A DNA stretch of 64,000 bases from a virus. The number at the start of each line of letters is the position of its first letter. The first letter of the stretch is position 1. The stretch covers positions 20,544 through 84,543 of the IMG/VR virus record IMGVR_UViG_3300018059_000011; one strand, written 5' to 3'. The translations under genes were made by a program, and so were the position numbers. The notes beneath the pieces are model-generated. The model saw only the letters and a program-made list of their open reading frames with translations. It was not told the origin of the DNA and did no database searches. Shown here one piece after another: positions 1 through 64,000 of the stretch.

Positions 1-2
1 GC

Positions 3-140
3 GCGGGCGTTCGCCCCGGCTCCGCGAACGAGCGTCGTCCCGCGCAAGCGCGTCCGGTCGTGGACCAGAAGGAAATGACCGCCGCGCAGAAGATCGCCGC
101 CGGTTTGAAAGCTGGCGTCGCCGAGATGGGACGCCGGTAA
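3..140 (+). CDS. C-terminal end of a head scaffold/assembly protein (partial)
   Basis: Only the last 45 codons are in the window. The reading frame is open from base 3 to the TAA at 138-140 and ends in a charged, helical, Ala/Lys-rich tail (QKIAAGLKAGVAEMGRR). Position directly before the major capsid gene, together with this tail, fits a scaffold or scaffold-protease fusion. The functional part lies outside the window, so the assignment rests mainly on gene order. Confidence 0.55.
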   Translation, partial: AGVRPGSANERRPAQARPVVDQKEMTAAQKIAAGLKAGVAEMGRR

Positions 141-172
141 GAGCATCAAGAGTTCAGCGGGGGAGAGTAAGA

Positions 173-200
173 ACGGGCGGCGGTGTCGCCCGTTTTTTTT
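173..200 (+). terminator. Rho-independent terminator
   Basis: A perfect 7-bp stem (ACGGGCG / CGCCCGT) with a 7-nt loop is followed by an 8-base T tract. It ends the transcript carrying the scaffold-like gene and lies just before a free-standing endonuclease gene, so it may have arrived with that element or may limit read-through into it. Confidence 0.85.
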
Positions 201-213
201 AGGGGCATTGCTA

Positions 214-540
214 ATGGCCGACAGGAATAAAGCAGAGCGCGAGAAGCGCTATCGCAAGGAACTTCTTGCTAAAGACCCCGATGCTCTGAATCGTCTTAAT
301 CGAGCATCATTCAAGCGCCGACTCGAACAACAGGCTGGCCGTCCGCGTCCAGATGTGTGTGATATTTGTTCTAATTCCAATGACGACGACGCTCCTATGG
401 TGTTTGACCACGATCATGAAACTGGAAAATTTCGAGGGTGGGTTTGCAGCAAATGTAATTGGGCTTTGGGCCTTCTCAGGGACAACATCGAGATTGCATT
501 GAACATCGCGTTGTATCTTGAGCGAAGTCGCAGGGGTTGA
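214..540 (+). CDS. Endonuclease VII-like HNH homing endonuclease
   Basis: A 108-aa protein of the recombination endonuclease VII family. It has a zinc-binding CDIC...CSKC pair (about residues 48-90) flanking the ββα-metal core FDHDHETGKFRG, and the usual LGLLRDN helix after the second Cys pair. ATG at 214 is preferred over the in-frame TTG at 208 because AGGGG (201-205) lies 8 nt upstream. It sits alone between the scaffold-like and capsid genes behind a terminator. Its AT-richer codon use differs from its neighbours, as expected for an inserted selfish gene. A structural role is unlikely. Confidence 0.88.
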   Translation: MADRNKAEREKRYRKELLAKDPDALNRLNRASFKRRLEQQAGRPRPDVCDICSNSNDDDAPMVFDHDHETGKFRGWVCSKCNWALGLLRDNIEIALNIALYLERSRRG

Positions 541-733
541 CTTATTAACTATGCTCATGTAAGGATAGAGTTGATCCAGGGAGTACGCGCGAGGCGGAAA
601 CGGGATCAACCGAAGGAAGATTTTCTACGGGAGAGCCGCAGAAAATCGCGATGAAGACGCCGAGAAGGCGATCCTTGAAAGCGATTTTGAGTTTTGTGGT
701 TCTGCATTCAAGTCCCAACCGTGGAGAAGACCG
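541..733 (+). promoter_or_regulatory. Leader of the major capsid gene with hairpin and possible promoter
   Basis: No convincing gene lies in these 193 bases. TTGACT at 537-542 followed after 17 bp by TAAGGA (560-565) is a weak promoter candidate. An 8-bp inverted repeat, GTTGATCC (570-577) with GGATCAAC (603-610), could fold in the mRNA leader. GGAGAAG just before ATG 734 is the ribosome site of the capsid gene. The frame upstream of that ATG stays open from about 575 but has no start codon. Confidence 0.4.
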
Positions 734-1705
734 ATGGCTTCCGTTACCCTTCCTGAATCCGGCAAATTGGCCCAGAACGCGCTCATCGCGGGCGTGATCG
801 AGTCCGTGGTCACCGTGGACAACTTCTACGAAATCCTTCCGTTCGATGAGGTAGAGGGCAACGCCCTGGCCTACAATCGCGAAGCGACCCTGGCCCCTGT
901 GGCGACGGTCGGCGTGGGCGACACCGATGGTGACATCGGCGCAGGCGTTAGCTCCGGCTCCAACCAAGCCGAGCGTACCGCCGCGAAGGACGCCGCGACC
1001 TTCGACCAGATCACTTCGTCTCTCACGACCATCATGGGCGACGCCGAAATCAACGGGCTCATCCAGACGACTCGTTCGGGCGACAACGACCAGACCGCGA
1101 CGCAGATTGCGTCGAAGGCGAAGTCGGCTGGCCGCAAGTACCGCGACCTGCTCATCAACGGCGACGCGACGAACTATACGTTCGCCGGTTTGCTGGCCCT
1201 CTGCGCCGCGACTCAGAAGGTCAACACCGGGAACAACGGCGGCGCGCTGTCCTTCGAGTTCATGGACGCCCTGATCGACCAAGTGACCGACAAAGACGGT
1301 CAGGTGGACTATATCACCATGCCACGGCGCACCGTGCGTAGCTATTACGCTCTGCTCCGCGCGCTGGGTGGCGCCTCCATCAACGATGCGGTCGAGCTTC
1401 CTTCGGGCGCCGAAGTTCCGGCGTACCGGAAGATTCCGATCTTCTCGAACGACAACATTCCGACTACCCAGACGAAGGGCACGACCGCTGGAACGACCAC
1501 GACCATCATGGCCGGGACTTTGGACGATGGTTCCCGTCAGCACGGCATCGCCGGTCTGACCGCCGCTGGAAATGCCGGTATGCACGTTCAGGATGTCGGC
1601 GTCAGCCAGACGAAGGACGAGCACATCTGGCGCGTGATCTGGTACGTGGGTCTGGCCCTGTTCTCCGAACTCGGCTTGGCTGCGGCTCCGGGCATCACGA
1701 ACTAA
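734..1705 (+). CDS. Major capsid protein (HK97-type fold expected)
   Basis: A 323-aa protein in the major-capsid slot, after scaffold and before connector genes. The N-terminal arm contains a hydrophobic IAGVIESV segment. The middle holds QIASKAKSAGRKYRDLLING and a run typical of the family, YITMPRRTVRSYYALLRALGG. The C-terminal domain includes YRKIPIFSNDNIP and a final hydrophobic strand around IWRVIWYVGLALF. Start ATG 734 has GGAGAAG 6 nt upstream. The length matches small HK97-fold capsids without a fused scaffold domain, consistent with a separate scaffold gene upstream. Confidence 0.85.
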   Translation: MASVTLPESGKLAQNALIAGVIESVVTVDNFYEILPFDEVEGNALAYNREATLAPVATVGVGDTDGDIGAGVSSGSNQAERTAAKDAATFDQITSSLTTIMGDAEINGLIQTTRSGDNDQTATQIASKAKSAGRKYRDLLINGDATNYTFAGLLALCAATQKVNTGNNGGALSFEFMDALIDQVTDKDGQVDYITMPRRTVRSYYALLRALGGASINDAVELPSGAEVPAYRKIPIFSNDNIPTTQTKGTTAGTTTTIMAGTLDDGSRQHGIAGLTAAGNAGMHVQDVGVSQTKDEHIWRVIWYVGLALFSELGLAAAPGITN

Positions 1706-1718
1706 GGGTTCATGCGAT

Positions 1719-1740
1719 GGGGCGGCTTCCAAGCCGCCCC
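1719..1740 (+). terminator. Strong GC hairpin after capsid gene (attenuator or RNA-stability element)
   Basis: A perfect 10-bp inverted repeat (GGGGCGGCTT / AAGCCGCCCC) with a 2-nt spacer lies 13 nt after the capsid stop. No T tract follows, so full Rho-independent termination is doubtful. A hairpin here would protect or attenuate the capsid message relative to downstream genes. Confidence 0.55.
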
Positions 1741-1780
1741 AAAGCAATCGACCTATTCTCTTACGAAGGGGTCCGCCCTC

Positions 1781-2803
1781 ATGCCTGCTTTCGTCATCCA
1801 ATTCCCCGATGAAAATTTCATGCCTGCACGCACGCTTGTCAATGGCGTCGAGGCTATGGTAGTTTTTGCCGCGACTTCCGCCGACGCAATCGCTTTCGCC
1901 AAGGCCCAGTCGGGCAACGATGTCGATTCGATGTGGGACAACGCCGATGTCACCGAAGTGGCGGCACCCGACGATCTCGCTGGTTTCACTTTGCGCGCAC
2001 AACTCTTCGCTCCTGACTCCGGCGGAACCCCGCTGGTCGATGAGAGCGCTTTCCCCGTAGTCGATGTCTCCATCCTTGTCGGCGACGCCGAATGGGAGAA
2101 GGCGGTCGGCACTCTCACGGGTGATACCGTCGCTACCCAAGTCGTATTGATTGGGACGACGTATTATCAGTTTGTGGACGACTCGACGCCTAATGCCGGA
2201 AATGGCACTGTCGGTACTCCCTATCTCGTCGATAATCTCGCGAGTGACACGGATGCTTTCGCCAATCTCGTAAAGGCGATCAATGCGACGGGTGTTGCCG
2301 GAACTACCTATTCCACTGGACTTGTCGCACACGCGACTGTTGAGGCGCTGACTTCCGATGCCACGACCCTGACCGTGCGGGCTCGTACTGGTGGTGCCGC
2401 TGGTGGTCTTATCGCGACAACGACCGGCGGTGATACCGACATCACTTGGGGCGCCACCACGCTTGAAGGCGGCCAGGACTTGTCCACCGTCGATTCGGTC
2501 GCTCTCGCGATGGCGGCTGCTCTGAATGCCACCGATGAGATCGCGGGTGCCTCCTACGACGATAGCGGTAATGTGCTGACTGTGGCCGAAACCACGGACA
2601 GCCTCGGCGATCACACGCTCGTCATCACGTTGACGCCGCCCGGCGCCCGCGATTCCGATGACGAAGACGGCGCCCCGTTGTCGCTTCCAGGCTTCTTCGG
2701 AGCGACAGTGGATGGCGGCTCCTCGGGAGATGCTGTCACCGTCGAATTTGGAGCCGATGACTACGATCTGCCAAAGTTCGTGGCCGGTTTCCAGCAGCTT
2801 TAA
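1781..2803 (+). CDS. Capsid-proximal structural protein carrying the inserted module
   Basis: A 340-aa protein of unknown exact role, starting at ATG 1781 (AAGGGG upstream). Its N-terminal 100 residues and C-terminal 105 residues match the next gene closely: MPAFVIQF versus MPAYLVQL, RTLVNGVEAMVVFAA versus RTLVDGVDTMVVFAA, and ALNATDEIAGASYDDSGNVL versus ALNATAPIAGAAYDSSGQVL. Between them, residues about 109-231 form an extra module (GTTYYQF...FANLVKAINATG...TLEGG) absent from the paralog and found in four other virion proteins. Its place after the capsid gene suggests a head decoration or capsid-surface protein, but no signature proves this. Confidence 0.7.
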   Translation: MPAFVIQFPDENFMPARTLVNGVEAMVVFAATSADAIAFAKAQSGNDVDSMWDNADVTEVAAPDDLAGFTLRAQLFAPDSGGTPLVDESAFPVVDVSILVGDAEWEKAVGTLTGDTVATQVVLIGTTYYQFVDDSTPNAGNGTVGTPYLVDNLASDTDAFANLVKAINATGVAGTTYSTGLVAHATVEALTSDATTLTVRARTGGAAGGLIATTTGGDTDITWGATTLEGGQDLSTVDSVALAMAAALNATDEIAGASYDDSGNVLTVAETTDSLGDHTLVITLTPPGARDSDDEDGAPLSLPGFFGATVDGGSSGDAVTVEFGADDYDLPKFVAGFQQL

Positions 2804-2818
2804 GAGAGGACTACTCTG

Positions 2819-3424
2819 ATGCCAGCCTATCTCGTTCAACTCCCAAGCGCCGAGGCTTCTCCAGGCCGCACGTTGGTCGATGGTGTGGACACGATGGTGG
2901 TCTTCGCCGCCGACGCCACTGATGCCAAGGCTGTTGCCAAGTCCCAGACCGATGGCGATCTCGAGGCGCTGTGGGATGCCGCCACGGTGACTGAGATTGT
3001 CGCCGGGGCCGACCTGATTGGATGGACGCTTCGCATCGCGATGTCCGACGCTGATGTCAATCCCGACACGGGCGTCAAGGACACGATCTTTGATCTTTCG
3101 GTGGTCGGCGCGGGCGCCAACAACACCATCGACGAGATCGCGGCCCTTATGGTCACCGCCCTGAACGCCACTGCCCCGATTGCTGGCGCGGCCTATGATT
3201 CCAGCGGCCAAGTCCTGAAGATCGCGGATGACTCCGACAATCTCGGTAAGAACACCGTCATCGTCGAGTGGTATCCGCCAAACGCGCAACAGAATGTTCC
3301 GGTCCCTGGTCTCGTGGTCTCGATTGCCGATGGCGCCGTGTCGGATGCTACCGATGTTACGGTCACGTTCGCCGCCGATGCTTTCGTGGTTCCGGCTTCT
3401 GCGGGGTCGTTCAAAGCCTCATAA
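2819..3424 (+). CDS. Capsid-proximal structural protein, short paralog without the module
   Basis: A 201-aa tandem paralog of the preceding gene, 15 nt after its stop and with GAGAGGA upstream of ATG 2819. It keeps both shared flanks but runs directly from FDLSVVGAGANNTIDEI into VTALNATAPIAG, without the approximately 120-residue insertion. The pair therefore documents a duplication followed by gain or loss of one domain. Role inferred only from position: a minor head or decoration protein. Confidence 0.72.
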   Translation: MPAYLVQLPSAEASPGRTLVDGVDTMVVFAADATDAKAVAKSQTDGDLEALWDAATVTEIVAGADLIGWTLRIAMSDADVNPDTGVKDTIFDLSVVGAGANNTIDEIAALMVTALNATAPIAGAAYDSSGQVLKIADDSDNLGKNTVIVEWYPPNAQQNVPVPGLVVSIADGAVSDATDVTVTFAADAFVVPASAGSFKAS

Positions 3425-3449
3425 GCCTTGCACATCGGGGAGGATGTAA

Positions 3450-4079
3450 ATGGCTGCCTACGTCAGAGTGACTTTTGTGCTTACCGGGCCTGATCGCGGT
3501 AAGACGAAGAAAGTCAAGCATTATTCATTCGTCAACGGCGAATGCACGGTGGATGTCCCACGCACGGGGCTTGCCCACGCGGCCAATTATCTGTCATACT
3601 TCGCTTCGTACCTCAAGGGATCGCCGGAGCATCTGGCGGACCTTGCGGCAAGTGAGGAAGCAGTCAATGGCGTACTCGGTAACGCTCCAGCGGGTGTTCA
3701 GGTCGGTGATGCTGACTTCGTACAAAGTCCTGAGCATCGACAGGCCGGGCCGGTTCCCGCCGCGCAAGATGTCAACGGCGGCGTCCCAGGAGATCGTGAG
3801 GAAGGGCGGGAGCGGGCTTCCGATTCCACCACAGGGCTTGGACCACAAGACTCCGGGCTGGCAGGGAAACACGCCGAACCTTCGGGGCTGAATGTAAGCC
3901 CGTTGTCTCGGGCGATCACGGCTCTCGATCCCGAAGTCGATACCAATTGGACAGAAGGCGGCTTGCCCGCCATTGCCGCGCTGGCCGCGTTCGACCCGTC
4001 GCTTACGCGCAGGGTCATCAATGAGGCGGCGCCGGGTTGGAATCGCGCCAAGGCGCGAGACGCCGCATCGCTTCTCTGA
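3450..4079 (+). CDS. Structural protein with C-terminal phage head motif
   Basis: A 209-aa protein. The N-terminal 60 residues form a small β-rich domain (VRVTFVLTGPDRGKTKKVKH). A low-complexity Gly/Pro/Glu linker follows. The C-terminal 40 residues carry a short motif recurrent in phage head-region proteins: D-x-x-x-x-x-x-W-T-x-x-G-x-P, then an S/T-R-x-I/V-x-E/D-A-x-P-G-x-x-R segment (WTEGGLPA...TRRVINEAAPGWNR). RBS GGGGAGG precedes ATG 3450. Exact function unknown. Confidence 0.6.
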   Translation: MAAYVRVTFVLTGPDRGKTKKVKHYSFVNGECTVDVPRTGLAHAANYLSYFASYLKGSPEHLADLAASEEAVNGVLGNAPAGVQVGDADFVQSPEHRQAGPVPAAQDVNGGVPGDREEGRERASDSTTGLGPQDSGLAGKHAEPSGLNVSPLSRAITALDPEVDTNWTEGGLPAIAALAAFDPSLTRRVINEAAPGWNRAKARDAASLL

Positions 4080-4086
4080 GCCGGGG

Positions 4087-4116
4087 TTGCGTACTCGACC
4101 CGGCATCGGATATACT
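4087..4116 (+). promoter_or_regulatory. Possible promoter
   Basis: TTGCGT (4087-4092), an 18-bp spacer and TATACT (4111-4116) precede the 4155 gene. The -10 is good and the -35 poor. A 6-bp GC stem (GCCGGG / CCCGGC, 4080-4104) overlaps it and could instead be a processing hairpin. Confidence 0.35.
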
Positions 4117-4154
4117 CATCGAGTGACATGAACCATCCAATGGAGTGAACGACT

Positions 4155-4475
4155 ATGACCCAGACCATTTTTCTTGTGACCCGTTCGGCTGCCATCGGCG
4201 GACCACTGGTCAACGGCGTGGTCGCCATTCTCATCAACCTGCTCGACAGTTCCACCGATGCCGAAGTCATCGCCGCCGCAATCGCGCAAGCGAATAGGCA
4301 GGCGGGTGATACCGGCGCGAAGCCGTTTCCAGTGGCCGATGACGACGACAATGTGTCCGGGCATTATTTCGACACCGTGACCGTGATCGCCATCGGGTCG
4401 GCTCCGCTTAATGCTTCCACCGACGCCATCGTCATCGGATCGTTTGACGGCGCCGTCGAGATCGAGCAGGTCTAA
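4155..4475 (+). CDS. Hypothetical head-region protein
   Basis: A 106-aa protein of unknown function with RBS-like GGAG 9 nt upstream of ATG 4155. It is acidic, with an Ala/Ile-rich helix around AEVIAAAIAQANRQAGD and a DDDD stretch followed by a β-rich tail. It lies between the capsid-proximal paralogs and the connector gene, so a minor head role is likely but unproven. Confidence 0.6.
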   Translation: MTQTIFLVTRSAAIGGPLVNGVVAILINLLDSSTDAEVIAAAIAQANRQAGDTGAKPFPVADDDDNVSGHYFDTVTVIAIGSAPLNASTDAIVIGSFDGAVEIEQV

Positions 4476-4551
4476 TCCCCGCTGTCGTAACCGGCAGCCC
4501 CCGGCGGTCCACTGTGGCCGCCGGGTATCTCTTTAGCCGGGAGATTCCGAC

Positions 4552-4704
4552 GTGGCCGCGAAGATGAAGTCCGAACGGCAGGTTCGTTTCCTGCTCAGCA
4601 AAGTCAGCCCCCTCACCAAGAATCAGAAGCACAAGCTGGTGACCGAGCTTCATAGCGGTGCGGTCAAGATCAAGCACACGCCGAGTAAGACACGAGGCAA
4701 GTAA
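4552..4704 (+). CDS. Small basic protein (50 aa)
   Basis: A 50-codon ORF with a GTG start at 4552, GGGAG 9 nt upstream and a TAA that directly abuts the next gene's ATG (4705). The product is strongly basic, with Lys/Arg clusters such as KNQKHKLVTELH. The tight stop-start junction and good RBS support translation. Function unknown; nucleic-acid contact is possible from charge alone. Confidence 0.6.
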   Translation: MAAKMKSERQVRFLLSKVSPLTKNQKHKLVTELHSGAVKIKHTPSKTRGK

Positions 4705-5688
4705 ATGCCGATCCTCCTGGTGGTAGAAGATGGCGGCGGGAATCCCGACGCAAACTCCTATGCTTCGCTCGATGACGTTTCCAGTTACCACGAGATGCGC
4801 GGTAATGACGGCTGGCTGAGCGCGTTTTCGACGGCCACCGGCTTGCTCCTCTCCGACGCGAATTACGCCGATGGCGAGATCGTGGTCATTGGCACCAAGA
4901 CCTATACCTTCCAGGACACGCTTACGGATGTGGACGGCCACATTCAGGTCGGGTTGACCGAAGCCGCGTCTATCGCCAATTTGGCGGCGGCCATTAACGG
5001 CAATACCGGGGTTCCCGGCACAGACTATGCGGCCTCCAATACCCCAAGCACTGAAGTAACTGCGGTCGCAGCCGCGCATAAGTTGACGGTGACGGCTGTC
5101 ATCGCGGGATCGGATGCCAACTCCATCGTTTCCACTACCACGGCTGCGAACGCTTCCTGGGCCTTCAACACGTTGACAGGCGGTAGCGAAGAAGTTGCTA
5201 AGGCGTGCATTATCAAAGCCACCGACTACATTGAGAAGCGCTTCAGTGGGCGATTCCGGGGCACCCGGCAGACTGTCAGCCAAGGTCTTTCGTGGCCGCG
5301 CTTCAGCGCCCAGGACGAAGATGGATGGCTGATCGGTGGGATTCCGCCTCGGCTCATCAAGGCCGTCTCCGAGTACGCGCTCCGCGCAAAAATTTACAAT
5401 GTGCTGGCGCCCGATCCCACGCGGACGGCGCCGTCCCAGGACATGAGCACGAATCCGCCGACGCAGAGTTCGGAGGAGGTCGCGGCCACGCGCTTGAACT
5501 ACAAGCGGCAGAAGGTCGGGCCGTTGGAGCAAGAGCTTCATTATTCGGCGCTCGACGAAACCATCAAGCAGAAGAGTGGCGGCTCCGCGCTGATCGCGAT
5601 CACGTCGCTTCAAGAGTACCCGGAGGCCGATCTCATCATTGAGCATCTCCTCCGCAATCGGGGCGTTCGTCTCGTAAGAGGAGACTGA
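4705..5688 (+). CDS. DnaT_2-type head-tail connector protein with inserted module
   Basis: A 327-aa protein of the family annotated as DnaT-like ssDNA-binding (DnaT_2), found in siphophages at the head-tail connector position. Family marks are the N-terminus VVEDG...PDANSYASLDDVSSYHEMRGN, then IIKATDYIEKRFSGRFRGTR, LSWPR, EYALRA and the KVGPLEQE strand. Usually the first segment runs straight into the second. Here residues about 47-160 are an inserted module (IVVIGTKTYTFQD...IANLAAAINGNTG...LTGGSEE) homologous to those in five other places. Likely a neck/adaptor subunit; the insertion would sit in a surface loop. Confidence 0.78.
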   Translation: MPILLVVEDGGGNPDANSYASLDDVSSYHEMRGNDGWLSAFSTATGLLLSDANYADGEIVVIGTKTYTFQDTLTDVDGHIQVGLTEAASIANLAAAINGNTGVPGTDYAASNTPSTEVTAVAAAHKLTVTAVIAGSDANSIVSTTTAANASWAFNTLTGGSEEVAKACIIKATDYIEKRFSGRFRGTRQTVSQGLSWPRFSAQDEDGWLIGGIPPRLIKAVSEYALRAKIYNVLAPDPTRTAPSQDMSTNPPTQSSEEVAATRLNYKRQKVGPLEQELHYSALDETIKQKSGGSALIAITSLQEYPEADLIIEHLLRNRGVRLVRGD

Positions 5689-5693
5689 GAGCG

Positions 5694-6242
5694 ATGGACC
5701 GGGTGTCTTGCCTTTACCGAATCACTTCTCCTTCCGGTAAGAGTTACATTGGAGTCACTCATCGTATTGCTCGTCGCTTGGTGGAGCATCGCTGCGCCAA
5801 ATCCCTTATTGGCAGCGCCCTTCGCAAATACGGGGATGAATGCAAAGTGGAAGTTCTGGTCGTTGGACCACCTGATTATATTCTGGGTTTGGAGCATTCG
5901 GCTATCGAAATTTTCGGGGCGCTTGCGCCAAACGGATACAATATCGCTATGGGTGGAATTGGGGGCGCGGGCTGTCCCTTGCATCCCGATCATAAGGCGA
6001 AGCTCTCGGAATCTCATAAGGGCGTACTTTTTACGTCAGAGCGTAAGGCCAATTTGTCTAGGGTGATGAATGCCCCGGAATATAAGACTCAGATGTCAGT
6101 TTTGAAAACCGGGAAAGCGCATTCTCCTGAAACTAAGGCCAAGATTGCGGCTTCGCGCATTGGCAAAATTCACTCACAACAGACCAAGGCCAAAATGTCG
6201 GTCTCTCAAGTTAACCGATTTTCGGCGGCGAGGGGTGACTAA
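5694..6242 (+). CDS. GIY-YIG homing endonuclease with NUMOD3 repeats
   Basis: A 182-aa protein. The GIY-YIG domain covers residues 1-90: LYRITSPSGKSYIGVT gives the split GIY/YIG strands, followed by the catalytic R (RRLVEH), the S/T-ALRKYG helix and a Glu in LEHSAIE. The C-terminal half has NUMOD3-type DNA-binding repeats (SPETKAKIAASRIGK, SQQTKAKMSVSQ). It fits exactly between two structural genes; its stop overlaps the next ATG. The last residues (NR...RGD stop) resemble the end of the preceding connector gene, a possible displaced remnant. Confidence 0.9.
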   Translation: MDRVSCLYRITSPSGKSYIGVTHRIARRLVEHRCAKSLIGSALRKYGDECKVEVLVVGPPDYILGLEHSAIEIFGALAPNGYNIAMGGIGGAGCPLHPDHKAKLSESHKGVLFTSERKANLSRVMNAPEYKTQMSVLKTGKAHSPETKAKIAASRIGKIHSQQTKAKMSVSQVNRFSAARGD

Positions 6243-6622
6243 TGTCGTCCTCATTTTACAGTCCGTTCGCTGGCTGGATCGCGGCGTTGATCGCCAAGAC
6301 TGGTCGCGAGGTCACGTTCGTGAAAACGTCGAGGACAGCAAGCGATAATGCGAAGCCTTGGCGCGCGGATAGCTCCAACGATGTGCGGGTAACGACAAAG
6401 GCCGTCATCATTCCGTTCGATGCCGAGGACGATCCGAGTTCGGTACGTCGTGGGAAGATGGTCTGCTATGTGAATGCGCCGCCATTCGATGCCGTGCTCC
6501 CCGCCAAGCCCGAGGACTTCAATACGATTGAGGACAACGGCGACATCTGGAACATTCGCAAGGTGATCGTCTACAATCCCGGTGACACTAGATTGCTGTA
6601 CGAACTCGATGTAGAAAAATGA
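6242..6622 (+). CDS. Putative head-closure / neck protein
   Basis: A 126-aa β-rich protein placed after the connector and before the tail terminator, the usual slot for a head-closure (stopper) protein. It contains a long basic N-terminal segment (AKTGREVTFVKTSR) and a C-terminal β-region (DIWNIRKVIVYNPGDTRLLYEL) like those of small neck proteins that act on the tail interface. No diagnostic motif. It is bracketed on both sides by GIY-YIG genes, with an ATGA overlap to the next. Confidence 0.55.
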   Translation: MSSSFYSPFAGWIAALIAKTGREVTFVKTSRTASDNAKPWRADSSNDVRVTTKAVIIPFDAEDDPSSVRRGKMVCYVNAPPFDAVLPAKPEDFNTIEDNGDIWNIRKVIVYNPGDTRLLYELDVEK

Positions 6623-7176
6623 TTTTTCATCGCAAACTGCCTGCGGGCGTGGCTCTGGTTTACCACATTGTTTCTCCCTCCGGTCGCGGGTATATCGGGG
6701 TTACGGGGCATTTGCGCCTGCGTCTTTGGCAGCATTTGAACTCCGAAACTTTCCTCGGTTCGTCTCTTCGTAAATACGGACTGGACGCCCACGAGATCAA
6801 GATTCTTGCGGTATTGCCAACAGAAGAAGCCTTCGCTCTTGAAGAACGCGCTGTCCTGGCCTTTGGTACTCTGGCGCCTCATGGTATGAATTTGTATCTC
6901 GGCGGACTCGGAGGCGCTCGCGCTTTGAAGGGGCGGGTGCTCCCCGAATCGGAGCGAGAGAAGCATCGTGGTTGGCGCCATGATGAAGGCACAAAAATGG
7001 TAATCGCTGAACGCGCTCGTGAACAGTGGGCTCCCTTTGCGAAGCCCAAGAAGAACGGTAAACCGAAGTCGCCGGAGCACCGGGCGAAGTTGGCGGCGCA
7101 TTTGGCGACGATGCGAAACGACCCTGCGAGGCTTGCTGGCCTTCGGGCGATTCATGCCATGAGGAGGGTCGCATAA
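6619..7176 (+). CDS. GIY-YIG homing endonuclease
   Basis: A 185-aa protein. Residues about 12-95 form the nuclease domain: LVYHIVSPSGRGYIGVTG, then RLRLWQH, SSLRKYG and a Glu-containing EEAFALEERAVLAFG. The C-terminus is basic with one NUMOD3-like repeat (SPEHRAKLAAHLA). It overlaps the preceding gene by ATGA, and its end supplies the GAGGAGG ribosome site of the next gene. It interrupts the head-closure to tail-terminator junction without disrupting either frame. Confidence 0.88.
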   Translation: MIFHRKLPAGVALVYHIVSPSGRGYIGVTGHLRLRLWQHLNSETFLGSSLRKYGLDAHEIKILAVLPTEEAFALEERAVLAFGTLAPHGMNLYLGGLGGARALKGRVLPESEREKHRGWRHDEGTKMVIAERAREQWAPFAKPKKNGKPKSPEHRAKLAAHLATMRNDPARLAGLRAIHAMRRVA

Positions 7177-7649
7177 TGCCGGTTCAAGACACAGGCGAGG
7201 CTCGCGACCTCATCATTGGCGTTGCCCAGGCAGCTATCAATACGCTGTCGCCGACGCCGAAGGTGCTGTACGCCGACAAGTCGGATGAAGTCCCGAAGGA
7301 CGGAGATACTTGGATTCGTGTCGCCGCCGTCCATTTTGCGGGCTATAAGGCGTCGCTCGGAAATGCTCAGGGCAAGTCTCGATTCCGCAATCGTGGCATC
7401 GTTCGCGTTGAGGTCCACACGCCGTTTGGCGACGGGTATACCCTGAGCGACCAAATCACAACCGTCATCAAGAACGCCTTCAGGAAACGCAGTTCGAGCG
7501 CCGATAAGGTCTCGTTCAGCAATGTTCTCTCCACGGAACAGCCCTATACCAGCAGGCCGGAATCCTCAGTTGTCGGGCCGGAAAAGGGCGATGGAAATTG
7601 GACCAGGGTGGACGTTACCGCAGAGTTCGATTACGCGGAAGTGGTATGA
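7176..7649 (+). CDS. Putative tail terminator / tail completion protein
   Basis: A 157-aa protein with the layout of siphophage tail terminators: N-terminal helix (GEARDLIIGVAQAAI), then WIRVAAVHF, a strand-rich core (GIVRVEVHTPFGDGYTLSD), a long helix ending in RKRSS, and a final strand VDVTAEFDY. It stands two genes before the tail tube once the endonucleases are ignored, as in lambda-like maps. Its last codons seem to be mirrored in a displaced copy downstream (8168-8245). The TGA overlaps ATG 7646. Confidence 0.65.
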   Translation: MPVQDTGEARDLIIGVAQAAINTLSPTPKVLYADKSDEVPKDGDTWIRVAAVHFAGYKASLGNAQGKSRFRNRGIVRVEVHTPFGDGYTLSDQITTVIKNAFRKRSSSADKVSFSNVLSTEQPYTSRPESSVVGPEKGDGNWTRVDVTAEFDYAEVV

Positions 7650-8248
7650 GTATCTGCCTTTATCTTCTCACCTTTGCGAATGGCAAACAGTATATTGGTG
7701 TGTCCAGTGAAATGGACCGTCGTCTCAAAGAGCACAGCTTTCGTGATACTTTGGTAGGAAGGGCCTGGAGAAAATATGGGGCTCCAGCGATCAAAATCTT
7801 GCTGATCGGTGAGGACGATTTCATCTACGAGATGGAAAGAAAAGCCGTTAGTTCTTACGGCACGCTTTTCCCCGATGGTCTCAATTTGATGGAAGGTGGC
7901 AAGGGCGGGCGTCGTATGTCTGGCGCCACAAGAACTAAGATGGCGGTTAGCCACATCGGGGCGATTATGCCGGTGGAAGTTCGGGCTAAAATCGGCGCCG
8001 CAAAGACTGGTCATAAACGCGAGCCATTCGGGCCGGATTGGTGTGCTAAATTGAGTGAGGCCGCGCGCAAAAGCTCTGGATTTTCTGGCCGCTCCCATAG
8101 CCCAGAAACTAGGGCCAAGATGGCGGCATCTCAATTGAGGCGCAAGGCGAGATCGTCTAAGCTAGGGTTGACAGTAGACCAGGAAGCCGAGTATCCTTAC
8201 AGGGAGAAAGCCGGGCTTCCAGGCCAAGGACAGGGACCGATACCATGA
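7646..8248 (+). CDS. GIY-YIG homing endonuclease fused to a displaced gene end
   Basis: A 200-aa protein from ATG 7646, which overlaps the previous TGA. The GIY-YIG domain is at residues 3-85 (LYLLTFANGKQYIGVSS, RRLKEH, RAWRKYG, EMERKAVSSYG), followed by NUMOD3-like repeats (SGATRTKMAVSHIG, SPETRAKMAASQLRRK). The last 26 residues are atypical: LTVDQEAEYPYRE aligns with the tail terminator's own end, RVDVTAEFDYAE, then a Gly/Pro tail reaches the ATGA overlap with the tube gene. This tail is probably not part of the nuclease but the original 3' end of the invaded gene. Confidence 0.85.
   Translation: MSICLYLLTFANGKQYIGVSSEMDRRLKEHSFRDTLVGRAWRKYGAPAIKILLIGEDDFIYEMERKAVSSYGTLFPDGLNLMEGGKGGRRMSGATRTKMAVSHIGAIMPVEVRAKIGAAKTGHKREPFGPDWCAKLSEAARKSSGFSGRSHSPETRAKMAASQLRRKARSSKLGLTVDQEAEYPYREKAGLPGQGQGPIP
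8168..8245 (+). pseudogene. Candidate displaced 3' end of the tail terminator gene
   Basis: In the same frame as the GIY-YIG gene, codons 8174-8206 encode VDQEAEYPYRE. The intact tail terminator ends VDVTAEFDYAE: 6 of 11 identical with one F/Y change, while the codons differ. The fragment then continues open to the ATGA shared with the tail tube start, where the original gene would have ended. Short, so moderate confidence; the same layout is seen much more clearly at the DNA polymerase gene. Confidence 0.45.
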
Positions 8249-10611
8249 CTGCATTGACGAAGATCGACTCCAACGGCACGGGCCTTCGGTTCTGCGAGGA
8301 AGTCTCGCTCGGTGTGCTTTCGGCAACCGCCTCTCAAGTCTGGTATCCGGCTGAGCCCAACACCTACGACAATTTCGGCGGCCAGTTCAAGAAGGTCGCT
8401 CGGCGCCCCATCAATGCGTCGCGCCAGAATCGCAAGGGCGTGACCGTCGATCTCGACGCGGCTGGTGGCTACAACACCGATCTCACGCAGACCAATCTCA
8501 TCCGGTTGCTTCAGGGCTTCTTGTTCGCGGACGCCCGCGAGCCCTACGACAGCCAGTCGATCAACAATCAGGGCAGCGCCCTTACCGCCGTTGAAGATAG
8601 CGACGACACCTATCGTTTCTCCTACGGCAATGATCTCGACCGCGTGCTGGGGCAGAGCCTCGTGTTCGCCACCGATCTGGCAACGACCGCGAACAACGGT
8701 TTGAACGTAGTCAACTCGGTGACTCGCGCGCTCGCCGCCGGTACGCTGACGCTGACGCCCGGCGCAATCGTCGATGACGTTGTGGTTATCGACGGCGTGT
8801 ACTATCAGTTTGACGCCACGGTCACTGCGGGCTCTGGCACCGGCTTCGACCCCTACGTTGTGGACATCGGCGCGAACGACACCGAAGCCTTTGCCAATCT
8901 CGTGAAGGCGATCAATGCGACCGGCACACCCGGCACGGAGTATAGCTCCGCGCTTGTGAGCGCGCATCCGACTGTCGAAGCCATTTCCAGCAATGCGACC
9001 ACGATGGTCGTGAACGCCCGTAGCTACGGATACGCGGGCAACAGCATCGAGACCAGCGGCACCGGCAATGACGGCCTCGCTTGGGGCGGCACCACGCTCT
9101 CCGGCGGCACCGCGATGATCGACGTTGACGCGAGCCTCACCGACGAGACTGTCGATGACGACCACGCGGGAGGCACCCTGACCTTCACCGCTGGCGCAAT
9201 CGCCGATGACATCGTTGAAATCGACGGCGTGTTTTATCAGTTCGCGGCGGACCCCACCACGGGCACGCCGGATGGCTCCGAAGGCGATCCGTTCCTCGTC
9301 GATGTCGGCGGCACCGATACGATCTCGCTCGCCAATCTTCGCAAGGCGATCAACGCCACGGGCATCGCCGGAACGACCTATGCGGCGGAAGTCGTTGTCC
9401 ATCCGACTGTGACTGCGGTTTCGTCCGGTGCGACCACGTTGGTTGTGCGCGCGAAGGCTGCGGGTACGGACGGCAATGCAATCACGACTTCAGTCACGCT
9501 CTCCAGCACCGATGACGGCCTCGCTTGGGGCAGCACCAAGCTCTCCGGCGGCAACAACACTTCGGCCCGTGTCCGCGTGGTCGGTTATCAGTTCGCATCC
9601 TCCACCGTCGATGTGGTCGTGTCTTTCACGCATCCGAGAATCTCCCGCGCTTCCGGCGCTGTCGATTTCACTACGTTCGGTCTGGTCCCAGGCCAATTCC
9701 TCTGGGTTGGCGGCGATGTCTCTGGCAAGAAGTGGGTCAACGAGAACATGAATGGCTGGGCTCGCGTTCGCGAGGTCGGCGCCGCCTACATCGAGTTCGA
9801 CAAGACCTCGGCGGATTGGGCCGCTGAAACCGGCACCAGCTTGACGGTTCAAATCTTCTTCGGCGTGGTCCTCAAGAACGAGTCCGATCCTACGCTCATC
9901 AAGCGCCGGTCCTATCACCTGGAGCGCTCTTTGGGCTCGCCGGATGACGCCGACCTGACCGCGATCCAGAGCGAGTTGCTCACGGGCTCGGTTCCGAACC
10001 AGATGACCCTGGACTTCAAGACCGCCGACAAAGTGACGGTGGACTTGTCGTTCCTTTCGACCGATGACGTGCAGCGCACGGCCACGGAGGGCTTGCTCTC
10101 CCAGGCTGCGGTTCACGGCGGCGGCGCCGCTCCGGGCATCGTCAACGAAGACGCCTACAATACGTCGAACGACTTTTCGCGGCTGAAGATGGTCATCCTC
10201 GACCCGTTGGATTCCAGCCCGTCTCCGCTGTTCGCGTTCTTGCAGGATTTCAAGATCACGATCAACAACAACCTGAAGGCCAACAAGGCGATCTCTGTCC
10301 TTGGCGCCTTCGAGGTCACCGCCGGTCAGTTCGTTGTGACCGGGACGACCACGGCGTACTTCGCCGACATTGCTGCAATCGCCGCCGTTCGCAACAACAG
10401 CGACGTGAGCATCGACTTTGCGCTTTCTCGTGACAACGTGGGCTTCGCGGTCGATGTGCCGCTGATCTCGCTGGGCGACGGACGCGCTGACGTGAAGCAG
10501 GACGAAGCCATCATGCTGCCGTTGTCCATCGACGCGGCTGCCGACCGGCTTTTCGACTATACGATCCTGTTCGAGTTCTTCCCTTACCTGCCGGACGTTG
10601 CCGCCGAGTAA
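8245..10611 (+). CDS. Major tail tube protein with two inserted modules
   Basis: A 788-aa protein of the Phage_tube_2-type tail tube family, whose members are usually about 300-400 aa. The N-terminus has LRFCEEVSLGVL, YDNFGGQF, VARRPINASRQNRKGVTVDLDAAGG and NTDLTQTNLIRLLQGFLFAD. The tube fold resumes after residue about 440 (FASSTVDVVV, FVWGGD-like LWVGGD, RRSYHLERSL) and ends FDYTILFEFFPYL. Residues about 164-287 and 308-435 are two tandem copies of the module found in other virion proteins (VVIDGVYYQF...NLVKAINATG...TTLSGG and VEIDGVFYQF...NLRKAINATG...TKLSGG). They probably project from the tube as surface decorations. Confidence 0.82.
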   Translation: MTALTKIDSNGTGLRFCEEVSLGVLSATASQVWYPAEPNTYDNFGGQFKKVARRPINASRQNRKGVTVDLDAAGGYNTDLTQTNLIRLLQGFLFADAREPYDSQSINNQGSALTAVEDSDDTYRFSYGNDLDRVLGQSLVFATDLATTANNGLNVVNSVTRALAAGTLTLTPGAIVDDVVVIDGVYYQFDATVTAGSGTGFDPYVVDIGANDTEAFANLVKAINATGTPGTEYSSALVSAHPTVEAISSNATTMVVNARSYGYAGNSIETSGTGNDGLAWGGTTLSGGTAMIDVDASLTDETVDDDHAGGTLTFTAGAIADDIVEIDGVFYQFAADPTTGTPDGSEGDPFLVDVGGTDTISLANLRKAINATGIAGTTYAAEVVVHPTVTAVSSGATTLVVRAKAAGTDGNAITTSVTLSSTDDGLAWGSTKLSGGNNTSARVRVVGYQFASSTVDVVVSFTHPRISRASGAVDFTTFGLVPGQFLWVGGDVSGKKWVNENMNGWARVREVGAAYIEFDKTSADWAAETGTSLTVQIFFGVVLKNESDPTLIKRRSYHLERSLGSPDDADLTAIQSELLTGSVPNQMTLDFKTADKVTVDLSFLSTDDVQRTATEGLLSQAAVHGGGAAPGIVNEDAYNTSNDFSRLKMVILDPLDSSPSPLFAFLQDFKITINNNLKANKAISVLGAFEVTAGQFVVTGTTTAYFADIAAIAAVRNNSDVSIDFALSRDNVGFAVDVPLISLGDGRADVKQDEAIMLPLSIDAAADRLFDYTILFEFFPYLPDVAAE

Positions 10612-10653
10612 GGGCTGAGTTTAACCTGAGTATCCCTGGGGAGGGGTCATAAA

Positions 10654-11289
10654 GTGGGTCGTAGACCACCGTATATGAGGGTGGCCCTTTCGCCAGCGGT
10701 AAAAGCCGCGCAGGAGATTGTTGATAAAGACCCTGTGAATCGGGCGCTTGTTTATCGTGTGACTTCGCCATCGGGGAAATCCTACATCGGCGTCACTAGT
10801 AACCTCAATCATAGACTGAGGCGGCACGCTAAAAATAGATCGCATATCGGGAACTCGATTCGCGCATACGGCATCAAGAATCACGTAACAGAAGTGTTGG
10901 CGGTCCTTCCAAAAGAAGAAGCTTTTGCGCTTGAACAAAGAGCAATTGAAGCCTTTGGGACGTTGGCGCCAAATGGCATGAATCTGGTCTCTGGTGGTTT
11001 GGGAATGCAAAATCCAAGTGCAGAGACTCGGACCAAGCTTTCAGATGCTGGCAGAAATATTTCTCCCGAGACAAGAGCTAAAATGGTGGCCGCCCAAATG
11101 GGGCGTATACATTCTGAAGAATCAAGAGCCGCGAGGAGAGGTCAGAGACGCTCCGCAGAAACTAGGGCTAAAATGTCTACATCGCACAAAGGCAAAACTC
11201 ATTCCATTGAATCTAAGGCTAAAATATCGAGGGCAGTCCACGCTAGATATGCCCGGCCCACCCTTGTAGGGGCCATTCATTTGGCGTAG
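10654..11289 (+). CDS. GIY-YIG homing endonuclease with four NUMOD3-type repeats
   Basis: A 211-aa protein with a GTG start at 10654 and GAGGGGT upstream. A basic N-terminal extension precedes the nuclease domain (residues about 32-110: LVYRVTSPSGKSYIGVTS, HRLRRH, NSIRAYG, EQRAIEAFG). Repeats then follow at SAETRTKLSDAGRN, SPETRAKMVAAQMGR, SAETRAKMSTSHKGK and SIESKAKISRAV. Its codons are visibly AT-richer than the surrounding tail genes. It separates the tail tube gene from the tail chaperone genes; no displaced end of the tube gene was found here. Confidence 0.9.
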   Translation: MGRRPPYMRVALSPAVKAAQEIVDKDPVNRALVYRVTSPSGKSYIGVTSNLNHRLRRHAKNRSHIGNSIRAYGIKNHVTEVLAVLPKEEAFALEQRAIEAFGTLAPNGMNLVSGGLGMQNPSAETRTKLSDAGRNISPETRAKMVAAQMGRIHSEESRAARRGQRRSAETRAKMSTSHKGKTHSIESKAKISRAVHARYARPTLVGAIHLA

Positions 11290-11320
11290 AATCAAATATA
11301 ACTTGGAGGAGAGTCCTATC

Positions 11321-11734
11321 ATGAGTTCCATTTTCGACGCATACAAAACGAACACCGATGCCGAGAAGGAAGGCAAGTGGTTCCCGAGCGCGTTTGTGCC
11401 CGAGGCCGAGTTCTTGCTCGCGCGTGCCGGTGGCGCCAACACCAAGTTCAAGCAGAAGGTCGCGGTGGCTCTGAAGCCTCATCTGCGGCGCCTGCAAGAC
11501 ATGAAGATGCCCGAGGAAGAGACGAATGCCATCGTCATTCCTATCTTCGTGGACTACGTGCTGCTCAACTGGAAGGGCGTCAAGCTGACGGACAAGACCG
11601 AGTATCCGTTCTCGAAAGAGAACGCGATCAAGGTGCTCACGTCGCTGCCGGACCTGTTCGCCGAATTGCGCGACAAAGCGCAGGAGTTCTCGAACTTCAT
11701 CGACGAGGCAATCGAGGACGCCGTAAAAAACTGA
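11321..11734 (+). CDS. Tail assembly chaperone, short form (gpG-like)
   Basis: A 137-aa product in the slot between tail tube and tape measure. ATG 11321 is preceded by GGAGGAGAG. The protein is largely helical and acidic at its C-terminus (FSNFIDEAIEDAVKN). It stops at TGA 11732-11734, immediately after an A AAA AAC heptamer that allows a fraction of ribosomes to shift to -1 and extend the protein. In lambda-type systems the short form is made in excess and, with the extended form, coats the tape measure during tail assembly. Confidence 0.82.
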   Translation: MSSIFDAYKTNTDAEKEGKWFPSAFVPEAEFLLARAGGANTKFKQKVAVALKPHLRRLQDMKMPEEETNAIVIPIFVDYVLLNWKGVKLTDKTEYPFSKENAIKVLTSLPDLFAELRDKAQEFSNFIDEAIEDAVKN

Positions 11735-12159
11735 CGGCGGTCCTTCTCTGGGAATTGGAGCAAGGGCCGAAGGCAGAGTTCATCGCCGAGATGGCGAGGA
11801 AGATGAAAACCGGCGTACCCAAAAAGATCGCCGAGCCACCGACCCTGCCTTCCTGTCTGGTATTCTACTACGAGGCATTCCTGACACTTTCGTCATGCCG
11901 CCAAGTCAGCATGTCGGAGTATCGTATTCCTTGGACTGCGGCCAACGAGTACGGCAAGCGTTACGAGATGCTGCCGTTCGAGTTCGAGGACTTCTGGGTC
12001 TTGCTGTCGGCTATGGATGCGGTGTATATTAAGCACAGGAACAAGGAATCCGAGAAGCGCCAGCAGGGCGCTAGGAAGCCGCCTGTAGGAAAGCCAGACG
12101 ATAGTGGGAACTCAGCCGTTCACGTTGTTCGCAAAGGTCATAACCAAGCGCGCCGATGA
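11321..12159 (+). CDS. Tail assembly chaperone, -1 frameshift fusion (gpGT-like)
   Basis: Join of 11321-11731 with the -1 frame 11731-12159, giving about 279 aa. The downstream frame has no good start of its own and begins with LTAVLLWELEQGPKAEF right at the slip site, so it is read only as an extension. It contains a conserved-looking helical block (FVLLSAMDAVYIKHR-type region, WVLLSAMDAVYI) and a basic tail. By analogy with lambda gpGT, the T domain would recruit tail tube protein to the tape measure complex. Its 3' end overlaps the next gene by 56 nt. Confidence 0.8.
11725..11768 (+). promoter_or_regulatory. Programmed -1 ribosomal frameshift site
   Basis: The slippery heptamer A AAA AAC (11725-11731) is in the correct phase (zero-frame codons GTA AAA AAC TGA). 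After a 7-nt spacer, GGTCCTT (11739-11745) can pair with AAGGGCC (11762-11768) as a 7-bp stem including one G-U, a plausible stimulator. The zero-frame stop is directly after the heptamer. Confidence 0.88.
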
Positions 12160-12625
12160 AATGGCGAAGTCCGCTGGTGAGATTGTCGCTGTCGCGGCCA
12201 GGGCCATAGGCGAGGACGTGGCGACCGAGACCCCAGTCGATACCGGGGTAGCCCGCTCCAATTGGATAATGTCCATAGACGCGCCGACCGGCGAAGTCAT
12301 ACCGGCCTACGTTCCGTATCCGCGCACCCATCAGCAGCATCGCATCGGTGAGTACAAGCATCAGGCCGCGACCGGCCAGGAGTACGGCTTTGGCCGGAAA
12401 GAGGAACGGGCGAATCTCGCCGCCGTGCTCGCGCAGCATGAAGCCGCCGTGGCCTCGTTCGATCCCGAGCGCAACAATGCGATCTATCTCTGCAATAATG
12501 TCGATTACATTCGTCGTTTGAACAACGAGGGATACTCCCCACAGACCGAAGCGTTCTTCGTTCAGCGTGCCGTGCAAAAGGGCATCACGAAGATTCGCTC
12601 GATGAAACTTTTGAAGGCGGCATAA
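12104..12625 (+). CDS. HK97 gp10-like tail/neck protein
   Basis: A 173-aa protein with GTG start 12104 and AGGAAAG upstream, overlapping the chaperone fusion frame. Its N-terminal third has the arrangement typical of HK97 gp10-like minor tail/neck proteins: a long helix (RADEMAKSAGEIVAVAARA) followed by TPVDTGVARSNW, the well-known VDTG-x-A-R-x-N-W signature. Later segments include AIYLCNNVDYIRRLNNEGYS and a terminal helix. Placement after the chaperones, not before the tube, is less common. Likely a tail completion component. Confidence 0.65.
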   Translation: MGTQPFTLFAKVITKRADEMAKSAGEIVAVAARAIGEDVATETPVDTGVARSNWIMSIDAPTGEVIPAYVPYPRTHQQHRIGEYKHQAATGQEYGFGRKEERANLAAVLAQHEAAVASFDPERNNAIYLCNNVDYIRRLNNEGYSPQTEAFFVQRAVQKGITKIRSMKLLKAA

Positions 12626-12626
12626 C

Positions 12627-15600
12627 ATGGCCTCAGAAGCATTCATCATTGTCGTCCAGCAGAAAGGCGTCAAAGAAGCCAAAGCCGAAATGGACGGCTT
12701 GGCTGAGGCCGGTGGCAAGGCTGCGAAATCGACTACGGGTCTCGGCACCGCTGCATCCAGTTCCGAGAAGCACATCAGTGCGATCCGTGGGTCTCTGGCC
12801 CTCATGCGTAACGCCCTTGTGGCGTTGTCGTTCGTGCGGATCATCACTGGCGTGACCGATCTCGTAGATTCGTTCATCAACATGGAGTCGAAGCTCAATC
12901 TCGTCACCAAGTCTACGACCGACACCGGCATCGCCATGCAGGCGTTGCTTCAGGTCGCCAACGAGACTCGAGCTCCGTTGGATTCCACGGTGACGTTGTT
13001 CACCCGACTTGCCCGAGCTACAGCCGGATTGAAGCTCACCAATGGCGAGTTGCTGGACATCACTCGGTCGTTGAACCAAGCATTCGTTATCTCCGGTGCG
13101 ACCGCCGATGAAACGCGCAATGCCATCACCCAGTTGACGCAGGGCTTGTCGCTTGGCATTTTGCGCGGCCAGGACTTGCGGTCGGTGACCGAGTACGGTT
13201 CCCGTGTCGCGAAGATTTTCACCGATGAAATCAATAGGCAGGGCCTCGCCCGCGACCGCAACAACAAGTTGCTGCCGGGCGAGTTGTATTCTTGGACGCA
13301 AATTCATAAGAACGTCCTGACCACGAAGATCGCGGTTGAAGCCTTTAGGCACGCCCAGGAGCCTCTCGCCGCCGAGTTCACCCAGACCTCCAAGACCATT
13401 GGTCAGGGGTGGACCCAGCTTACGAACGTGTTCACGATCTTCTTCGGCAATCTCGCCACGAATAGCGGAGTTGTCGCCGGGATCACTGGTGCCCTGGACT
13501 TCTTGGCGAAGAACATCGGAGCCGTCACCATCGCAGTGTTGGGCTTTGCCGCTGCCTGGGCGTCGTTGCTCATCATCCGTACTTTCATCGGTCTCGCCGG
13601 TCAGATCGTATCCGCGTTTCTCGGCATCTGGCGCGCTCTTGGATTGGTGACTGCCGGTTTTCGTATTCTCGCGGTCACTGTCGGGACCATGACCGGCGCC
13701 GGATTGATTGTCGCTGGTATCGCCGCCGCCATCTTCCTCGTGGTCAAAGTTCTCCAAGCTTTCGGTGTCACCTGGGATGACGTTTGGGAGGCTGCGAAGT
13801 CCACGGTAGCTGGCATCATCGCTGCGATCCAAGTTCTTGGCGACATCTTCTACAACATCTTCACCGGAATGGCCCTCGTCGCTGTCCGCGCGTTCAATCT
13901 CGTGTCGGAGAAGTTTACTGCGTTCTTGAACTTTTTCCGCACGGAACAGAAGAAGCCGTTCCTGCTCGTCGAGCCCGAAGGCCCAAAGAACTTCGGCAGC
14001 GTCAGCGAGGACTTCGCGCGCCACTTCGCCGATAGCAAGAAGGCCGTGGACGAGACCATCAAGTTCATCAACAATGCGGTCAAGAGCGGCATCACCGATG
14101 ACGCGATTGCCGAGTGGAAGAAGAAGCTGAACGGCCTTGCCACCGATGCCGGGGACGCTGGAGACGAGATCAGCAAGAAGGTCGCCGGTCTCGTGAACCA
14201 GATCGAGTCGTTCATAGCCAGGGTCAGCCCGCTGTTCGACGTGACCTCGAAGATGGACAAGTTCAAGAAACTTGTTGCCGATCTCACCGCCGAGAAGGGC
14301 GGTGCCGCTGCGTTGAAAAAGGTCTTTGACTTCTCGGTGGCGGCTGGTGGCCCCGGTAGCATCGAAGAAGTATTTCGTCGTGTCCGACGTGAAGAGATTG
14401 GCGTCGGTAACGCCAGCACCGATCTTTCGGAGCGCTTGAAGCTCCTGAAGGGATATGTGGATGATGGCACAATCTCCTGGGAAGAATATAGCTTCGGAGT
14501 GAATGAGGTCAACATCAAGGCGCTCAAGGCCCAGCATGACATCGCCAGCGGCGTGGCCCTGGCCGGATTCGAGCAACAGCAGAAGATGATGAATGAGGCG
14601 TCCATTGCCGCGAAGGCGCTCGGAGCCGCCTACGAAGACATCAATGCGATTCACGATTACACCATTGCCCAGCAAGTCCTCAGTGATGAACTGAAGAAGC
14701 ATCCGGGGGAATACGACGCCATCACTCGGGCGATGCGCGAGAATGAACTCGCTATGCTCTCGAAGAAGACCGATTTTGGTAGTGGCATCCGCCGCGCCGA
14801 GATCGAGGCCGAGAAGCGTGCGCTCGACGACGCCACGATTGCTCAGGGCGCCTACACCGATGCGCTGAAGCAAGTGGACGCGCAACATACGTTCGTTGTC
14901 ACCCAGCGGACTTTGAACGACATGCTCGCGCAGGGCAAGATCGGTTGGGACCAGTACACCGAGTCGATGCGGGCCGCTGAGAACACGATGCTCCAATTCG
15001 ACAAGACCGCCGAGTCTGGTTTCCGTCAGGGTATCCTCCAGATCAAGGACGAACTCACCGATGCCGCATCCACGGCCAAGACCGCGTTTGTTGATGCGTT
15101 CCACGACATGCAGGATGCGCTCGTGGACTTCCTCGACACCGGTCATTTCAGCTTGCAGAAGTTTGCGGGCGATCTCACGCACAATTTGAACAAGCTCGCG
15201 GTCCAGCAGGTCTTCGGCCCTGCCATCGGCCAGCTTCTTGGCATCGGCGCCCCCAATACGCCGGGCTCCAGCGCGGGCGGCGGCCTTTTCGGGCTGCTCG
15301 GTCCACTCTTCGGCGCCACGGGCCTGGGCGGGCCTGGGGCTGCCCCCAAGGGCACCTTGACCGATCCCCTGCATGTGATCCTCGCTGGCGGTGCTGGTGG
15401 CCTGGGGGGCTTGGCATCCCTGCTTCCAAGTGGGGGCGGGAACCCCGGTTCGGCGATCTTCCAGAACGGTAATTGGATTCCCGGCGCCGAGGGATTCCCC
15501 GAGAAGATCGGCGAGGCGATCACGACTTCTGGAACTAACCTGACCGGCGGTATCGAGCAATCCTTGACCGGCGCCACCGGGGGCGGTGGCTTCCTCAGCA

Positions 15601-16013
15601 GCCTCGGTAATCTGTTTTCGCAGGGCGTGTCCGGCATCGGCAACTTGCTCGGTAGCATCGGCAGCGGGATCGGCGGCCTCTTCGGAGGCGGTGGGGGAGG
15701 CGGCGGTATCGGCAGTTTCCTTGGCGGTGCCCTCAGCCTCATTGGGTTGGCCGGTGGTGGCGACTTCGATGTTGGGGGTGCTGGAGCCACTGACAGCCAG
15801 ATCGTGGCATTCCGTGCGTCTCCAGATGAGCATGTCTCGGTCACGACTCCTGGTCAGCAGGCGCGTGAAAATAAGGCTCAAACGAATACGCCAATCCAGT
15901 TCACGATGCACGTTCACGGGGTTTCGGATGCCAATAGCTTTGCCCGTGCCGAAGATCAGATTTATGCGTCGGCAATGCAGCGCCTCAGTCGCGCTTCGCG
16001 TCGCAACAACTAA
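12627..16013 (+). CDS. Tail tape measure protein
   Basis: A 1128-aa protein, the longest in the tail block before the tip, directly after the chaperones. The N-terminal tape-measure domain (about residues 60-260) shows FINMESKLNLVTKST, QVANETRAPLDSTVTLFTRL and LTQGLSLGILRGQDLRSV, the conserved region of lambda-like tape measures. Hydrophobic segments at about 290-390 (AVTIAVLGFAAAWASLLII, AGLIVAGIAAAIFLVVKVL) could form membrane-active helices during ejection. A long helical part follows, and the C-terminal 250 residues are Gly-rich with the lambda-type FAGDLTHNLNKLAVQQVFGP segment. It sets tail length and exits first on infection. Confidence 0.92.
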   Translation: MASEAFIIVVQQKGVKEAKAEMDGLAEAGGKAAKSTTGLGTAASSSEKHISAIRGSLALMRNALVALSFVRIITGVTDLVDSFINMESKLNLVTKSTTDTGIAMQALLQVANETRAPLDSTVTLFTRLARATAGLKLTNGELLDITRSLNQAFVISGATADETRNAITQLTQGLSLGILRGQDLRSVTEYGSRVAKIFTDEINRQGLARDRNNKLLPGELYSWTQIHKNVLTTKIAVEAFRHAQEPLAAEFTQTSKTIGQGWTQLTNVFTIFFGNLATNSGVVAGITGALDFLAKNIGAVTIAVLGFAAAWASLLIIRTFIGLAGQIVSAFLGIWRALGLVTAGFRILAVTVGTMTGAGLIVAGIAAAIFLVVKVLQAFGVTWDDVWEAAKSTVAGIIAAIQVLGDIFYNIFTGMALVAVRAFNLVSEKFTAFLNFFRTEQKKPFLLVEPEGPKNFGSVSEDFARHFADSKKAVDETIKFINNAVKSGITDDAIAEWKKKLNGLATDAGDAGDEISKKVAGLVNQIESFIARVSPLFDVTSKMDKFKKLVADLTAEKGGAAALKKVFDFSVAAGGPGSIEEVFRRVRREEIGVGNASTDLSERLKLLKGYVDDGTISWEEYSFGVNEVNIKALKAQHDIASGVALAGFEQQQKMMNEASIAAKALGAAYEDINAIHDYTIAQQVLSDELKKHPGEYDAITRAMRENELAMLSKKTDFGSGIRRAEIEAEKRALDDATIAQGAYTDALKQVDAQHTFVVTQRTLNDMLAQGKIGWDQYTESMRAAENTMLQFDKTAESGFRQGILQIKDELTDAASTAKTAFVDAFHDMQDALVDFLDTGHFSLQKFAGDLTHNLNKLAVQQVFGPAIGQLLGIGAPNTPGSSAGGGLFGLLGPLFGATGLGGPGAAPKGTLTDPLHVILAGGAGGLGGLASLLPSGGGNPGSAIFQNGNWIPGAEGFPEKIGEAITTSGTNLTGGIEQSLTGATGGGGFLSSLGNLFSQGVSGIGNLLGSIGSGIGGLFGGGGGGGGIGSFLGGALSLIGLAGGGDFDVGGAGATDSQIVAFRASPDEHVSVTTPGQQARENKAQTNTPIQFTMHVHGVSDANSFARAEDQIYASAMQRLSRASRRNN

Positions 16014-16024
16014 CGGAGAGCCGC

Positions 16025-16999
16025 ATGACTTCGTTTCATAACGTGAGGTTGCCGGAAGAGATCGAGTCTGGTGCCCAAGGCGGACCCGGCTTTAAGACCA
16101 CGGTGCTGACGCTCTCGTCCGGCTTCGAGAAGCGGAATATAGAATGGTCGCGTTCGCGTGGCTCGTGGGACATCAGCTACGGCATTCAGACCAAAGATGA
16201 TGTCGGCAGCGTCATAGATTTCTTCTATGCCCGGCGGGGCAAAGCCTATGGCTTCCGGTTTAAGGACTGGACGGATTTCGAGATCACCAATCAGACCATT
16301 GGCACGGGTGATGGCGTTGCCGTTGTCTATCAGGTCTTCAAGAATTACCAAGATGATGGGGGGTCGTTTCAGCGCAAGATCACGAGGATCGTGGACGGCA
16401 CCCTGAGCGTCTACGTGAATGCGATTTTGAAGTCCGATCCCGGTGACTACACCGTTGACATCGACACCGGCCTCATCACGTTTGGGACCGCGCCCGGAGC
16501 CGTTGCCACGAGTGTGCTCACGTCATCCTCCAATTACTCTGTCGGAGAGACCGTTGTCATCGGCGGCAAGACCTACACTTTTGAGTCTCCTGTAACCAAT
16601 GTTGACGGCCATGTCTTGCGCGGCGGTAGCGAGGCAGCGTCGATGGCGAACCTGCATTATGCTATCAACAAGAGCGGCGGAACCATCGGCACAGACTATG
16701 CTCTTGCGACCACTGCCAATGCGTTTGTCACGGCGACCGACAACGGAGTTCATGCGCTCACGGTCACAGCTATCACCGGGGGTGCCGCAGGCAATGCCAT
16801 CACTACCGCCGAGACCTGTGCCCTTGCGGCATGGGGTCCGAACACCGCGTATCTGACCGGCGGTGCCGACGCCGATGTCACCGTGACTTGTGAGTTTGAT
16901 GTTCCAGTTCGTTTCGACACTGACAAGTTGCCGCTGAAGGCGACCTGGGAAGATGCTATCGAAGTCCCCCAGATTCCAATCGTAGAGATCAAGGAATAA
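16025..16999 (+). CDS. Distal tail protein, DUF2460 / GTA g12-like, with inserted module
   Basis: A 324-aa protein of the DUF2460 (TIGR02217) family; family members are about 200 aa. The N-terminal half shows FHNVRLPEEIESGAQGGPGF, RNIEWSRSRGSWDISYG, FFYARRGKAYGFRFKDWTD and KITRIVDGTLSVYVN. The C-terminal end is VRFDTDKLPLKATWEDAIEVPQIPIVEI. Between them, residues about 162-280 are the shared module (TVVIGGKTYTFES...NLHYAINKSGG...LTGGAD). It caps the tube and starts the baseplate hub in gene-transfer-agent-like tails. GGAGAG precedes ATG 16025. Confidence 0.88.
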   Translation: MTSFHNVRLPEEIESGAQGGPGFKTTVLTLSSGFEKRNIEWSRSRGSWDISYGIQTKDDVGSVIDFFYARRGKAYGFRFKDWTDFEITNQTIGTGDGVAVVYQVFKNYQDDGGSFQRKITRIVDGTLSVYVNAILKSDPGDYTVDIDTGLITFGTAPGAVATSVLTSSSNYSVGETVVIGGKTYTFESPVTNVDGHVLRGGSEAASMANLHYAINKSGGTIGTDYALATTANAFVTATDNGVHALTVTAITGGAAGNAITTAETCALAAWGPNTAYLTGGADADVTVTCEFDVPVRFDTDKLPLKATWEDAIEVPQIPIVEIKE

Positions 17000-17002
17000 C
17001 CA

Positions 17003-18445
17003 GTGAAGACGATCTCAAGCGGATTGGACACGCATCTCACCGAAGAGGTCACGACGTTGGCCCGGTGCTGGAAGATCACGCGCCAAGACGGCGTTCAGTT
17101 CTTCTTCACCACCCATGACGCGAACCTGACTTTCGAGGGAGATGAGTACATCTCCATGAATGGATTCAATACGACGGCGATTACCAGCAGTGCGGCTCTT
17201 GACGTGGACAATCTCAACGTGGCCGGATTCTTCGAGGAGGAGACGATCACTTCCGAGGACTTGGCTGCTGGGTTGTTTGACTACGCCGATGTCCGCCTCT
17301 TTTTGGTTAACTGGTCTGACATCAGCCAGGGTGCCCTTAAGCTCCGGCGCGGTTGGTTCGGTGAAGTTATTCACACCCCGAGTGGGATGTTCAAGGTCGA
17401 ACTTCGCGGCATGACTCAGGCGCTCGCGCAGCATATCGGCGAATTGTATGGCCCCGAATGCCGCGCCGATCTCGGTGACACACGCTGCAAAGTTCCGATT
17501 GATCCTGATCTCATTCAGCGGCTCACCGCTTACGAAGTCGGCGACTACGTGAAGGTCGTCACGGACAGCGGGGCCTTCGGCTACGCGCAGTACGAGAACC
17601 GCGTCTATAAGTGCATTTCCGCAGGCATCACCGCCGATGCCCAGCCGGTTTATGACACCGGGGTGGGCAACACCACGGATGACGGTGGCGCTGCTGGTGG
17701 TGGGACTGTGGCTGTCTACACGGCTCCGGTCTCGAACTATACGCTTGGTCTTTTCATACGCATTGACGATTTCCAATATACCTTTGTGACGACGCTGACC
17801 TCTTCCTCTCCTGGTAATGTCCTCATTGGAACGACGGTCTCTGACTCGCTCGATAATCTTTTCAATGCGATCACCGGAGGCCCCGGAGCCGGAACCACGT
17901 ACAATGTCGATACGCCTGTGAACACGACTGTGACCGCGACTGAAGGCGCCGGCACTATCACCGTTGAACTCGCCGACTTCTCGATCCCCGGCCAGAACGT
18001 ATTGCTCTCGGCTTCCATCCTCAGTGGGACATGGGACGTGGCTTCGCTCTCCACGTCATCGAATGCCTGCGTATTCCAGGCAGTGGAGGCATGGTCTCGA
18101 AATTTCACGGTGACCGGCGTTACCGATCATGACACCTTTGCGATCTCGGTTGACGAGTCTCGTGCGGTCGATGGTTGGTTCGACGGCGGCGTTCTTGTTT
18201 TCGATGAAGGCCCGAACCATGATAAAGGCTTTGAGGTCAAGACCTGGACAAATTCCGGCGGGGCCGTGAACTTGTACCTTCCGGTTGGTTTTGATATAAC
18301 TATAGGTGAGCGTGGTCGCATCTATCCTGGGTGCGACAAGAGTTTGGCGACTTGCCGTGATAAATTCAACAATCTTTTGAACATGCGCGCCGAGCCGTAC
18401 CTGCCAGGAAACGATGCTGCCTTCACATACCCGGATTCGCACTAA
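17003..18445 (+). CDS. Tail hub protein, DUF2163 / GTA g13-like, with inserted module
   Basis: A 480-aa protein (GTG 17003) of the DUF2163/BR0599 family, usually about 300 aa. Family marks are LDTHLTEEVTTLARCWKI, FFFTTHDANLTFEGDEY, DLAAGLFDYADVRLFLVNW and ELYGPECRADLGDTRCKV, then near the end GCDKSLATCRDKFNNLLN and EPYLPG. The paired Cys motifs recall the metal/Fe-S sites reported in hub proteins such as lambda gpL. Residues about 244-350 are the most degenerate copy of the shared module (RIDDFQYTFVTT...NLFNAITGGPGAGTTY). Confidence 0.87.
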   Translation: MKTISSGLDTHLTEEVTTLARCWKITRQDGVQFFFTTHDANLTFEGDEYISMNGFNTTAITSSAALDVDNLNVAGFFEEETITSEDLAAGLFDYADVRLFLVNWSDISQGALKLRRGWFGEVIHTPSGMFKVELRGMTQALAQHIGELYGPECRADLGDTRCKVPIDPDLIQRLTAYEVGDYVKVVTDSGAFGYAQYENRVYKCISAGITADAQPVYDTGVGNTTDDGGAAGGGTVAVYTAPVSNYTLGLFIRIDDFQYTFVTTLTSSSPGNVLIGTTVSDSLDNLFNAITGGPGAGTTYNVDTPVNTTVTATEGAGTITVELADFSIPGQNVLLSASILSGTWDVASLSTSSNACVFQAVEAWSRNFTVTGVTDHDTFAISVDESRAVDGWFDGGVLVFDEGPNHDKGFEVKTWTNSGGAVNLYLPVGFDITIGERGRIYPGCDKSLATCRDKFNNLLNMRAEPYLPGNDAAFTYPDSH

Positions 18446-18879
18446 TGCCAACCTCAGCCTCCTATCTCGCCCGTGCTCGTTCGTATCTCGGGACGCCATT
18501 TCGGCACCAGGGTCGTAAGCCCGGTATGGGGCTGGACTGCGTGGGCGTGCTCGTTTGCGCGGGACGAGCCGAGGGCATAGAGGTTACGGACACGCCGAAC
18601 TATCGCCGCCACGCCGACTGGGCTACATTCACAGCGAAGTTCAATGAGAATGCCGACTGGGTTGGCAATAGCCTCGATGCTCTCGAACCGGGCCGCATAA
18701 TTATTCTTCGCGACGGTAAGTATCAGACGCATTGCGCTGTCATCGGCACCGATCCCGTGGATGGCGCTTTCACGATTGTTCACGCCTATGAGCCCCGTGG
18801 CAAAGTCGTAGAGGAGCGCATCACTGAGGACTGGCGTTCTCGCATTGTCGGTGTCTATAAACTTCGGGGTCTTGACTAA
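18445..18879 (+). CDS. NlpC/P60 cell-wall peptidase, GTA g14-like
   Basis: A 144-aa tail-tip peptidase. The Cys nucleophile is C32 in GLDCVGV, the catalytic His is H96 in THCAVIG, and H113 in IVHAYEP is a candidate third residue; YLGTPFRHQGR precedes the Cys as usual in this family. It lies between hub and host-specificity genes with 1-nt overlaps on both sides, exactly as in gene transfer agents. It probably cuts peptidoglycan stem peptides as the tail penetrates. Confidence 0.92.
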   Translation: MPTSASYLARARSYLGTPFRHQGRKPGMGLDCVGVLVCAGRAEGIEVTDTPNYRRHADWATFTAKFNENADWVGNSLDALEPGRIIILRDGKYQTHCAVIGTDPVDGAFTIVHAYEPRGKVVEERITEDWRSRIVGVYKLRGLD

Positions 18880-21800
18880 TGGGTCAGGTAGGCCAACTCG
18901 TTGTCGGCGTAGTCGGGGGCGTTATCGGCGCATTCTTCGGGGTGCCGCAGCTTGGCTTCATGCTGGGGTCGTTGGCTGGCAGCTTTCTGTTCCCAACAAA
19001 AGGACCAAATCAGGAAGGCCCGCGTCTTGACAACCTCTCGGTCACGTCATCGACCTACGGCCAGCCGATCTTCATTATCTACGGCACCGTTCGTGTTGGG
19101 GGCAATATCATTTGGTCGAAGCCGATCCGTGAACAAAAGACGGTGACCAAGCAGAGCGGCGGCAAGGGCGGCGCTGGAAGCAGCGGCAAGACCACGACCT
19201 ATGCTTATTACTGGACGGGAGCCGTCGCTCTCGGCGAAGGCCCGATTGTCGATGTCGTGAAGATTTGGACCGATACCAAGATCGCGTATGACCGTACTGG
19301 AACTTCGAGCACTGTCCGCAAGCCAGATTTTCGTTTCCGTGTCTACTACGGTGACGAGTTGCAGATGCCGGATGCGGCTATCGCCGCTGACAAGGGCGAC
19401 GCCAATGTCACTGCTCATCGAGGTATGGCCTACATCGTGTTCGATGACATTCCGCTGAAGGACTATGGCAACCGTGTTCCTAGTTTTACGTTCGAGGTCG
19501 TCGCCAATACCGGCGGTGCCACAGCCACGGGCGTTCACGGGATCATCGACTTGACGAGCGGGCCGGTCGCGGCTCCGCGCACTGGCATCCTTGTTCCTAA
19601 CTGGGTGCATCGTCGGCTCTACAAATTCCGTGACGGCGACTCCGGGGGCATCCATGTCTATAATATGGAGACGCGAAAAGAGATTCGGCAAGCTGCGGTA
19701 TTCGACGTAGTGGAACCCGATGATTCTTTTAGTCTTGGTTTTGGAGGCGAAGTCGCAGTAGACGATGATGGTTTCATTTACGCCCAGCTTACTAGCGGCG
19801 GCGCCAACAGCCGAGCGGTTGTCAAGATCGACGGCTTCTCTCTGAAAGAAGTCGCCCGAATCGGTAGCTCCTCGTCCAATTTGGACCCGCTCAAGAACAT
19901 CATTACCGGGGATAATTTTTGCGTCGTCAATGCCTATTCCGCCACTGGCCTGAATCGCTATCTTGTGAATTGCGATTACCGAGGGGATGTGCAGTTCATT
20001 CACTGCGGCGGCAGCGGCATGACCCTCTCATGTGTTACGTCTGTGGATGAGTTCAAAGCCTATGGCGTTCCGGGTGAGACCCGAGATGGGCGGGCCGTGT
20101 GCTATCTTGTCGGTCGCGCGCAGTTTGGCCCGCAATCGACGGAGCCTTTTGGCATCTATCGGATAACGGTGCCGGGCACCGCATATTTGTCGGCGATCAC
20201 CGACCAGCCTAATCCGGTTTTCACACGTACCAAACTCGGGACTATCTCGCCCACCCAAGTCGTCTCGTGGTGGTCCTATTTCAACAGCTTCGGTGGCTCG
20301 TTCTACGACACCCATGAGGGCCGTCTCTATCTTTTGGTGGAGGGTGGCCGCTTCTTCACGACCAAGACGAAGTATCTCGTCCGATACAATCCCGAGACGG
20401 CCTCGGTTGAATGGGCGAAGCCCCTCACCGTCAGCTTTTCCTTTACCGCTTACAATGGATTCTATCGTGTAAACTCCGGTTTTGTTTCGTTCGTGGGCGA
20501 CACAAATTTCGGGACTCACACGAGTCCTGTGCAGACCTTCAATCTTTCGACCGGGGATAGCGCCGAGACCGACCAGTGGGACTTCGAGGGCACGGTCGGT
20601 GGCGCCCAGACCTATGATTCTCAAACTGGGGCGATCATTGCTGTTGGTACTACCCTGGCGGATACCGGAGAGACGAATTGCATTATCTACACCGGCAGGG
20701 CCTCATCCGCTGGGGCCAACCTTGGTGACATCGTTACGAATCTGTGTGGTCGCGTTGGCCTGGAATCATCTGACATCGACGTGGCCGAACTCACCGATGA
20801 CGTGGATGGATATGTCATCAACAATCAATCTACGGTGCGCTCGGCTATCGAGCCTTTGGCGCTGACCTTCAATTTCGATGGAGTGGAATCGGATGACACT
20901 TTGAAGTTCCTGAAGCGTGGCCGTGCGTCGTCGCTGACATTGACCCAGCCTGATCTCAAATTCCTTAGCGATCAGGAAGGCGAGTTTCTTCGCGAGACGC
21001 GGATGCAGGAAGTGGAGTTGCCCGAGCGTGTGTCTCTGGTCTACCTGGACCCAGGCAAGGACTACCAGCAGAACACTCAGACTACTAAACGAATCAGCAA
21101 GCCGACGCCTAGCATGTTCTCGGCCAATCAAATCTCGAACACGATTCCAGTCGTGATGTCGGCGTCATTTGCCAAGCAACTTTCCGAGACGCTCCTGTAC
21201 ACGTCTTGGATCGAACGCATTCGCCAGGAGATCGCGATTAGCTGGGAGTACGCGAAGCTCGATCCTGTCGATGCCGTGACGATCAATCTCGACAATGGAA
21301 CGGTATATGAAGTCCGGCTTACCTCGGTTGACATTGGCGCCGATCTGACGATGGAACTGAAGTCGGTGAACGAGAAGGCGACCTCTTATTCCTCGCATGT
21401 TCCGGCTGACGGCGGCGATGGATTCCCGCAGCAGGTTCTTCCTGGCCTGAGCACGACCAAGACTTTCATCATGGACTGCACGTTGCTTCGCGATAGCGAC
21501 GATACCGGCGGTACTGTGTCGCGGATGTACGCCGCTGGTGGCGGCTTTGGTCAGCCCAATTGGCCCGGTGAGCAAATCGAGCACAGCGCCGATGGCAGCT
21601 TCTACAATGTGGTCGCCCAGATTCCGAATGAGTCTGCATGGGGATCGGTGGGGGATGCCCTTCCCGGCGTCACTAATCCTTTTGCCACGGACGAAGATAA
21701 CACCATCACCGTGTTCATGAACTCTGGTGAGGATCAGCTTGAGAGCATCACCGATCTGGAGATGGTGAATGGGGCCAATCCTGCGATCTTGTGGGATGAG

Positions 21801-22421
21801 GCTACTGGCAATCTCGAAGTTATCCAATACCGCGATGTCACGCAAAATGATGACGGCAGCTACACGTTGTCTGGTCTCTTGCGTGGCCGCCGTGGTACTG
21901 ACACTTTCGTGGGTTCTCATGTTGCTGGCGAAACCCTGCTTCTTATCAGCGCCGACACTACGGAATCTTTTCTCCTCGGACTCGGTGAACTGAACGTATC
22001 TCGGTACTATAAAGGCGTTCCGTATGGAACGGTCTTCGAGGATGCCCCGTTGAAGATCATCACCAGCACTGGTCGTGATTTGAAGCCCTACGCCCCGGTT
22101 AATGTGGCTGCGGCCATTGACGGCAGTGACATCGACTTGACCTGGGACCGCCGGACTCGCATCGGTGGGGCCTTGCAAGACGGCATCGGAACCGTGGTTT
22201 TGGGCGAGACTACGGAAGCCTACGAGGTTGACATCTGGAACGGCGCCGGGGATACTGTATTGAGGACTTTGACCTCGACTACGACCACGGTTACCTACCT
22301 GGACGCGGACATTACCACGGATTTCGGCTCGATCCCGGCTACGTTGACGGTTACGGTTTACCAGATGAGCGCAGCGGTCGGAAGGGGCTTTGGCAAGAAG
22401 GTGACGGTCGATGTCGTGTAA
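18879..22421 (+). CDS. Tail-tip host-specificity protein (GTA g15 / J-like) with inserted propeller-like domain
   Basis: A 1180-aa protein. The N-terminus has the family's glycine-rich hydrophobic segment (GVVGGVIGAFFGVPQLGFMLGSLAGS) and LDNLSVTSSTYGQPI, IYGTVRVGGNIIW, YYWTGAVALGEGP. The middle resumes at about 609 with IVTNLCGRVGLESSDIDV, and later SWEYAKLDPVDAVTINL, ALLWD-like ILWDEATGNLEVI and LSGLLRGRRGTDTFVGSHVAGE, all typical of the GTA tip protein. Residues about 218-608 are an extra domain of repeating β-hairpins (VPNWVHRRLYKF, IHVYNMETRKEI, GFIYAQLTSGG, YLVRYNPETASVEW) that looks like a β-propeller. The domain probably binds or reaches the host surface. Confidence 0.88.
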   Translation: MGQVGQLVVGVVGGVIGAFFGVPQLGFMLGSLAGSFLFPTKGPNQEGPRLDNLSVTSSTYGQPIFIIYGTVRVGGNIIWSKPIREQKTVTKQSGGKGGAGSSGKTTTYAYYWTGAVALGEGPIVDVVKIWTDTKIAYDRTGTSSTVRKPDFRFRVYYGDELQMPDAAIAADKGDANVTAHRGMAYIVFDDIPLKDYGNRVPSFTFEVVANTGGATATGVHGIIDLTSGPVAAPRTGILVPNWVHRRLYKFRDGDSGGIHVYNMETRKEIRQAAVFDVVEPDDSFSLGFGGEVAVDDDGFIYAQLTSGGANSRAVVKIDGFSLKEVARIGSSSSNLDPLKNIITGDNFCVVNAYSATGLNRYLVNCDYRGDVQFIHCGGSGMTLSCVTSVDEFKAYGVPGETRDGRAVCYLVGRAQFGPQSTEPFGIYRITVPGTAYLSAITDQPNPVFTRTKLGTISPTQVVSWWSYFNSFGGSFYDTHEGRLYLLVEGGRFFTTKTKYLVRYNPETASVEWAKPLTVSFSFTAYNGFYRVNSGFVSFVGDTNFGTHTSPVQTFNLSTGDSAETDQWDFEGTVGGAQTYDSQTGAIIAVGTTLADTGETNCIIYTGRASSAGANLGDIVTNLCGRVGLESSDIDVAELTDDVDGYVINNQSTVRSAIEPLALTFNFDGVESDDTLKFLKRGRASSLTLTQPDLKFLSDQEGEFLRETRMQEVELPERVSLVYLDPGKDYQQNTQTTKRISKPTPSMFSANQISNTIPVVMSASFAKQLSETLLYTSWIERIRQEIAISWEYAKLDPVDAVTINLDNGTVYEVRLTSVDIGADLTMELKSVNEKATSYSSHVPADGGDGFPQQVLPGLSTTKTFIMDCTLLRDSDDTGGTVSRMYAAGGGFGQPNWPGEQIEHSADGSFYNVVAQIPNESAWGSVGDALPGVTNPFATDEDNTITVFMNSGEDQLESITDLEMVNGANPAILWDEATGNLEVIQYRDVTQNDDGSYTLSGLLRGRRGTDTFVGSHVAGETLLLISADTTESFLLGLGELNVSRYYKGVPYGTVFEDAPLKIITSTGRDLKPYAPVNVAAAIDGSDIDLTWDRRTRIGGALQDGIGTVVLGETTEAYEVDIWNGAGDTVLRTLTSTTTTVTYLDADITTDFGSIPATLTVTVYQMSAAVGRGFGKKVTVDVV

Positions 22422-22938
22422 TTCTCAGCCAGCTTTGGATCATGACCGCGAGAGGTCTCGCGATTACCAGTCTGTGCTTCGTAGCACACCAGAGGGCCGA
22501 GCTAAATCCAATCAGGCCGCGAAGGATTCATACCACCGTTGCAAGAATGGACTCGGCAAAAGGTATCGTGCTCGTATTGCGACAATGGCTCCTAAGAGCC
22601 CACGAACTTTGCAGAAGGTTTGCGTGGAGTCCGCGCGTTTTCGCGCGGAAGAGAAAGATATTCCTTTCGAGATCACTGTGGCGGATTTGTTTTGGCCCGT
22701 GGTATGCCCGGTGACAAATCTTGTACTCGATTATGAATTGAATGCTTCGGTCGGCTCAGGTAGGGGGGCGCACCGTCCTCGTTCAAACGCCCCATCTTTG
22801 GATCGCATCATCCCATCTAAGGGCTATGTGGTCGGCAATGTCAGAGTTATTTCTTGGAAGGCGAACCTCTTGAAGAACGATTGCACGGACCCGGCGGTGT
22901 TTGAACGCATGGCCCGGTATATCCGGGGAGAAATCTAA
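22411..22938 (+). CDS. HNH homing endonuclease (DRI-x-x-x-x-GY type)
   Basis: A 175-aa protein starting inside the last codons of the tip gene and ending at the start of the fibre gene. A basic N-terminal region is followed by CPVTNLVLDYE and the HNH-like core SLDRIIPSKGYVVGNVRVIS with NLLKND. This LDRI...GY...GNV pattern marks phage HNH endonucleases in which Asn/Arg replaces some core His. Codon use is AT-richer than the flanking genes. No duplicated gene end was found beside it. Confidence 0.82.
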   Translation: MSCNSQPALDHDRERSRDYQSVLRSTPEGRAKSNQAAKDSYHRCKNGLGKRYRARIATMAPKSPRTLQKVCVESARFRAEEKDIPFEITVADLFWPVVCPVTNLVLDYELNASVGSGRGAHRPRSNAPSLDRIIPSKGYVVGNVRVISWKANLLKNDCTDPAVFERMARYIRGEI

Positions 22939-24824
22939 TGGCTAACGATCTTGCGCTCCCCCAAGTCGCGGCCAATCAGAATCAAAAGGAAGTCACCATA
23001 AACAGCGCCACCGAACAACTTGGTGGCGCGGTGTCCGATGAACTCGCCGTCGATTTGACCTCTGGCAACGTCACGCTGTCATCCACCAACTATCGCAAGT
23101 ACGTCGCCTTCGTGTGCTCGGGAAACTCGGTTGCTCGCAATCTCACGTTTCCAACCGTCAAGCGTGGGCTTGTCATCGTCGTTAATAATGGTTCGGCGAC
23201 GATGCACGTCGTCAAGGGCTCGACCTCGCTGCCGGTCATCGCCGGGGCTTCGTCCATGTTCCAGACGGACGGCACTACGGATGGCCTCGTCGAGTTGCAA
23301 GCTGCCGGTAACGGCAGCGGCGCCTCCGTTGCGTGGCGCGGCGCGTGGTCCGGCGCGACCACCTATGAGCCCAACGATCTCACGCAGGATGGCGGCTCCA
23401 CGTACATCTGCATTCTCGAACATACGAACCAAGAGCCTCCCAACGGCACGTATTGGGAACTTTTCGCCTCGAAGGGCGACACCGGCCCGACTGGGGCCAC
23501 GGGTCCGACCGGGGCTACGGGTGCGACTGGGGCGACCGGCGCGTTCGGCGGCGCCGTCGCCATCGAGTATGAGTTTTCGACCACGACTGCGGATGCCGAT
23601 CCCGGCAACGGCTTCCTGCGTCTGGATAATGCCACGCAGTTGAGCGCGACTACGATTCGCGCCGACTTGCTCGATTTCAACGGTGCGACCGTCACCAACA
23701 TTTTGGATGTGTTTGACGATAGCACCAGCGCCGTCAACGGCTTCATTCGCCTCGTCAAGAAGTCGGACCCCACGAAGTTTATTCTCTTCTCGGTCGGCAC
23801 CGTAGCGACCCCCGCTGGCTACCGCAATATCTCTGTCAATGAGGTCGCGGCGTCTGGCGCCGATCCTTTCGCTGATACCGACATCATCGTCTTGGAGTTC
23901 ACGGCCAACGGCGACAAGGGCGACACCGGAGCGACCGGCGCCACGGGTTCGTCTGGCGGCCTCGGCACTACGGGCTTGCCCGGAGGTTCCGTTACCATCG
24001 AATATACATTCTCGACCACTACCTCTGATGCCGATCCCGGCGCTGGAAATTTGCGACTCAACAATTCGACGCAGGCATCAGCCACCAAGATTTTCGCCGA
24101 TCTGCTCAATGACAACGGCGACGACTATACTGATCTGCTCGACACCCTCGATGCCAGCACCAATACGGTGAAGGGCGAAATCAAGCTTGTTAACAAGGCT
24201 GACTTCCGAAAGTTTATCATCTTCAACATGACGGCGCGGACAACCGCGACCGGCTATCGTAAGTTGGACATCACCGAGATTGCGACTTCGGGCGTCGATC
24301 CCCTTGTCAACGACGACACTATCTATCTCGTGTTCACGCGCGCTGGCGACAAAGGCGCGACGGGGGCCACGGGCGCGACCGGCGCGACCGGCGCGGGTGT
24401 CCCGACCGCCGGGTCCGCGCATCAAGTTCTGCGGAAGATCGACGGCACAGACTACAATACTGAATGGGCCGATCAGATTTACGACTTCGGCTTCTTCGCT
24501 GGCGGAAAGCCGGACACCGCTGAAATCGTTTTCAGGTACGTCGCTACTCGTGCTTTTCGGTTGCCATCGGCTCTTACGGGGTCGCAGTTCAATATCGGAA
24601 CGAATCCGGCTGCGACCATGACGTGGACGATTAAGAAGAATGGATCGTCCGCATCTGGTTCCGGCGGCACCGTCGCATTCTCCACAAGCGGCACCCCAAC
24701 GGTTACGTTTGCGGCAGACTCCGATTTTGCAGCCGGGGACATCCTCGAAGTGGACGCGCCGGGGTCACAAGATTCGACCGGCGCCGACATCTTCTTTGGC
24801 TTCCTCGCCAACTTGGTCCAGTAA
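22938..24824 (+). CDS. Collagen-like tail fibre / receptor-binding protein 1
   Basis: A 628-aa protein. The N-terminal 120 residues form a β-rich base (LALPQVAANQNQKEVTI, KRGLVIVVNNGSATMHVV). Residues about 132-180 match a small aromatic carbohydrate-binding repeat (WRGAWSGATTYEPNDLTQ, ICILEHTNQEPPNGTYWEL). Then G-x-y collagen-like triplets ([16 protein letters not shown]) precede two copies of an approximately 115-residue module (IEYEFSTTTADADPGNG and [17 protein letters not shown]), each followed by more triplets. A C-terminal β-domain ends the protein. The triplet stretches would form trimeric stalks. Confidence 0.8.
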   Translation: MANDLALPQVAANQNQKEVTINSATEQLGGAVSDELAVDLTSGNVTLSSTNYRKYVAFVCSGNSVARNLTFPTVKRGLVIVVNNGSATMHVVKGSTSLPVIAGASSMFQTDGTTDGLVELQAAGNGSGASVAWRGAWSGATTYEPNDLTQDGGSTYICILEHTNQEPPNGTYWELFASKGDTGPTGATGPTGATGATGATGAFGGAVAIEYEFSTTTADADPGNGFLRLDNATQLSATTIRADLLDFNGATVTNILDVFDDSTSAVNGFIRLVKKSDPTKFILFSVGTVATPAGYRNISVNEVAASGADPFADTDIIVLEFTANGDKGDTGATGATGSSGGLGTTGLPGGSVTIEYTFSTTTSDADPGAGNLRLNNSTQASATKIFADLLNDNGDDYTDLLDTLDASTNTVKGEIKLVNKADFRKFIIFNMTARTTATGYRKLDITEIATSGVDPLVNDDTIYLVFTRAGDKGATGATGATGATGAGVPTAGSAHQVLRKIDGTDYNTEWADQIYDFGFFAGGKPDTAEIVFRYVATRAFRLPSALTGSQFNIGTNPAATMTWTIKKNGSSASGSGGTVAFSTSGTPTVTFAADSDFAAGDILEVDAPGSQDSTGADIFFGFLANLVQ

Positions 24825-24836
24825 AGGGGTAGCGTT

Positions 24837-25574
24837 ATGGTACAGAAGTTCACGGTCAAATGTGGTGAAGCCTGGATGTTGGCCCAGGCCCACGGCAAGA
24901 CCGATCCATTCGATAATCTCATTGAAGATGCCGTCTTCGATGTCAGCGATGAGTTCCTGTTCGAGAACACCGACGAGAACGTCGCCGAGATCATCAAGCG
25001 CAATCCCGATTGGTGGGGCTCTCCGTCGAAGCTGAGGCGTAGTGCCGAGCGCTATCTCGCGTGCATGAAGTTCAATCTCTACCTGAAGGCCGACATCCTC
25101 GACGGCGATCCCAAAAAGCTGAAGACCTTCGAGTCGTTGAAGGACGCGACGCTCGACAAGATGAATGAGACTACGCACATTCCGAATACCTGCCACGGCA
25201 ACGGCCCGGCAGACGGCCACGCTTGCGTGCGGACCTATGTTTGGCATCGTGACAGCGATGCCGATGCCCGCGTGCATCATGACCACCGGATTCACCACAA
25301 ATGTAAGAACCATCGCCATCTCGATGACGAGCGGTGCCACGCGCAGATTCAGCACGAAGGTCGTCACATGAGCAATGTGCTGATCGCCGCCGAACAGATG
25401 TTCGGGACTCCGGTTGGTGAGTTCCATTTTAAGTTCAACGCGAATCGTGAACTTGAGGTCAGCCATTCGCGTTTGACGGCGGCGGGGATGGATAAGCTCC
25501 AGAAGCATGTGCGGGCCACCTATCCGAATACGCCGACGCATGTGAAGCCGCACCCCATCCACAAAGAGGAGTAA
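24837..25574 (+). CDS. His/Cys-rich protein of unknown function in the fibre cluster
   Basis: A 245-aa protein, ATG 24837 with AAAGGGG upstream. The N-terminal 130 residues are helical and acidic (FDNLIEDAVFDVSDEFLFENTDENV, WWGSPSKLRRSAERYLACMKF). A middle segment of about 50 residues is extremely rich in His with three Cys (HVHHDHRIHHKCKNHRH-like, ending HLDDERCHAQIQHEGRH). That could bind metal ions. No homologous family recognised. Its place between fibre genes suggests fibre assembly, maturation or a metal-stabilised tip. Confidence 0.65.
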   Translation: MVQKFTVKCGEAWMLAQAHGKTDPFDNLIEDAVFDVSDEFLFENTDENVAEIIKRNPDWWGSPSKLRRSAERYLACMKFNLYLKADILDGDPKKLKTFESLKDATLDKMNETTHIPNTCHGNGPADGHACVRTYVWHRDSDADARVHHDHRIHHKCKNHRHLDDERCHAQIQHEGRHMSNVLIAAEQMFGTPVGEFHFKFNANRELEVSHSRLTAAGMDKLQKHVRATYPNTPTHVKPHPIHKEE

Positions 25575-25580
25575 TATCCT

Positions 25581-26837
25581 GTGGGTGGAACGTCAGCCAT
25601 CTTTGGTTTCTCTCGGCCAGGCCTTAGTTCCATAACGACCGGCGGCACGTCTCGCTACTGGCCGCTCGGTGGTAACGGGTTTGGCTCTGCCAGCACGACC
25701 GAAGCTCTTGGTCAGATGTATTTCTATTCCAACGGAACGCTGAAGAATCTCGGTATTACCATAACCACGAATACCTACACCCTCACATTCACCAGCCGGA
25801 TCAATGGGGGCGCCGGGGCTCAGTCTATTTCGCAGACGGGCACTGGGCATTTTTCCGATTCCTCGAATATGGATTCGGTTACGTCCGGCCAGAATGTATA
25901 CATCAAGGCAGTGACTAGCGATGGCTCCCATACGGTCACCATTGCCGGTGGCGAAGTCGAGTTCAAAGCCAGCACTGGCAGCGGTAATCCGTTCTGCTTT
26001 AGCTCCAGCAGCTATACGGTTCCTGTCGAATACCAGTCGGGAGCGGGTTCGTTGTCGGCATTCGCGCCGCTGTACGGTGGCGCCCAGAACACAACGCCAT
26101 CTCCCACGGAAACGAAACTGGCAGATACCAAGTTGCGGGTATCCGGTACACTTCAGCGTTATCAGACTTACGTGCTGGTGAATACCCGAACGGTTGCCTG
26201 CTCGGTTACTTCTCGAAAGAGCACTACCGATCAGAATCAATCGGTCTCGATCCCGAACACCGGGGCCACGGGATATTTCGAGGATAGCAGCAACACCGAT
26301 ACCGTGTCGGGTGGCGACATCTGGAAGTACCATTTGAACGTTACCACCGGCACCGGGACGCTTGGTCTTGCATGGATGGGATGCTGGTTCACGACGACCA
26401 ATCATCAGTTCGATGTAGGATGCGGATGGGATAAAACTGTTGCGTCTATTTCTACTTCGGTTGACAATTTCTACCCGATTTCTGGCTACGGGGACTCTAC
26501 AACGACTGAGGCCAATGTCAAGCAAGTGGCGATGTTCGATTTCACCGCCGGGAATCTTCGTTGCACGGTCCCGACAAATTCCTCTGGGACTACGGTAACG
26601 GCGGCACTGTCGATCAATGGTTCTGCTGGGACTATGGCCCTGAGCATCACCAATGCTGTTATCGGAGATTTTGAGGACAGCAGCAATCAAGACAGCATCA
26701 CCGCGACGGAGACGCTCGCATTTAGGCATGGGCCGCCGAACAATTCCAGCTGGATCATCTCCAACATCACGATGACCGGCGATCCCGGCGCTGCCCCACA
26801 TCGCAAGCGCCGCATCTATTGGTCTCAAGGTGGGTAA
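25581..26837 (+). CDS. Repeat-containing virion protein (three β-modules)
   Basis: A 418-aa β-rich, Ser/Thr/Gly-rich protein with GTG start 25581. Three similar units of about 135 residues each carry a hallmark near residues 88, 230 and 363: GHFSDSSNMDSVTSG, GYFEDSSNTDTVSGG and GDFEDSSNQDSITAT, each preceded by a strand with SxTSRxN or VTxxxSINGS character. No secretion signal or catalytic motif. Placement in the fibre cluster suggests an accessory fibre or receptor-binding protein. Confidence 0.68.
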   Translation: MGGTSAIFGFSRPGLSSITTGGTSRYWPLGGNGFGSASTTEALGQMYFYSNGTLKNLGITITTNTYTLTFTSRINGGAGAQSISQTGTGHFSDSSNMDSVTSGQNVYIKAVTSDGSHTVTIAGGEVEFKASTGSGNPFCFSSSSYTVPVEYQSGAGSLSAFAPLYGGAQNTTPSPTETKLADTKLRVSGTLQRYQTYVLVNTRTVACSVTSRKSTTDQNQSVSIPNTGATGYFEDSSNTDTVSGGDIWKYHLNVTTGTGTLGLAWMGCWFTTTNHQFDVGCGWDKTVASISTSVDNFYPISGYGDSTTTEANVKQVAMFDFTAGNLRCTVPTNSSGTTVTAALSINGSAGTMALSITNAVIGDFEDSSNQDSITATETLAFRHGPPNNSSWIISNITMTGDPGAAPHRKRRIYWSQGG

Positions 26838-26841
26838 GGTC

Positions 26842-27219
26842 ATGGGAAAACATCACCGGCATTACGATCCGACCGGCCATTATTTCGAGGGCGGAAACCT
26901 CTTCGAGAGGATTCTTCGGTTCTTCAACCTGCTTGAGCCCAAGCAAATGGTGCTCTCGGTTTCCAAGATTGCGGTCTACTCCACACTCGGGTTGGTATTC
27001 TATGCTGTCAAGGCCGGACCCGGCAATATCGAGTTGGCGATGACCGCCCTTGCGGGTTTGGGGGTTAGCACGGTAAACTATGGGTATCGGCGGTACATGC
27101 AGTACCAGGAAGGGAATGGCCCGTATCCGACTCCGGCCAAAACTGACCAGCAGCCGCCCGATGACGTAGCTGATGCTGCCATGCGCGAGCTTGGAAAAGG
27201 TGGACCGAACAATGAGTAA
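26842..27219 (+). CDS. Small membrane protein, possible holin
   Basis: A 125-aa protein from ATG 26842 (GTG 26830 is an alternative, four codons longer). After a His/basic N-terminus there are two hydrophobic segments, MVLSVSKIAVYSTLGLVFYA and IELAMTALAGLGVSTV, followed by a polar C-terminal tail rich in Pro/Asp. This two-segment layout with a charged tail is compatible with a class II holin. It is distant from the endolysin gene, so the role is uncertain. The last bases overlap the next start by 8 nt. Confidence 0.55.
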   Translation: MGKHHRHYDPTGHYFEGGNLFERILRFFNLLEPKQMVLSVSKIAVYSTLGLVFYAVKAGPGNIELAMTALAGLGVSTVNYGYRRYMQYQEGNGPYPTPAKTDQQPPDDVADAAMRELGKGGPNNE

Positions 27220-27799
27220 GACGGGATTTGCCAAAGGGGCGGGACCGGCCATTTCGGGCGACGCGCAAAATTTGGCCGCCGGGCTCCGGCGTTTGGACAA
27301 GGTGCTCACGGGCACCGGCAAGGCGTATCTCAGCAAGGGCGATTGCAATCTCGATCCGTCCGTCATTCTCGACAACGCCCGTGTGCAGGTCGTTGGCGCG
27401 AACTCGGCGAACCGAACGCTTCATATCCCCTATGTGAATCGCGAAGTCATCTTCTCAAGCCATCCGAACAATCTCTTCGAGTTCGACATCGCCACCGACA
27501 AGATGACGATCTCGTTGAAGCCCGGCCAAAGTATCAAGGTGTTCATGGATGGCTTCGGCGGCATGGACGTGCTCGGCGGCTCTAGCGGCGGTGGCGGCCA
27601 GGGCCACGAAGGCAAGCGCGGTCCAGAGGGTCCACCCGGTAGACAGGGAGAACGTGGCGGCCAGGGCAATATCGGCCCGCGTGGTCCGCAAGGCAATCCC
27701 GGTCCAGCCGATCCGCGTTTCCAAATTCAGGACGGGCGTCTTCTGTTCGTTTCCGACCAAGGAACCTTTGTGATCTCGGCGACGAAGCTCCCCGGCTAA
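27212..27799 (+). CDS. Short collagen-like fibre protein
   Basis: A 195-aa protein with ATG 27212 overlapping the previous stop. The N-terminal 120 residues form a β-rich domain (RVQVVGANSANRTLHIPYVNRE, FDIATDKMTISLKPGQSIKVF). A Gly-rich hinge precedes about 12 G-x-y triplets with charged, collagen-like composition (GKRGPEGPPGRQGERGG), different from the GATG-type repeats of the long fibres. A short β C-terminus (LLFVSDQGTFVISA) closes it. The N-terminal domain resembles the start of the following giant fibre. Confidence 0.7.
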   Translation: MSKTGFAKGAGPAISGDAQNLAAGLRRLDKVLTGTGKAYLSKGDCNLDPSVILDNARVQVVGANSANRTLHIPYVNREVIFSSHPNNLFEFDIATDKMTISLKPGQSIKVFMDGFGGMDVLGGSSGGGGQGHEGKRGPEGPPGRQGERGGQGNIGPRGPQGNPGPADPRFQIQDGRLLFVSDQGTFVISATKLPG

Positions 27800-27814
27800 G
27801 GAGGAGCCGTTGTC

Positions 27815-31798
<3,984 letters not shown>

Positions 31799-31895
31799 CT
31801 CAGCCAAAGGAGAACGGCACGAGTTGCAAATGTCAGTTGTTATAGATTAGGTTCACATTCAGCACGATGATGTAATTCAACCAAGGAGAATGACT

Positions 31896-32045
31896 ATGAC
31901 AAACTTCGCTTCAATCGCCGTGGAAATTCCGGAATACGGAATTGCCAGTGTCGTGGGCGGCGTGACTATCACATACCCTGTTATGCCTGTCGATGATACC
32001 CGCTACGGGAGTGTAGCGTGGGTGGGGTGCAAAATGCGTCTTTGA
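31896..32045 (+). CDS. Small protein (49 aa), possibly 5' part of a frameshifted gene
   Basis: ATG 31896 has an ideal AAGGAG 8 nt upstream. The 49-aa product is β-rich (SIAVEIPEYGIASVVGGVTITYPV) and stops at TGA 32043. The next open frame (-1) begins at 32018 and continues the same β-rich style. Either two overlapping small genes, a programmed shift, or a sequence error splitting one gene of about 100 codons. Confidence 0.5.
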   Translation: MTNFASIAVEIPEYGIASVVGGVTITYPVMPVDDTRYGSVAWVGCKMRL

Positions 32046-32197
32046 TAGGTTTTACTGGCGTCGAGCGCAGGCTCGCTATTTTCGTGGGCGGCGGTTATGT
32101 GATGGCGACTCCGGCGGCAATCGAAGACAAGATGGGCGGCGGTTCTCTCGGCACCGTGGTCCTTCCTACAGGATGGACTCTGCTCGCGATCATGTAA
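32018..32197 (+). CDS. Overlapping -1 frame ORF (up to 59 aa)
   Basis: The frame opens after a TGA near 31995 and runs to TAA 32195-32197, with GTG 32018 as the first candidate start and no clear RBS. The product contains VERRLAIFVGGGYVMATPAA and GTVVLPTGWTLLAIM. Lack of its own RBS and the 28-nt overlap favour translation as an extension of the 31896 gene. Position between fibre and endolysin gives no further clue. Confidence 0.4.
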   Translation: MGGVQNASLIGFTGVERRLAIFVGGGYVMATPAAIEDKMGGGSLGTVVLPTGWTLLAIM

Positions 32198-32229
32198 ATG
32201 GCGCCGATTACCGGGCATTCTCCGTAAGG

Positions 32230-32276
32230 TTGCATATATGAGTCACAAAGGCGCATAATGACTCGTATATAAGTCA
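32230..32276 (+). promoter_or_regulatory. Operator-like repeats upstream of the endolysin gene
   Basis: ATATATGAGTCA (32234-32245) and TGACTCGTATAT (32259-32270) form a 12-bp inverted repeat with one G-U/mismatch, and a third half-site AAGTCA follows (32271-32276). TTGCAT (32230-32235) with CATAAT (32254-32259) gives a weak promoter at 18-bp spacing. The repeats overlap it, so protein binding could control lysis timing; an RNA hairpin is the alternative. Confidence 0.45.
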
Positions 32277-32292
32277 TTAGGAGGGAAGGCTC

Positions 32293-32871
32293 ATGAGTGA
32301 TCGCATCGACCAGATGATCGCCGTCATCATCAAAAATGAAGGCGACAAGTACACGAACATCCCCGGTGATAAGGGCGGGCCGACCAAGGACGGCATCACG
32401 TTGAAGTACGCGCATGGTGTCGGTTTCATCTCGATGGACCTCGATCACGACGGGGATGTAGACGAGCGTGACATCATGCTTGTCACTGCCGAACTCGCGG
32501 CGACGCTTTATCGACATGACTTCTTCGAGGCGCCGAGGATCAGTAGACTGCCCGTCGAACTCCAGCCGCAGGTCTTCGATACCGCTGTGAACTCGGGGCC
32601 GCCCCGTTCGATTCAGATGCTTCAGCGCACGCTTGGCAAACTCGGCTATCGCACCGATGTCGATGGCGTTATCGGCCCGGAAGTCATCTCCAAGGCCAAT
32701 GCCGCTTGCACTGCTCTCGGCTGGGCCGTCGTCAACGATGCGGTCGTGGACACGCGCAAAGAGTTCTATCGCGTCATCGTCAAGATGGACCCATCGCAAC
32801 AGAAGTTCATTCACGGCTGGATCAATCGCGCCGAGTCCTGGTATGTGGACAAGAGAAAAATCGGCTCATAA
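32293..32871 (+). CDS. Endolysin, GH108 muramidase with PG_binding_3
   Basis: A 192-aa protein with GGAGGGAAGG upstream of ATG 32293. The GH108 domain has the catalytic Glu at E16 in KNEGDKY and the family segments NIPGDKGGPTKDGITL and YRHDFFEAPRI. Residues 49-60 (DLDHDGDVDERD) fit a canonical 12-residue EF-hand calcium loop with Asp at positions 1, 3, 5, 7, 9 and 12. The C-terminal PG_binding_3-like part contains LPVELQPQVFDTAVNSGPPRS, VDGVIGPEVI and FIHGWINRA. No signal peptide, so export depends on a holin. Confidence 0.9.
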   Translation: MSDRIDQMIAVIIKNEGDKYTNIPGDKGGPTKDGITLKYAHGVGFISMDLDHDGDVDERDIMLVTAELAATLYRHDFFEAPRISRLPVELQPQVFDTAVNSGPPRSIQMLQRTLGKLGYRTDVDGVIGPEVISKANAACTALGWAVVNDAVVDTRKEFYRVIVKMDPSQQKFIHGWINRAESWYVDKRKIGS

Positions 32872-32891
32872 TCTGGGCCGGAAGGTCGGGG

Positions 32892-32921
32892 TTGCCGATT
32901 GCCTTCCCGTGGGGCTATAAT
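32892..32921 (+). promoter_or_regulatory. Promoter candidate for the holin/spanin genes
   Basis: TTGCCG (32892-32897), an 18-bp spacer and a perfect TATAAT (32916-32921) lie 40 bp before ATG 32961. This is the best -10 element on the rightward strand and could give separate expression of the lysis accessory genes. Confidence 0.55.
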
Positions 32922-32960
32922 GGTGTTCTGAGCAAATCTCCGCAACGGAAGGACAGTATC

Positions 32961-33146
32961 ATGGCCGATGTCAAGAAGGTAGTCGCCGATGTTTCCGCGA
33001 AGGCCGACTCCGCAGAGTCCAAGGTCGAAGCCGCGACCGGCATCAAGGGTTCGTCCGGGAATTGGTTCTCGGCGCATCCGGCGTTGCTTGTTATCGTGGG
33101 CCTCGTGGTTGTCGCCCTCGTCGTCCTCAAGGCGTGCGTGGGTTAA
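32961..33146 (+). CDS. Single-pass membrane protein (61 aa), holin/antiholin candidate
   Basis: ATG 32961 has GGAAGGA upstream. A soluble N-terminal half with Lys/Ala-rich helix (KKVVADVSAKADSAESKVEAA) is followed by one strong membrane segment (ALLVIVGLVVVALVVLKAC). A single TM after a charged helix suits a small holin or a lysis regulator, and it is the first gene after the endolysin. Topology would be N-in or N-out; not resolvable here. Confidence 0.6.
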   Translation: MADVKKVVADVSAKADSAESKVEAATGIKGSSGNWFSAHPALLVIVGLVVVALVVLKACVG

Positions 33147-33170
33147 GGCCCACGTCACAGGATTCGTCCG

Positions 33171-33569
33171 ATGAGCATTATCTCCGGTGGCCTGAGTCTT
33201 CTCACTGGTGGGGCGTCGTTCCTCAGTGGTGCGAAGTATTGGGTAATCGCCCTGGCCCTGGCTACGGCAATCGCCGGAGCCGCAGGCTACTACAAGGGAT
33301 ACACCAAAGCTACCGGCATTGCCGAGGACAAGCTCGTAGCCGCCCAGATGGAGATGTACAACAAGGGCGTCACTGCCCAGAAGAATTTCAGCGATCACCA
33401 GTTCGAGGTCGCGTCCAAGGACTTTAGCACCCGACTCGCCGCTCTCCAGAAGCAGAAGCAGAAGGTCATCACCATCACCGAGACGCTGCATGATCTCGTG
33501 CCGCAGGTCGCGGCCTGCACGGTGTCGCCAGCGGCGATGAAGGCCCTCAACGACGTGGTGACCGAATAA
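33171..33569 (+). CDS. Inner-membrane spanin (Rz-like)
   Basis: A 132-aa protein. One N-terminal membrane anchor (YWVIALALATAIAGAAGYY, about residues 23-41) is followed by a long periplasmic helix rich in Ala/Gln/Lys with coiled-coil character (EDKLVAAQMEMYNKG, LAALQKQKQKVITITETLHD), as in i-spanins. The next gene encodes a lipoprotein starting within its stop codon. Together they would bridge the envelope and fuse inner and outer membranes in the last lysis step. Confidence 0.8.
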   Translation: MSIISGGLSLLTGGASFLSGAKYWVIALALATAIAGAAGYYKGYTKATGIAEDKLVAAQMEMYNKGVTAQKNFSDHQFEVASKDFSTRLAALQKQKQKVITITETLHDLVPQVAACTVSPAAMKALNDVVTE

Positions 33570-33874
33570 TGAACGCGAAATGGTATCTCCGGTTTATCGC
33601 GATCATGTCGTTCATGACGATGCTGACGGCTTGCGCGTCCACGCCCGATATTCCGTTGCCGCTGCCTCCGCAGTTGTGCAAACCCGCATCCGATCTCGTG
33701 GCGCCGAAGCATCTCAAGCGCGTCCCCGAAGTCGCGACCGAGAACGATCAGTTCTACTCGTTGTTCTTGATGGAACGCGCCGATCACGCCACGGACATCA
33801 AGGACTTCAATTCGTTGCTGCGGACCTGCGTCGATTCGACTTTGCCCGAGCACATTCCCGTTTTCGCCGATTAA
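33569..33874 (+). CDS. Outer-membrane lipoprotein spanin (Rz1-like)
   Basis: A 101-aa lipoprotein with ATG 33569 overlapping the i-spanin stop. The signal peptide ends in a lipobox, MLTAC, giving a lipidated Cys at about residue 22. The mature part starts Pro-rich (STPDIPLPLPPQLC), a known feature of Rz1-type o-spanins. It is longer than lambda Rz1 and lies after, not inside, the i-spanin gene. Confidence 0.82.
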   Translation: MNAKWYLRFIAIMSFMTMLTACASTPDIPLPLPPQLCKPASDLVAPKHLKRVPEVATENDQFYSLFLMERADHATDIKDFNSLLRTCVDSTLPEHIPVFAD

Positions 33875-33886
33875 AGGACTACGCCC

Positions 33887-34153
33887 GTGGCCGACGACAT
33901 CAATTTTGAAGTACAGCGCACCCTCGGTCGTCTCGAAGGCGGACAGGAACAGATTCTTGACGAACTCAAGCGGTTGCGTGTGGACTTCAACGGCCATGTT
34001 GAGGCCGATGACAAACGCTTTGGCCGGATCGACGCTGATCGCAATAAGGCCAAGGGTGCGGGCTGGGCCATCCTCGGCATCTTCTCTGCGTGCATCACCT
34101 TCGTCGGCAGCGCCGTCCTCGCGGTATTCGAGGGCTGGGTGAAGTTCCACTAA
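33887..34153 (+). CDS. XhlA-like coiled-coil membrane protein, holin-associated
   Basis: An 88-aa protein with GTG 33887 and AAAGGA upstream. The N-terminal 50 residues form an amphipathic coiled coil (QRTLGRLEGGQEQILDELKRL, EADDKRFGRIDADR) and the C-terminus is one membrane segment (GWAILGIFSACITFVGSAVLAVF). This matches the XhlA/haemolysin-type partner proteins in phage lysis cassettes. It is the last rightward protein gene before the tRNA. Confidence 0.7.
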   Translation: MADDINFEVQRTLGRLEGGQEQILDELKRLRVDFNGHVEADDKRFGRIDADRNKAKGAGWAILGIFSACITFVGSAVLAVFEGWVKFH

Positions 34154-34209
34154 TGCGCGGCCTCCTCCGACAGCGACAATAAGACATATCCGATAATCTT
34201 CGCAGCTTT

Positions 34210-34229
34210 CGATAAGCTATGCCTTATCG
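34210..34229 (+). terminator. Hairpin between lysis genes and tRNA
   Basis: CGATAAG (34210-34216) pairs perfectly with CTTATCG (34223-34229) around a 6-nt loop. No T tract, so it may be an RNA processing signal for the downstream tRNA rather than a terminator. Confidence 0.4.
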
Positions 34230-34240
34230 CGACGCTTCGC

Positions 34241-34311
34241 TGGGGATTCGTCCAACGGTAGGACTCCGGGCTCTGAACCCGGCAATGCAGATTCGACTTC
34301 TGTGTCCCTAG
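34241..34311 (+). tRNA. trnQ: tRNA-Gln (anticodon CTG)
   Basis: All four arms can be drawn: acceptor TGGGGAT/GTCCCTA (two wobbles), D-stem GTCC/GGAC with loop AACGGTA, anticodon stem CCGGG/CCCGG with loop CTCTGAA (anticodon CTG at 34273-34275), and T-stem GCAGA/TCTGT with loop TTCGACT. The discriminator base is G, as usual for tRNA-Gln. CCA is not encoded. It reads CAG codons. An HNH gene on the opposite strand ends directly at its 3' border, and a second diverged copy of the tRNA 3' end lies beyond that gene. Confidence 0.93.
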
Positions 34312-34321
34312 CTAAGCGCCG
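34294..34321 (+). repeat. tRNA-Gln 3'-end repeat, copy in the intact tRNA
   Basis: The 28 bases from the T-loop through the acceptor and 10 bases of downstream flank (CGACTTCTGTGTCCCTAGC...) recur at 34684-34711 with five differences. The two copies bracket the leftward HNH gene. Confidence 0.75.
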
Positions 34322-34644
34322 TACTTCTCATTCCAATGAAATTTGCGATGGCAGTTTGAGCACAAAACATCGCACTTTGCGATCTCTGCGAGGATACTGG
34401 GTTTTCCTCTACCAGCGAGAACACCGTGCGTAATATCGAAAAGTTTGGAGAATGGATCACGGTGATGGAAGTCCAAGCAGGCCGGATGCGATTCGGGGCA
34501 ATGCGAGCATTTCAACTTAGCCCTCAACGCCTCGAACCATTCACGGATTTCTATTTTTCGGCTCCTGATTCTTTTGACCTCTGATACCCGATTACGAGCG
34601 TACCATCGGTTTTGGGCCTGAAGTTGTTTCGACCGATCTCTCAT
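34312..34644 (-). CDS. HNH homing endonuclease inserted at tRNA-Gln
   Basis: A 110-aa HNH protein. A basic N-terminal half (KQLQAQNRWYARNRVSEVKRI) precedes the core: CSHC zinc pair at about residues 46-49, FHHRDP, and the second pair CDVLCSNCHRKFH. It is transcribed against the lysis genes from its own promoter just upstream. It lies exactly between the intact tRNA-Gln 3' end and a diverged duplicate of it, which is the signature of an insertion that replaced the tRNA end. Confidence 0.88.
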   Translation of the reverse strand: MRDRSKQLQAQNRWYARNRVSEVKRIRSRKIEIREWFEALRAKLKCSHCPESHPACLDFHHRDPFSKLFDITHGVLAGRGKPSILAEIAKCDVLCSNCHRKFHWNEKYGA

Positions 34645-34651
34645 GGCCCAA

Positions 34652-34680
34652 AAGATAGCCCATTCGTACCCTTAAGTCAA
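34652..34680 (-). promoter_or_regulatory. Promoter of the HNH gene
   Basis: On the minus strand TTGACT (34675-34680), a 17-bp spacer and TATCTT (34652-34657) stand only 7 bases before ATG 34644. The transcript would be almost leaderless. The spacing and -35 match other leftward promoters in this window. Confidence 0.65.
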
Positions 34681-34683
34681 GTC

Positions 34684-34711
34684 CGAATCCTGTGTCCCCA
34701 GCCAAGCGCCG
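34684..34711 (+). repeat. Displaced, diverged copy of the tRNA-Gln 3' end
   Basis: CGAATCCTGTGTCCCC... matches the intact tRNA's 3' end and flank at 23 of 28 positions. The T-stem can no longer form and no 5' tRNA half precedes it, so it is a remnant, not a second tRNA. Confidence 0.7.
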
Positions 34712-34859
34712 CGATAACATATACGTTGTCGTCTTCACGGCTTTTGATAACGCAGATGTTGTCGGTGTCGCCGCCGTTATACTCACTTCGTCCATTTGCG
34801 GGTATAGCGGCCCCGTATCCGAATCTGGCCTCTTTGTGTCCTGATTAGCTTATGGTGCT

Positions 34860-34907
34860 GTGCGGTTGCAAGTCTTTGGTGTCGTGCGGTTGCAAGTCTT
34901 TTGTGTT
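34860..34907. repeat. Tandem 24-bp direct repeat
   Basis: Two adjacent units start GTGCGGTTGCAAGTCTTTGG and GTGCGGTTGCAAGTCTTTTG, with one or two differences in 24 positions. They lie in the non-coding zone after the HNH element. Confidence 0.8.
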
Positions 34908-35022
34908 TCCCGAGCGGGGTCATTTCTCACTATCCCGTATCTCAGGGACGCGAAAGTTCCCGAGCGGGATCAAATTTGGCCGGTTGTTTGGCCGGTTCCA
35001 TGTCCGGTTTGAGAAATGCGCT

Positions 35023-35046
35023 AAAGGCGTAGTCTGGCTACGCTTT
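35023..35046. terminator. Possible bidirectional terminator hairpin
   Basis: AAAGGCGTAG and CTACGCTTT can pair (one bulged G) around TCTGG. It has A-rich and T-rich borders on both strands and lies between converging transcription units. Confidence 0.4.
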
Positions 35047-35130
35047 CGGGGCATCTTCCTAAACCGGGTGTCCGGTAGAATGTCCGCTTTTGGCCGGTTC
35101 TTTGGCGGTTCATCGACACGTCCGGGCGTC

Positions 35131-35149
35131 ATGTCGTCGGCGACGACAT
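35131..35149. promoter_or_regulatory. Perfect 19-bp palindrome (operator-like)
   Basis: ATGTCGTCG-G-CGACGACAT has 9-bp perfect arms with a single central base. It lies about 100 bp after the last leftward gene, so it is more likely a protein-binding site or a transcript-end hairpin than a promoter operator. Confidence 0.45.
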
Positions 35150-35247
35150 CAGAGGCTCTAGGAAGGCCGCTGGCGGGCTCCATTTTTGGGATGGACCACG
35201 CGCCGGGGACGGGCCGGACCCAGCCACGGCCCGGCTCTGCCTGGGTT

Positions 35248-35694
35248 TCAGACCTTCTTGACCATCTTCCAGGCGGCGATCCCGTCGTCGTAGTAGTCCT
35301 TGATGGTCTTGGCCCGGTAGAAGCCGTACCGGCGGTAAAAGCGGATGCCCTGGTCATTGGTTGCGTTGACGTGCAGGCTCACGTCCTGGTGCCCCCAGCG
35401 CCGGGCGCAGGCCACAGCCTGATCCATGAGCCGCTGGCCCCAGCCTGTACCCTGAGTTTGCCGGGCGACCGCGAGGTTGGCAACATAGGTGCCGATCCCG
35501 TGCTTGCCCGAGTTCTCGACAAAGATGTATCCCCGGATGCTGCCGCGCTCGTTAACGAGCACGTACCGGCGTTGGTTGACGGGGTAGCACCGCATCGACG
35601 CCCACGATTGCGGGTCGGGGAACGTCAAGTCCAGGCGATGGACCGCCATTGCGTCGCGCTTATGGAATGCTCTGATACGAAGTTGTTCGGTCAC
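35248..35694 (-). CDS. GNAT-family N-acetyltransferase
   Basis: A 148-aa protein from GTG 35694, chosen because GGAGG lies 10 nt upstream and GTGA overlaps the ligase stop; an ATG 14 codons earlier is the alternative. The fold's acetyl-CoA loop is RQTQGTGWGQRLM (Q/R-x-x-G-x-G), preceded by the β4 strand TYVANLAVA and followed by VSLHVNATNDQGIRFYRRYGF, typical of RimI-like enzymes. Substrate unknown; phage GNATs may acetylate host proteins, toxins or antibiotics. Last gene of the leftward unit. Confidence 0.88.
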   Translation of the reverse strand: MTEQLRIRAFHKRDAMAVHRLDLTFPDPQSWASMRCYPVNQRRYVLVNERGSIRGYIFVENSGKHGIGTYVANLAVARQTQGTGWGQRLMDQAVACARRWGHQDVSLHVNATNDQGIRFYRRYGFYRAKTIKDYYDDGIAAWKMVKKV

Positions 35695-36581
35695 GATGAC
35701 ATATCCTCCGGTGATCTCCAACCAAGGAACTGGCACATGCGGGGATGGTCATAGCCACCGACCGCAAGGTATTGGAATTTGGCGAAGCGGCCAATGACGT
35801 TTTCCCGGTCGTTCCAGATCGCTTCGCGGTCGGCGTGAGTGAAGCCGCCTCCGATCTCGAATGTGCCGGGCCACTTTGGGTTCTTGCATACGAGCGTGCC
35901 CATGCGCTCGCGCGCGACCTTACCGGCCTTCGCCGACGACCGCTTTGCGCGGCCACGCTCATCGCGTGTCTTCTCGTTCGTGTTCTCGAACTCCTGGGTG
36001 ATGGCGACGACCTCGCCCTCATCGTCTTCCCACGGCTTCACTTTCAACAGGAACGCTTCCTTGAGCGTTGACCGTCCGAACTTGTACGGGGCATCGCCGC
36101 GTCGGAGGATCAAGCCCTCGTGACCGGCGGCCAGCGCCACGCCGAACAGGCTCTTGACTTCTTGCTGATTCCTGACAACGTGCTGGGCAATGATCTCGAC
36201 CCAATCGGGGAGTCCAGTCGGTATCAAGAAGTAGCGGTCATCGTATGTGCCTCTGACGAGGTAGTTGTCGAAGACGAAGAACCGAATCGTGGGTGCGCCA
36301 TCGTGTGACATCACCGCAGAGGTCGTGGCCCGGAAATTCACGAAGCCATCGGTCACGACCCCGATTTCGCCGTCGAGTCCGTGGGGCAACGAGGACAGCA
36401 GCGAGTGAACGTGCCGATTGGGGATCGGCTTCAGCGAACGTGTCCGTGGGCCGTCCGGTGTTACCACAGCGCGGATGCCGTCCATCTTGTAGGACGCCAG
36501 CAACGGATACGTGAGCGCCGAGAGATCGGCGGCGTCCACGGCCAGCATCGGCTCGAAGGGCCTGTCCACCGCCTTAGCCAT
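35691..36581 (-). CDS. ATP-dependent DNA ligase
   Basis: A 296-aa protein with the nucleotidyltransferase motifs in order: motif I KMDGIR with the adenylated Lys at K32, motif III DGEIG, motif IIIa-like FFVFDNYL, motif IV HEGLILR and motif V LLKVKPW. A C-terminal OB-like domain contains MGTLVCKNP and GGFTHADREAIW. Size and layout resemble small phage ligases. It seals nicks during phage replication and repair. Stop overlaps the GNAT start. Confidence 0.9.
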   Translation of the reverse strand: MAKAVDRPFEPMLAVDAADLSALTYPLLASYKMDGIRAVVTPDGPRTRSLKPIPNRHVHSLLSSLPHGLDGEIGVVTDGFVNFRATTSAVMSHDGAPTIRFFVFDNYLVRGTYDDRYFLIPTGLPDWVEIIAQHVVRNQQEVKSLFGVALAAGHEGLILRRGDAPYKFGRSTLKEAFLLKVKPWEDDEGEVVAITQEFENTNEKTRDERGRAKRSSAKAGKVARERMGTLVCKNPKWPGTFEIGGGFTHADREAIWNDRENVIGRFAKFQYLAVGGYDHPRMCQFLGWRSPEDMSS

Positions 36582-36873
36582 GTTCCGCGACCTCGGCCAT
36601 CTCGATCATGGATTGGAAGCGTGCGAGCGCGCGTTTGAAGTCTCCGAACTCTTTCTCAACGTCGGGAGCCACGCGCAGCAGCCAGTCGATGTTGCGTTCC
36701 TGCTGTGCCTTTGGCAACAGCGGATTGACTTCCTCCGGCCCGAAGCGAAGGGTCTTGGCCGCCGCCTGGACAATGACGCCGAGGGCGATCACGGTCTCAC
36801 CGGCCTCCTCGATCACATGCGCGAGGAATTGCTCGGGCGTCTTCTGCTTGGAAAGAAACTCGTCGTGTGCCAT
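36574..36873 (-). CDS. MazG-like NTP pyrophosphohydrolase (putative)
   Basis: A 99-aa all-helical protein. The helix FLAHVIEEAGETVIALG has the E-E-x-x-E spacing of the metal-binding site of all-α NTP pyrophosphatases; a second acidic helix follows near EVEKEFGDF-like VEKEFGDFKRAL. It could hydrolyse dNTPs or alarmones. The second half of the usual motif is weak. It overlaps the ligase start by 8 nt. Confidence 0.5.
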   Translation of the reverse strand: MAHDEFLSKQKTPEQFLAHVIEEAGETVIALGVIVQAAAKTLRFGPEEVNPLLPKAQQERNIDWLLRVAPDVEKEFGDFKRALARFQSMIEMAEVAEHG

Positions 36874-36876
36874 TTC

Positions 36877-37200
36877 CTACCCCATTGGATTGAGAGATTC
36901 GTGCCGGGAAAGTTCTGTGATGCCATCGCTGTTGATGGCGTATCCTCGCGATGTGGACCACGCCCAACCCTTCTTCACAAGGCGCTGGCCCATCGCCCCG
37001 CCGATGCGACCAAGGCCCTGCGCTGACATCCCATAGCCGTTGCGCTTGAGGCCGCCGGTAACCGCGTGGCCGAGCGCCGCCGGGTAGACCTCGCCGTAGT
37101 GCTGACCGAGGATGCGAATGTACCGGGCGCCGTAGTCGCGTTCGAGCGCGCGATGCAGACACCGGAGGGCGGCGATCTGTTTGGGTGTCGTCGTTGTCAT
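36877..37200 (-). CDS. Hypothetical early protein
   Basis: A 107-aa protein from ATG 37200 (ATGA overlap with the upstream stop). It has a helical N-terminus (PKQIAALRCLHRALERDYGARY) and a basic Gly-rich middle (GGLKRNGYGMSAQGLGRIGG), like a small winged-helix or DNA-contacting protein, but no family is recognised. Confidence 0.6.
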   Translation of the reverse strand: MTTTTPKQIAALRCLHRALERDYGARYIRILGQHYGEVYPAALGHAVTGGLKRNGYGMSAQGLGRIGGAMGQRLVKKGWAWSTSRGYAINSDGITELSRHESLNPMG

Positions 37201-37460
37201 CCTTCGATGGCCTTTTCGTCCACGTATCGGGCGTAGCACCATGCTGTAGGATTGTCGGGGTCGTGCGATGTAGGCCAATCCCGATAGATCGCAAGGGCGT
37301 TGCCGGACTCGTCGTAGAGGATTGGATAGACATCGCCGTCACGACGCATAGCGTGATGGAGATGACAGGCGACTACGCGGCCATCGTCATATCTGACGTA
37401 GAGAAGCGTCTCGGTGGGCGGATGGATGTCGTTGAACTCGTGCCAGTTTCGTTCGCTCAT
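37197..37460 (-). CDS. Hypothetical early protein
   Basis: An 87-aa acidic protein, ATG 37460, overlapping both neighbours by 4 nt. Trp/Tyr-rich strands (TLLYVRYDDGRVVACHLHHA, TAWCYARYVD) suggest a compact β-domain. Function unknown. Confidence 0.6.
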   Translation of the reverse strand: MSERNWHEFNDIHPPTETLLYVRYDDGRVVACHLHHAMRRDGDVYPILYDESGNALAIYRDWPTSHDPDNPTAWCYARYVDEKAIEG

Positions 37461-37951
37461 GATCTTGTGTCCTTGTTCACGTCCCAGAAGCGCACTTTCT
37501 TCATCTTGGAGATCGTGGAGTAGCCTTCGGAGACGGCATGGTGTCTACCGTAATCATGACAGACGATCCGGCGCTCGAAGACGCCGTAGTTCTGGTATTT
37601 GAAATCGTTGAGGAAACGCGGGGCGGCGACCGGCAACTTCGTGGTGCCGGGGATGATCGGTGTCGTCCGCTTCATCAGCAGCACCGAGCCGTTCTCGGAG
37701 ATGTTGACGCACGGTGCCAGCCACGACGCCATCTTGGTGTCGCGAAGCTGGTCCCAGAGTTCCCACTCGGCCACGTTCTGAAAGCTGTGCGAGGCTCGCT
37801 CGATCTTGACGACCAGGGACTTGTCGAGCTTGCACGCGAATACGTCGCGACCGATTCCATAGCCGAGCTTCTCGCCGACCATCAGATCGAAGAACTCGCG
37901 TGAGATCGCGCTGGTGAAATAGACTTGGCGGACTTCAGAATCACGGGCCAT
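37457..37951 (-). CDS. Protein-kinase-like protein (reduced fold)
   Basis: A 164-aa protein from ATG 37951. It looks like a shortened kinase: glycine loop GYGIGRDVF (about residues 30-38), β3 Lys in LVVKIE, an αC-like Glu in NVAEWELW, a hinge-like VLLMKRTTP, and near the end VCHDYG, which resembles a DFG-type metal motif. A classical HRD loop is not evident. It may phosphorylate or bind host proteins, or be a pseudokinase. Relatives occur in phages of Gram-negative hosts. Confidence 0.5.
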   Translation of the reverse strand: MARDSEVRQVYFTSAISREFFDLMVGEKLGYGIGRDVFACKLDKSLVVKIERASHSFQNVAEWELWDQLRDTKMASWLAPCVNISENGSVLLMKRTTPIIPGTTKLPVAAPRFLNDFKYQNYGVFERRIVCHDYGRHHAVSEGYSTISKMKKVRFWDVNKDTRS

Positions 37952-38210
37952 CACAAATCTCCACGTAGATGTCGCCGTGGCAAGCGACATCGTGATCGGG
38001 TTCTTTACAGACACAGCCCAGCGTCTTGCCGGTCAGGTCTCGGCGGATGCGCTTCTGAAACTCCAGGTCAGCGAGGACATCGGTTCTGTGTTTGGCGATG
38101 ACCTCCTCGCGGGTTCCGTGTTTGCCGATGACATACTTGTTGCCGTAGATGCTGGGCCGGGTGATTCTGGTATCGCAGGGTTCGTACTTGATGTTGACGA
38201 CCCGTGTCAT
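37941..38210 (-). CDS. DUF4326 family protein
   Basis: An 89-aa protein with the DUF4326 pattern: VVNIKYEPCDTRITRPSIYGN, GTREEVIAKHR, L-x-GK-x-LGCVC and ACHGD (Cys/His that may bind a metal). Biochemical role not established. It lies two genes from a NADAR protein, an association worth testing. Confidence 0.75.
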   Translation of the reverse strand: MTRVVNIKYEPCDTRITRPSIYGNKYVIGKHGTREEVIAKHRTDVLADLEFQKRIRRDLTGKTLGCVCKEPDHDVACHGDIYVEICDGP

Positions 38211-38656
38211 TTTTCGAGGATCGCTTTCGAGGCAGCAGCCTTCGTGACCATGAATCCGTAGAGTGGGCCAGAGAGCCGGTCGGCAATGGCCTTGAGATGC
38301 AAGCGCCGCTCGATGCGATTGTGGGTCAGCCCGAAGGTCATGTGCTCTTGCCGGTGCGCGAGCAATTCCTCATTGTATCGGAATTGGGGATTGGTGAGAT
38401 ACCAGTGCCACCATTTCTCCGGGCTCCAGTTCGGCTCGCTCGGGTCTCTTTCGCCGGGCAGACCCGTGAAGTATTCGGCGAGTTGCCGACGCGAATGAAT
38501 CTCTTCGTGCGCGACCAACTCTTTCGGAATTGAGACCCCGGTCGGATTGTGGATGGTGTCGCCATAGCAGAAGAGAACGCCGGGTTTACGGCAGGCGGCG
38601 CCGAAGACCTTCTCGATCTCGGCGATGTTCGGCGGCAGCGTCAACGCGATTTTCAT
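38207..38656 (-). CDS. Zincin-like protein with HExxH motif
   Basis: A 149-aa protein. H50-E51-E52-I53-H54 in ELVAHEEIHSRRQ forms a zinc-peptidase motif inside a helix, and a Glu in NEELLAHRQEHM downstream could be the third ligand. The N-terminus (GVLFCYGDTIHNPTG) supplies an edge strand, as in minimal metallopeptidases. Substrate unknown; could process host or phage proteins, or be an inactive binding protein. Confidence 0.5.
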   Translation of the reverse strand: MKIALTLPPNIAEIEKVFGAACRKPGVLFCYGDTIHNPTGVSIPKELVAHEEIHSRRQLAEYFTGLPGERDPSEPNWSPEKWWHWYLTNPQFRYNEELLAHRQEHMTFGLTHNRIERRLHLKAIADRLSGPLYGFMVTKAAASKAILEK

Positions 38657-38883
38657 GGACCCGTTCCAATCACGATAGGGTTGATGAAGGCTGTCTCCTC
38701 GTCGTTAAGTCCTTGGACCTCGACGGCGCACCATTGTAGGAAGCCCGATATGACCGCGAGCATTTTGCATCCTGACCACGGCTTAACGCATTCAGCCGGT
38801 GACCGCACCACGCGCATCTTGGAGAAATACTCCTGAGTGAAATAGCAGGGGCCGCCGACAGCAACGTCGTAGTACGATGTCAT
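38653..38883 (-). CDS. Hypothetical early protein
   Basis: A 76-aa protein from ATG 38883, preferred over longer readings because its start and stop overlap the flanking genes by 4 nt. Contains CVKPWSGCKMLAVISGFLQWC with three Cys. Function unknown. Confidence 0.55.
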   Translation of the reverse strand: MTSYYDVAVGGPCYFTQEYFSKMRVVRSPAECVKPWSGCKMLAVISGFLQWCAVEVQGLNDEETAFINPIVIGTGP

Positions 38884-39320
38884 CGAAGTTCGTCCCTGAT
38901 CTTCATGAGCATACGGCCCAGGTGATTGAAGCCGAGGCCGCCGCATTGTCCCCAGAAGGTGTCGCCCCAGTAGTTGCCTTCGACGATTTCACCGTCGATC
39001 TCCGCGAGCTTCGCCGCGAGTTCGGAGCCACGGGCGAACTTCTGCCTCAACAGCGCCTCCATCACCGGGAGCTTGATCGCGTCCCAGTCGCGGCGCAGGA
39101 TGAGCTTCTGGCCGCGTCTCTTGGCGTCTCCCGGTCTTGGGCACATTGCCAACGACGCGAACCAAACCCATTGATGCTCGTCCGTTGTCTTCGCCGCTTG
39201 ATAGGCGTGCTCGACGGTCGGGTAATCAAAATTGCCGACGCCACGAACTTGCGCCGGGTAGAAATTCGAGAGCCACCGGAACTTGCCGGTGAAACTCTTC
39301 ACTCCCCCGCTTTCTTGCAT
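38880..39320 (-). CDS. NADAR (YbiA-like) domain protein
   Basis: A 146-aa protein spanning a whole NADAR domain: FRWLSNFYPAQV, YPTVEHAYQAAKT, DAKRRGQKLILRRDWD, K-x-x-VMEALLRQKF, EGNYWGDTFWG and HLGRMLMKIR are all family signatures. NADAR proteins act on ADP-ribose-type substrates; members paired with DarT-type toxins remove ADP-ribose from guanine in DNA. In a phage this may counter such a host defence or salvage NAD-derived products. The latter is inference. Confidence 0.9.
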   Translation of the reverse strand: MQESGGVKSFTGKFRWLSNFYPAQVRGVGNFDYPTVEHAYQAAKTTDEHQWVWFASLAMCPRPGDAKRRGQKLILRRDWDAIKLPVMEALLRQKFARGSELAAKLAEIDGEIVEGNYWGDTFWGQCGGLGFNHLGRMLMKIRDELR

Positions 39321-39532
39321 CCCAAGCTCCTCAGAAGACGGCGCAGGCCGGAGCGCCGATTCAACAGGCCCCGATAGTCGGAGGGTGTCCCCGGATACGT
39401 CGAGTAGTAGGTCTTGAGCCCGACTTTGAAGTAGACAGCGGGGTGCTCAGCCCGATGCCCGAACTCGTAGGTGGTTATCCCGAACGAGATCAGTTCTTCG
39501 GCGAGCATCTTCTCGAAGTCACGGCGTTTCAA
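39299..39532 (-). CDS. Small conserved-type phage protein
   Basis: A 77-aa basic protein. TTG 39532 overlaps the upstream TGA and has GGAGAG upstream; ATG 39508 is an alternative. The core TTYEFGHRAEHPAVYF ... YPGTPSDYRGLLNRRS ... LRRLLRSLG recurs in small phage proteins of unknown function and resembles a dsRBD/HicA-like β-α-β size class. It overlaps the NADAR gene by 22 nt. Confidence 0.6.
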   Translation of the reverse strand: MKRRDFEKMLAEELISFGITTYEFGHRAEHPAVYFKVGLKTYYSTYPGTPSDYRGLLNRRSGLRRLLRSLGCKKAGE

Positions 39533-39831
39533 AGGAACTCTCCGTTCTCGTCCACGCGCTCGAAGTTCTTCAGGCTGAGAATGGCGAAGTCTTCGTGCAG
39601 GGCTTGCGGTGACAGCGCGCAGTGATTATCCCGCGAAGTGATGTAGCCGATGACGGCCCGGATGCGGCGGCCAGTGTAGCCGTCGTGGTCGGAGGTCTGT
39701 TCCATGAGCACAACGCCGTCACCGACCACGAAGTTGCGGTCGTCCGACCGCCTAAGATCGTGGGTCTTGGCGCCGGTCCAGATCGGATCGAATTGCTTGT
39801 GCGATGATTTCAAAAAATGTGTCGTGCTCAC
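39529..39831 (-). CDS. DUF3850 / ASCH-like protein
   Basis: A 100-aa protein from GTG 39831 (GTGA overlap). It shows the DUF3850 pattern: HFLKSSHKQFDPIWTGAKTHDLRRSDDRNFVVGDGVVLME, with the G-x-K-T-x-x-x-R core and a later YTGRRIRAVIGYI strand. The family has a PUA/ASCH-like fold associated with RNA or modified-base recognition. Confidence 0.75.
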   Translation of the reverse strand: MSTTHFLKSSHKQFDPIWTGAKTHDLRRSDDRNFVVGDGVVLMEQTSDHDGYTGRRIRAVIGYITSRDNHCALSPQALHEDFAILSLKNFERVDENGEFL

Positions 39832-40073
39832 AACCGCCCCCTCAAGAATGTCCGAAGCTCGGCGTCGAGCCGGATCACGGAATGATGTGCCGGGTCCATA
39901 TCCGAAGCCTTGGTGAACTCCGACAGGATGATGTCGCCATTGTCTCCGAGTTCAATCGACAGCGTGGCCTCGCCGATTGCCAACAGGTCTTTCCCGTTCT
40001 CAGCGTGGCCCGGCAGGACTACGCCTGGGGTCTTGCGCTCAAAGATGATGTTGTGGTCGATGTCGGCTACCAT
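39828..40073 (-). CDS. Hypothetical early protein
   Basis: An 81-aa β-rich protein from ATG 40073; start and stop overlap both neighbours. Contains VVLPGHAENGKDLLAIGEATLSIEL. Function unknown. Confidence 0.55.
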   Translation of the reverse strand: MVADIDHNIIFERKTPGVVLPGHAENGKDLLAIGEATLSIELGDNGDIILSEFTKASDMDPAHHSVIRLDAELRTFLRGRL

Positions 40074-40270
40074 CAGACCAACTCCTCCATGCCGCGCCAA
40101 AGCTTGTGGTCGTCCTCGTAGACGCGGAACCAATTCGGACTTTGCTCACCGCTGAACTCGGCGTTGAGGCTGTCCACAATCTTGGAGGCCAGCGGCTCGT
40201 CGATGTCCGTGCAGATCAGGTAGTCGGCCACGGTCTCGCGCGCGAAGTTGTCGGTCATCACGATCTTCAT
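40073..40270 (-). CDS. Small conserved-type phage protein
   Basis: A 65-aa acidic protein, MKIVMTDNFARE start, with C-terminal VYEDDHKLW. Proteins with this start and a DDYKL-like end are common in phage early regions; none has a role known to me. Confidence 0.6.
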   Translation of the reverse strand: MKIVMTDNFARETVADYLICTDIDEPLASKIVDSLNAEFSGEQSPNWFRVYEDDHKLWRGMEELV

Positions 40271-40758
40271 CTGTAGAACTTCTTCTGAATCCGCGCAGGC
40301 AGTTTCGTGTGGATACGGCCTTCGCCACGTTTAGGCCAGTAGCCCGGCACGCGGCGTTCGATGAACTCGACTTTCTCAATCAAGTCCGCCCGACTGCTGC
40401 TCTTGTGGCAGTAGTCGTGCAGGAATCCGTCGTCGCCCAGGACTTCTTGGATTGGGGAGACGCCGGAGGCGAGCGCGAGCATACCAAGGAAACAAAGCGC
40501 GTGCAAGACGATCAGTTCGTACTTGCGACGTTCCATGCGTTTCTTTTTCAGGATGGTGGACGCCCGCTCATAGGGAGCGGCCCGGCTTCCGCGTTCGCAA
40601 CGCACGCGCTCGCCGATGCCGCGTTTCTCGGCGATGTCGATGGCCTGCCGCTTCGATGTAGCCCAGATGTAGCCGCCGAAGACACCAGGGCGCATCGCCT
40701 GTTCCTTCTTGCCAATGGGCGCCCAGTTCGCTCGATAGTCTGTGATCCACCAAGCCAT
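40267..40758 (-). CDS. Hypothetical early protein, possible membrane segment
   Basis: A 163-aa protein. The first 70 residues look soluble (YIWATSKRQAIDIAEKRGIGERV). A basic KKKRMERRKYE stretch precedes a hydrophobic segment (LIVLHALCFLGMLALASGV), then a C-terminal domain with paired Cys/His (DYCHKSSS) and a basic end. Function unknown. Confidence 0.55.
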   Translation of the reverse strand: MAWWITDYRANWAPIGKKEQAMRPGVFGGYIWATSKRQAIDIAEKRGIGERVRCERGSRAAPYERASTILKKKRMERRKYELIVLHALCFLGMLALASGVSPIQEVLGDDGFLHDYCHKSSSRADLIEKVEFIERRVPGYWPKRGEGRIHTKLPARIQKKFYR

Positions 40759-40943
40759 CAGTTTTCTTCCAGTGCGTCTTGGTCGGCTTTCATCTGCGCC
40801 CTGAGTTTGACTTCGGATTTGAGACGGGCGAGCCGAAAGGTGTAGATAGTCTTGGCCGTGGACAAGATCGCGGTTATGGTCATGGCCGCTGCGACGATAG
40901 CAACGAGCCAGTCTGGGAAGTTGATGGCGAACTCGACGTGCAT
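40758..40943 (-). CDS. Single-pass membrane protein (61 aa)
   Basis: ATG 40943 is chosen by the ATGA overlap. One membrane segment (DWLVAIVAAAMTITAILSTA) is followed by a Lys/Arg-rich amphipathic helix. Small early membrane proteins of this kind may act in superinfection exclusion or host membrane remodelling; no direct evidence. Confidence 0.55.
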   Translation of the reverse strand: MHVEFAINFPDWLVAIVAAAMTITAILSTAKTIYTFRLARLKSEVKLRAQMKADQDALEEN

Positions 40944-41209
40944 CAGAGGCTCCCGAGGACGTTGACGACGGCGTTGGGGTAATCCCGCTTCAGGAGCTTC
41001 TCGGCGCGCACGGCCTGGGCCTCGTTCAAGATCATAGCCGTGCCTTCGTCCGGCGACAACGTGCAAGTCCGATGTGGCCGCAGCGGAGTTCCCATGCGAA
41101 TGCCGTTCGGGGTCTTCGCCTTGCGAGGTCGCCCAGGAGTATGCGTCACCTTGAAGCCGGTGACCCGCGAGTACGGACCCCCGTCTTTGCGATGGGCCAA
41201 GAACTTCAT
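40943..41209 (-). CDS. Hypothetical early protein
   Basis: An 88-aa basic protein from ATG 41209 (ATGA overlap). The first half is basic (VTHTPGRPRKAKTPNGIRMG) and the second contains an AEKLLKRDYPNAVVNV helix-strand. Function unknown. Confidence 0.5.
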   Translation of the reverse strand: MKFLAHRKDGGPYSRVTGFKVTHTPGRPRKAKTPNGIRMGTPLRPHRTCTLSPDEGTAMILNEAQAVRAEKLLKRDYPNAVVNVLGSL

Positions 41210-41625
41210 TTGGTGGGTGACTCCTCGTAGAATTGAGCGAGCTTGTTCACGATCAGGTCGAGCTTGTGATCGACCGGATGGGTGACGATGATCGGCGTCG
41301 CCCGCAGGCGCCGTTCCTTCTCGGCGAGGCACAAGGCCCCGGCCCGAATGAGATCGCGCTCAGGCGTCTTCGGTTTCCACCATTCGGGCGACCACGGCCA
41401 ACCCAGGGGAATGCCGTTGTCATCAACGGACAGCGGGATGACTTCGCCTTCGTAGACGAGGCCGCCCGCGTTCTGGTAGTAGATGATCGCGGCCCGCAGC
41501 ATCTCACTGCCGTCGTGGGCATCATCGTGCTCTGCGGTCCAGCCCTCGACGGCGATCTGGCGCTTTCTCTCGGTGATGAGCGCGGCGAATGCTTTGACCC
41601 TGGCTTCGGCGGCAGCGGTTCTCAT
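41206..41625 (-). CDS. Conserved-type phage protein
   Basis: A 139-aa protein from ATG 41625. It contains the segment ERKRQIAVEGWTAEHDDAH...EMLRAAIIYY, widespread in phage early proteins, then WPWSPEWWKPKTPERDLIRAGALCLAE. Helical acidic EHDD residues could bind metal, recalling all-α pyrophosphatases, but the function is not established. Confidence 0.65.
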   Translation of the reverse strand: MRTAAAEARVKAFAALITERKRQIAVEGWTAEHDDAHDGSEMLRAAIIYYQNAGGLVYEGEVIPLSVDDNGIPLGWPWSPEWWKPKTPERDLIRAGALCLAEKERRLRATPIIVTHPVDHKLDLIVNKLAQFYEESPTK

Positions 41626-41942
41626 TTGCCCTCCCAGAACAAAACCCAGTCCCGAGGGACTGAGCACCAAAGATAGTCCGGCGTCATTTCCCCTTGGAAA
41701 TTGAAGATCAGCTTGTTCGTCTGGTCGTAGAGGATCAGCGCCTTTGCGGGGCCGAGACCGTATTCCTTCAAGTACCCGGCGACGATGAAGTCGGACATCG
41801 GAAACAGGTTGTGCTTGTCCTTGAAGAGAATGGGCTCTCCGGTCGGCGGCATCTCGTCCTTGAACGTGCGCCAAACGAAAGGCCCGCGACGTACTGGCGG
41901 GGTCACGATCCGGGGGCCGTCTGGCCGATGTTGTTTGCTCAT
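41622..41942 (-). CDS. Hypothetical early protein
   Basis: A 106-aa protein with aromatic strands (GPFVWRTFKDEMPPTGEPILFKD, YLWCSVPRDWVLFWEG). Its WRTF-DEMP-x-GEPILF opening resembles a DUF551-type small phage domain. Function unknown. Confidence 0.55.
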   Translation of the reverse strand: MSKQHRPDGPRIVTPPVRRGPFVWRTFKDEMPPTGEPILFKDKHNLFPMSDFIVAGYLKEYGLGPAKALILYDQTNKLIFNFQGEMTPDYLWCSVPRDWVLFWEGK

Positions 41943-42265
41943 GCTTCTTTCCTCAAAACTTTGCCTCGCAGGAATCCGCCCTTGCGAACTTCCTTCTCGC
42001 GGCGCTGATGTTCGATCTCGGACCAGGGCACAGCATTCAGCGTTGCCAAGTCCATCAACACTTGGAGAGCGTCCGCATATTCCACGGGGTCGGTCATCGA
42101 CTCGCGGATTTCCTCGGCCTCTTCGTGGAGCTTGCCGATGAGAAGCAGTGGCACCATGTTCGCGGCCACGGGTGGCTCCACGTCATAGGAATTGCCGGTC
42201 CTGGCAACGTAGGCGGCGTGGCCCGGATCGTCCTCCGGCCCCAGGAGATCGCGGATGACTTTCAT
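41939..42265 (-). CDS. MazG-like / PRA-PH-like NTP pyrophosphohydrolase
   Basis: A 108-aa protein from ATG 42265. The all-α NTP-PPase pattern is clear: LLIGKLHEEAEEIRE (E-E-x-x-E), then VEYADALQVLMDL (E-x-x-D), and the terminal KEVRKGGFLRGKVL loop typical of small phage members often annotated as phosphoribosyl-ATP pyrophosphohydrolase. It probably hydrolyses (d)NTPs or related nucleotides. One of three such proteins in this block. Confidence 0.75.
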   Translation of the reverse strand: MKVIRDLLGPEDDPGHAAYVARTGNSYDVEPPVAANMVPLLLIGKLHEEAEEIRESMTDPVEYADALQVLMDLATLNAVPWSEIEHQRREKEVRKGGFLRGKVLRKEA

Positions 42266-42269
42266 CTTC

Positions 42270-42524
42270 TTAGTTCCCACTTGCGGTCTTCCTTCCGATG
42301 GCATACTTGCGGGCGACGGCGTAGGCCCCGAGCGCGAACCACGCGCACTGAAGTACAAAGCTGGCGTAGGCTTGATGCGCGTAGACGTTGGCGCCGACGA
42401 GCACGGCACCGACGATGTTGGCAGCGTTCGACCAGTAGGACGTGCCCGCCAGCTTTCCCGTGGATACGAGATAGTACGCCACGAGGACGACGGCGATGCC
42501 GGTGTAACCGAGGACTTCGATCAT
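42270..42524 (-). CDS. CBU_0592-like membrane protein
   Basis: An 84-aa protein with three predicted membrane segments (IEVLGYTGIAVVLVAYYLV, SNAANIVGAVLVGANVYA and FVLQCAWFALGAYAVA). YYLVSTGKL...Y...N and the final helix match CBU_0592-type proteins of unknown transport or sensing role. The next gene upstream is also a multi-pass membrane protein. Confidence 0.6.
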   Translation of the reverse strand: MIEVLGYTGIAVVLVAYYLVSTGKLAGTSYWSNAANIVGAVLVGANVYAHQAYASFVLQCAWFALGAYAVARKYAIGRKTASGN

Positions 42525-42865
42525 CCGCCGTATTGCTCCACTTTGGATCGTTCGAGATCGGTGAGCCCATCCTCGCCCTTGATGGTGTTGTCCACCAGTT
42601 TAGCCGGGCGCGGGAAATAATGATACCAGCCGATGACAGTCCACGAGCATGTTTCGAGGCCGCCAAAAAAGAACGGCCAGTGGACTCCGAACTTTGCGAA
42701 CAGCCACCCGAAGTAAGTCACGCACGCGAACCAGAACAAGGCGATGGTTTGGGCCGGGACTTCAACGGCGTTGCCGGTTCTGAGCGCTTTATATACTGAC
42801 GGAAATGCGGCGATGCCGAACAACGCCCCACCGAGTCCGCCGAGAAGATCAATGTCGAAGTTCAT
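42521..42865 (-). CDS. PQ-loop/SemiSWEET-like membrane protein (putative)
   Basis: A 114-aa protein with three hydrophobic segments. LFGIAAFPSVYKALRTGNA resembles the PQ-loop of half-transporters, where a Pro-containing helix 1 ends before a K-x-x-x-T/S segment, although the exact Pro-Gln pair is replaced. It overlaps the CBU_0592-like gene by ATGA, so the two may form one complex. A solute or metabolite channel is conceivable. Confidence 0.45.
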   Translation of the reverse strand: MNFDIDLLGGLGGALFGIAAFPSVYKALRTGNAVEVPAQTIALFWFACVTYFGWLFAKFGVHWPFFFGGLETCSWTVIGWYHYFPRPAKLVDNTIKGEDGLTDLERSKVEQYGG

Positions 42866-43143
42866 GGTCGTGCTCCCCAGTGCATGATGCCGTTAGCGGC
42901 GTTGTTCGAGTAGAAGTGAATCCGATTGTCGGCATCGACTTCGAGATGGTGATACTTGAAGACAACGAACTGTGCCGGTGCGTAATTCTGCGGGCTTCCA
43001 GTGCCCCCGAAATAGTGGTGGCCTCCGACTTTGAAGGCGAGCAATCGCTCTTGCTTGTTCCAAGCGCAGAACGTGAGCTTGCCCCAGGAGACGCCGATGA
43101 TCTCCATGCGACGGTCATTGTGGAGGACGATCTCGGTCTGCAT
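42862..43143 (-). CDS. Hypothetical early protein
   Basis: A 93-aa β-rich protein from ATG 43143 (1-nt and 4-nt overlaps with neighbours). Contains WGKLTFCAWNKQERLLAFKV and VVFKYHHLEVDADNRIHFYS. Function unknown. Confidence 0.55.
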   Translation of the reverse strand: MQTEIVLHNDRRMEIIGVSWGKLTFCAWNKQERLLAFKVGGHHYFGGTGSPQNYAPAQFVVFKYHHLEVDADNRIHFYSNNAANGIMHWGARP

Positions 43144-43364
43144 CAGCGGTTCACCTTGCCGAGTACCGCGTGATCGGGACACAGATGGCTGACCAAATAG
43201 TATTCGCCTTGCTTTGGGTCATGCACGAGGCCCGAGATAACTTTCCACTGCTTGCGCGTGATGATGTCATTGGCCTCTTCTTGGGACCGCGCATAGACAG
43301 TGACCTCGACGCAACAGCCACGGGCCTCATCGCAACCGATTGTGAAGGGAAGCTTGAACGCCAT
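43143..43364 (-). CDS. Hypothetical early protein
   Basis: A 73-aa protein with CDEARGCCVEVTVYARSQEE and a C-terminal HLCPDH; four Cys could bind a metal. Function unknown. Confidence 0.55.
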   Translation of the reverse strand: MAFKLPFTIGCDEARGCCVEVTVYARSQEEANDIITRKQWKVISGLVHDPKQGEYYLVSHLCPDHAVLGKVNR

Positions 43365-43579
43365 CAGAGAAGTCCCTCGGACATCGCTCGGTTGAACACG
43401 TAGTCATCGGCCCGCTTCTGGGTCTCGGGCCGGGGTTTGACGCCGCTAGTGTACTGGGCCTTGAAGTCTGAGGTCACCGTGAAGCGGGTGGCGTAACGGC
43501 GTAGACTGGGGGCCAAGGACGGCTGCGCGAACGAGAATTGGTAGCCGGGTTTGAAAATGTGGTCGCCGCCCTCGGTCAC
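43364..43579 (-). CDS. Hypothetical early protein
   Basis: A 71-aa basic protein from GTG 43579 (GTGA overlap). A promoter candidate lies just upstream inside the preceding gene. Function unknown. Confidence 0.5.
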   Translation of the reverse strand: MTEGGDHIFKPGYQFSFAQPSLAPSLRRYATRFTVTSDFKAQYTSGVKPRPETQKRADDYVFNRAMSEGLL

Positions 43580-43989
43580 AGCTTCTTACCTTTCACGCCA
43601 TCATTATCACGGACATTGGTTTTTGTCAATGACAATTTGCGCCCCGGCACGAGAATCCTCATGGCCTTTATCATTCCGCGCGGGATCGTGAACAAGTTTG
43701 AAACCCGGCCCGTGTGATTGGCATCGTAGCGTCCGGCAATCGCTTGGCCGAGGCACACCGAATGCTTCGACTCTTTGATGAGGTAGCCGACCGTCTGCAC
43801 GGGATGCGGCTGGACATCGGCGTCGCCGTGGAGAACATCGGTCCAGCCGGTGAACCCGCTGTAGGCGTCATCCCACTCGACAATGACAAGTGGATATACG
43901 ATCCCGAAGGTGTCGTGCCATGAGTAGCCCTTGGACTTGAGGTAATCGAAGTTCGGGGTTTCGGTGTCGTCGCCGTCTGTGCGCTTCAC
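43576..43989 (-). CDS. Conserved-type phage protein
   Basis: A 137-aa protein; GTG 43989 is selected because GGAGGGG lies just upstream and GTGA overlaps the previous stop. It contains VEWDDAYSGFTGW, TVGYLIKESKHSVCLGQAI and RVSNLFTIPRGMI, a pattern shared by phage proteins of unknown function with a small β-barrel-like order. Its 3' part contains a promoter for the next genes. Confidence 0.6.
   Translation of the reverse strand: MKRTDGDDTETPNFDYLKSKGYSWHDTFGIVYPLVIVEWDDAYSGFTGWTDVLHGDADVQPHPVQTVGYLIKESKHSVCLGQAIAGRYDANHTGRVSNLFTIPRGMIKAMRILVPGRKLSLTKTNVRDNDGVKGKKL
43601..43629 (-). promoter_or_regulatory. Leftward promoter
   Basis: TTGACA (43624-43629), 17-bp spacer, TAATGA (43601-43606). 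It lies inside the end of the 43576 gene and would feed the genes from 43579 leftward. Confidence 0.6.
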
Positions 43990-44330
43990 GAGCCCCTCCA
44001 CTTGACGATGAGTTGCATTGACGCTTCGTGGTCGATCTCATGCAGCACCGAAGTCGAGAGGCCGATGCGTTCCAGTGCCCGGCTGCGTTCTTCCTTCAGC
44101 GAGGCCACGGCCAGCAGCGCCGACTTCGTGGGGTCGTTGCCACCGAACTCATGGAAGGATGACGCACGCAAGGCCGCGATTGCGAGATCGAACTTTACGA
44201 CCTCGGCGGCGTTGACCGCGATTTGGTTCTTGAGATTGGATATGCGCTTAGCGATCTCGGCCCCGGTTTCGACCTTGGGCCGCATGTCGGCGTAGGGTGC
44301 GAGCGGATCACCGCTTTTAGAACCTGCCAT
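43986..44330 (-). CDS. Hypothetical coiled-coil protein
   Basis: A 114-aa, mostly helical protein from ATG 44330, with GGAGAA upstream. Heptad-like segment EIAKRISNLKNQIAVNAAEVV and a second helix SLKEERSRALERIGLS suggest a dimer. Function unknown. Confidence 0.58.
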   Translation of the reverse strand: MAGSKSGDPLAPYADMRPKVETGAEIAKRISNLKNQIAVNAAEVVKFDLAIAALRASSFHEFGGNDPTKSALLAVASLKEERSRALERIGLSTSVLHEIDHEASMQLIVKWRGS

Positions 44331-44419
44331 CAACTTCTCCCGAGGATCGCGTCCATGATAACCGAATGCTCTTGACTGCCGAACTCCTCGCTTGAGTTCG
44401 AGTGCCCGATCTCGCGCAT
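44330..44419 (-). CDS. Possible microprotein (29 aa)
   Basis: ATG 44419 to TGA 44330, filling the gap between two supported genes and overlapping the next start by TGATG. An AGGAAC lies 13 nt upstream, rather far. The product is MREIGHSNSSEEFGSQEHSV... and has no recognisable domain. Confidence 0.35.
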   Translation of the reverse strand: MREIGHSNSSEEFGSQEHSVIMDAILGRS

Positions 44420-44441
44420 GATGACGCCGTGTTCCTGGTGA

Positions 44442-44645
44442 CTACCCGCGTCGCTTCTTGGGCAGGAGCGCGGCGGCGTCCATGTCTTTGAGCCACTTTT
44501 GGAGGTCCGGGTCCGCGAGACACGAGACGACGGCGCCTTTGTCGAACTCATTCACAACTCCCTCGGCGATGATTTCTTGTGCGTGGACGGCAATCGACCC
44601 GAGCTTCACGAGCACGGGCATTGACAGATCGGTGAGGCGGCTCAT
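44442..44645 (-). CDS. Hypothetical early protein
   Basis: A 67-aa helical protein (MPVLVKLGSIAVHAQEIIAEG) with a basic end (LLPKKRRG). ATGA overlap with the upstream stop. Function unknown. Confidence 0.55.
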   Translation of the reverse strand: MSRLTDLSMPVLVKLGSIAVHAQEIIAEGVVNEFDKGAVVSCLADPDLQKWLKDMDAAALLPKKRRG

Positions 44646-45070
44646 TTAATCAAGTCCCGCACCCGACGCTTACCGACAGGGGTAAGCACCCACACGTAGA
44701 GCTTGGTGATGCCGTTGACGAGGGTCTCGGTCTTTGTCACGAGTCCGCTGGCGTGCGCCCAGAGCATGACCGGAGATGCCCCCGTTGGCGTCATCGTCAT
44801 GTCGCCGTCCGCGAACAACGCCGCGAATGAGATCGTGTTCCTGACTTCGATGTCGGTCGGAACCTCGGCGGCGATCAGCGCCTTGAGACCGTCCTCGGCT
44901 CGGGCCAGGGCCTCAACAGCCGTGTCCACATCCACGAGTTCGGCGTCGATCAATGCGGCGTCAGCATTCTCGGAGATCGGTTTGAGCGCGGCCCACGCAT
45001 CGGAAATGCGGTTGCAGGCGATGACCAAGGCTACGCGGCGGCTCAACGGCGCCGCTCCTGGTAGTCCCAA
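44642..45070 (-). CDS. Hypothetical early protein
   Basis: Up to 142 aa from ATG 45070; TTG 45046, with GGAG upstream and a TTGA overlap, is an equally good start (134 aa). Helical N-terminus and a C-terminal segment (YVWVLTPVGKRRVRDLI) that resembles the recognition end of a winged helix. Function unknown. Confidence 0.55.
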   Translation of the reverse strand: MGLPGAAPLSRRVALVIACNRISDAWAALKPISENADAALIDAELVDVDTAVEALARAEDGLKALIAAEVPTDIEVRNTISFAALFADGDMTMTPTGASPVMLWAHASGLVTKTETLVNGITKLYVWVLTPVGKRRVRDLIK

Positions 45071-45381
45071 TGCCTGACGCTGGAGATGCGATTGTTGCGG
45101 ACGGTGATGCCGCCGCGTTCATACGCGACCACCCCTTGCTCGGATGCGGACAGCGCCGCGATCCGCGACGGGGCCTTGCCGTGGGCTCGGGCGACCCCAG
45201 TCGAGGGCTCGAACACCGAGTAATGCCACACGGTCTCGTCCACGCTCTTGTAGGCACGGGCTCGGGTCGTGTTGATGTCTTCCTTCGTAGCATCGGGCAT
45301 CAGCGCCCATTGCTCGATACCGCGTTCCGCCTTTTCCTTGACCCAGGAAAGTTGCAGGCGCGGGTGTTCAGTTCCGGTCAT
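45043..45381 (-). CDS. Hypothetical early protein
   Basis: A 112-aa basic protein with HYSVFEPSTGVARAHGKAPS and a final VRHWDYQERRR. No family recognised. Starts inside the end of a small membrane protein gene. Confidence 0.55.
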   Translation of the reverse strand: MTGTEHPRLQLSWVKEKAERGIEQWALMPDATKEDINTTRARAYKSVDETVWHYSVFEPSTGVARAHGKAPSRIAALSASEQGVVAYERGGITVRNNRISSVRHWDYQERRR

Positions 45382-45475
45382 TGGCAGCTTTCCTCATTTT
45401 GTAGACTTTGCAGGCGATGTACGCTACCACAATCACGGAGAGGTAGGCGATGCTGAGAACCACTGAGATCGGCAT
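45368..45475 (-). CDS. Membrane microprotein (35 aa)
   Basis: ATG 45475 overlaps the upstream TGA (ATGA) and its own TGA overlaps the next start. The product has one membrane segment (VVLSIAYLSVIVVAYIACKV) and a basic tail, KMRKAANDRN. Tight coupling on both sides supports a real gene despite its size. Confidence 0.6.
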   Translation of the reverse strand: MPISVVLSIAYLSVIVVAYIACKVYKMRKAANDRN

Positions 45476-45645
45476 CAGAGAATACCCCTCCACCAGAGTA
45501 TGGCTGCGATTCCAAGCGCGACTGTATACCCAATCGCGACCGAAGTCAAGACAATTCCGAGGGCGTGGGGATCGCCGCCGGGACCGGCTACGACCGGATG
45601 CGTAAAGAACATCGACGGGGACGGAGCCCAGGCCGCGAGTATCAT
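45475..45645 (-). CDS. Membrane microprotein (56 aa)
   Basis: ATG 45645 overlaps the upstream stop (ATGA), and TGA 45475-45477 overlaps the next ATG. A Pro/Gly-rich N-terminal half is followed by one membrane segment (GIVLTSVAIGYTVALGIAAI) and WWRGIL. No homolog recognised. Confidence 0.6.
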   Translation of the reverse strand: MILAAWAPSPSMFFTHPVVAGPGGDPHALGIVLTSVAIGYTVALGIAAILWWRGIL

Positions 45646-45824
45646 ACTCCTGGCCTCGTGAAAGATTTGGATTCCGGGACCGCGCCCATCATGCAGATCA
45701 AGGCAGTGGCCGTCATCCCATCATGGAGACCAGCGGCGTATATGACGCGCCCGGCCCAGACCAGGGAGAAGGCATAGCCGGTGACCAATGCGGCTACGGT
45801 TGCCGCGACCAAAAGCTTTTTCAT
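45642..45824 (-). CDS. Small membrane or secreted protein (60 aa)
   Basis: Begins MKKLLVAATVAALVTGYAFS, either a signal peptide or a membrane anchor, then WAGRVIYAAGLHDGMTATALICMMG, a second weaker hydrophobic stretch. Function unknown. Confidence 0.6.
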   Translation of the reverse strand: MKKLLVAATVAALVTGYAFSLVWAGRVIYAAGLHDGMTATALICMMGAVPESKSFTRPGV

Positions 45825-46267
45825 TTGCGTTTCCTTCTGGCGAGCATCCGCTCGGCTTCGAGATCGGCCTCGTGAACGGTCTTGACGTTGGCGTAAGAGA
45901 GATCGCCGTAGCCGCTGACAGAGTAGCCGATAAGCTGTGCGAGTTGGTTCATGTCCTCACGGGTGAAGGCGTTCGAGGCATAGTGCATCCCGATCTTGTT
46001 CATGTCGAAGATGCCGCGCTCACGGCCTTGATCGAGCATCCACGAGATGATGCCGTTCTCTTTGAAACGGATGACGCCGTGGTCATCGAACACGAGAGGC
46101 TGATTCGGATGCTTGGGGCTACGCACGAGCCCGCTCATGTCGGCGGCTGCGACCATGTACTCGGACACGATCCGCTTCACGAACTCGGTGTCGCGTTCTC
46201 CCTTGAGCTTCTTCATGGCCGTGCGTGAGGCCGCGAGCAAGGCAACGGCGCCGTCGAGTTTCATCAT
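45821..46267 (-). CDS. Conserved-type phage protein
   Basis: A 148-aa protein from ATG 46267 (ATGA overlap; 46264 also possible). The region VIRFKENGIISWMLD...IFDMNKI...FTREDMNQLAQLIGYSVSGYGDLSY is a pattern seen repeatedly in phage early proteins of unknown function. The C-terminus is basic (ARRKRK). Confidence 0.68.
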   Translation of the reverse strand: MMKLDGAVALLAASRTAMKKLKGERDTEFVKRIVSEYMVAAADMSGLVRSPKHPNQPLVFDDHGVIRFKENGIISWMLDQGRERGIFDMNKIGMHYASNAFTREDMNQLAQLIGYSVSGYGDLSYANVKTVHEADLEAERMLARRKRK

Positions 46268-46587
46268 CGCGGCAAAATCCCTGGAACTGCCGAAATCGTC
46301 GAGATCAACACCGACTCTGCCCGTTTGGGGTCGGCAACATTGGCGTTGAAATGGAGGTCGCGGGTCCGGCGTTTCTGAAGAAGCGACTCGACCTTGCCGC
46401 CAGACGGCGGGTACACGATGTAATCGAGGCACGCATTGCGGAGCGCAGCCAAAGTATGTGCGGCGTCGGCTCTGTCGTCGATGCACCAGCGCATCACCCG
46501 GCGGATGTTCCGCTCTTGGATACGCGCGTCTTCAATGGTCGGCACCAAGCGGACGCCATCGTCGGACCAATGGAGGTCGAGGCTCAT
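46264..46587 (-). CDS. Hypothetical early protein
   Basis: A 107-aa basic protein from ATG 46587, overlapping neighbours by ATGA. Helical middle (IQERNIRRVMRWCIDDRADAA). Function unknown. Confidence 0.55.
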   Translation of the reverse strand: MSLDLHWSDDGVRLVPTIEDARIQERNIRRVMRWCIDDRADAAHTLAALRNACLDYIVYPPSGGKVESLLQKRRTRDLHFNANVADPKRAESVLISTISAVPGILPR

Positions 46588-47258
46588 TCGCCTTTTGCTC
46601 CGCAGGTACAACTTACCGGCGTGAATGGATGAGGGCGTCTCAAAGCGCAGTCGGTAGTATGCTCCGGCGACGCAGGATCGTGAGAGCACAGGTGGATGAA
46701 GTCGGCGCGGGATGCAGGCAACTCGAACTCCTCGGGGCATGAGGCGCCGTGCTCGCGGACGTTACGAACACCGGCCTTCAGCTTCGTGAGGTCCGTTCGG
46801 TAGGTGAAGAGAAGCCATGCCTGGACGAAGCCCAACCACCGGCTCGCCTTGGTAGCGGAGTCAAGGCTATGAATGCGGTCGAGCATCCATGCCATGTGGC
46901 GTTCACTGCGGCCCTTGGGGTCTTCAGCAGAGATCACGCCCTTGAAATAGCGAGCACGGATGCGACCGGCCAGCACCTTGGTGGTGCCAAGTGACAGATC
47001 GAGGCCGTTGTCGTCGAACGTGGCCGGGGTCAATCCCCGAAGAATCTGCCTTGCTACGGTCACGGCCTCGGCGGCGCCGAGATCGAGATCGTAGGAGGGT
47101 CCGTCGTTATACGGAATCCGAATTTGCAGCGCCGGAATCCCCGGCCCGAAGCCGGTGTTGAGCGCGATCTGATAGCCGTGAAACTTGTCCTCGGGTCGGT
47201 TCCAGATCACCACTGAGCCTTTAGCTGGGGGTTGCCCTGTGAATACGCGATGGCTCAT
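46584..47258 (-). CDS. Hypothetical early protein (224 aa)
   Basis: ATG 47258 has AAGGAACG upstream. The protein contains VVIWNRPEDKFHGYQIALNTG, YDLDLGAAEAVTVARQIL and, near the end, Cys/His clusters (HLCSHDPASPEHTTDC, CTCGAKGE) that may bind zinc. No family recognised. One of the longest unknowns in the early block. Confidence 0.6.
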   Translation of the reverse strand: MSHRVFTGQPPAKGSVVIWNRPEDKFHGYQIALNTGFGPGIPALQIRIPYNDGPSYDLDLGAAEAVTVARQILRGLTPATFDDNGLDLSLGTTKVLAGRIRARYFKGVISAEDPKGRSERHMAWMLDRIHSLDSATKASRWLGFVQAWLLFTYRTDLTKLKAGVRNVREHGASCPEEFELPASRADFIHLCSHDPASPEHTTDCALRRPHPFTPVSCTCGAKGE

Positions 47259-47452
47259 GTCTCGTTCCTTTCGCATCGAAGGCAACTGCCTTGTTGATGC
47301 CATGTATGCGCTTTGCATATCGCGCAGAACTCAGTGACCACGGCTCCGGCCCGAGCCCGGCGATTGACGCACGAGCCGGGTGTCGGGCATTCACACTCGC
47401 ATTCGTTATCGGGACATTGGCATCCCTCGGCGTGAATGTCAATAGCCGTCAT
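47255..47452 (-). CDS. Cys-rich zinc-ribbon-like protein (65 aa)
   Basis: Ten Cys in 65 residues, arranged as C-x-C-x4-C-x-C-x-C and later C-x2-C...C-x2-C (FCAICKAHTWHQQGSCLRCER). The second half is a plausible zinc ribbon. Function unknown; a small nucleic-acid or protein adaptor is possible. Confidence 0.6.
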   Translation of the reverse strand: MTAIDIHAEGCQCPDNECECECPTPGSCVNRRARAGAVVTEFCAICKAHTWHQQGSCLRCERNET

Positions 47453-47726
47453 CGTCTTTTCTCATGTCGGCGACCGCCGCAAAGATTTCCGGGAGGGCGG
47501 CACCGCAGTCCAAACAGTCAGCGGAACCATCGACGTTGCCGCGTGTGCTCTCATGCGGGCACTTGATCCGAAGCTGCGTGAGGTCGTGTCTCAGCGCTGC
47601 GTGGGACGCAATCAGGAATGCTACGGGGTCGTCGCCCGCACCGATGTCGGGAACGATCTCGCGGAGATAGGAGACCACCTTGAGTTCGCTGGCGTCGTAG
47701 GGCCTCGCGTCGAAATCACGCTCCAT
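47439..47726 (-). CDS. Hypothetical protein with a Cys4-type site
   Basis: A 95-aa acidic protein. After a helical N-terminal region, CPHES and DCLDCG form a possible zinc site. It overlaps the Cys-rich gene by 14 nt. Function unknown. Confidence 0.55.
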   Translation of the reverse strand: MERDFDARPYDASELKVVSYLREIVPDIGAGDDPVAFLIASHAALRHDLTQLRIKCPHESTRGNVDGSADCLDCGAALPEIFAAVADMRKDDDGY

Positions 47727-48021
47727 CGGTTTTTCCTCCCGAGACCAAGCGCAGCGGTGTCTTCAGCATTTCCAGCAACGACATCAGATTTTTCGAGGGC
47801 TCGCCAAAGCGCGATCTCATGCCGTGGCAGATGTCGAACTCCAACTTCGTGCAGGCGCCGTAGACTTCGTACCACGGGGTATCGCAATCGTACTTGGTGG
47901 CGACGAGATAGCTCTCGAAATTGTGGACGAACACGATCCTGCCGTCTTCGGCCTTGTAGCCGATAGCCGCAATCCGGGCCTTGGCAAACGCTACCGAGTC
48001 CGTGAGGATGATGATCGCCAT
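47716..48021 (-). CDS. Hypothetical early protein
   Basis: A 101-aa protein from ATG 48021 (1-nt overlap with the upstream gene). Contains DSVAFAKARIAAIGYKAEDGR and a Cys-containing middle. Function unknown. Confidence 0.55.
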   Translation of the reverse strand: MAIIILTDSVAFAKARIAAIGYKAEDGRIVFVHNFESYLVATKYDCDTPWYEVYGACTKLEFDICHGMRSRFGEPSKNLMSLLEMLKTPLRLVSGGKTDGA

Positions 48022-48266
48022 TACTTTCCTCTGGGGCCGGTGCCGACCAAGTGGACCGTACCCGAAAACATCTTGGCGTAATCGCAGGCGTTGCCGACAG
48101 CCATGTCGTGAGTGAACCGGCAGCCACCGTAGTGTGCGGCGTTGAAACCTTCGGTGTCGTGGTACTCGACGTAGGCTTGCGGCCACCACCGAGGCTGAAA
48201 TCCCCGAAGGCCCTGGTGCTGGAACCAGCCGCGATTGCCGAGCCAGATGATGAAGCGGGCTATCAA
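48021..48266 (-). CDS. Hypothetical early protein
   Basis: An 81-aa aromatic-rich protein from TTG 48266 (TTGA overlap). Begins with a hydrophobic helix (IARFIIWLGNRGWF) and has several Trp/His pairs. Function unknown. Confidence 0.5.
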   Translation of the reverse strand: MIARFIIWLGNRGWFQHQGLRGFQPRWWPQAYVEYHDTEGFNAAHYGGCRFTHDMAVGNACDYAKMFSGTVHLVGTGPRGK

Positions 48267-48745
48267 TCGTTTGGCCCCGGCATTGCCCCCAGAGACCTGT
48301 AGTTCCGTTTGGCCTCTGGCAGCAGCTTAGCGGCTTCGTAGATCGCCGGGACGACGTGCCGCTGGAACGCACCACCGCCGTTCGTGAAATGGGTTTTGAG
48401 GGGCCACGGATGGCGACGGCTGTTGCACGGAGAGCATTCACCGCACACGTCATCATACATGCGTCCGTGGATGCGTTCGATGCGGTCGCCGAGGTCATGC
48501 CATCTTGCATTGAGGTCGAGCCACACGGCGCCGCCGGGATTGGCCTCGTCGAGTCTGCGCGTGATATGGTGCCGAGTGATCTTTGAGTCCACGTAAACAT
48601 GCAGTCCGGCGGCATAGGAGCAAGCCATCGCCTCGGCAACGACTACCTTGCTTTCAAGAAGGGCAAGAGCCCGCGCGACCACTGCACCGTGGTGCTCGAT
48701 CACGCGGGCTGCTACCTTCTCCCCAATGTCAAACAGGGCTTGCAT
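48263..48745 (-). CDS. Hypothetical early protein (160 aa)
   Basis: A 160-aa protein, ATG 48745. Contains a long helix with ESKVVVAEAMACSYAAGLHV and a Cys/His-bearing DDVCGECSPCNSRRHPWPL segment, possibly a zinc knuckle. Function unknown. Confidence 0.55.
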   Translation of the reverse strand: MQALFDIGEKVAARVIEHHGAVVARALALLESKVVVAEAMACSYAAGLHVYVDSKITRHHITRRLDEANPGGAVWLDLNARWHDLGDRIERIHGRMYDDVCGECSPCNSRRHPWPLKTHFTNGGGAFQRHVVPAIYEAAKLLPEAKRNYRSLGAMPGPND

Positions 48746-49188
48746 TAGTTGTCGTCGCCGCCCTTGCCGTTGTCGCCGTCGCCGCCACCCTTGAGGGCCT
48801 TCTCCAGCCCCGCGAAGTCGGCCTTGGTCAGTGCCGTGTTCACGGCGGTTGTCAGCTTCTCGACCGCCTTCCTGGCCTTGCTGATCTCGCTCAGCCGTTT
48901 CTCGGAATAGGTCTGCGGCAGCGGCGTGGTGTTCGGAGCCGAGAATGCCTTGGCGCCGTCCGGCTTGTTGATGTCGTCATGTGCCTTCGTCAGCGTCACG
49001 AGCTTGTCGAAGCCCTTGACCAGAAGATCGGCGCGGCGACCGACTTCGCGCTCGACGAAAACATCCACGACACGATCCACGAGTGGACCTTCCGCTTGCG
49101 CCGCGTCGATGCCGTTTTGGACTCGCGTGAGAATCGTATCGGTAGTTGTCGCCTTCGGCTCTGCCGGAGACTGTGTTTCATCGGCCAT
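48745..49188 (-). CDS. Hypothetical helical acidic/basic protein
   Basis: A 147-aa protein with GGGAGGAG upstream of ATG 49188 and a dedicated promoter. N-terminal disordered stretch, long helices (PLVDRVVDVFVEREVGRRADL, RLSEISKARKAVEKL) and a Gly/Asp-rich C-terminus. Strong promoter and RBS suggest high expression. The composition resembles phage ssDNA-binding or scaffold proteins, but no domain proves that. Confidence 0.6.
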   Translation of the reverse strand: MADETQSPAEPKATTTDTILTRVQNGIDAAQAEGPLVDRVVDVFVEREVGRRADLLVKGFDKLVTLTKAHDDINKPDGAKAFSAPNTTPLPQTYSEKRLSEISKARKAVEKLTTAVNTALTKADFAGLEKALKGGGDGDNGKGGDDN

Positions 49189-49229
49189 GTGTTGCTCCTC
49201 CCAGAGCGGTTGGTTGAGATGATGACGCC

Positions 49230-49258
49230 TCTATACCAGAGGCCACCGTGAAAGTCAA
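49230..49258 (-). promoter_or_regulatory. Leftward promoter
   Basis: TTGACT (49253-49258), 17-bp spacer, TATAGA (49230-49235), in the gap just upstream of ATG 49188. Best-formed of the leftward promoters. Confidence 0.78.
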
Positions 49259-49261
49259 GCG

Positions 49262-49621
49262 CTAATTGTCGTATGAGATGTCGCCGGACCCGAATGGATC
49301 GAGGATGCGATAATTGCGGTAGTCGATGGCCCGCAGGATGACGGCGCCGCCGTTGACGGTGAGGGCCTTGTGCTCATAGTGCACGGTCCCGCCTTCATCG
49401 TCCGAAGTCACCTTCAGCAGCGTGGCGACACAGGCAACCGCGTAACCGGCAACCCGGTCATCGTAGGCGAAGCGATAGCTGCTCCCGCCATTGATCTCAC
49501 GCGATTTGAGGAGACCGCCAGGAATCGCGCGGTAGGCTTCTAGCGACATCTCGACACGAGGCATCGCCAAAGGCGCACGTAGCAAATCACGAACGGTGAT
49601 AGAGTTGTCGAGAACGCTCAT
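49262..49621 (-). CDS. Hypothetical early protein
   Basis: A 119-aa protein from ATG 49621 with GGGAGGAT upstream. β-rich C-terminal half (HYEHKALTVNGGAVILRAIDY). It ends directly at the next promoter. Function unknown. Confidence 0.6.
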   Translation of the reverse strand: MSVLDNSITVRDLLRAPLAMPRVEMSLEAYRAIPGGLLKSREINGGSSYRFAYDDRVAGYAVACVATLLKVTSDDEGGTVHYEHKALTVNGGAVILRAIDYRNYRILDPFGSGDISYDN

Positions 49622-49625
49622 GTCG

Positions 49626-49973
49626 TCATCCTCCCTGTTTGCGGGTAAGCCAAGCATGATCGCTTTCGTAATCGGGATGATCCCGAAATGCAGCTTCGAT
49701 GCCCGTCGCGAGTTCAAGCGAAGCGGTGTCGTCCTTATTCCGAAGCACCCGGCACCGCCGTTGTGCCGTCTTCATCGTGAAGTCGCCGCGATACTGCTCG
49801 GCGTTCGACTTGTCACAGAGCTTCGTGGCTCCGCGCTTGTTGACGCCAATGCCACCGACGATCTCGTCGTGTCTCCACGAACTTTTCCATTCGTCGCGGA
49901 CGTAATACGCGCGGCGCTCACCCCGATGCTGGAATGTGTGTAACCGGAATCTCGGGTAGTGCTGCTCCCTCAC
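49626..49973 (-). CDS. Hypothetical early protein
   Basis: A 115-aa basic protein from GTG 49973 (GTGA overlap). Contains YPRFRLHTFQHRGERRAYYV and a helical AWLTRKQ end. Function unknown. Confidence 0.55.
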   Translation of the reverse strand: MREQHYPRFRLHTFQHRGERRAYYVRDEWKSSWRHDEIVGGIGVNKRGATKLCDKSNAEQYRGDFTMKTAQRRCRVLRNKDDTASLELATGIEAAFRDHPDYESDHAWLTRKQGG

Positions 49974-50674
49974 GGGGTCACCGCCACGAGCCGGTCGAGT
50001 CCGATTGCCACTTCCAGCACCTTCATGCCGGGGTAGTCGTTGCGAAGCGAGATCGACGCCATCTCCCGCCAGTCCACGCCGTTACCGCTGGCGTCGAGGT
50101 TCACTTCAATGTCCCGCGTCTCCTCGGAGTAGGAGGGCAGGCGGTCGCTGTGGACGACGCGCGTCTCTGCATTCGTGATCGCGGCGATTTCGCGACGCAC
50201 GGATTCGACGACCGGCGCCGAATAGTCCGCCATCGTGTTGAGGCCGTAGACGCACTGGAACTCCAATTGGTAGAACTCGAAGAAGCGAAGTTTGGCGGCA
50301 TTCGCGCCCTCGGACGATTCCCGGCGGAAGCTCTTGCCCGCCTGATAAACGCAGACCGGCGGCTTGGTCCCGTGAGCGAGCAAGTAGCCCGCATAGAGAT
50401 AAGAGGAGGCCGTGGTCTCGGCTCGGAGGCTCACGCCTTCGCCGCCGAAGCTGCCTGATGTTGCCCACAGGTCGCTGTCACCGTACTCCGGCGAGATGCG
50501 AGACTGCGGCGTCAGCAGCGGACCATCGACCCGATGAAAGGACCATGCGCGATTGAGTTCGACCAGGGGCTCACGCACGGCAAAGACGAGGCGTGGGATG
50601 AATCCCTCGCGCAACGCGATCTCGCGCTCAGTCCAGAAGCGAAGCTGGCCGGTGTTGTAGAGCGCGTGGCTCAC
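49970..50674 (-). CDS. Class II aminoacyl-tRNA synthetase catalytic core, GlyRS-like
   Basis: A 234-aa protein from GTG 50674. Motif 2 and its partner strand are recognisable: SLRAETTASSYLYAG, then YQAGKSFRRES (the GKSFRxE of GlyRS-type enzymes) and RFFEFYQLEFQ. Motif 3 is VAIGLDRLVAV near the C-terminus. No anticodon-binding domain is present, and the length is about half of a normal GlyRS. It may charge a non-tRNA substrate, act like aaRS paralogs in amino-acid transfer, or be a decoy. Identification is by motif reading only. Confidence 0.72.
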   Translation of the reverse strand: MSHALYNTGQLRFWTEREIALREGFIPRLVFAVREPLVELNRAWSFHRVDGPLLTPQSRISPEYGDSDLWATSGSFGGEGVSLRAETTASSYLYAGYLLAHGTKPPVCVYQAGKSFRRESSEGANAAKLRFFEFYQLEFQCVYGLNTMADYSAPVVESVRREIAAITNAETRVVHSDRLPSYSEETRDIEVNLDASGNGVDWREMASISLRNDYPGMKVLEVAIGLDRLVAVTP

Positions 50675-50907
50675 GGCTTTGCCTTTGGCTTGAGGAACAG
50701 CGCTTCGAGTTGATCGAGATTGTTGAGAATGATCCTGATCGTCCCCTTCGCGATCTTCGAGTTGTCGTGCAGCAACGTAACGATGACCTCGCGTTTCAGC
50801 CGCGAAGCACTCAGCTTGTGCATGGCCGATGCCAAATCGACGATAGCCGTCTCCAAGACTTCGGTCGGCAACGGGACATCGCCGGGTTTCACTTTGATCT
50901 GGCTCAT
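50671..50907 (-). CDS. Hypothetical early protein
   Basis: A 78-aa helical basic protein (TAIVDLASAMHKLSASRLKRE, then RIILNNLDQLEALFL). The size and charge are compatible with a small DNA- or RNA-binding protein. Function unknown. Confidence 0.55.
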   Translation of the reverse strand: MSQIKVKPGDVPLPTEVLETAIVDLASAMHKLSASRLKREVIVTLLHDNSKIAKGTIRIILNNLDQLEALFLKPKAKP

Positions 50908-51119
50908 GGATTCGTCCTCTGCATCATGATCTTGGTGCCGTGCTCGACAATGCGAAAGCGAGGCCGGTCATGGTAGAACAAAAGCTTCTGAATCGCCAGG
51001 GCCTCGACCATCGTCTTTGGTGTCAGATCGCCACGAGGGTGGATGACGAGGATGTCATAGCCCTCTAGTTTGGCCGCGTGCAGAAGCCAGTCTGATCTCG
51101 TGGCGAAGATGTCGGCCAT
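50904..51119 (-). CDS. Hypothetical early protein
   Basis: A 71-aa protein; ATG 51119 chosen because TTAGGG lies 6 nt upstream and downstream of the promoter. Contains YDILVIHPRGDLTPKTMVEALAI, an α/β arrangement. Function unknown. Confidence 0.55.
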   Translation of the reverse strand: MADIFATRSDWLLHAAKLEGYDILVIHPRGDLTPKTMVEALAIQKLLFYHDRPRFRIVEHGTKIMMQRTNP

Positions 51120-51144
51120 GCCCATCCCTAAACGAAGAAGGCGG

Positions 51145-51173
51145 ACTCTACCAGAGCCCGCCCTCGATGTCAA
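51145..51173 (-). promoter_or_regulatory. Leftward promoter
   Basis: TTGACA (51168-51173), 17-bp spacer, TAGAGT (51145-51150), 26 bp upstream of ATG 51119. Confidence 0.7.
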
Positions 51174-51195
51174 GAACTATTTTCAGCCAGCGACT

Positions 51196-51477
51196 TCAGT
51201 TCACGAGCCGAGGCGGCGCCCCGTTGAACTCCAAGGTCAGCACGCCGAGAGCCGTGATCTTGCGGATGATGCTAAGAGCGTCTTCGCGCCCCTTGGGATG
51301 GGGACCGGCGAATGCGGCCTTGGCCTTTTCGAGATAGGCTTCCATCAGCAACACGCCTTCGCCGACAGTGACGGTGGTACGGTCGGTCTGTGCGTTGCCC
51401 TTCTGCGCGTCCTGGTAATCGCGTTCGCTGTCGATTGCGGCGTAGACCTCCGCACGGGTTGCAACGAAATTACTCAT
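51196..51477 (-). CDS. Conserved-type phage protein
   Basis: A 93-aa protein from ATG 51477 with AGGAGG upstream. Pattern AAIDSERDYQDAQKGN...TVGEGVLLMEAYLEKAKAAF...IIRKITALGV is common in phage early regions and all-helical. Role unknown. A structured, non-coding leader of about 170 nt precedes it. Confidence 0.65.
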   Translation of the reverse strand: MSNFVATRAEVYAAIDSERDYQDAQKGNAQTDRTTVTVGEGVLLMEAYLEKAKAAFAGPHPKGREDALSIIRKITALGVLTLEFNGAPPRLVN

Positions 51478-51496
51478 GCCATTTCCTCCTGGGTTA

Positions 51497-51656
51497 GAAA
51501 AAGACGGAGACCGGAATGCTACCACCCGATGCCCCCTACTCAGCTAGGCCCCCGCTTGTACTTCGCAGCGACCTCTCCGCATTCAAGTTCCTCTCGTTGC
51601 CTACCAGTTCAACCGGGTAGCGATCCACGGCTCGTAAGGGCTGCGCTCCGAGAGGA
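51497..51656 (-). ncRNA. Structured leader or small RNA candidate
   Basis: The 184-nt gap between two genes has no ORF but two closed stem systems on the minus strand. TCCTCTCG/CGAGAGGA (51649-51656 with 51589-51596) encloses a CTACC/GGTAG hairpin. GAATGC/GCATTC (51579-51584 with 51514-51519) competes with CGGAGA/TCTCCG (51574-51579 with 51505-51510), the latter followed by TTTTT (51498-51502). Mutually exclusive stems plus a T tract upstream of a gene suggest a switch or attenuator; it is not a canonical tRNA. Confidence 0.4.
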
Positions 51657-51661
51657 GTTCG

Positions 51662-52291
51662 CTATTTAATGAACCACGTCTTGATAGCATTCGACGTGAT
51701 CGAGATCACTTCATCGGACGTAGCCTCGCGGGGCTCGGCGCTTACCCAGGCCGGACCCTGCCAAAACACGCGAGCGTGCTCGGTGTCGGGATTGAATGTC
51801 CGGTCGATGAGAGTCACGGTCCCGTCTTCCGGCGCGCTCATGTGAATCTCGTTGGCCGCCTGCCGATACCAGTCACCGGCTTCGTAGAGTTCAACTGGAT
51901 GCTCGAACAGGCGCACGGGCACGGGATCGGACTTCACGCATCCGCCGGGGCCACATTGAATCGTCTGCTCGTTATAAATGTCTGAAGATTGCCCCAGCGT
52001 GATACCGCTATCGACTTCCTTGGTGTACCGGATGTTGCGAAGCCGACCGGCGATAATCAGTGACGAAAAGTCCCACGGGTGATCGTGATGCAGCGACACC
52101 TTCGGCACCCCATAGCGACTGTCCCACACATGCAGCCGCAGGGCCTTGTCGGGCATGTACAGCCGCAGCATCCCGAAACCTTGCAATGACCATTGCTGGC
52201 CGGAGCCGAGCGGCGCCCTGAGAACGCGCTCGACCAGGGAATGGATCATCTTGAACTCGGATTCGCTGCTACTGCCGTGAGTGTAAGTCAT
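51662..52291 (-). CDS. Cupin-like protein (209 aa)
   Basis: A 209-aa protein. The segment VSLHHDHPWDFSSLIIAGRLRNIRY is cupin-like (H-x-H-P followed by a G after about 12 residues), and a later NEIHMSAPEDGTVTLIDR supplies the second cupin motif His. A small-molecule oxygenase or binding role is possible; the substrate is unknown. Confidence 0.6.
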   Translation of the reverse strand: MTYTHGSSSESEFKMIHSLVERVLRAPLGSGQQWSLQGFGMLRLYMPDKALRLHVWDSRYGVPKVSLHHDHPWDFSSLIIAGRLRNIRYTKEVDSGITLGQSSDIYNEQTIQCGPGGCVKSDPVPVRLFEHPVELYEAGDWYRQAANEIHMSAPEDGTVTLIDRTFNPDTEHARVFWQGPAWVSAEPREATSDEVISITSNAIKTWFIK

Positions 52292-52692
52292 CGTTTCACC
52301 TTCACTACCTTTATGTGCGCGGCTTCTGCTCGCCGGATCATGTCGTCAGTTCCGGTCCCGCCTGGGAATGCCGCAACTACATCGGGGGCACCGACATCGA
52401 CCATCTTCTGGTTCCGGCGGAAACCGGCGCGAGCATCATACTTCTTGCCGTCCGCTCGGGTTCGGATCAAGGCGTCAGCGTGCGTGAGATCGTCCCATGC
52501 CGCCGGGTACGCCTCGAATGGAATGCCCCTGGACTTCGCCCACTCCCGACCGAGGGTGTCGGCGCCGGGCGCTTCACCTTCGATGATGACGCCAATGGGG
52601 TTGGCCGCGTGTGCGAGATCGAGGACACGAAAGACGCGGGCTTCATCGTTGTAGTCGCGACCGCCACAGACCAAGACCCGCCGTCCGCTCAT
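52288..52692 (-). CDS. SLOG-family protein (DUF2493-like)
   Basis: A 134-aa protein with all main marks of the family: RRVLVCGGRDYNDEARVF, VIIEGEAPGADTLGREWAKSRGI, YPAAW, RRNQKMVD and FPGGTGTDDMIRRA. SLOG proteins bind nucleotide-derived ligands through the GG-x-x-Y and PGGTGT loops. In phages they may sense or hydrolyse such ligands. Confidence 0.85.
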   Translation of the reverse strand: MSGRRVLVCGGRDYNDEARVFRVLDLAHAANPIGVIIEGEAPGADTLGREWAKSRGIPFEAYPAAWDDLTHADALIRTRADGKKYDARAGFRRNQKMVDVGAPDVVAAFPGGTGTDDMIRRAEAAHIKVVKVKR

Positions 52693-53060
52693 CCCAACCC
52701 CTTAGTGCTGAAGCCTACCAAGCGCCCGGTATTGCGCTCGATCTGAACCGCACGGTCATCCCAGAGTTCAATGAGATCGTAGTCCTTCTGATTTGTTACC
52801 TTGAGGCGAACGCCGATGTGCTCGTGCGTCCAATCTTGGATGGCCTTGATGATTTCCTCGCGCGCATCCTGTTCGTCATCGCAGACGCGGGCGGTCATTA
52901 CCCGGACCTCGAAGCCGCCTGCAATCCACGCCTTCACGCGCACAATCATCGCGGGGATGGGCGCCCCGACTACATGAGGCCGATATGGCTTCTCGGTGTC
53001 GTCGGCAAGTGTGCCGTCGAGATCAACGCCGATCCACCCCCGTCGCGGCGTTGTGCTCAC
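52689..53060 (-). CDS. HAD-like phosphatase
   Basis: A 123-aa protein from GTG 53060 (GTGA overlap, AGG upstream; ATG 53087 is an alternative). Motif I is VDLDGTLADD with the nucleophilic Asp, motif II the Thr of VRVMTARV, and a later YDLIELWDDRAVQI provides the acidic motif IV. Small HADs of this kind in phages dephosphorylate nucleotides or DNA/RNA ends. Confidence 0.82.
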   Translation of the reverse strand: MSTTPRRGWIGVDLDGTLADDTEKPYRPHVVGAPIPAMIVRVKAWIAGGFEVRVMTARVCDDEQDAREEIIKAIQDWTHEHIGVRLKVTNQKDYDLIELWDDRAVQIERNTGRLVGFSTKGLG

Positions 53061-53248
53061 TTCGGCCTGCCGGTCTTGTGGTTCCATCTGACCATCTTCG
53101 CGAAGACGGCGACGAAGCGCTTGGTGCCAAACGGGACCGGATTCCACGAGTTGAGATTGAAGCCCCGCGCCTGCATCCGGGCGCACCCGGCATCGAAGCT
53201 CTTGATGTCGCGGTAGCCCACGACCTTGTAGCGCGATCTCCGGTTCAT
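53057..53248 (-). CDS. Hypothetical small basic protein (63 aa)
   Basis: From ATG 53248. Contains YRDIKSFDAGCARMQARGF and RFVAVFAKMVRWNHKTGR, an α/β pattern common in tiny phage proteins. Function unknown. Confidence 0.55.
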   Translation of the reverse strand: MNRRSRYKVVGYRDIKSFDAGCARMQARGFNLNSWNPVPFGTKRFVAVFAKMVRWNHKTGRPK

Positions 53249-53331
53249 GAGAAGAACCTGATCTTGATCGCGGCGGCAACAACCGCCACGACGATGATAC
53301 CGCCGAACACGACGGGAAGCATTTGGTCCAT
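53245..53331 (-). CDS. Membrane microprotein (28 aa)
   Basis: ATG 53331 overlaps the TGA of the upstream gene and its own TGA overlaps the next ATG. Nearly the entire product is one membrane segment (VVFGGIIVVAVVAAAIKI) with a short basic end. Support is the double ATGA coupling. Confidence 0.5.
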   Translation of the reverse strand: MDQMLPVVFGGIIVVAVVAAAIKIRFFS

Positions 53332-54158
53332 CAGCTTTCCTCCACTTGCTTCTTGCGGAAGTCGAAACCCCGCTGCCAGTAGTTGACAGCGGCGACTTCG
53401 GTGTATGGGGCCTTCGGCGGGGTCCGCCCGTCTTTGGCCCCGGCCCAGCGGTCATATGCCGCCGATCCTTCACGTTTCCAGACCGCGTGCTTCTTCAGCG
53501 TCGCCGACATCTCGTCAAGCGCCGCCGCCAGCATGTCGTCATGCGCGGGCCTATCGTCGATCAGCACCCCACGGTGCTCAGCGTCCAAGAGAATGGCGTT
53601 GCACGCAATCGCATGGCCCAAGTGGTGAACCTCGGAGTCAGGAGCGAGCCGCTGGCCTTCCCACCAATCGAGGACATGGCGAATGGACGCGGCCACATAG
53701 ATCGACGCGATCACGGGCTTGTCCCGCCAATTGTACGGGCCGTACTTGTCGGCGCCGTCCATCATCGCCATCGCCCCCCAGGCGTAGCCGATGGCCGGGA
53801 ACTTGGAGAAGTCCACTTTGACGGCCCCGAACAGGTCTTTGGGGTTGGCTGTGGTCGCCTTGGACTTGGCACCGGCCACAGGCGCGTTATCGCCGGTCTT
53901 GGCGGCCTCGGCGGCTGCGAACACCCTGGCAATGGCGACGGCATCGTCGGGCTTCACGGCTGTCCCGAGAGGCGTGGCCCGGCCTACCACGAGCGGGCGC
54001 TCGGGATGGGTAGCACCATCACCCGGCTGGGCTGTCACCACGTCGATGCCCTTAGCCGGACGGGGCTGGATCATCTGTCGGCGGGTCTCACCGCTGGAAT
54101 CGAGTGGCGGAAGATCGGAACCGTCCTGGGCTCCACCAAATTCGTTGATCCCGGTCAT
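53331..54158 (-). CDS. dATP/dGTP diphosphohydrolase-like protein
   Basis: A 275-aa protein from ATG 54158 (GAGG 6 nt upstream). A low-complexity N-terminal part is followed by the dGTP_diPhyd-type domain at about 135-205: GADKYGPYNWRDKP, SIRHVLDWWEGQRLAPDSEVHHLGHAIACNAILLDAE. The acidic/His residues fit an all-α pyrophosphatase metal site. Such enzymes remove dGTP or dATP from the pool, and relatives act in phage 2-aminoadenine pathways; no PurZ homolog is visible here. Confidence 0.72.
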   Translation of the reverse strand: MTGINEFGGAQDGSDLPPLDSSGETRRQMIQPRPAKGIDVVTAQPGDGATHPERPLVVGRATPLGTAVKPDDAVAIARVFAAAEAAKTGDNAPVAGAKSKATTANPKDLFGAVKVDFSKFPAIGYAWGAMAMMDGADKYGPYNWRDKPVIASIYVAASIRHVLDWWEGQRLAPDSEVHHLGHAIACNAILLDAEHRGVLIDDRPAHDDMLAAALDEMSATLKKHAVWKREGSAAYDRWAGAKDGRTPPKAPYTEVAAVNYWQRGFDFRKKQVEES

Positions 54159-54166
54159 CGTCATCC

Positions 54167-54334
54167 TCAATCGGCTTCGGTCTTGGGCGCGTCCCCGCCC
54201 CGGTAACGACTGCGCGATTGCCGGAGCCGGGACGGCTCCAACCGGATTTCGCGCGCAAGCTGGTGGGCCTCGATACGATTGCGAGGCACGGCGTAGGTGC
54301 CGGGTTGCCGTACCGAGGTATCTGGCGTCGCCAT
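54167..54334 (-). CDS. Hypothetical small basic protein (55 aa)
   Basis: ATG 54334 overlaps the upstream TGA. Arg-rich (AREIRLEPSRLRQSRSRYRGG), likely to bind nucleic acid by charge. Function unknown. Confidence 0.5.
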   Translation of the reverse strand: MATPDTSVRQPGTYAVPRNRIEAHQLAREIRLEPSRLRQSRSRYRGGDAPKTEAD

Positions 54335-54852
54335 CACAGCGAAGGTGTCAGCAAGCTGACGGCGATGTCGGCGGCGTTCTCCAGCGACGGGACGATGTAC
54401 GGCGCGCACGCCCGCAGGAACAAATGGTCGTTGGGGTTACGCCAAATAATGTGGCCCGCAGGATCGAGCTTAGCCGGTTCGATGACCATGATGATCGGCT
54501 TGCGGTTTTCCAGGGCGATGCCGAACTCGACGGCGGTTCCCAGTGACGGGATCGTCGCCCCAAGATAGCAGGCGATCATGGCATCGCAGGACCGAACGTC
54601 ATTGCTGTCGCGGGCGAGGATGCCGTGAGGCGACCCGAAGCCTTGCAGCGACGAATAGTTGGCGACGCCGGAAATGCACTGTTCCTTCTCCAAGAACTCT
54701 TTCTCGCGCATCGGCGAGTAGCATTCCAGGTGGGTGGCATCGCGGTCGGCGAGCATCTGGACAAAGGCTTTGCGCCAGCCAAAGCGGGCAGCGTTGTAAT
54801 CGCAGCCGGTAATCGGCCCCGCAAGATACAGGCGTTTCTTCTGAAAGCTCAT
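54334..54852 (-). CDS. Nucleoside 2-deoxyribosyltransferase-like protein
   Basis: A 172-aa protein with the family's opening RLYLAGPITGCDYNAARFGWR, an acidic DSNDVRSCDAMIACYLG and the catalytic loop SLGTAVEFGIALENRKPIIM, where the Glu would be the nucleophile. Members exchange or hydrolyse the base of deoxynucleosides or their phosphates. In phages this could salvage bases or remove modified ones. Confidence 0.8.
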   Translation of the reverse strand: MSFQKKRLYLAGPITGCDYNAARFGWRKAFVQMLADRDATHLECYSPMREKEFLEKEQCISGVANYSSLQGFGSPHGILARDSNDVRSCDAMIACYLGATIPSLGTAVEFGIALENRKPIIMVIEPAKLDPAGHIIWRNPNDHLFLRACAPYIVPSLENAADIAVSLLTPSL

Positions 54853-55202
54853 TCTTCTTCTCCCGTTGAATCCTCGTCGTCGATACCGGCCATTGCCTTC
54901 TCGTTCTCGGCGACGTACTTGGCCGCTTCGAGCGGCGTCAATTCATCGTCGTAAGCATCACGCCAAGCTTCCTTGTCCGGGCGTTGCCAGTCCTTCCCCA
55001 TGATCTTGAAGAAGCTGATCTCGCAGGACTTCACGTAGCCGTCGTATGACTGCGGAGACCTTGCGATCTCGCCGGTCTTTGCCGTGGGAATAAATCCACG
55101 CTTCGACGGCGGCGTCGCCACGAGCCCGAGCTTGTTCACATCGCGGACGACTTTCTTGGCGCCCTTGCTGGCAACTCTCTTCTTGGCGACGATCTCAGGC
55201 AT
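54849..55202 (-). CDS. Hypothetical early protein
   Basis: A 117-aa protein with a Lys-rich N-terminus (AKKRVASKGAKKVV) and an acidic C-terminus (DDEDSTGEEE). The middle may be helical. Function unknown. Confidence 0.55.
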   Translation of the reverse strand: MPEIVAKKRVASKGAKKVVRDVNKLGLVATPPSKRGFIPTAKTGEIARSPQSYDGYVKSCEISFFKIMGKDWQRPDKEAWRDAYDDELTPLEAAKYVAENEKAMAGIDDEDSTGEEE

Positions 55203-55452
55203 ATTGAGGCAGCCTCACGATGCGAAGACTCTTGGACTCGCGTCTCTGGATGACGACGTTATTCCCAGTCATTGGCTTCTCGGGATCGACGGCCACGAAC
55301 TGGGAATACCAGCCTTCCTCAGTGTCGATTTCCTTGACATGATTCACCACGTTGTCGCCATCGTATATCATCAGGCGATGCCAGTCAAGCGGAATCCCAT
55401 AGAGCCCGGCGTCGCGGTCGGGAACGCGGGCGTATGTGATAGCCTCACTCAT
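55195..55452 (-). CDS. Hypothetical early protein
   Basis: An 85-aa β-rich protein from ATG 55452 that overlaps both neighbours by 8 nt. Contains WHRLMIYDGDNVVNHVKEIDT. Function unknown. Confidence 0.55.
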   Translation of the reverse strand: MSEAITYARVPDRDAGLYGIPLDWHRLMIYDGDNVVNHVKEIDTEEGWYSQFVAVDPEKPMTGNNVVIQRRESKSLRIVRLPQYA

Positions 55453-55744
55453 GTTGGGTCTCGTCAGCCTGATGGAAATGCGCGAACTTGAAATCCCGTG
55501 CGAGCACGGCGTCGAGAGCGTCGCGGACAAGATACGCCCAGCCCATGCGCCGAGCAAATTTCTCAACGCCGCTGACAACGGTTTCCCATTCGACCTTGCG
55601 TCCACTGAGGAAGCTCTTGGCAATCACTCGGTAGTCAGAGATCGGAGCCATATCGCTTCGGTTTTCGAGGACGATCTCGCCGATCTTCTCGGCGCGCTTG
55701 GCGTCGCCGGACGGCAGGAAATCGACTGTGATCCGAAGGCTCAT
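55445..55744 (-). CDS. Hypothetical early protein
   Basis: A 99-aa protein from ATG 55744 (ATGA overlap). Contains VEKFARRMGWAYLVRDALDAV. No family recognised. Confidence 0.55.
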   Translation of the reverse strand: MSLRITVDFLPSGDAKRAEKIGEIVLENRSDMAPISDYRVIAKSFLSGRKVEWETVVSGVEKFARRMGWAYLVRDALDAVLARDFKFAHFHQADETQHE

Positions 55745-55938
55745 GGAATTGGAATCCCACGTTTCTTCATCTCGTGTTCGCATTCGCCGCAGCGCTCATA
55801 GGCCCATTCACCAGGACTGCCGCCGTGGCCGTCGCCCTCGCGGGACTCGTCGAACTCCGCAGCCACTTCCTTGAACTCGGCGATCAGATCAGCATCGTCG
55901 AGATCGGCAGCGTGCTTCTTGTTGCGTGTCGTCAGCAT
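55741..55938 (-). CDS. Hypothetical early protein
   Basis: A 65-aa acidic protein with a C-terminal Cys pair (ERCGECEHEMKKRG). Function unknown. Confidence 0.55.
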   Translation of the reverse strand: MLTTRNKKHAADLDDADLIAEFKEVAAEFDESREGDGHGGSPGEWAYERCGECEHEMKKRGIPIP

Positions 55939-56834
55939 CAGACTTTCTCGCGGATAATCTTGAGACCGTCTGCACGGATGACCGCCGCATGGCGCCGACC
56001 GGGCTCAATCTCTTTCCAGATGACAGCGTATCTCTTCACGAGATCGGCCTCGATCACGTAGGAGCCGTGGACTTCGGAGTCCGGGTTTGCCTCGTCGCGG
56101 ATAATCACATCTTGCCAGTCCCCAAACCCGACAGCGGCATAGGCATCGGGCGGCGTCGCATTCCATTCACCACCGAGGCGACGAATTTCCGGCTGGCTCT
56201 TACCGGCATCGACAGCGGCGTTGAAGCCACGGACCATGCCCGAGGACCAGCCGAGATCGGTGTAGATGGTGACGAGGTTGGCCCGGCGCATGATATGCCA
56301 GCCCAGGCCCATGCCGAGTTCTCGCTCCTCGTGAACCTCGTCACGAAGGATGCCGTCCTGGGTGTAAAGCAGATGTGATGCGAACGGGGCCTCACCGCGA
56401 AGAATGCTGTCGCGAATCGCAGCGCGCGCATAACGGATGTTGTACGCCTGGGTGCCCGGCCCGATACCGCGCACATCTTTCAGGCCCATGAACGGCGACT
56501 CGACGATCACAAACGGCTTGATCTTCGCCGGATCGTCGTCGGGATGATTGACGCGAACGCCAGCAGATTTTCCGATGATGCCTTCCATAGTCCTCGCCTT
56601 TGGATGCTGCGAGCAATCGCAGGGCTTTCCGTAATGGAAAGCGCAGTCTACTTCGTGGCCGCGTTCGAGCGAGGTCACCGCGTTCTCGACGCGAACCGTA
56701 CCGGGGTTCAGACGAACGTGCTCAGCGACATCGGAGGGGCTGTCGTGCCCCGCCGGGAGATCGACGAAGTAGAAGAAAGGCGGACACGACTTGCCTTCCT
56801 TCGTACTCGCGCGATGAAAGATGACCTCGGTCAT
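55938..56834 (-). CDS. Two-part protein with a DUF7768-like deoxyribosyltransferase/SLOG-type domain
   Basis: A 298-aa protein. Residues about 108-200 read PFVIVESPF...NIRYARAAIRDSILRGEAPFASHLLYTQDGILRDEVHEERELGMGLG, then ANLVTIYTDLGWSSGMVRGF, matching a Rossmann-like family (DUF7768) related in pattern to nucleoside-processing proteins. The N-terminal 80 residues with Cys/His (CAFHYGKPCDCSQH) and the β C-terminus are additional; the fusion could add a zinc site. Substrate unknown. Confidence 0.62.
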   Translation of the reverse strand: MTEVIFHRASTKEGKSCPPFFYFVDLPAGHDSPSDVAEHVRLNPGTVRVENAVTSLERGHEVDCAFHYGKPCDCSQHPKARTMEGIIGKSAGVRVNHPDDDPAKIKPFVIVESPFMGLKDVRGIGPGTQAYNIRYARAAIRDSILRGEAPFASHLLYTQDGILRDEVHEERELGMGLGWHIMRRANLVTIYTDLGWSSGMVRGFNAAVDAGKSQPEIRRLGGEWNATPPDAYAAVGFGDWQDVIIRDEANPDSEVHGSYVIEADLVKRYAVIWKEIEPGRRHAAVIRADGLKIIREKV

Positions 56835-56839
56835 TGGGA

Positions 56840-57313
56840 CTACCGATTGACGACGATTTTGCCGGGCACGAAATCCGCGTTCTTCGTCTCGTCGGATCGC
56901 TTGAGCATGATCTCCTGAAAGCCGATGTGCTTTCCATCCTGATCCACGATTTCGACCAAGCGCGTGTAGTACGGAGTGTCGTAGCAGTCTCCCGATTTTT
57001 CAATCTGAGCCGCTTCGTAAGCGACGTTCACACGGCGCTTATGCTCCAGAGCCACGTCCAAAAGGACGCCGTACAAAAGAGGCTGAATCCAGTACCGCAG
57101 TTCTTCCTTGATCTGGCCGGTCTTGACCAGTTCGCGCGGAATCTCCTGAATGAGTCGCGTCAGCGAGTAATTCAGTTCCCCCGCGAACGCGGCCTCGTAG
57201 CCGTGGCGCCCAGCAGCGGCGACAATCGCTTTCGCGAGTTCGGAGATGGCTGGATTCATAACCGCGCGGTCGTCTGCAAGACCGGGGGTCTTGTCACTCG
57301 GAACGTATGGCAT
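56840..57313 (-). CDS. DUF6899-like conserved-type phage protein
   Basis: A 157-aa protein. MPYVPSDKTP start, GELNYSLTRLIQE and a late EAAQIEKSGDCYD resemble a family of phage proteins of unknown function in which L-N-Y-x-x-T and E-K-x-x-N/G-D-V/C-Y are conserved. No enzymatic motif seen. Confidence 0.6.
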   Translation of the reverse strand: MPYVPSDKTPGLADDRAVMNPAISELAKAIVAAAGRHGYEAAFAGELNYSLTRLIQEIPRELVKTGQIKEELRYWIQPLLYGVLLDVALEHKRRVNVAYEAAQIEKSGDCYDTPYYTRLVEIVDQDGKHIGFQEIMLKRSDETKNADFVPGKIVVNR

Positions 57314-57619
57314 TTAGCCCTCCAGGGTTTTGGTTTGAAAGACCGGCGTGAACGAACGCCGTTCGAGATTGGCGGTCCAGACAATCGCGCGGATGCCGCT
57401 GGCGTTTGCCCGACGTTCGCCGGTTTTCCTAATGAGTCCATCTCGTGCGAGTTCGGAAACGCGCGGACGGATCGAGAGCACGGACTTGCCGAGCTTGATC
57501 GCGATTTCGTCGGCGGTGAAGTCCCCCTCGCAGAGAACGAGTTCGACTTGCTGGGTAAGGATGCCACCGTAGTAGCGGCGCGGCTTGGCCGCGACTTCCG
57601 CTGCAAACACGTCACTCAT
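57314..57619 (-). CDS. Winged-helix DNA-binding protein
   Basis: A 101-aa protein. A MarR/ArsR-like helix-turn-helix is clear: TADEIAIKLGKSVLSIRPRVSELARDGLIRKTGERR, with the wing strand RAIVWTAN. Probable regulator of the leftward genes or of host genes. A promoter lies one gene upstream. Confidence 0.78.
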   Translation of the reverse strand: MSDVFAAEVAAKPRRYYGGILTQQVELVLCEGDFTADEIAIKLGKSVLSIRPRVSELARDGLIRKTGERRANASGIRAIVWTANLERRSFTPVFQTKTLEG

Positions 57620-57939
57620 GTTGGGGCTCCGTCCTTTGGAATCTTCGGCTCATCCTTTGGCCTCGTGGGAACGATGGGCTTGCGCGTCCATGTCCCGCGA
57701 AGATTGAATCCGATCAACGATGCCGTGAAATAACTCTGACCGTCGTCGTCTGCGCCGCATTCAAAATCGGCGAATGACCCGAAGTTGTCCTCGAAGTCCC
57801 ATCCCCACGAAAGGGAAAGCTGGGCCATGTCATCGAAGCCCTTTTCATTATCCGTGCTCGCGACTGACGCTCCGACCCCGAAATCGAATGGGCCGGTCTC
57901 GAAAAAAGCAAACACGTTGAGGGCTGAGTACAGTGCCAC
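57616..57939 (-). CDS. Hypothetical early protein
   Basis: A 107-aa acidic, Phe-rich protein; GTG 57939 is chosen for GGGAGGA 4 nt upstream. Contains FFETGPFDFGVGASVAS and a basic Pro-rich end. First gene after the promoter at 57970. Function unknown. Confidence 0.58.
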   Translation of the reverse strand: MALYSALNVFAFFETGPFDFGVGASVASTDNEKGFDDMAQLSLSWGWDFEDNFGSFADFECGADDDGQSYFTASLIGFNLRGTWTRKPIVPTRPKDEPKIPKDGAPT

Positions 57940-57969
57940 GCTTCCTCCCAAGTAACGACATTGGGCGCA

Positions 57970-57998
57970 CGTATACTATAGGCCGTCGCCAAAGTCAA
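57970..57998 (-). promoter_or_regulatory. Leftward promoter
   Basis: TTGACT (57993-57998), 17-bp spacer, TATACG (57970-57975), 31 bp before GTG 57939. TATAGT overlaps at a shorter spacing. Confidence 0.65.
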
Positions 57999-58005
57999 GC
58001 GGTAT

Positions 58006-59706
58006 TTACGCGAAGAACCGCCCGGCCCAAAAGAATGCGATGCTGCGCTTTCCGTTCTGGTACGTGATGATGTGCGCGTGCGTATGCGACGACAAGCCGT
58101 GAACATATTCGAGGCGACGCTTTGAGGACGTGCCGCCCTGGTAGGCGCCGCCTGTGATCCTCGGGGAATGGCTGTGTCCGCCGTTGGCCTTGCGTCCGCT
58201 GTTGGCGATGGCGCGGGCCGATCCCCTGGCGCCGTCCGCACCCCGGTCGAAGTGAAGGCCGCATTCAATGCCGCCGCCCGCGTCTTTGCAGATGATGAAG
58301 CTTTCGTCTTCGGGCAGGAACGAGACGCCGAGCTTTTTCAGCTTGGAGGTCCACCCGACCAACTTCATACCTTCGACAAGAACATCTGCCTTGACGCCGT
58401 TGACGCGCTGCCACTTGAAGACGGCATCGTTCAACGCCGACCAGAACTCGGCATTCACCGGGTCTTTGCGCCCATCGACCTCGGTGAGCCAACGCTCAGG
58501 ATGCCGATCATGATTCGAGTTGACGACAATGGTCTTCGTGAACGGTCTCGCCGCGTGTTCGAGAAACTTGCCGACATCATCGAACTCGGTGCGAACGCTT
58601 TCTTTGTGCTCGATATAGCGAAGGTGCATCACATGCGAGTTCTTGATGTTATGATGGCCGCGACGGCTGAAGTCCAGAACGTCATGGATGAACTGGTACT
58701 CCGGCTGGAGCATATCCACAAGGCCGCCTTCGCCCCATGTGGCCGCGTCCACTTCCGGGTCAATGTTGTCAACATGAACGTCGCCGCCGGTCAATGCCTT
58801 GATGCGGTGACCATCCGTGACTTCTCCATCCTTCACCCGCAGCGTCAGATGATAGATGGTCCCGGTCGAGTCTGCGTTGATCTGATGGGGCCACCAATTA
58901 CCCTCGGAATCGACTTCGATCAGCAACGCGCCATAGGCGTGATGAAACTCGGCCTTGAGACCGGCGGCGCGCTGGATATAATTGCGAAGCGTGACCGTGC
59001 CGGTCGTGAAATTGAGCTTCGTGCCCTCACCTTTCATCGCCGCCACCGGCTCCAAGCCGATGGTCGTGTGCGGGAGGATCATCGACTTGCGGCCCGTCAA
59101 CACCTTCTTGCCCGCGAGCGGATTCGCCGTCGTCGGGCTTTCATTGGCCTCGCCGCAGAACACGAGACCCGGCGCGACTTCCATGCGCTGGTCCATGAGG
59201 AATGGTGTCAGCCGGTCATCCCATTTGAAATCGCGAACGGCCTTGAAGCGTTCGTTGTTCATCCACGCTGCTTTGTCGCCGCTGCCGTCCTTGTAGTAGG
59301 AGAACCGCGAGACGCAGATGCGCGCATCGTAGTGCTTGGCGAGGGCCTGAAGATTTGTCCAGAAGCCCTCATGCAGATTGGTATTGTTCTGGGCGCATGT
59401 GAAGAAATACCGATGGATTTTTCCCTTGTGCGGAAGCGGCGCCAGCTTCTTCGTTCGCATGGCCTTGATCTTGCCGCCGCGCCGTGGGCGACGACGCTGA
59501 GGCTTGTAGTCTCCGTTTTTGACCTCGGCGATGTGCTCGCGCGTCTTCCGGCCAGGACGAATCGGCTCGATCAATTGCTGGATCAGTGCTTCATCGTAGA
59601 GAGCGTGGACTTTTTTCCAGCCGGTGTTCGTCTGCCGAGCGACGGCTTTGAGGCTGCCATGCTTTTCGAGCGCGCGGACAAGTTGCTTCGGCGTGGTGAT
59701 GGTCAT
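58006..59706 (-). CDS. T5 A1-like metallophosphoesterase
   Basis: A 566-aa protein, close to the length of T5 A1. A basic helical N-terminus (HTH-like LVRALEKHGSLKAVARQTN) precedes the conserved YFFTCAQNNTNLHEGFW region. Metal-binding residues of the calcineurin-like fold are GGDVHVDN (about 307), NSNHDRH (about 399), GHSH (about 512) and THAHI (about 543). T5 A1 is needed for pre-early DNA transfer and host DNA degradation; here a DNA-processing role is likely, while two-step injection cannot be judged. Confidence 0.78.
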   Translation of the reverse strand: MTITTPKQLVRALEKHGSLKAVARQTNTGWKKVHALYDEALIQQLIEPIRPGRKTREHIAEVKNGDYKPQRRRPRRGGKIKAMRTKKLAPLPHKGKIHRYFFTCAQNNTNLHEGFWTNLQALAKHYDARICVSRFSYYKDGSGDKAAWMNNERFKAVRDFKWDDRLTPFLMDQRMEVAPGLVFCGEANESPTTANPLAGKKVLTGRKSMILPHTTIGLEPVAAMKGEGTKLNFTTGTVTLRNYIQRAAGLKAEFHHAYGALLIEVDSEGNWWPHQINADSTGTIYHLTLRVKDGEVTDGHRIKALTGGDVHVDNIDPEVDAATWGEGGLVDMLQPEYQFIHDVLDFSRRGHHNIKNSHVMHLRYIEHKESVRTEFDDVGKFLEHAARPFTKTIVVNSNHDRHPERWLTEVDGRKDPVNAEFWSALNDAVFKWQRVNGVKADVLVEGMKLVGWTSKLKKLGVSFLPEDESFIICKDAGGGIECGLHFDRGADGARGSARAIANSGRKANGGHSHSPRITGGAYQGGTSSKRRLEYVHGLSSHTHAHIITYQNGKRSIAFFWAGRFFA

Positions 59707-60032
59707 GTGAATTTCCTCTGATAATTCGGAAGGATGCGAGCCTTGGCAGCGTCGAGAACTCGACGGCCACGAAACGTGACGACATACTCACGGGGAATAA
59801 TAGCGCGGCGGCTACGGTCGAGCTTCCACGCAAGGCATTTCCATGAGCGAAGTGTCTCCATCATCTTGATGTGGGCTTCGCTCATGTAGTCGTCGTTGAC
59901 GGTGAAAGCCATCTTCTGCCGCGCGAGCATCTCGGCGTGTTGCAAAATCTGGAGGTACATAAACGGAATCCGTTCAGCCACGGTATCAACCGGCGTCCGC
60001 CACGTAACGCGCGTGTAAGGGAGAGAGGCCAT
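59703..60032 (-). CDS. Hypothetical early protein
   Basis: A 109-aa basic, helical protein (YLQILQHAEMLARQKMAFTV, SEAHIKMMETLRSWKC), ATG 60032. The C-terminal strand FRGRRVLDAAKARIL looks like a wing. Could be a small DNA-binding protein; no family recognised. Confidence 0.55.
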   Translation of the reverse strand: MASLPYTRVTWRTPVDTVAERIPFMYLQILQHAEMLARQKMAFTVNDDYMSEAHIKMMETLRSWKCLAWKLDRSRRAIIPREYVVTFRGRRVLDAAKARILPNYQRKFT

Positions 60033-60544
60033 CAGTTGGCGGACCTGAGTTTCTGGAAACCATAGTACGCGATGAGCGCGGCCTCCGCAACCCCAATCGC
60101 CTGGGGCTTAGTCCAGTGTCCCCGTTTCGGTGCAAAGAGATCGGCATAGGCAGGGAAGAGGGCAGAAGCTTTCGCGACCGCCGGGCCTTTGTCGCCCTTC
60201 GGCGCCCGCACGCCCATGTCACCTTTCCACTTGACCGGCGAGATCATGGTGATGGGAATACACTTGGCGGCGACGAGCCCGCGCATGAACCCGGCGCTGT
60301 ATCCGAACTTGAAGGACGAAGACCCGCCCTGGCCGTGAATGAACCCGACCTTCTCGACATAGGCGTGGCCCGGCAGGTTTCCGATAGGCCAGAGCCTATC
60401 GAACTCCATTGCCAAGAGCGCGTAGTTGATCTCGAAGCCCTTGCCGGTGGACTTTACTTCTTCGGGTCGGAGCGCGACCAGAGTGATGCCATCGTATTCG
60501 ACGATGGCCCCGGTCGAGCCGGGATCGACGCCCAAAATCCTCAT
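60032..60544 (-). CDS. RuvC-like Holliday junction resolvase
   Basis: A 170-aa protein from ATG 60544. It begins RILGVDPGSTGAIVEY with the first catalytic Asp (D7), a second acidic residue in AYVEKVGFIHGQG (E about 62), and a C-terminal KPQAIGVAEAALIAYYG with the last acidic residue, as in phage and bacterial RuvC-like resolvases. It would resolve recombination or replication intermediates before packaging. Confidence 0.82.
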   Translation of the reverse strand: MRILGVDPGSTGAIVEYDGITLVALRPEEVKSTGKGFEINYALLAMEFDRLWPIGNLPGHAYVEKVGFIHGQGGSSSFKFGYSAGFMRGLVAAKCIPITMISPVKWKGDMGVRAPKGDKGPAVAKASALFPAYADLFAPKRGHWTKPQAIGVAEAALIAYYGFQKLRSAN

Positions 60545-60738
60545 GGCTTTGCCTCCACTGTGGCGACGAATCGCTCGCCGCAATTGCAGATGTACGCCCG
60601 CCAAAGATTTCCGTCCGGCATCCGCACGAACGGCGACACCTTTGCGTGCGTATGATTTCCAATGATGTTGTCCGCGCGCGGGCAAGCCGGATGCAGTCTG
60701 TTGGCGTGAAAGAGAGTCTGAGCTTCTTCGCGGTTCAT
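60541..60738 (-). CDS. Hypothetical small Cys/His protein (65 aa)
   Basis: Overlaps both neighbours. Two Cys near the end (ICNCGERF) and Cys/His upstream may form a zinc site. Located between two nucleases. Confidence 0.55.
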   Translation of the reverse strand: MNREEAQTLFHANRLHPACPRADNIIGNHTHAKVSPFVRMPDGNLWRAYICNCGERFVATVEAKP

Positions 60739-61166
60739 TTAGTTCTCTCCAAATAGTCCGCGCATTTACGCAAGCGTGTAACTTCGTCTTGGGCATGTCC
60801 GATTGTCCGATTGCAAGCACAACACAGTACGCCGCGTACTTTGTTTGTAACGTGATCGTGGTCTACTACAAGGCGCTTAGGTCCGGTCTTTTCAAAAGCG
60901 TCACCGCAGGCAGCGCAACAATTATTTTGACTTGAGAGCATGTTCTCAAAATCAGACAGCGAGAGTCCGTATTTTTGTTTAAGGTGCCAAACTCTATATT
61001 TGGTCCGGTAGTCATCACCGCGTTCCAATCGCCAACGATTCATGTAATTGGCATGACGCTTTTTATCGCGAAGGCGCCTAGCTACTACGCGATCAGGACG
61101 CCGGTTACGCTTTTTATCATGCGCCCGGATTCTAGCCTTGCTTTCTTCTGATCGCCACACCATCAT
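60735..61166 (-). CDS. Endonuclease VII-like HNH endonuclease
   Basis: A 143-aa protein following the DNA polymerase gene. Basic N-terminal half, then YRVWHLKQKYGLSLSDFENML (the endo VII helix region), NCCAACGDAF, LVVDHDHVTNKVRGVLCCACN and IGHAQDE: a complete zinc-bound ββα core. AT-richer than its neighbours. Either a homing endonuclease or a true resolvase; the nearby RuvC-like gene makes homing more likely. Confidence 0.88.
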   Translation of the reverse strand: MMVWRSEESKARIRAHDKKRNRRPDRVVARRLRDKKRHANYMNRWRLERGDDYRTKYRVWHLKQKYGLSLSDFENMLSSQNNCCAACGDAFEKTGPKRLVVDHDHVTNKVRGVLCCACNRTIGHAQDEVTRLRKCADYLERTK

Positions 61167-61167
61167 T

Positions 61168-63183
61168 CTACTTCCTGTAACGGTCCTCGCGCCAGCATTC
61201 CACCGAGATCGGGCAGCCCTTCACCCACGGCGGAACCACGCACATGAGTTCCTCGAACTCATCGGCGCTGCCGAAGTCGGGATCGGTTTCGGAGATGATT
61301 TCGTCATGCACCGTCAGGATCACGGGGTACTTCGCGATCTCCAGCCGGATCATCGCCTCGGCCATGATGTCGCGCGAGATCGCCTGGACGATATTTTCCG
61401 TGAGCATCCCGCCGTAGGTTTGGATCGGACCCCATTTGCCGCCCTTCTTGGAGTCTTTACCCCAATACGTGATCTGGTCTTTCGGACCCCAAGAATGATG
61501 AACCTCTTCGATCCTTGGATTGAAATACCAGAGGCGACGGCCATTCGGGAGAATGCAAGTCAGCCATTTGCCGGACTTATCCTTGACCATCTCGAATGCG
61601 ATGTTGCGGTATGCCGAACGGAAGCCGGTCCTAACACAAGCGACAGCCGCTTCCTCAATCGCGTACCAGAACTGCACCACCTTCGGATGCTTTTTGCGCC
61701 AAGCTACTTTCTTCTCATCGACTTCGGAGTCGTTGTATTTATCGGACTTGTCGAACTTGCGCCATGCGTTGACGCCGCCCTGGTATCCGAACGCGAGTTC
61801 GCAGGTCTTGCCGACCTGACGTTCCTTTTTGTAGGTGTCCTTGGTCAGACACGGGTAGCCGAAGACCTGCGATGCCGTCGCCAGATAGATGTCCTGCGAA
61901 CCCCCGTAGCCTTCGCCACGGTCGATCCCGGCGAAGGCGTCGAGTTTCCACTGCTCGCCCGCGACCCATGCGAGCACGCGGGCTTCAATCGCCGAGAAGT
62001 CGCCGACGTTCATGACCTTGCCGGAACCGGCCACGAACATTCCGCGCAAAGCCGTGGACAGCGCATTCATGGGATCGCCGTACAGGACTTCCATTGCCGC
62101 GATGTCGCCGGTCTTGATGATCTTGATGAGGCGCGACATTCCCAGCCGCGCATTCTTGGTGATGATCTCTTCGTCGCCGCGTGGAAAGTTGTGCGGCTGA
62201 GGCCCGCGACCAGCCCACCGGCCAGTGCCAGCGCCGTGGTATTGCAGCAGCCCTCGCACGCGGCCATCACGACAAACCCAATCGAGAAGGCTATCGAGCT
62301 TCTTGATCGACGCCAGCGAGAGCATTTGACGGATTTGCAGCACCCGGCGGGCCTCGGGAGTGATCCCTTTATTTTCGAGCGCGATGTCGATGCTGTCGGC
62401 CTTCATGTCCGGCATATCGAGTTCGGCGTAATCCAAAAGCCATTGCTTGATGCGCGCCCGTTGCGATCCCTTCGTGACGATACCAGATGTCATCTTCGTG
62501 AGTTCGGCGTTGAGCGTCGTCTCGATAGTATTGCAGATCAGCTTCGCGGCGTTGATGGCTTCGAGATCAAGGGCGACGCCACGCTGATTGATAGTCTGGT
62601 CGAGCACCCAAAGCTTCTGCTCGGAGTCGGTGAGATCGCCGATGGTAACACCGAGGCCATGCTCGGTGTCTGTGTCACGGACGCAGTAGTCGTAAAGCTC
62701 CTGCATCAAGTCGAAGTCGTCGCACCATTCGCTCGTATTGTTCTTGGTGATCTTCTGCGGCGCGCAGAGTTTGCGGATCAGGAATTTGCCGCGCGGGTCT
62801 TTCTTAGTTGTGAGATTGAGGGCGTCTCCGACCTGATCCAAGCCAAGAGGCAGCGCCCGATACGCGCAGACGGCCAGTGTGTCTTTCCACCGCCGGGGCA
62901 TGGGAATGCCCATCTGCTTATTGAGAATGTTGATCCAGATCGCGCGCTCGAATTGCGCGTTGTGCGCCTCGAAGAAGATGACGCCTGAATTGATGAGGTC
63001 GATGAGGGCTTGGGGAAACGGAAGATCAGGAGTCCACAGGCCGGTGCGCCCGTTCCCGATTTTATACGACATGCACAAGATGGAAGTCGAAGCATCCTCG
63101 GCGTAGCGCCAAGCTCCAACTACAGTTACGTCCAAACGACTACGGGTTTCAAAATCGACCACAACTTTATCGGGAAGAAGCAT
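61168..63183 (-). CDS. Family A DNA polymerase with 3'-5' exonuclease domain
   Basis: A 671-aa protein. The exonuclease domain starts VVVDFETRS (D10, E12) and includes AHNAQFERAIW and YCVRDTDTEHGL. Polymerase motif A is DFSAIEARVLAW (about 394-405), motif B REx3K-like RQVGKTCELAFGYQGG (about 453), motif C VHDEI (about 624). The start has GGAGGAAG upstream, supplied by the overlapping 3' end of an HNH gene. The first 25 codons exist a second time upstream with different codons (63589-63663), so this gene's 5' end appears to be a replacement. Confidence 0.92.
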   Translation of the reverse strand: MLLPDKVVVDFETRSRLDVTVVGAWRYAEDASTSILCMSYKIGNGRTGLWTPDLPFPQALIDLINSGVIFFEAHNAQFERAIWINILNKQMGIPMPRRWKDTLAVCAYRALPLGLDQVGDALNLTTKKDPRGKFLIRKLCAPQKITKNNTSEWCDDFDLMQELYDYCVRDTDTEHGLGVTIGDLTDSEQKLWVLDQTINQRGVALDLEAINAAKLICNTIETTLNAELTKMTSGIVTKGSQRARIKQWLLDYAELDMPDMKADSIDIALENKGITPEARRVLQIRQMLSLASIKKLDSLLDWVCRDGRVRGLLQYHGAGTGRWAGRGPQPHNFPRGDEEIITKNARLGMSRLIKIIKTGDIAAMEVLYGDPMNALSTALRGMFVAGSGKVMNVGDFSAIEARVLAWVAGEQWKLDAFAGIDRGEGYGGSQDIYLATASQVFGYPCLTKDTYKKERQVGKTCELAFGYQGGVNAWRKFDKSDKYNDSEVDEKKVAWRKKHPKVVQFWYAIEEAAVACVRTGFRSAYRNIAFEMVKDKSGKWLTCILPNGRRLWYFNPRIEEVHHSWGPKDQITYWGKDSKKGGKWGPIQTYGGMLTENIVQAISRDIMAEAMIRLEIAKYPVILTVHDEIISETDPDFGSADEFEELMCVVPPWVKGCPISVECWREDRYRK

Positions 63184-63592
63184 ATACTTCCTCCATTTTT
63201 CTAAGCACAGCCTGGGCCAATTGGAGAAGTTCTTGGGGAGAAAGACTCCCCTTCGCCCGGTTGCACCTATTGCAAATCACCCAAACATTGGTGGGGATGT
63301 ACCCGCGCTTGGAGTCAATCCTGTCCAGTGTTGGAGAATAGTTAGCGATCTTGTCGTCAGCCACTTTCATAGAGACGTGGCAAATTGGGCAATGCGAAGG
63401 AATAGGAGTGATGTCGGCGGGGGTCAATCGGTATTCAAGACCGTCTCTTCTGGAGCGTTCTCTAGCCCCTTTCAACATATTGATGTAGGGACGTTCGTGT
63501 TGTTGTCGTCTTTTGATAAGCCGCGCTTTTTCAGGAAAGCGCTTGGCCCATTTGTTCCCGCCGCCCTTTTTCCTCATGGCAACACCGGCCAC
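63167..63592 (-). CDS. HNH homing endonuclease inserted at the DNA polymerase gene
   Basis: Up to 141 aa (GTG 63592, or ATG 63577 with 136 aa). Basic N-terminus (KKGGGNKWAKRFPEKARLIKRR), then CPICHVSM, SPTLDRIDSKRGYIPTNVWVICNRCN and AKGSLSPQEL, a complete HNH domain with two Cys pairs. Its 3' end overlaps the polymerase start by 17 nt and carries that gene's RBS. It starts right after a stranded copy of the polymerase N-terminus. Clear homing-element character. Confidence 0.9.
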   Translation of the reverse strand: MAGVAMRKKGGGNKWAKRFPEKARLIKRRQQHERPYINMLKGARERSRRDGLEYRLTPADITPIPSHCPICHVSMKVADDKIANYSPTLDRIDSKRGYIPTNVWVICNRCNRAKGSLSPQELLQLAQAVLRKMEEVYASSR

Positions 63593-63663
63593 GCGCCGAC
63601 GACGGTCACGTCAAGACGCGACCTCGTTTCAAAATCGACGACTACCTTGTCCGGCAGAAGCAA
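63589..63663 (-). pseudogene. Stranded copy of the DNA polymerase 5' end
   Basis: Codons TTG...TGG encode LLLPDKVVVDFETRSRL... identical at residues 2-25 to the intact polymerase start (63109-63183), yet about 16 of 24 codons differ, almost all synonymously. The frame then hits TGA after four more residues, next to the HNH start. It is the original gene end, cut off by the HNH insertion. Confidence 0.85.
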
Positions 63664-63718
63664 CGGAGCACCACGGCTAAGTTAGCCGCATATCATTCCC
63701 CACGTTTACCATGATGAG

Positions 63719-63746
63719 ATCATACGCCGATGTGAGAGGATGTCAA
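63719..63746 (-). promoter_or_regulatory. Leftward promoter for the replication block
   Basis: TTGACA (63741-63746), 16-bp spacer, TATGAT (63719-63724): 6/6 and 5/6 consensus matches. It lies about 55 bp upstream of the stranded polymerase 5' end, so it was probably the original polymerase promoter and now also drives the HNH gene. Confidence 0.78.
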
Positions 63747-64000
63747 ACGGATTTCGGGGTGGTCGGCCTGACTTGGGACCAAGGCCGCAACGAGTGAGAG
63801 CATCTGACGATGCCATCGTTGGCGACCACTCCGAAAATCGTCGGTCGGTCTGACTTGTAACCAGACTGTAAGGTTCGAGACCAGATTATGAATCCGGTCT
63901 TCCCTGGCGACTCCCGATAGGGCAGCGGGGCTACCCTACGACTAGCGCCGGGTGCCCCACTGGGGTCCATCGTCCTTTAGGGGCGATGGTTCCCTGTTCA
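63747..64000. promoter_or_regulatory. Non-coding right edge with repeats and hairpins
   Basis: No supported gene. A 15-bp direct repeat GGTCGGYCTGACTTG occurs at 63761-63775 and 63843-63857. Inverted repeats include GTGGTCG/CGACCAC, GTCTG/CAGAC (about 63849-63865) and GACCAGAT/ATCCGGTC (63879-63899). Further GC stems follow toward the end. Such structure upstream of the main replication promoter could be a control region or origin; the window ends before this can be judged. Confidence 0.4.

Follow-up and report, generated by a model that had tools for sequence, protein, structure and literature searches.

A small accessory domain occurs six times in predicted surface turns of five unrelated virion proteins of an uncultured tailed bacterial virus

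Can six similar segments, set into five unrelated virion proteins of one uncultured tailed bacterial virus, be copies of a single domain, and if so, how did they come to be there? The stretch of DNA analysed (the window) is 64,000 nt long and spans positions 20544-84543 of a virus record in IMG/VR with a length of 84.5 kb; among its genes, those for virion proteins are similar to their counterparts in Yuavirus and in phages of alphaproteobacteria whose tail tip is RcGTA-like. The first-pass annotation had described the six inserted segments as one module, and at the level of sequence this is confirmed: six copies of one small domain, M1 to M6, each around 110-125 residues long, appear to occupy surface turns of the five proteins (Table 1). 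The same annotation had proposed a profile built from the copies as a check. Profiles made from five copies at a time were searched against the six-frame translation of the window, and each recovered the copy left out, with i-E values between 1.9e-9 (M6) and 6.3e-31 (M3); the best non-module match of these profiles in the window had an i-E of 0.12 or worse. A thousand shuffles per copy never exceeded 14 bits, whereas the real copies scored 34-103 bits, and when the complete 84.5-kb record was searched with an alignment of 36 copies, exactly these six were found and no seventh. Given the leave-one-out values, the low scores of the shuffles and the uniqueness of the copies in the record, the similarity is real and far beyond chance. 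Pairwise protein identity among the six is 28-57%. The borders could be refined, and the motif as first written, with a helix N-L-x-x-A-I-N-A/G-x-x-G and a closing W-x-x-x-x-L-x-G-G, holds for five copies but not for the hub copy M6, an outlier with NLFNAITG and WDVASLSTS at these places.

Table 1. Module copies, host genes and neighbouring features of the window
Feature	Position	Strand	Evidence and remarks
M1	2102-2476	+	leave-one-out i-E 2.4e-23
M2	4837-5184	+	leave-one-out i-E 5.8e-20
M3	8737-9108	+	leave-one-out i-E 6.3e-31
M4	9169-9555	+	leave-one-out i-E 1.2e-30
M5	16508-16864	+	leave-one-out i-E 1.1e-22; copy modelled by AlphaFold2
M6	17711-18058	+	leave-one-out i-E 1.9e-9; most divergent copy
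Endonuclease VII-type gene, just upstream of the major capsid gene	208-540		PF02945, E 1e-15
Major capsid gene, adjoining host 1	734-1705		phrog_212
Host 1, head-proximal virion protein (with M1)	1712-2803	+	phrog_15312, E 8e-21, two stretches
Tandem paralog of host 1 without module (natural empty site)	2819-3424	+	phrog_15312, E 4.4e-37, one stretch; alignment lacks the insert
Host 2, head-tail adaptor Ad1 (with M2)	4705-5688	+	phrog_477, E 4e-30, and PF20557, E 7e-28, two stretches each
GIY-YIG-like gene	5694-6242		
GIY-YIG-like gene	6619-7176		no GIY-YIG/NUMOD3 Pfam match
GIY-YIG-like gene	7598-8248		
Host 3, major tail tube protein (with M3 and M4)	8245-10611	+	phrog_290, E 1e-57, and PF18906, E 1e-19, two stretches each
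Tube host segment retained between M3 and M4	9109-9168	+	counterpart of TDVSVAETLTAEASPP in module-free tubes, by eye
GIY-YIG-like gene	10654-11289		
Protein taken as tape measure	12627-16013		1128 residues
Host 4, distal tail protein DUF2460, RcGTA g12 type (with M5)	16025-16999	+	PF09343, E 5e-61, two stretches; 6tba_6B, E 3e-40
Host 5, baseplate hub, RcGTA g13 type (with M6)	17003-18445	+	PF09931, E 4e-57; PF09356, E 2e-22; 6tba_7A, E 8e-46
Tail protein with collagen-like stretches	22938-24824		

All five host assignments made earlier proved right: a head-proximal protein of phrog_15312, the adaptor Ad1 (phrog_477), the tube (PF18906/phrog_290), a DUF2460 distal tail protein and the hub (PF09931/phrog_778). 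In hosts 1-4, the Pfam and PHROGs family match is split into two stretches with the module in between, while in the hub the phrog_778 match is a single stretch spanning the long M6 insertion. The retention of a host segment between M3 and M4 indicates that these two copies sit in neighbouring turns of the tube, flanking a conserved part of the host, and not at one tandem site; the segment was matched to its counterpart by eye from the alignment, the aligner itself not having placed it so.

That the host families are known without the module, as had been stated, was borne out for all five, each insert lying in a protein that exists elsewhere without it. The second phrog_15312 gene of the window lacks M1, as does gp57 of phage YuA, and three other contigs (relatives are given here by L numbers where needed) repeat this pair of one gene with a module and one without. 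M2 is absent from the Ad1 proteins of YuA and others, and the tube proteins of YuA (gp66) and seven or more orthologs have a short stretch at the place where the window, like L015, has two modules. RcGTA and R4C have distal tail proteins with an empty M5 site, chain residues 165/169 and 164/167 respectively lying on either side of it, and 14 IMG/VR orthologs are all free of the module; ten of these were matched in both host parts with few residues between, the other four being divergent, with the C-terminal part unmatched. At the M6 site of the hub, L080, L081 and L084 have a module and L082, L085 and L086 are empty, with a direct join across the site in L082 (residues 244/246) and L086 (239/238). 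The hubs of Erythrobacter and Mesorhizobium have other sequence in this region, annotated as F5/8 type C in the former; filled with such unlike sequences in relatives, it looks like a general insertion slot.

Within a single host type, the position of the module also differs. In the cultured Rhodobacter phage RcTitan, divergent copies lie in a head protein (phrog_10405) and, in the tube protein, near the N terminus; a tube-family protein of L105 has its module at yet another, third place, and the Ad1-like protein of L014 has one at an apparently shifted place. Modules at differing sites of the same host form a pattern of repeated independent insertion. The relatives with other sequence in the M6 region of the hub are L067, L068, L078, L079 and L083, one of them annotated as F5/8 type C.

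A common fold for the six segments had also been anticipated. AlphaFold2, run on M5 with the 36 copies as alignment, gave a confident model (pLDDT 92, pTM 0.87), a predicted beta sandwich flanked by one helix (residues 41-53) that has strands on either side and carries the module's most conserved motif. The anticipated fold thus stands for M5, and extends to the other five copies by homology, not by separate confident models; the full-length host-1 protein was predicted poorly (pLDDT 56), so that this model shows no module docked in its host. In VIA, 78-88 residues of the M5 model align to sheath domains at 2.1-2.5 Å with Z scores of 8.0-9.9, moderate for a small domain: 9.9 for the A-1(L) sheath (rmsd 2.5, 88 residues aligned) and 8.0-8.6 for that of PhiTE, with 8.8 for a P-SCSP1u portal-tail chain and 7.3 for Mu. 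Domains D2-D3 of flagellin (4nx9, Z 6.0) and D3 of FliD (5fhy, 5.2) have a similar fold, in different proteins and organisms. In the PDB, Foldseek gave a meaningful probability (0.92-0.93) to a single entry, the A-1(L) sheath-tube structure, with an E value of 0.18 at best. Nine viral models in BFVD matched at E < 1e-3; the best was phiJL001 Gp68 (E 6e-8, TM 0.88), and some of the nine carry the label major capsid or major tail protein. A profile search of PDB sequences with the module found no relation. Weak sequence matches link an L106 protein (E 1.3e-4, phrog_165 positions 95-225) and another module member (E 0.0045) to the sheath family phrog_165, the former at the same place as the structural match, and Pfam Flagellin_IN matched single proteins at E values of 0.016-0.09, below every family cut-off. 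The predicted fold of the module is that of FliD D3 and of the lateral domains of contractile sheaths.

This fold and part of its spread are already known, as three reports agree: the sheath insertion domain of XM1 has been likened to FliD D3, with an origin from bacterial-host FliD or flagellin proposed (PMC10457771), in the auxiliary capsid protein of crAss001 the FD domain has been likened to FliD and FliC (PMC10172136), and a 2025 paper describes one lateral-domain fold shared by sheath, nozzle and auxiliary capsid proteins and by FliD and flagellin (PMC12846349). The lateral and insertion domains of sheaths (Mu gp39, A-1(L), PhiTE, Milano, and InD of XM1) and of podovirus nozzles match the module in predicted fold and length and, like it, are accessory domains inserted in a virion protein. 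However, the hosts of the window copies are of siphovirus type (tube, adaptor, distal tail protein, hub, head protein), and the copies, six in this one record, form a separate sequence family with no Pfam, PHROGs or NCBIfam model of its own and no family in PDB sequences. The crAss001 domain, comparable by its description, is on the capsid and in one protein; the entry is not in the VIA list, an absence that is uninformative.

Ig-like domains of phages (Big_2, I-set, FN3), for which weak glycan binding has been proposed, are likewise shuffled horizontally among many virion proteins. The parallel drawn with them in the first-pass annotation, of a domain that hops with a different motif, agrees with the unrelated hosts of the module, which fall into at least ten families, and with the lack of any Pfam match to an Ig family (Big_2, I-set, FN3 or other) in the hosts and the 36 copies; the module differs from Ig-like domains in its motif, in having a helix that carries the most conserved part of it, and in being internally inserted in the window. 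In RcGTA and R4C, the same host proteins (adaptor, distal tail protein and hub) carry variable accessory domains (PMC7296036, PMC10276861), but these are Ig-like, OB-like or otherwise unlike each other, whereas in the window one family fills several slots. The module is well supported as a shuffled accessory domain; its fold and kind are known, while its sequence family, host proteins and load per particle are new with respect to the databases searched. To the few domains known to travel among virion proteins of phages it adds a non-Ig family recognisable by sequence. It also brings to siphovirus-type tubes, adaptors, distal tail proteins and hubs, and to a major-head-protein relative, a fold described mainly in contractile sheaths, nozzles and auxiliary capsid proteins.

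Scans of viral contigs with module queries added further loci (10, 20 and 24, in partly overlapping sets), with hosts in at least ten virion protein families. Besides the tube, these include the head-closure protein Hc3 (phrog_578), gp12-like proteins (phrog_376), sheath (phrog_23), major head protein (phrog_267), virion structural proteins (phrog_3287 and phrog_3645), LamG proteins and the RcTitan head protein. Where a host matches a family with an annotated role, it is in each case a virion protein and never an enzyme; many further hosts have no family match, and a profile of the module would help to explain oversized 'hypothetical' virion proteins. One 46-kb contig has seven matches in three proteins and other records have five, some of these matches being partial pieces of one domain, so six copies per record is high, but not unique; as the completeness of IMG/VR records is unstated, copy counts are lower bounds. 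Searching 50,697 phage records with single copies by tblastn gave nothing or weak partial matches, for which low-complexity filtering and divergence may be responsible; RcTitan holds divergent copies, so the lack of tblastn matches says nothing about absence. A first scan of genome contigs found no loci, and a second found one, a MAG protein matching the major head protein. This phrog_267-matching protein, on contig L096, labelled Ignavibacteriales, has the module near its C terminus, and viral contig L120 has one at the same residues in a frame of similar size.

We favour, with a probability of about 0.7, the reading that the module is a horizontally shuffled, outward-facing accessory domain in tolerant surface turns, which probably provides weak multivalent adhesion or particle stability. 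The shuffling is supported by the homologous copies, the module-free relatives of the hosts, the several module lineages described below, and the other hosts and sites used in relatives. Through illegitimate or homologous recombination, a self-contained domain of the FliD-D3/sheath-lateral fold would have entered turns at which it leaves the host protein able to fold, in this and many other uncultured phages; no mobile element of its own would be needed, and turnover could proceed through recombination between copies.

The copies would face outward along head, neck, tail tube, distal tail and hub. For the tube, two 12-kDa domains on each of six subunits per ring amount to ~144 kDa, or roughly 170,000 cubic angstroms. 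A tube lumen is 40 angstroms wide, which over a rise near 40 angstroms encloses ~50,000 cubic angstroms; modules of this volume cannot fit the lumen. A tape measure spans 0.15 nm per residue and a tube ring 4 nm, so that the 1128-residue protein taken as tape measure would correspond to ~250 tube subunits and ~500 modules per tail. For the adaptor, distal tail protein and hub, outward display is suggested by homologous slots: in R4C and RcGTA the adaptor carries an accessory domain, the distal tail protein an insertion domain that points outward, and the hub an oligosaccharide-binding domain starting at residue 162/168 (PMC10276861, PMC7296036), where the hub insert of the window also begins.

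By analogy with the glycan-binding slots of these systems and with Ig-like domains, the most likely role of the modules is weak, multivalent binding to glycans of the host surface, perhaps together with contacts to neighbouring subunits. The module matched no binding-site family; weak multivalent contact, with glycans or with neighbours, would most simply describe its function. A bolder extension, which we consider rather unlikely, is a virion-wide adhesive or protective coat, with the same weak binder on head, neck and tip and in hundreds along the non-contractile tube; were this so, the whole particle, and not only the receptor-binding fibre, would meet the cell surface or the environment.

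It is possible, if doubtful, that the modules are mainly structural, cementing neighbouring subunits or thickening head, neck and tail without contacting the host cell. There are precedents, in that the FD domains of crAss001 surround hexamers and pentamers, in contact with the major capsid protein (PMC10172136), extra sheath domains have been proposed to stabilise the tail or aid adsorption (PMC9230969), and the Ig-like domain of the R4C adaptor, near the head, was judged to serve local stability (PMC10276861). However, the sites vary among relatives of the same host, with three arrangements in the tube (window and L015, RcTitan, L105) and two in Ad1 (window, L014), most relatives are evidently without a module, and at the tip, with three or six copies, hardly any strength would be gained. 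Varying sites and module-free relatives fit a dispensable add-on better than specific interfaces, and the clean orthologs with and without it offer settings for testing the role of the module.

Decidedly improbable is a neutral or selfish passenger, tolerated in virion genes and helped in its spread by nearby homing endonucleases and endonuclease VII. There are indeed three GIY-YIG/NUMOD3 genes, and a similar one without a Pfam match, next to the genes for adaptor and tube, and the window also has the endonuclease VII gene; in addition, the last 42 nt of M3 and M4 are 95% identical in domains only 57% identical as proteins, which suggests a recent conversion between these copies. Yet a search of the module borders for conserved DNA ends or target repeats found none, the longest exact repeat being 6-8 bases or shorter, and no host with a described family and annotated role is anything but a virion protein. 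Core motifs are kept across very divergent copies, which argues for selection on the fold. The GC content of the modules resembles that of the host genes.

The history of the copies was examined with a maximum-likelihood tree of 40 modules, which does not follow the host protein. The window copies fall into three groups: M1, M3 and M4 with relatives (node support 99/97), M2 and M5 with L005-L007 (96/82), and M6 with L080 and others, among them modules from the hubs and from other proteins of further phages. Neither for the head protein (p 0.0035) nor for Ad1 (p 0.013) do the modules of one host type form a single clade; M2 and M5 as a clade gave p 0.137. With a single clade of all six rejected (lnL 254 worse, p-AU 6e-13), these groups indicate at least three module lineages in the window, with copying possible within the first two. 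One acquisition followed by five duplications within the phage lineage is thus very improbable, as the first two groupings leave room for some intragenomic copying but M6 joins modules of other phages; a single acquisition with later duplication is refuted for all six copies, and may apply within M1, M3 and M4 or within M2 and M5.

Several further features of the window were observed. A helix motif ALNAT..IAGAAY, resembling the module helix, is found in the C-terminal half of the host-1 protein (residues 258-363) and in its paralog; this half is in register with the module, but the match is too weak (hhalign P 0.0068, probability 5.6%) for a diverged copy to be claimed. The four GIY-YIG-like genes are related, free-standing homing endonuclease genes lying among those for adaptor, head closure, terminator and tube; GIY-YIG/NUMOD3 matches were obtained for all except the gene at 6619, and three of the four have 31-nt repeats in common within their NUMOD3-like parts. 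Further downstream, one tail protein has short collagen-like Gly-x-x stretches between two similar domains.

Follow-up and report, generated by a model that had tools for sequence, protein, structure and literature searches.

The gene and its protein

The window, a 64,000-nucleotide stretch that forms a portion of an 84.5-kb virus record, encodes on its minus strand a 234-aa GlyRS-type class II synthetase core (mini-GlyRS; positions 49970–50674), identified by profile matches, an AF2 model and structural alignment. The gene reads from a GTG start at 50674 to a stop codon at 49970–49972, and this start is supported by the relatives of the protein, whose ATG starts fall at the same aligned position. 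Directly upstream on the same strand lies a 78-aa ORF (50671–50907) that overlaps the mini-GlyRS start by 4 nt, and directly downstream a 115-aa ORF (49626–49973) whose GTG start overlaps the mini-GlyRS stop. Because of these overlaps of a few bases on both sides, mini-GlyRS and both flanking ORFs probably share one transcript. Neither flanking ORF belongs to a known family in Pfam/PHROGs-type family scans, and the location among small genes given by the original prediction is correct. Ten window neighbours were scanned, and the recognizable ones were a YspA/SLOG protein, a dATP/dGTP diphosphohydrolase and one resembling a phage family of no known function. The YspA/SLOG-family protein (52288–52692; PF10686, E = 3e-20) has relatives near the family gene in four other loci (L001, L019, L058 and L068). 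The dATP/dGTP diphosphohydrolase N-terminal domain (PF18909, E = 1e-21) is encoded at 53331–54170, in a protein whose PHROGs grouping is 'endolysin; inhibits RNA polymerase'. The window has one tRNA in all, 15.7 kb from mini-GlyRS.

Taken alone, the window protein matched the GlyRS model NF003211 with E = 6.5e-9 and 35.2 bits, short of the curated cut-off of 312; the best match in a Pfam scan was not significant (E = 0.14), and a PHROGs scan gave zero matches. The wider family was captured in an alignment of 74 rows (A2), comprising the window and 73 loci. It was built from 66 representatives at less than 75% identity, minus the window, which was re-entered as row 1, with 15 loci added and seven others removed, six of them belonging to annotated phage records and the seventh being partial; a locus with an alternative code (L082) and two broken or partial ones (L103 and L158) were kept outside it. 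All 74 aligned relatives matched NF003211 at E ≤ 0.01, and comparison of the A2 profile with class II synthetases gave GlyRS chains as the best match (E = 2.5e-16), followed by SerRS (1.9e-6) and PylRS (1.3e-5). The AF2 model of the protein (pLDDT 95.2, pTM 0.91) retrieved Mtb GlyRS as the top Foldseek match (E = 7.5e-15). The class II structural match was likewise found with VIA-align, in which dimeric GlyRS scored best (Mtb GlyRS 8u2p; Z 22.0, rmsd 3.0, 224 residues aligned), ahead of ProRS (Z 20.5) and glycine:[carrier protein] ligase 4h2s (Z 19.8, rmsd 3.0 over 209 residues). Since Z values so close separate families poorly, we weighted sequence over structure in assigning kinship to GlyRS. 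The profile and structure matches to GlyRS are not a product of chance.

The alignment and the AF2 model place motifs 1, 2 and 3 on a class II antiparallel sheet. Residues 45–56 (50507–50542), which we take to be class II motif 1, include a strand ending at P56, a proline in 69 of 74 relatives. Motif 2 spans residues 116–140 (FRRE...FFEFYQLEFQ; 50255–50329) and motif 3 residues 221–228 (EVAIGLDR; 49991–50014), both on the minus strand and both where a 234-aa ORF carrying these two motifs had been predicted. Equivalences to Mtb GlyRS were read from the profile alignment, in which the chain index minus 13 gives the numbering of PMC12208437, where residues around glycyl-AMS or AMP are named. In motif 2, R117, E119, F134, Q136 and E138 correspond to Mtb Arg197, Glu199, Phe212, Gln214 and Glu216, and in motif 3, E221, A223 and R228 correspond to Glu324, Ala326 and Arg331. 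Three further segments of the minus strand complete the site. The RAETT loop (residues 84–88; 50411–50425) supplies E86, the counterpart of Glu165, which is described as contacting the glycine amino group; the lid SDRLPSYSEE (residues 176–185; 50120–50149) supplies Y182, the counterpart of Tyr264 in the [AS]HY[AS] lid; and the segment EMASISLRND (residues 204–213; 50036–50065) supplies E204 and R211, the counterparts of Arg291 and, for E204, of Glu284, to which a ribose/metal role is ascribed (PMC12208437). R117, E119, F134, Q136, E138, Y182, E204, E221 and R228 are identical in all 74 rows of A2, which has 22 invariant columns, and E86 and A223 are conserved in 73. Equivalents of the residues named for glycyl-adenylate in dimeric GlyRS (Mtb Glu165, Arg197, Gln214, Glu216, Glu324, Ala326 and Arg331) are thereby present. 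Because these residues are nearly all kept in 73 to 74 of 74 relatives, the family likely adenylates glycine, as judged from the aligned active sites. The position of Mtb Thr209 is not conserved in the family. We considered A223, which aligns with human GlyRS Ser524, as a switch of specificity to another amino acid and dropped the idea, since Mtb GlyRS has alanine there.

Dimeric (α2) GlyRS (Mtb 8t5n/8u2p, Thermus 1b76, Nanoarchaeum 5z5e) thus shares with mini-GlyRS the class II core, the ATP residues, the lid tyrosine, the three-glutamate glycine pit and the equivalents of Gln214 and Ala326, but identity is about 20% and the chains are 442–534 aa long as against 234. The anticodon-binding and insertion domains are both missing from mini-GlyRS. 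Its C terminus aligns with Mtb residue 335, just past motif 3 and before the anticodon domain; the C-terminal HGTP anticodon-binding domain is absent, with no anticodon-domain match in the Pfam scan of the window protein. Nearly all insertions of the GlyRS catalytic domain are missing as well, since residues 1–234 of the model cover Mtb 17–335 and human 79–535, and the insertion domain with its zinc knuckle is not present in a protein that has 2 cysteines in total. A further difference is the equivalent of Mtb Glu218, a buried residue described as orienting Glu324 (PMC12208437), which is glutamine (Gln140) in all 74 rows. Sequence profiles, structure and residue conservation together bear out the original prediction of a GlyRS-like core without an anticodon domain.

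Distribution in large phages and in bacteria

The prediction had pointed to other phages as a place to look for this gene, and it was found there, in 19 phage records and in IMG/VR loci. A tblastn search of 50,697 phage records recovered the family in 19, every one larger than 300 kb, and two other family members used as queries returned the identical set. The carriers are Caulobacter phages, including Bertelyvirus, Brevundimonas phages, Sinorhizobium phage Phosso, Xanthomonas phage XbC2 and two uncultured phages of about 635 kb each. IMG/VR yielded 99 confirmed stretches, of which 80 were kept. Annotations in public records range over hypothetical protein, aminoacyl-tRNA synthetase, serine-tRNA synthetase and RNA synthetase class II. 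Across phage and bacterial pairs, dN/dS was 0.05–0.31 in the 17 usable pairs of 20 tried, and the family is under strong purifying selection in both settings. One viral locus, L082 (IMGVR_UViG_3300021964_000180, 7995–8678), holds a family member interrupted by TGA under the standard code; TGA falls where relatives have glycine, and CGA occupies two conserved tryptophan columns. Because this usage matches the code with UGA as Gly and CGA as Trp reported for Absconditabacteria (PMC8629427), L082 is probably an Absconditabacteria phage that carries the glycine enzyme.

GTDB genomes contributed 70 loci, chiefly from Rhizobium, Devosia and Phenylobacterium. A maximum-likelihood tree was built from 101 rows, after short, near-identical and most Rhizobium rows had been dropped. 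In it, the Rhizobiales and Phenylobacterium copies form one clade (100/94) nested within phage sequences; its sisters are the phage loci L064 and L070 (100/99). Because the bacterial clade nests among phage sequences, the tree suggests that the alphaproteobacterial copies were captured from phage, a direction read from a midpoint root. Three GTDB loci (L090, L155 and L156) branch elsewhere among the phages; these are possibly phage contigs that ended up in metagenome bins. With seed genomes included among the positives, the gene is present in 72 of 148 Rhizobium-genus species, three of which carry an in-frame stop, in 3 of 297 genomes sampled from Rhizobium's order and in 5 of 199 Caulobacteraceae. 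Rhizobium copies with in-frame stops are L103 (7992–8741; TAG at codon 103), G519, G511 and G527, and the gene is therefore being lost in a few strains. A plasmid search returned 3 records, with one complete copy, on a Devosia plasmid, annotated as aminoacyl--tRNA ligase-related protein. In 24 loci the gene lies between an SGNH-type gene and gltD, as named from sequence reading. No tRNA was detected in the stretch around the gene in any of 16 bacterial-genome loci scanned, and a normal glyQ is present in all seven bacterial carrier genomes checked. Purifying selection together with an ordinary glyQ in the same hosts argues that this is an extra, selected gene and not a replacement GlyRS.

tRNA genes around the phage copies

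We compared the distance from the gene to the nearest tRNA match with random placements in eight carrier genomes, each with 25–68 tRNA matches; ten had been examined, and the two omitted were near-duplicates of Caulobacter and Brevundimonas genomes. In six of the eight the gene lies 0–335 bp from a tRNA match (random-placement fractions 0.001–0.033), whereas the nearest tRNA is 17 kb away in Caulobacter C1 (fraction 0.37) and 65 kb away in Brevundimonas Domovoi (0.89). Combined by Fisher's method over all eight genomes the value is 5.6e-8, which is indicative given the shared ancestry of the genomes and the weak match in W08, where the adjacent tRNA is a 31-bit match that ARAGORN does not call. 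On this indicative figure the gene lies closer to a tRNA than chance predicts in the six genomes; in the window and in the Caulobacter and Brevundimonas phages it does not lie close to one. A tRNA occurs in the examined stretch in 29 of 58 viral representatives, in 18 of them within 600 bp, and no isotype dominates among the nearest tRNAs. A dedicated tRNA-Gly partner was considered and rejected: a tRNA-Gly is the closest one in 2 of the 29 loci, and Gly accounts for 27 of 226 tRNAs in the stretches, with no enrichment. In L007 and L008 (16.7-kb stretches), tRNA arrays adjoin the gene and consist solely of tRNAs for GNN codons (Gly, Ala, Val, Asp and Glu) plus Cys; the pattern holds for 14 of 14 tRNAs in L007, 15 of 15 in L008 and 16 of 16 in L063.

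The neighbours of the gene in the Phosso group include CysRS, an RNA ligase and peptidyl-tRNA hydrolase. A tRNA with a CUA anticodon lies 0.05–1.9 kb upstream in nine of ten loci of this clade, the stretch of L072 having none; overall, a CUA tRNA occurs in 7 of 58 viral representatives. These CUA tRNAs, which may resemble tRNA-Asn, carry G73 in nine of nine cases; seven of them have G1:C72 and the other two C1:G72. We set the suppressor-like Phosso tRNA aside as a cognate partner, keeping it solely within the composite history considered below, since G73 with a variable 1:72 pair offers no glycine identity and such a tRNA is lacking in the stretches of most carriers. Another Sinorhizobium jumbo phage has already been reported to carry a CUA tRNA (PMC11242549).

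Candidate acceptors and related enzymes

Our leading explanation is that mini-GlyRS would be a minimal class IIa GlyRS of the dimeric α2 type that retains catalysis. With ATP and glycine bound in an acidic pit like that of GlyRS, it would form glycyl-adenylate and then load the amino acid onto the 3′ terminus of a tRNA or a similar RNA. Lacking an anticodon-binding domain, it would recognize this RNA through the acceptor end alone. The phage would gain extra glycylation capacity, or a specificity unlike that of the host (αβ)2 GlyRS, inside its translation module. We put the probability that the enzyme charges tRNA or tRNA-like RNA in this way at roughly 40%, and the identity of the acceptor as a tRNA, and as which tRNA, is the part with the least support. 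Acceptor-end charging nevertheless stands somewhat ahead of other acceptors, as an RNA is favoured by the tRNA and translation genes close by, and another acceptor by the stripping away of all additional domains and by bacterial copies that stand alone. Against a tRNA count the long distance to the nearest tRNA in the window and in the Caulobacter and Brevundimonas phages, the changing isotype of the neighbouring tRNA, the tRNA-free stretches of the 16 bacterial-genome loci, the weak match in W08 and Gln140 in place of Glu218. In addition, tRNA arrays may simply draw in translation genes, and an anticodon-blind synthetase could be harmful in a Rhizobium cell.

The strongest competing explanation, itself doubtful, is that glycyl-adenylate is made and the glycine passed to something other than tRNA, such as a protein, a nucleotide, a metabolite or the thiol of a carrier protein. 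Precedent comes from synthetase paralogues such as EpmA and the amino acid:carrier protein ligases, and mini-GlyRS resembles these ligases in having neither an anticodon domain nor the GlyRS insertions. The rhizobial glycine:[carrier protein] ligase Bll0957 (3mf2, 4h2s), from Bradyrhizobium, is structurally near and is likewise a stand-alone, glycine-using class II core without an anticodon domain. The solitary gene on alphaproteobacterial chromosomes, with its tRNA-free surroundings and normal glyQ, fits a non-tRNA acceptor, as does the predicted pI of 5.0–6.6 in the ten proteins computed. Against it, Bll0957 as crystallized is about 60 residues longer and unmatched by sequence, its chains being missing from the A2 matches at E ≤ 0.01, a result that leaves room for distant kinship. 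Moreover, the recurrent-neighbour search found no constant partner gene, a crude motif scan of the 4 kb around the representatives gave four unconvincing candidates for a short carrier protein, no carrier-protein gene was seen beside the phage or bacterial copies, and tRNA genes lie near the family gene in many phages.

An ordinary accessory GlyRS that raises Gly-tRNAGly during infection, with no new specificity, is unlikely. It would account for the tRNA-Gly genes that lie 15–19 bp upstream of the family gene in L006, L008 and L063, of which those in L006 and L008 have U73, the discriminator read by bacterial GlyRS. It is also in keeping with huge phages, some of which are described as having as many as 15 synthetases, and with their sizeable collections of tRNAs (PMC7162821). 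However, the domain that reads the glycine anticodon is missing together with nearly all insertions, and the isotype of the neighbouring tRNA varies. The loss of the anticodon domain is common to the whole family and is therefore not a recent truncation, which further argues against a simple translation helper. Likewise unlikely is a composite history, in which an anticodon-blind glycine ligase of jumbo phages charges one or more phage tRNAs unserved by host GlyRS and was later captured by Alphaproteobacteria for a function of their own. Such a ligase would place glycine at positions or on tRNAs beyond the reach of the host enzyme, and in one clade its substrate may be the neighbouring amber-suppressor tRNA.

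Synthetase cores have become regulators elsewhere, as in HisZ and POLG2, and mini-GlyRS could be a decoy or binding subunit of that kind; this is improbable given ATP and glycine residues that are invariant or almost so in 74 relatives under strong purifying selection. HisZ-like, POLG2-like and EpmA-like readings were accordingly disfavoured, by the conserved active-site residues or by score. Least probable of all is a role in counter-defence or defence, the original prediction having raised antidefence or modification: NAD-salvage genes lie close by in several carrier phages, but PADLOC models matched none of four family members scanned, the recurrent-neighbour search returned no constant defence-related gene, and the context in other phages is one of tRNA and translation genes, so that no positive evidence emerged.

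Other synthetase cores are also among the closest known comparisons. EpmA, the EF-P lysine ligase and another core known without an anticodon domain, and HisZ are class II paralogues that do not charge tRNA; for the window protein their scores are far weaker (EpmA models NF006828, E = 0.003, and TIGR00462, E = 0.067), and HisZ is not among the matches listed. The catalytic part of PylRS is likewise a compact class II core and works without reading an anticodon. It resembles mini-GlyRS in its weak A2 profile match and in the CUA tRNA near the gene in one phage clade, but the family has a glycine pit and is closer to GlyRS, and the CUA tRNAs are suppressor-like with G73. CysRS*, a class I enzyme, is also a synthetase without an anticodon-binding domain, differing in its use of cysteine and in its tRNA partner, since mini-GlyRS is not known to have a dedicated tRNA. 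It is reported to charge a dedicated SelC* tRNA (Mukai et al., via PMC9437257), and the same source lists amino acid:carrier protein ligases and GluQ-RS alongside CysRS* as cores shorn of the anticodon domain.

The mini-GlyRS phage family is apparently undescribed: our literature search found no paper naming it and no stand-alone phage core of the α2-GlyRS type, and the text of the jumbo-phage overview PMC7824862 does not mention 'class II'. If active, mini-GlyRS would rank with the smallest enzymes in nature that activate glycine, near the minimal class II core in models of synthetase origins, with a possible use for in vitro glycine transfer. It is also a phage-encoded synthetase derivative that soil bacteria retain under selection alongside their ordinary GlyRS, and its acceptor can therefore be sought genetically in tractable Rhizobium. 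Four other phage proteins in BFVD (A0A292GIB7, A0A2I7SAH4, A0A141HRQ2 and K7QJG2, the last from Escherichia phage phAPEC8) match the class II fold with E values of 7e-9 to 5e-6; at 185–217 aa and 14–16% identity, they possibly represent further small synthetase-like phage families.

Follow-up and report, generated by a model that had tools for sequence, protein, structure and literature searches.

A probable intronless homing element that gives a phage DNA polymerase gene a recoded 5' end

Introduction

Homing endonucleases are usually taken to depend on an intron, an intein, or a site between genes, since they would otherwise kill the gene that they enter. The closest described systems to the one reported here are the mobile open reading frames (ORFs) of fungal mitochondria, known from atp6 of Allomyces macrogynus, from atp6, atp9, cox2, and nad3 of Glomus sp., and from atp9 of Rhizopus. 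In these, a homing endonuclease ORF enters a coding sequence together with a gene end of foreign origin, synonymous for the most part, which becomes fused to the native gene, and the native end is stranded (PMC3630166).

Two further systems are found in phages. The seg and mob genes of bacteriophage T4 are intronless homing endonuclease genes that lie beside essential replication or nucleotide genes and show overlap or translational coupling with their neighbours; in the review of these mobile elements we found no recoded replacement end, and the word stem ‘duplicat’ is absent from it (PMC2988022). Intron-encoded HNH proteins occur in phage polymerase genes (e.g. those of the T7-like Vi06 and of Pf-WMP3 [PMC3428280 for Pf-WMP3]), which rely on RNA splicing.

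Here, we follow up an initial annotation of a DNA polymerase gene in the IMG/VR virus record IMGVR_UViG_3300018059_000011. The stretch analysed (hereafter ‘the window’) makes up the final 64 kb of this 84,543-bp record. The gene had been likened to endonuclease insertions in fungal mitochondrial genes, and the likeness is apt: as with the fungal mobile ORFs, the phage element would strand the native end and fuse a foreign, synonymous end to the gene. The exchanged ends are C-terminal in the fungal cases, however, and the endonucleases are of the LAGLIDADG or GIY-YIG type and mitochondrial (PMC3630166), whereas the phage element is N-terminal and HNH-type and, unlike its fungal counterparts, must also supply a start codon and a ribosome-binding site. 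Like the T4 seg and mob genes, the HNH gene in the window is small, intronless, situated beside an essential gene, and overlapping its neighbour; T4-type endonucleases, unlike the window element, sit between genes or split a gene in two (as mobE of Aeh1 does in nrdA) (PMC2988022). HNH proteins related to that of the window also lie in polymerase genes such as those of Vi06 and Pf-WMP3, but in the window a second coding start makes the gene whole again, and no intron was found. A literature search returned no description of an N-terminal recoded replacement in phages, which is weak evidence of novelty, most subscription journals lying outside that search.

Structure of the polymerase locus

The intact polymerase ORF (63183..61168, minus strand) encodes 671 amino acids of the DNA_pol_A family, and a second copy of its first 25 codons lies upstream on the same strand (63663..63589). 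The initial annotation had reported a doubled polymerase start with the same residues and recoded codons, and this is borne out: residues 2–25 are the same in both copies, 16 of the 24 codons differ, and the differences amount to 20 nt, all synonymous. The first codon is TTG in the upstream copy and ATG in the downstream copy. An independent repeat finder returned a single 75-nt direct repeat with a spacing of 480 nt and 73% identity; in a low-complexity-filtered scan of the 84.5-kb record for recoded same-strand protein repeats, the polymerase-start pair ranks first, and the reversed-sequence control of that scan gave 0 pairs. If 20 single substitutions were placed at random in this stretch, the probability of all being synonymous would be ~3e-12.

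Between the two copies of this gene end, as in the mobile ORFs that duplicate a gene end, lies an endonuclease ORF. This HNH-type gene runs from an ATG at 63577 to a stop at 63167 (63167..63577, minus strand; 136 aa, or 141 aa from a GTG at 63592) and shares 17 nt with the polymerase start. A GGAGG is placed 6 nt before the polymerase ATG at 63183, inside the HNH gene, so that the end of the HNH gene does overlap the new start and supply its ribosome-binding site, as had been claimed. By this arrangement, the downstream copy (63109..63183, minus strand), comprising codons 1–25 in frame with the body, gives the intact polymerase frame both its start codon and its ribosome-binding site. The body itself continues from codon 26 (RYAED...) at 63108 to 61168 on the minus strand and matches PHROG 17 DNA polymerase (E=9e-105). 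The inserted unit would then be 480 bp long (63109..63588, minus strand) and consist of the HNH gene and the recoded 5' end, its bounds being the end of the upstream copy and the point at which native-like composition resumes at codon 26.

A promoter had also been placed ahead of the second copy, and a predicted promoter-like site, TTGACA-16-TATGAT, is present there, ~55 nt before that copy (63746..63719, minus strand). It is the only sigma-70-like match in 63050–64000, at 11/12 positions, with 0.4 expected in shuffles. No good Shine-Dalgarno sequence was found for the TTG start of the upstream copy. The frame that this TTG opens continues a few codons past the repeat as a truncated stub of 29 codons plus stop (63574..63663, minus strand; translation LLLPDKVVVDFETRSRLDVTVVGAWPVLP, then the stop), and its TGA overlaps the HNH start codon as ATGA.

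The duplicated codons contain the DFET exonuclease motif known from family A polymerases, and a polymerase missing this stretch would for that reason probably be impaired.

Two other features of the window may be recorded. A second endonuclease gene (Endonuclease_7, E=3e-20; 60735–61166, minus strand) begins directly behind the stop codon of the polymerase gene and has an ATGA overlap with the gene that follows it, with no doubled gene end seen there. At ~23460–31245 (plus strand) are collagen-like proteins rich in G-x-T repeats and with repeated domains, which are probably tail fibres.

Composition of the two copies

The third-position GC content (GC3) of codons 2–25 is 0.71 in the stranded upstream copy, close to the 0.75 of the polymerase body, and 0.29 in the functional downstream copy; no 24-codon window of the body falls as low, the minimum being 0.46. 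Codon-usage likelihoods divide the copies in the same way: the upstream copy is a better fit to the polymerase body, by 9.5 nats, and the downstream copy to the two endonuclease genes that flank the polymerase, by 13 nats. From codon 26 onward, the polymerase is native in composition. Because GC3 and codon usage split in this manner, the stranded upstream 5' end is, judged by composition, the native one, and the working 5' end arrived with the HNH gene. That an element had brought in a foreign, recoded gene start, as the initial annotation held, is supported here by codon composition and is seen directly in two analogous phages (below). The two versions of the polymerase start diverged before the insertion, under selection. 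The insertion itself looks recent, since none of the 24 residues has yet been lost from the stranded copy.

The insertion point lies between polymerase codons 25 and 26, in the strongly conserved VGAW|RYAED. Related polymerase genes are unbroken across this site, most of them having been found by the pattern VGAWRYA and hence selected for that very sequence; six loci found via other peptides (L001–L006) are also unbroken where they cover it. The nearest polymerase is ~52% identical at the protein level; the pattern search yielded many relatives, of which the best are about 50% identical, and these carry no element. With relatives this distant, the insertion into the polymerase gene of this phage is inferred. 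ULINTec4 has no duplicated polymerase start, though an HNH gene overlaps the start of its polymerase. Three polymerase loci with broken alignments were considered as possible duplications and rejected as intein-like on inspection. In one (L056:7740–8430, minus strand), an intein-like in-frame insertion after GTGRW accounts for the break; in the other two (L059:2700–3500 and L008:6600–7600), the intein-like insertions contain an HNH-like protein in a different, overlapping frame of the intein DNA.

The HNH-type protein

The closest family of the window protein is PHROG 3322 endonuclease (E=1e-24), and its Pfam HNH score is below the cut-off. The classical histidine motif is replaced by D-R (LDRID), so that the general-base histidine is lacking. 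The family profile matches PacI, a solved, rare-cutting restriction enzyme, weakly (E=0.033), and the two have the D-R arrangement in place of His in common. It is plausible that the protein works in an HNH-like manner despite this substitution, and its relatives include proteins found inside split or intron-bearing phage polymerase and ribonucleotide reductase genes. On these family relationships, the window protein is a putative endonuclease.

A single-protein search of IMG/VR yielded no relatives, and the nine-member profile A2 offers no stretch of sufficient conservation for a search. The sole result of an HNH-motif pattern search, L190, is a free-standing HNH gene at which no duplicated gene end was found. 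Outside the window (G000, 7324–7560 and 9495–9731), there are two paralogous HNH-like genes ~2 kb apart whose proteins are 52% identical.

Analogous insertions in thyX of Streptomyces phages

Relatives of the window HNH protein led to the thyX gene of the Streptomyces phage Targaryen; the two HNH families, the second of which also includes the protein of phage Belfort, are homologous (hhalign probability 99.6). In Targaryen, 23 stranded thyX codons upstream are followed by a small gene, an HNH gene, and a recoded start that overlaps the HNH end. The thyX genes of Warpy and Jay2Jay have no insert; the recorded host of both Targaryen and Jay2Jay is Streptomyces lividans JI 1326. Their 18 codons before the junction are 96% identical to the stranded Targaryen copy vs 72% to the recoded one, and the 40 codons past the junction are 100% identical. 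Belfort belongs to another genus and its HNH protein is 60% identical to that of Targaryen; its thyX is interrupted at the same codon (GAC CTT|). The stranded Belfort copy is 97% identical to thyX of SparkleGoddess and Comrade, the recoded copy 63–65%, and the 40 codons after the junction 96–100%. The initial annotation had predicted a nucleotide-level match to uninterrupted relatives for the polymerase copy at 63663..63589; in these analogues, it is the stranded copy that gives this match (Targaryen with Warpy, Belfort with SparkleGoddess). The uninterrupted alleles in close relatives that are expected for a homing endonuclease thus exist for both phages, and the assignment of the fused copy as foreign and the stranded copy as native, made by composition in the window, follows here from those alleles.

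The recoded head of Targaryen thyX is 96% identical to thyX of Paradiddles, and for this reason we read it as a natural foreign allele. Paradiddles (L189, 1217–1290) is a related phage with no HNH gene before thyX, and its thyX start may be the footprint of a lost element or represent the donor lineage. At the level of alignment, these phages demonstrate that the structure seen in Targaryen and Belfort comes about when an uninterrupted gene is invaded, little or nothing of the target being lost, and that the recoded end can derive from the allele of another phage.

The same thyX arrangement occurs in IMG/VR in L084–L087, which form one lineage, and in L092, where the stub is in frame with and fused to the HNH protein (p=0.005 each, the floor for 200 shuffles). 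L088 is a possible case by eye and is not significant by shuffling (p 0.73). In L102 (283–1272), it is the 3' end of thyX that is doubled (48 residues, 73% identical), with an HNH gene and a second small gene between the copies, and in L185 the 3' end of a gene is likewise duplicated around an HNH gene. Exchange of the C-terminal end, as in the fungal mobile ORFs, is confined to these two loci; at the window polymerase and at the preceding thyX loci it is the N-terminus that is affected. The metagenomic contigs thus add two or more thyX lineages to Targaryen and Belfort, together with two loci that carry the putative element in a 3'-end version. Of 80 loci with a different HNH family, L185 alone shows a gene-end duplication across the HNH gene, which argues that the pattern is not a scanning artefact.

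No stranded thyX copy is detectable in at least seven cases (Samisti12, Sushi23, Daubenski, Braelyn, Anedea, L089, and L090), despite an endonuclease gene abutting or just before thyX. In Samistivirus phages other than those with a stub, the gene adjoining the thyX start is of the HNH, LAGLIDADG, or endonuclease VII type. These endonuclease genes may be older insertions whose stub has been lost, or ordinary intergenic insertions. Across L078–L083 (thyX of Samisti12, Sushi23, Daubenski, Braelyn, Belfort, and Anedea), the start is abutted by differing HNH, endonuclease VII-type, and LAGLIDADG genes, which suggests that the thyX start is a hot spot for unrelated endonucleases.

Discussion

We consider it very probable that the window polymerase carries an intronless homing element that was inserted in the coding sequence, stranded the native 5' end, and put in its place a synonymous version that has a start codon and a ribosome-binding site of its own. 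In the mechanism that we propose, the HNH protein would cut the uninterrupted gene at the junction, and repair of the break from an element-bearing genome would insert the unit. The recoded end would restore the essential protein and at the same time destroy the recognition sequence; almost every third base near the junction differs, and the recoded end should therefore escape cutting, which makes it a candidate cleavage-resistant allele. The stranded native start may in turn help to express the HNH gene, through the ATGA coupling or through fusion. Several observations count against this reading: the HNH protein scores below the Pfam cut-offs and has D-R for the classical histidine, the TTG of the stranded copy is poorly served by a Shine-Dalgarno sequence, at least seven phages or contigs combine an endonuclease gene at thyX with no detectable stub, and 79 of the 80 HNH loci scanned have no gene-end duplication.

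The main rival is simple gene conversion, in which a donor's free-standing HNH gene and part of the donor gene were copied in and the left end was joined illegitimately, the recoded end being donor flank and no defined element existing. When phage endonuclease genes home without an intron, flanking DNA is normally co-converted (PMC2988022), the Targaryen head resembles a natural, Paradiddles-like allele, and in Daubenski, Sushi23, and others an endonuclease gene abuts thyX with no stub. Random crossovers would usually be expected further into the gene, however, whereas in the window and in both thyX phages the recoded stretch and the stranded copy stop at the same point or no more than a codon apart. 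This coincidence of end points within a codon in three cases, few as they are, favours a defined unit, and we regard gene conversion as improbable.

An HNH-bearing intron, in which the upstream copy would be exon 1, joined by splicing to codon 26, and the second copy an alternative start inside the intron, would agree with the frequency of related HNH genes in introns or split genes of phage polymerases and ribonucleotide reductases, and folding of the region is somewhat more favourable than that of shuffled sequence (z=-2.7). We nevertheless judge it very unlikely at the polymerase locus, because no catalytic RNA of a group I or II intron was found around the HNH gene (no Rfam match up to E=1 in 58000–64000) and because the downstream copy, in frame and complete, has a start codon and a Shine-Dalgarno sequence (GGAGG) of its own. 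An intron alone would not retain all 24 residues, and the Targaryen and Belfort inserts likewise end in a recoded start, beside uninterrupted relatives. Least credible of all is that the gene start was tandemly duplicated in the ordinary way, received the HNH gene between its two copies, and then drifted synonymously: the copies are equal in length and in direct orientation, but all 20 of the 20 differences are synonymous (~3e-12 by chance) in spite of the stranded copy opening nothing longer than a 29-codon stub, the codon compositions of the copies are opposite, as fits the earlier statement that this is not a recent tandem duplication, and the recoded Targaryen copy matches the allele of another phage.

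A general proposal, to which we give somewhat less than even credence, is that phages carry widespread, polyphyletic intronless homing elements that invade essential genes in frame, each packing a cleavage-resistant synonymous gene end, mostly 5', and being expressed from the start signals of the host gene via the stranded stub. If this is true, past homing could be traced by its footprints, namely stranded stubs and the resistant alleles that persist once an element has been lost (perhaps thyX of Paradiddles).

The Streptomyces phages are in culture and form nearly identical pairs, one member having the element and the other lacking it, in which cleavage, resistance, and spread are directly testable. 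Such an element would account for short orphan stubs and misannotated small genes ahead of essential phage genes, and for abrupt shifts in codon usage near the beginning of genes. With these phage elements, homing endonucleases would have another route into genes, namely a synonymous replacement for the gene end that they cut off.
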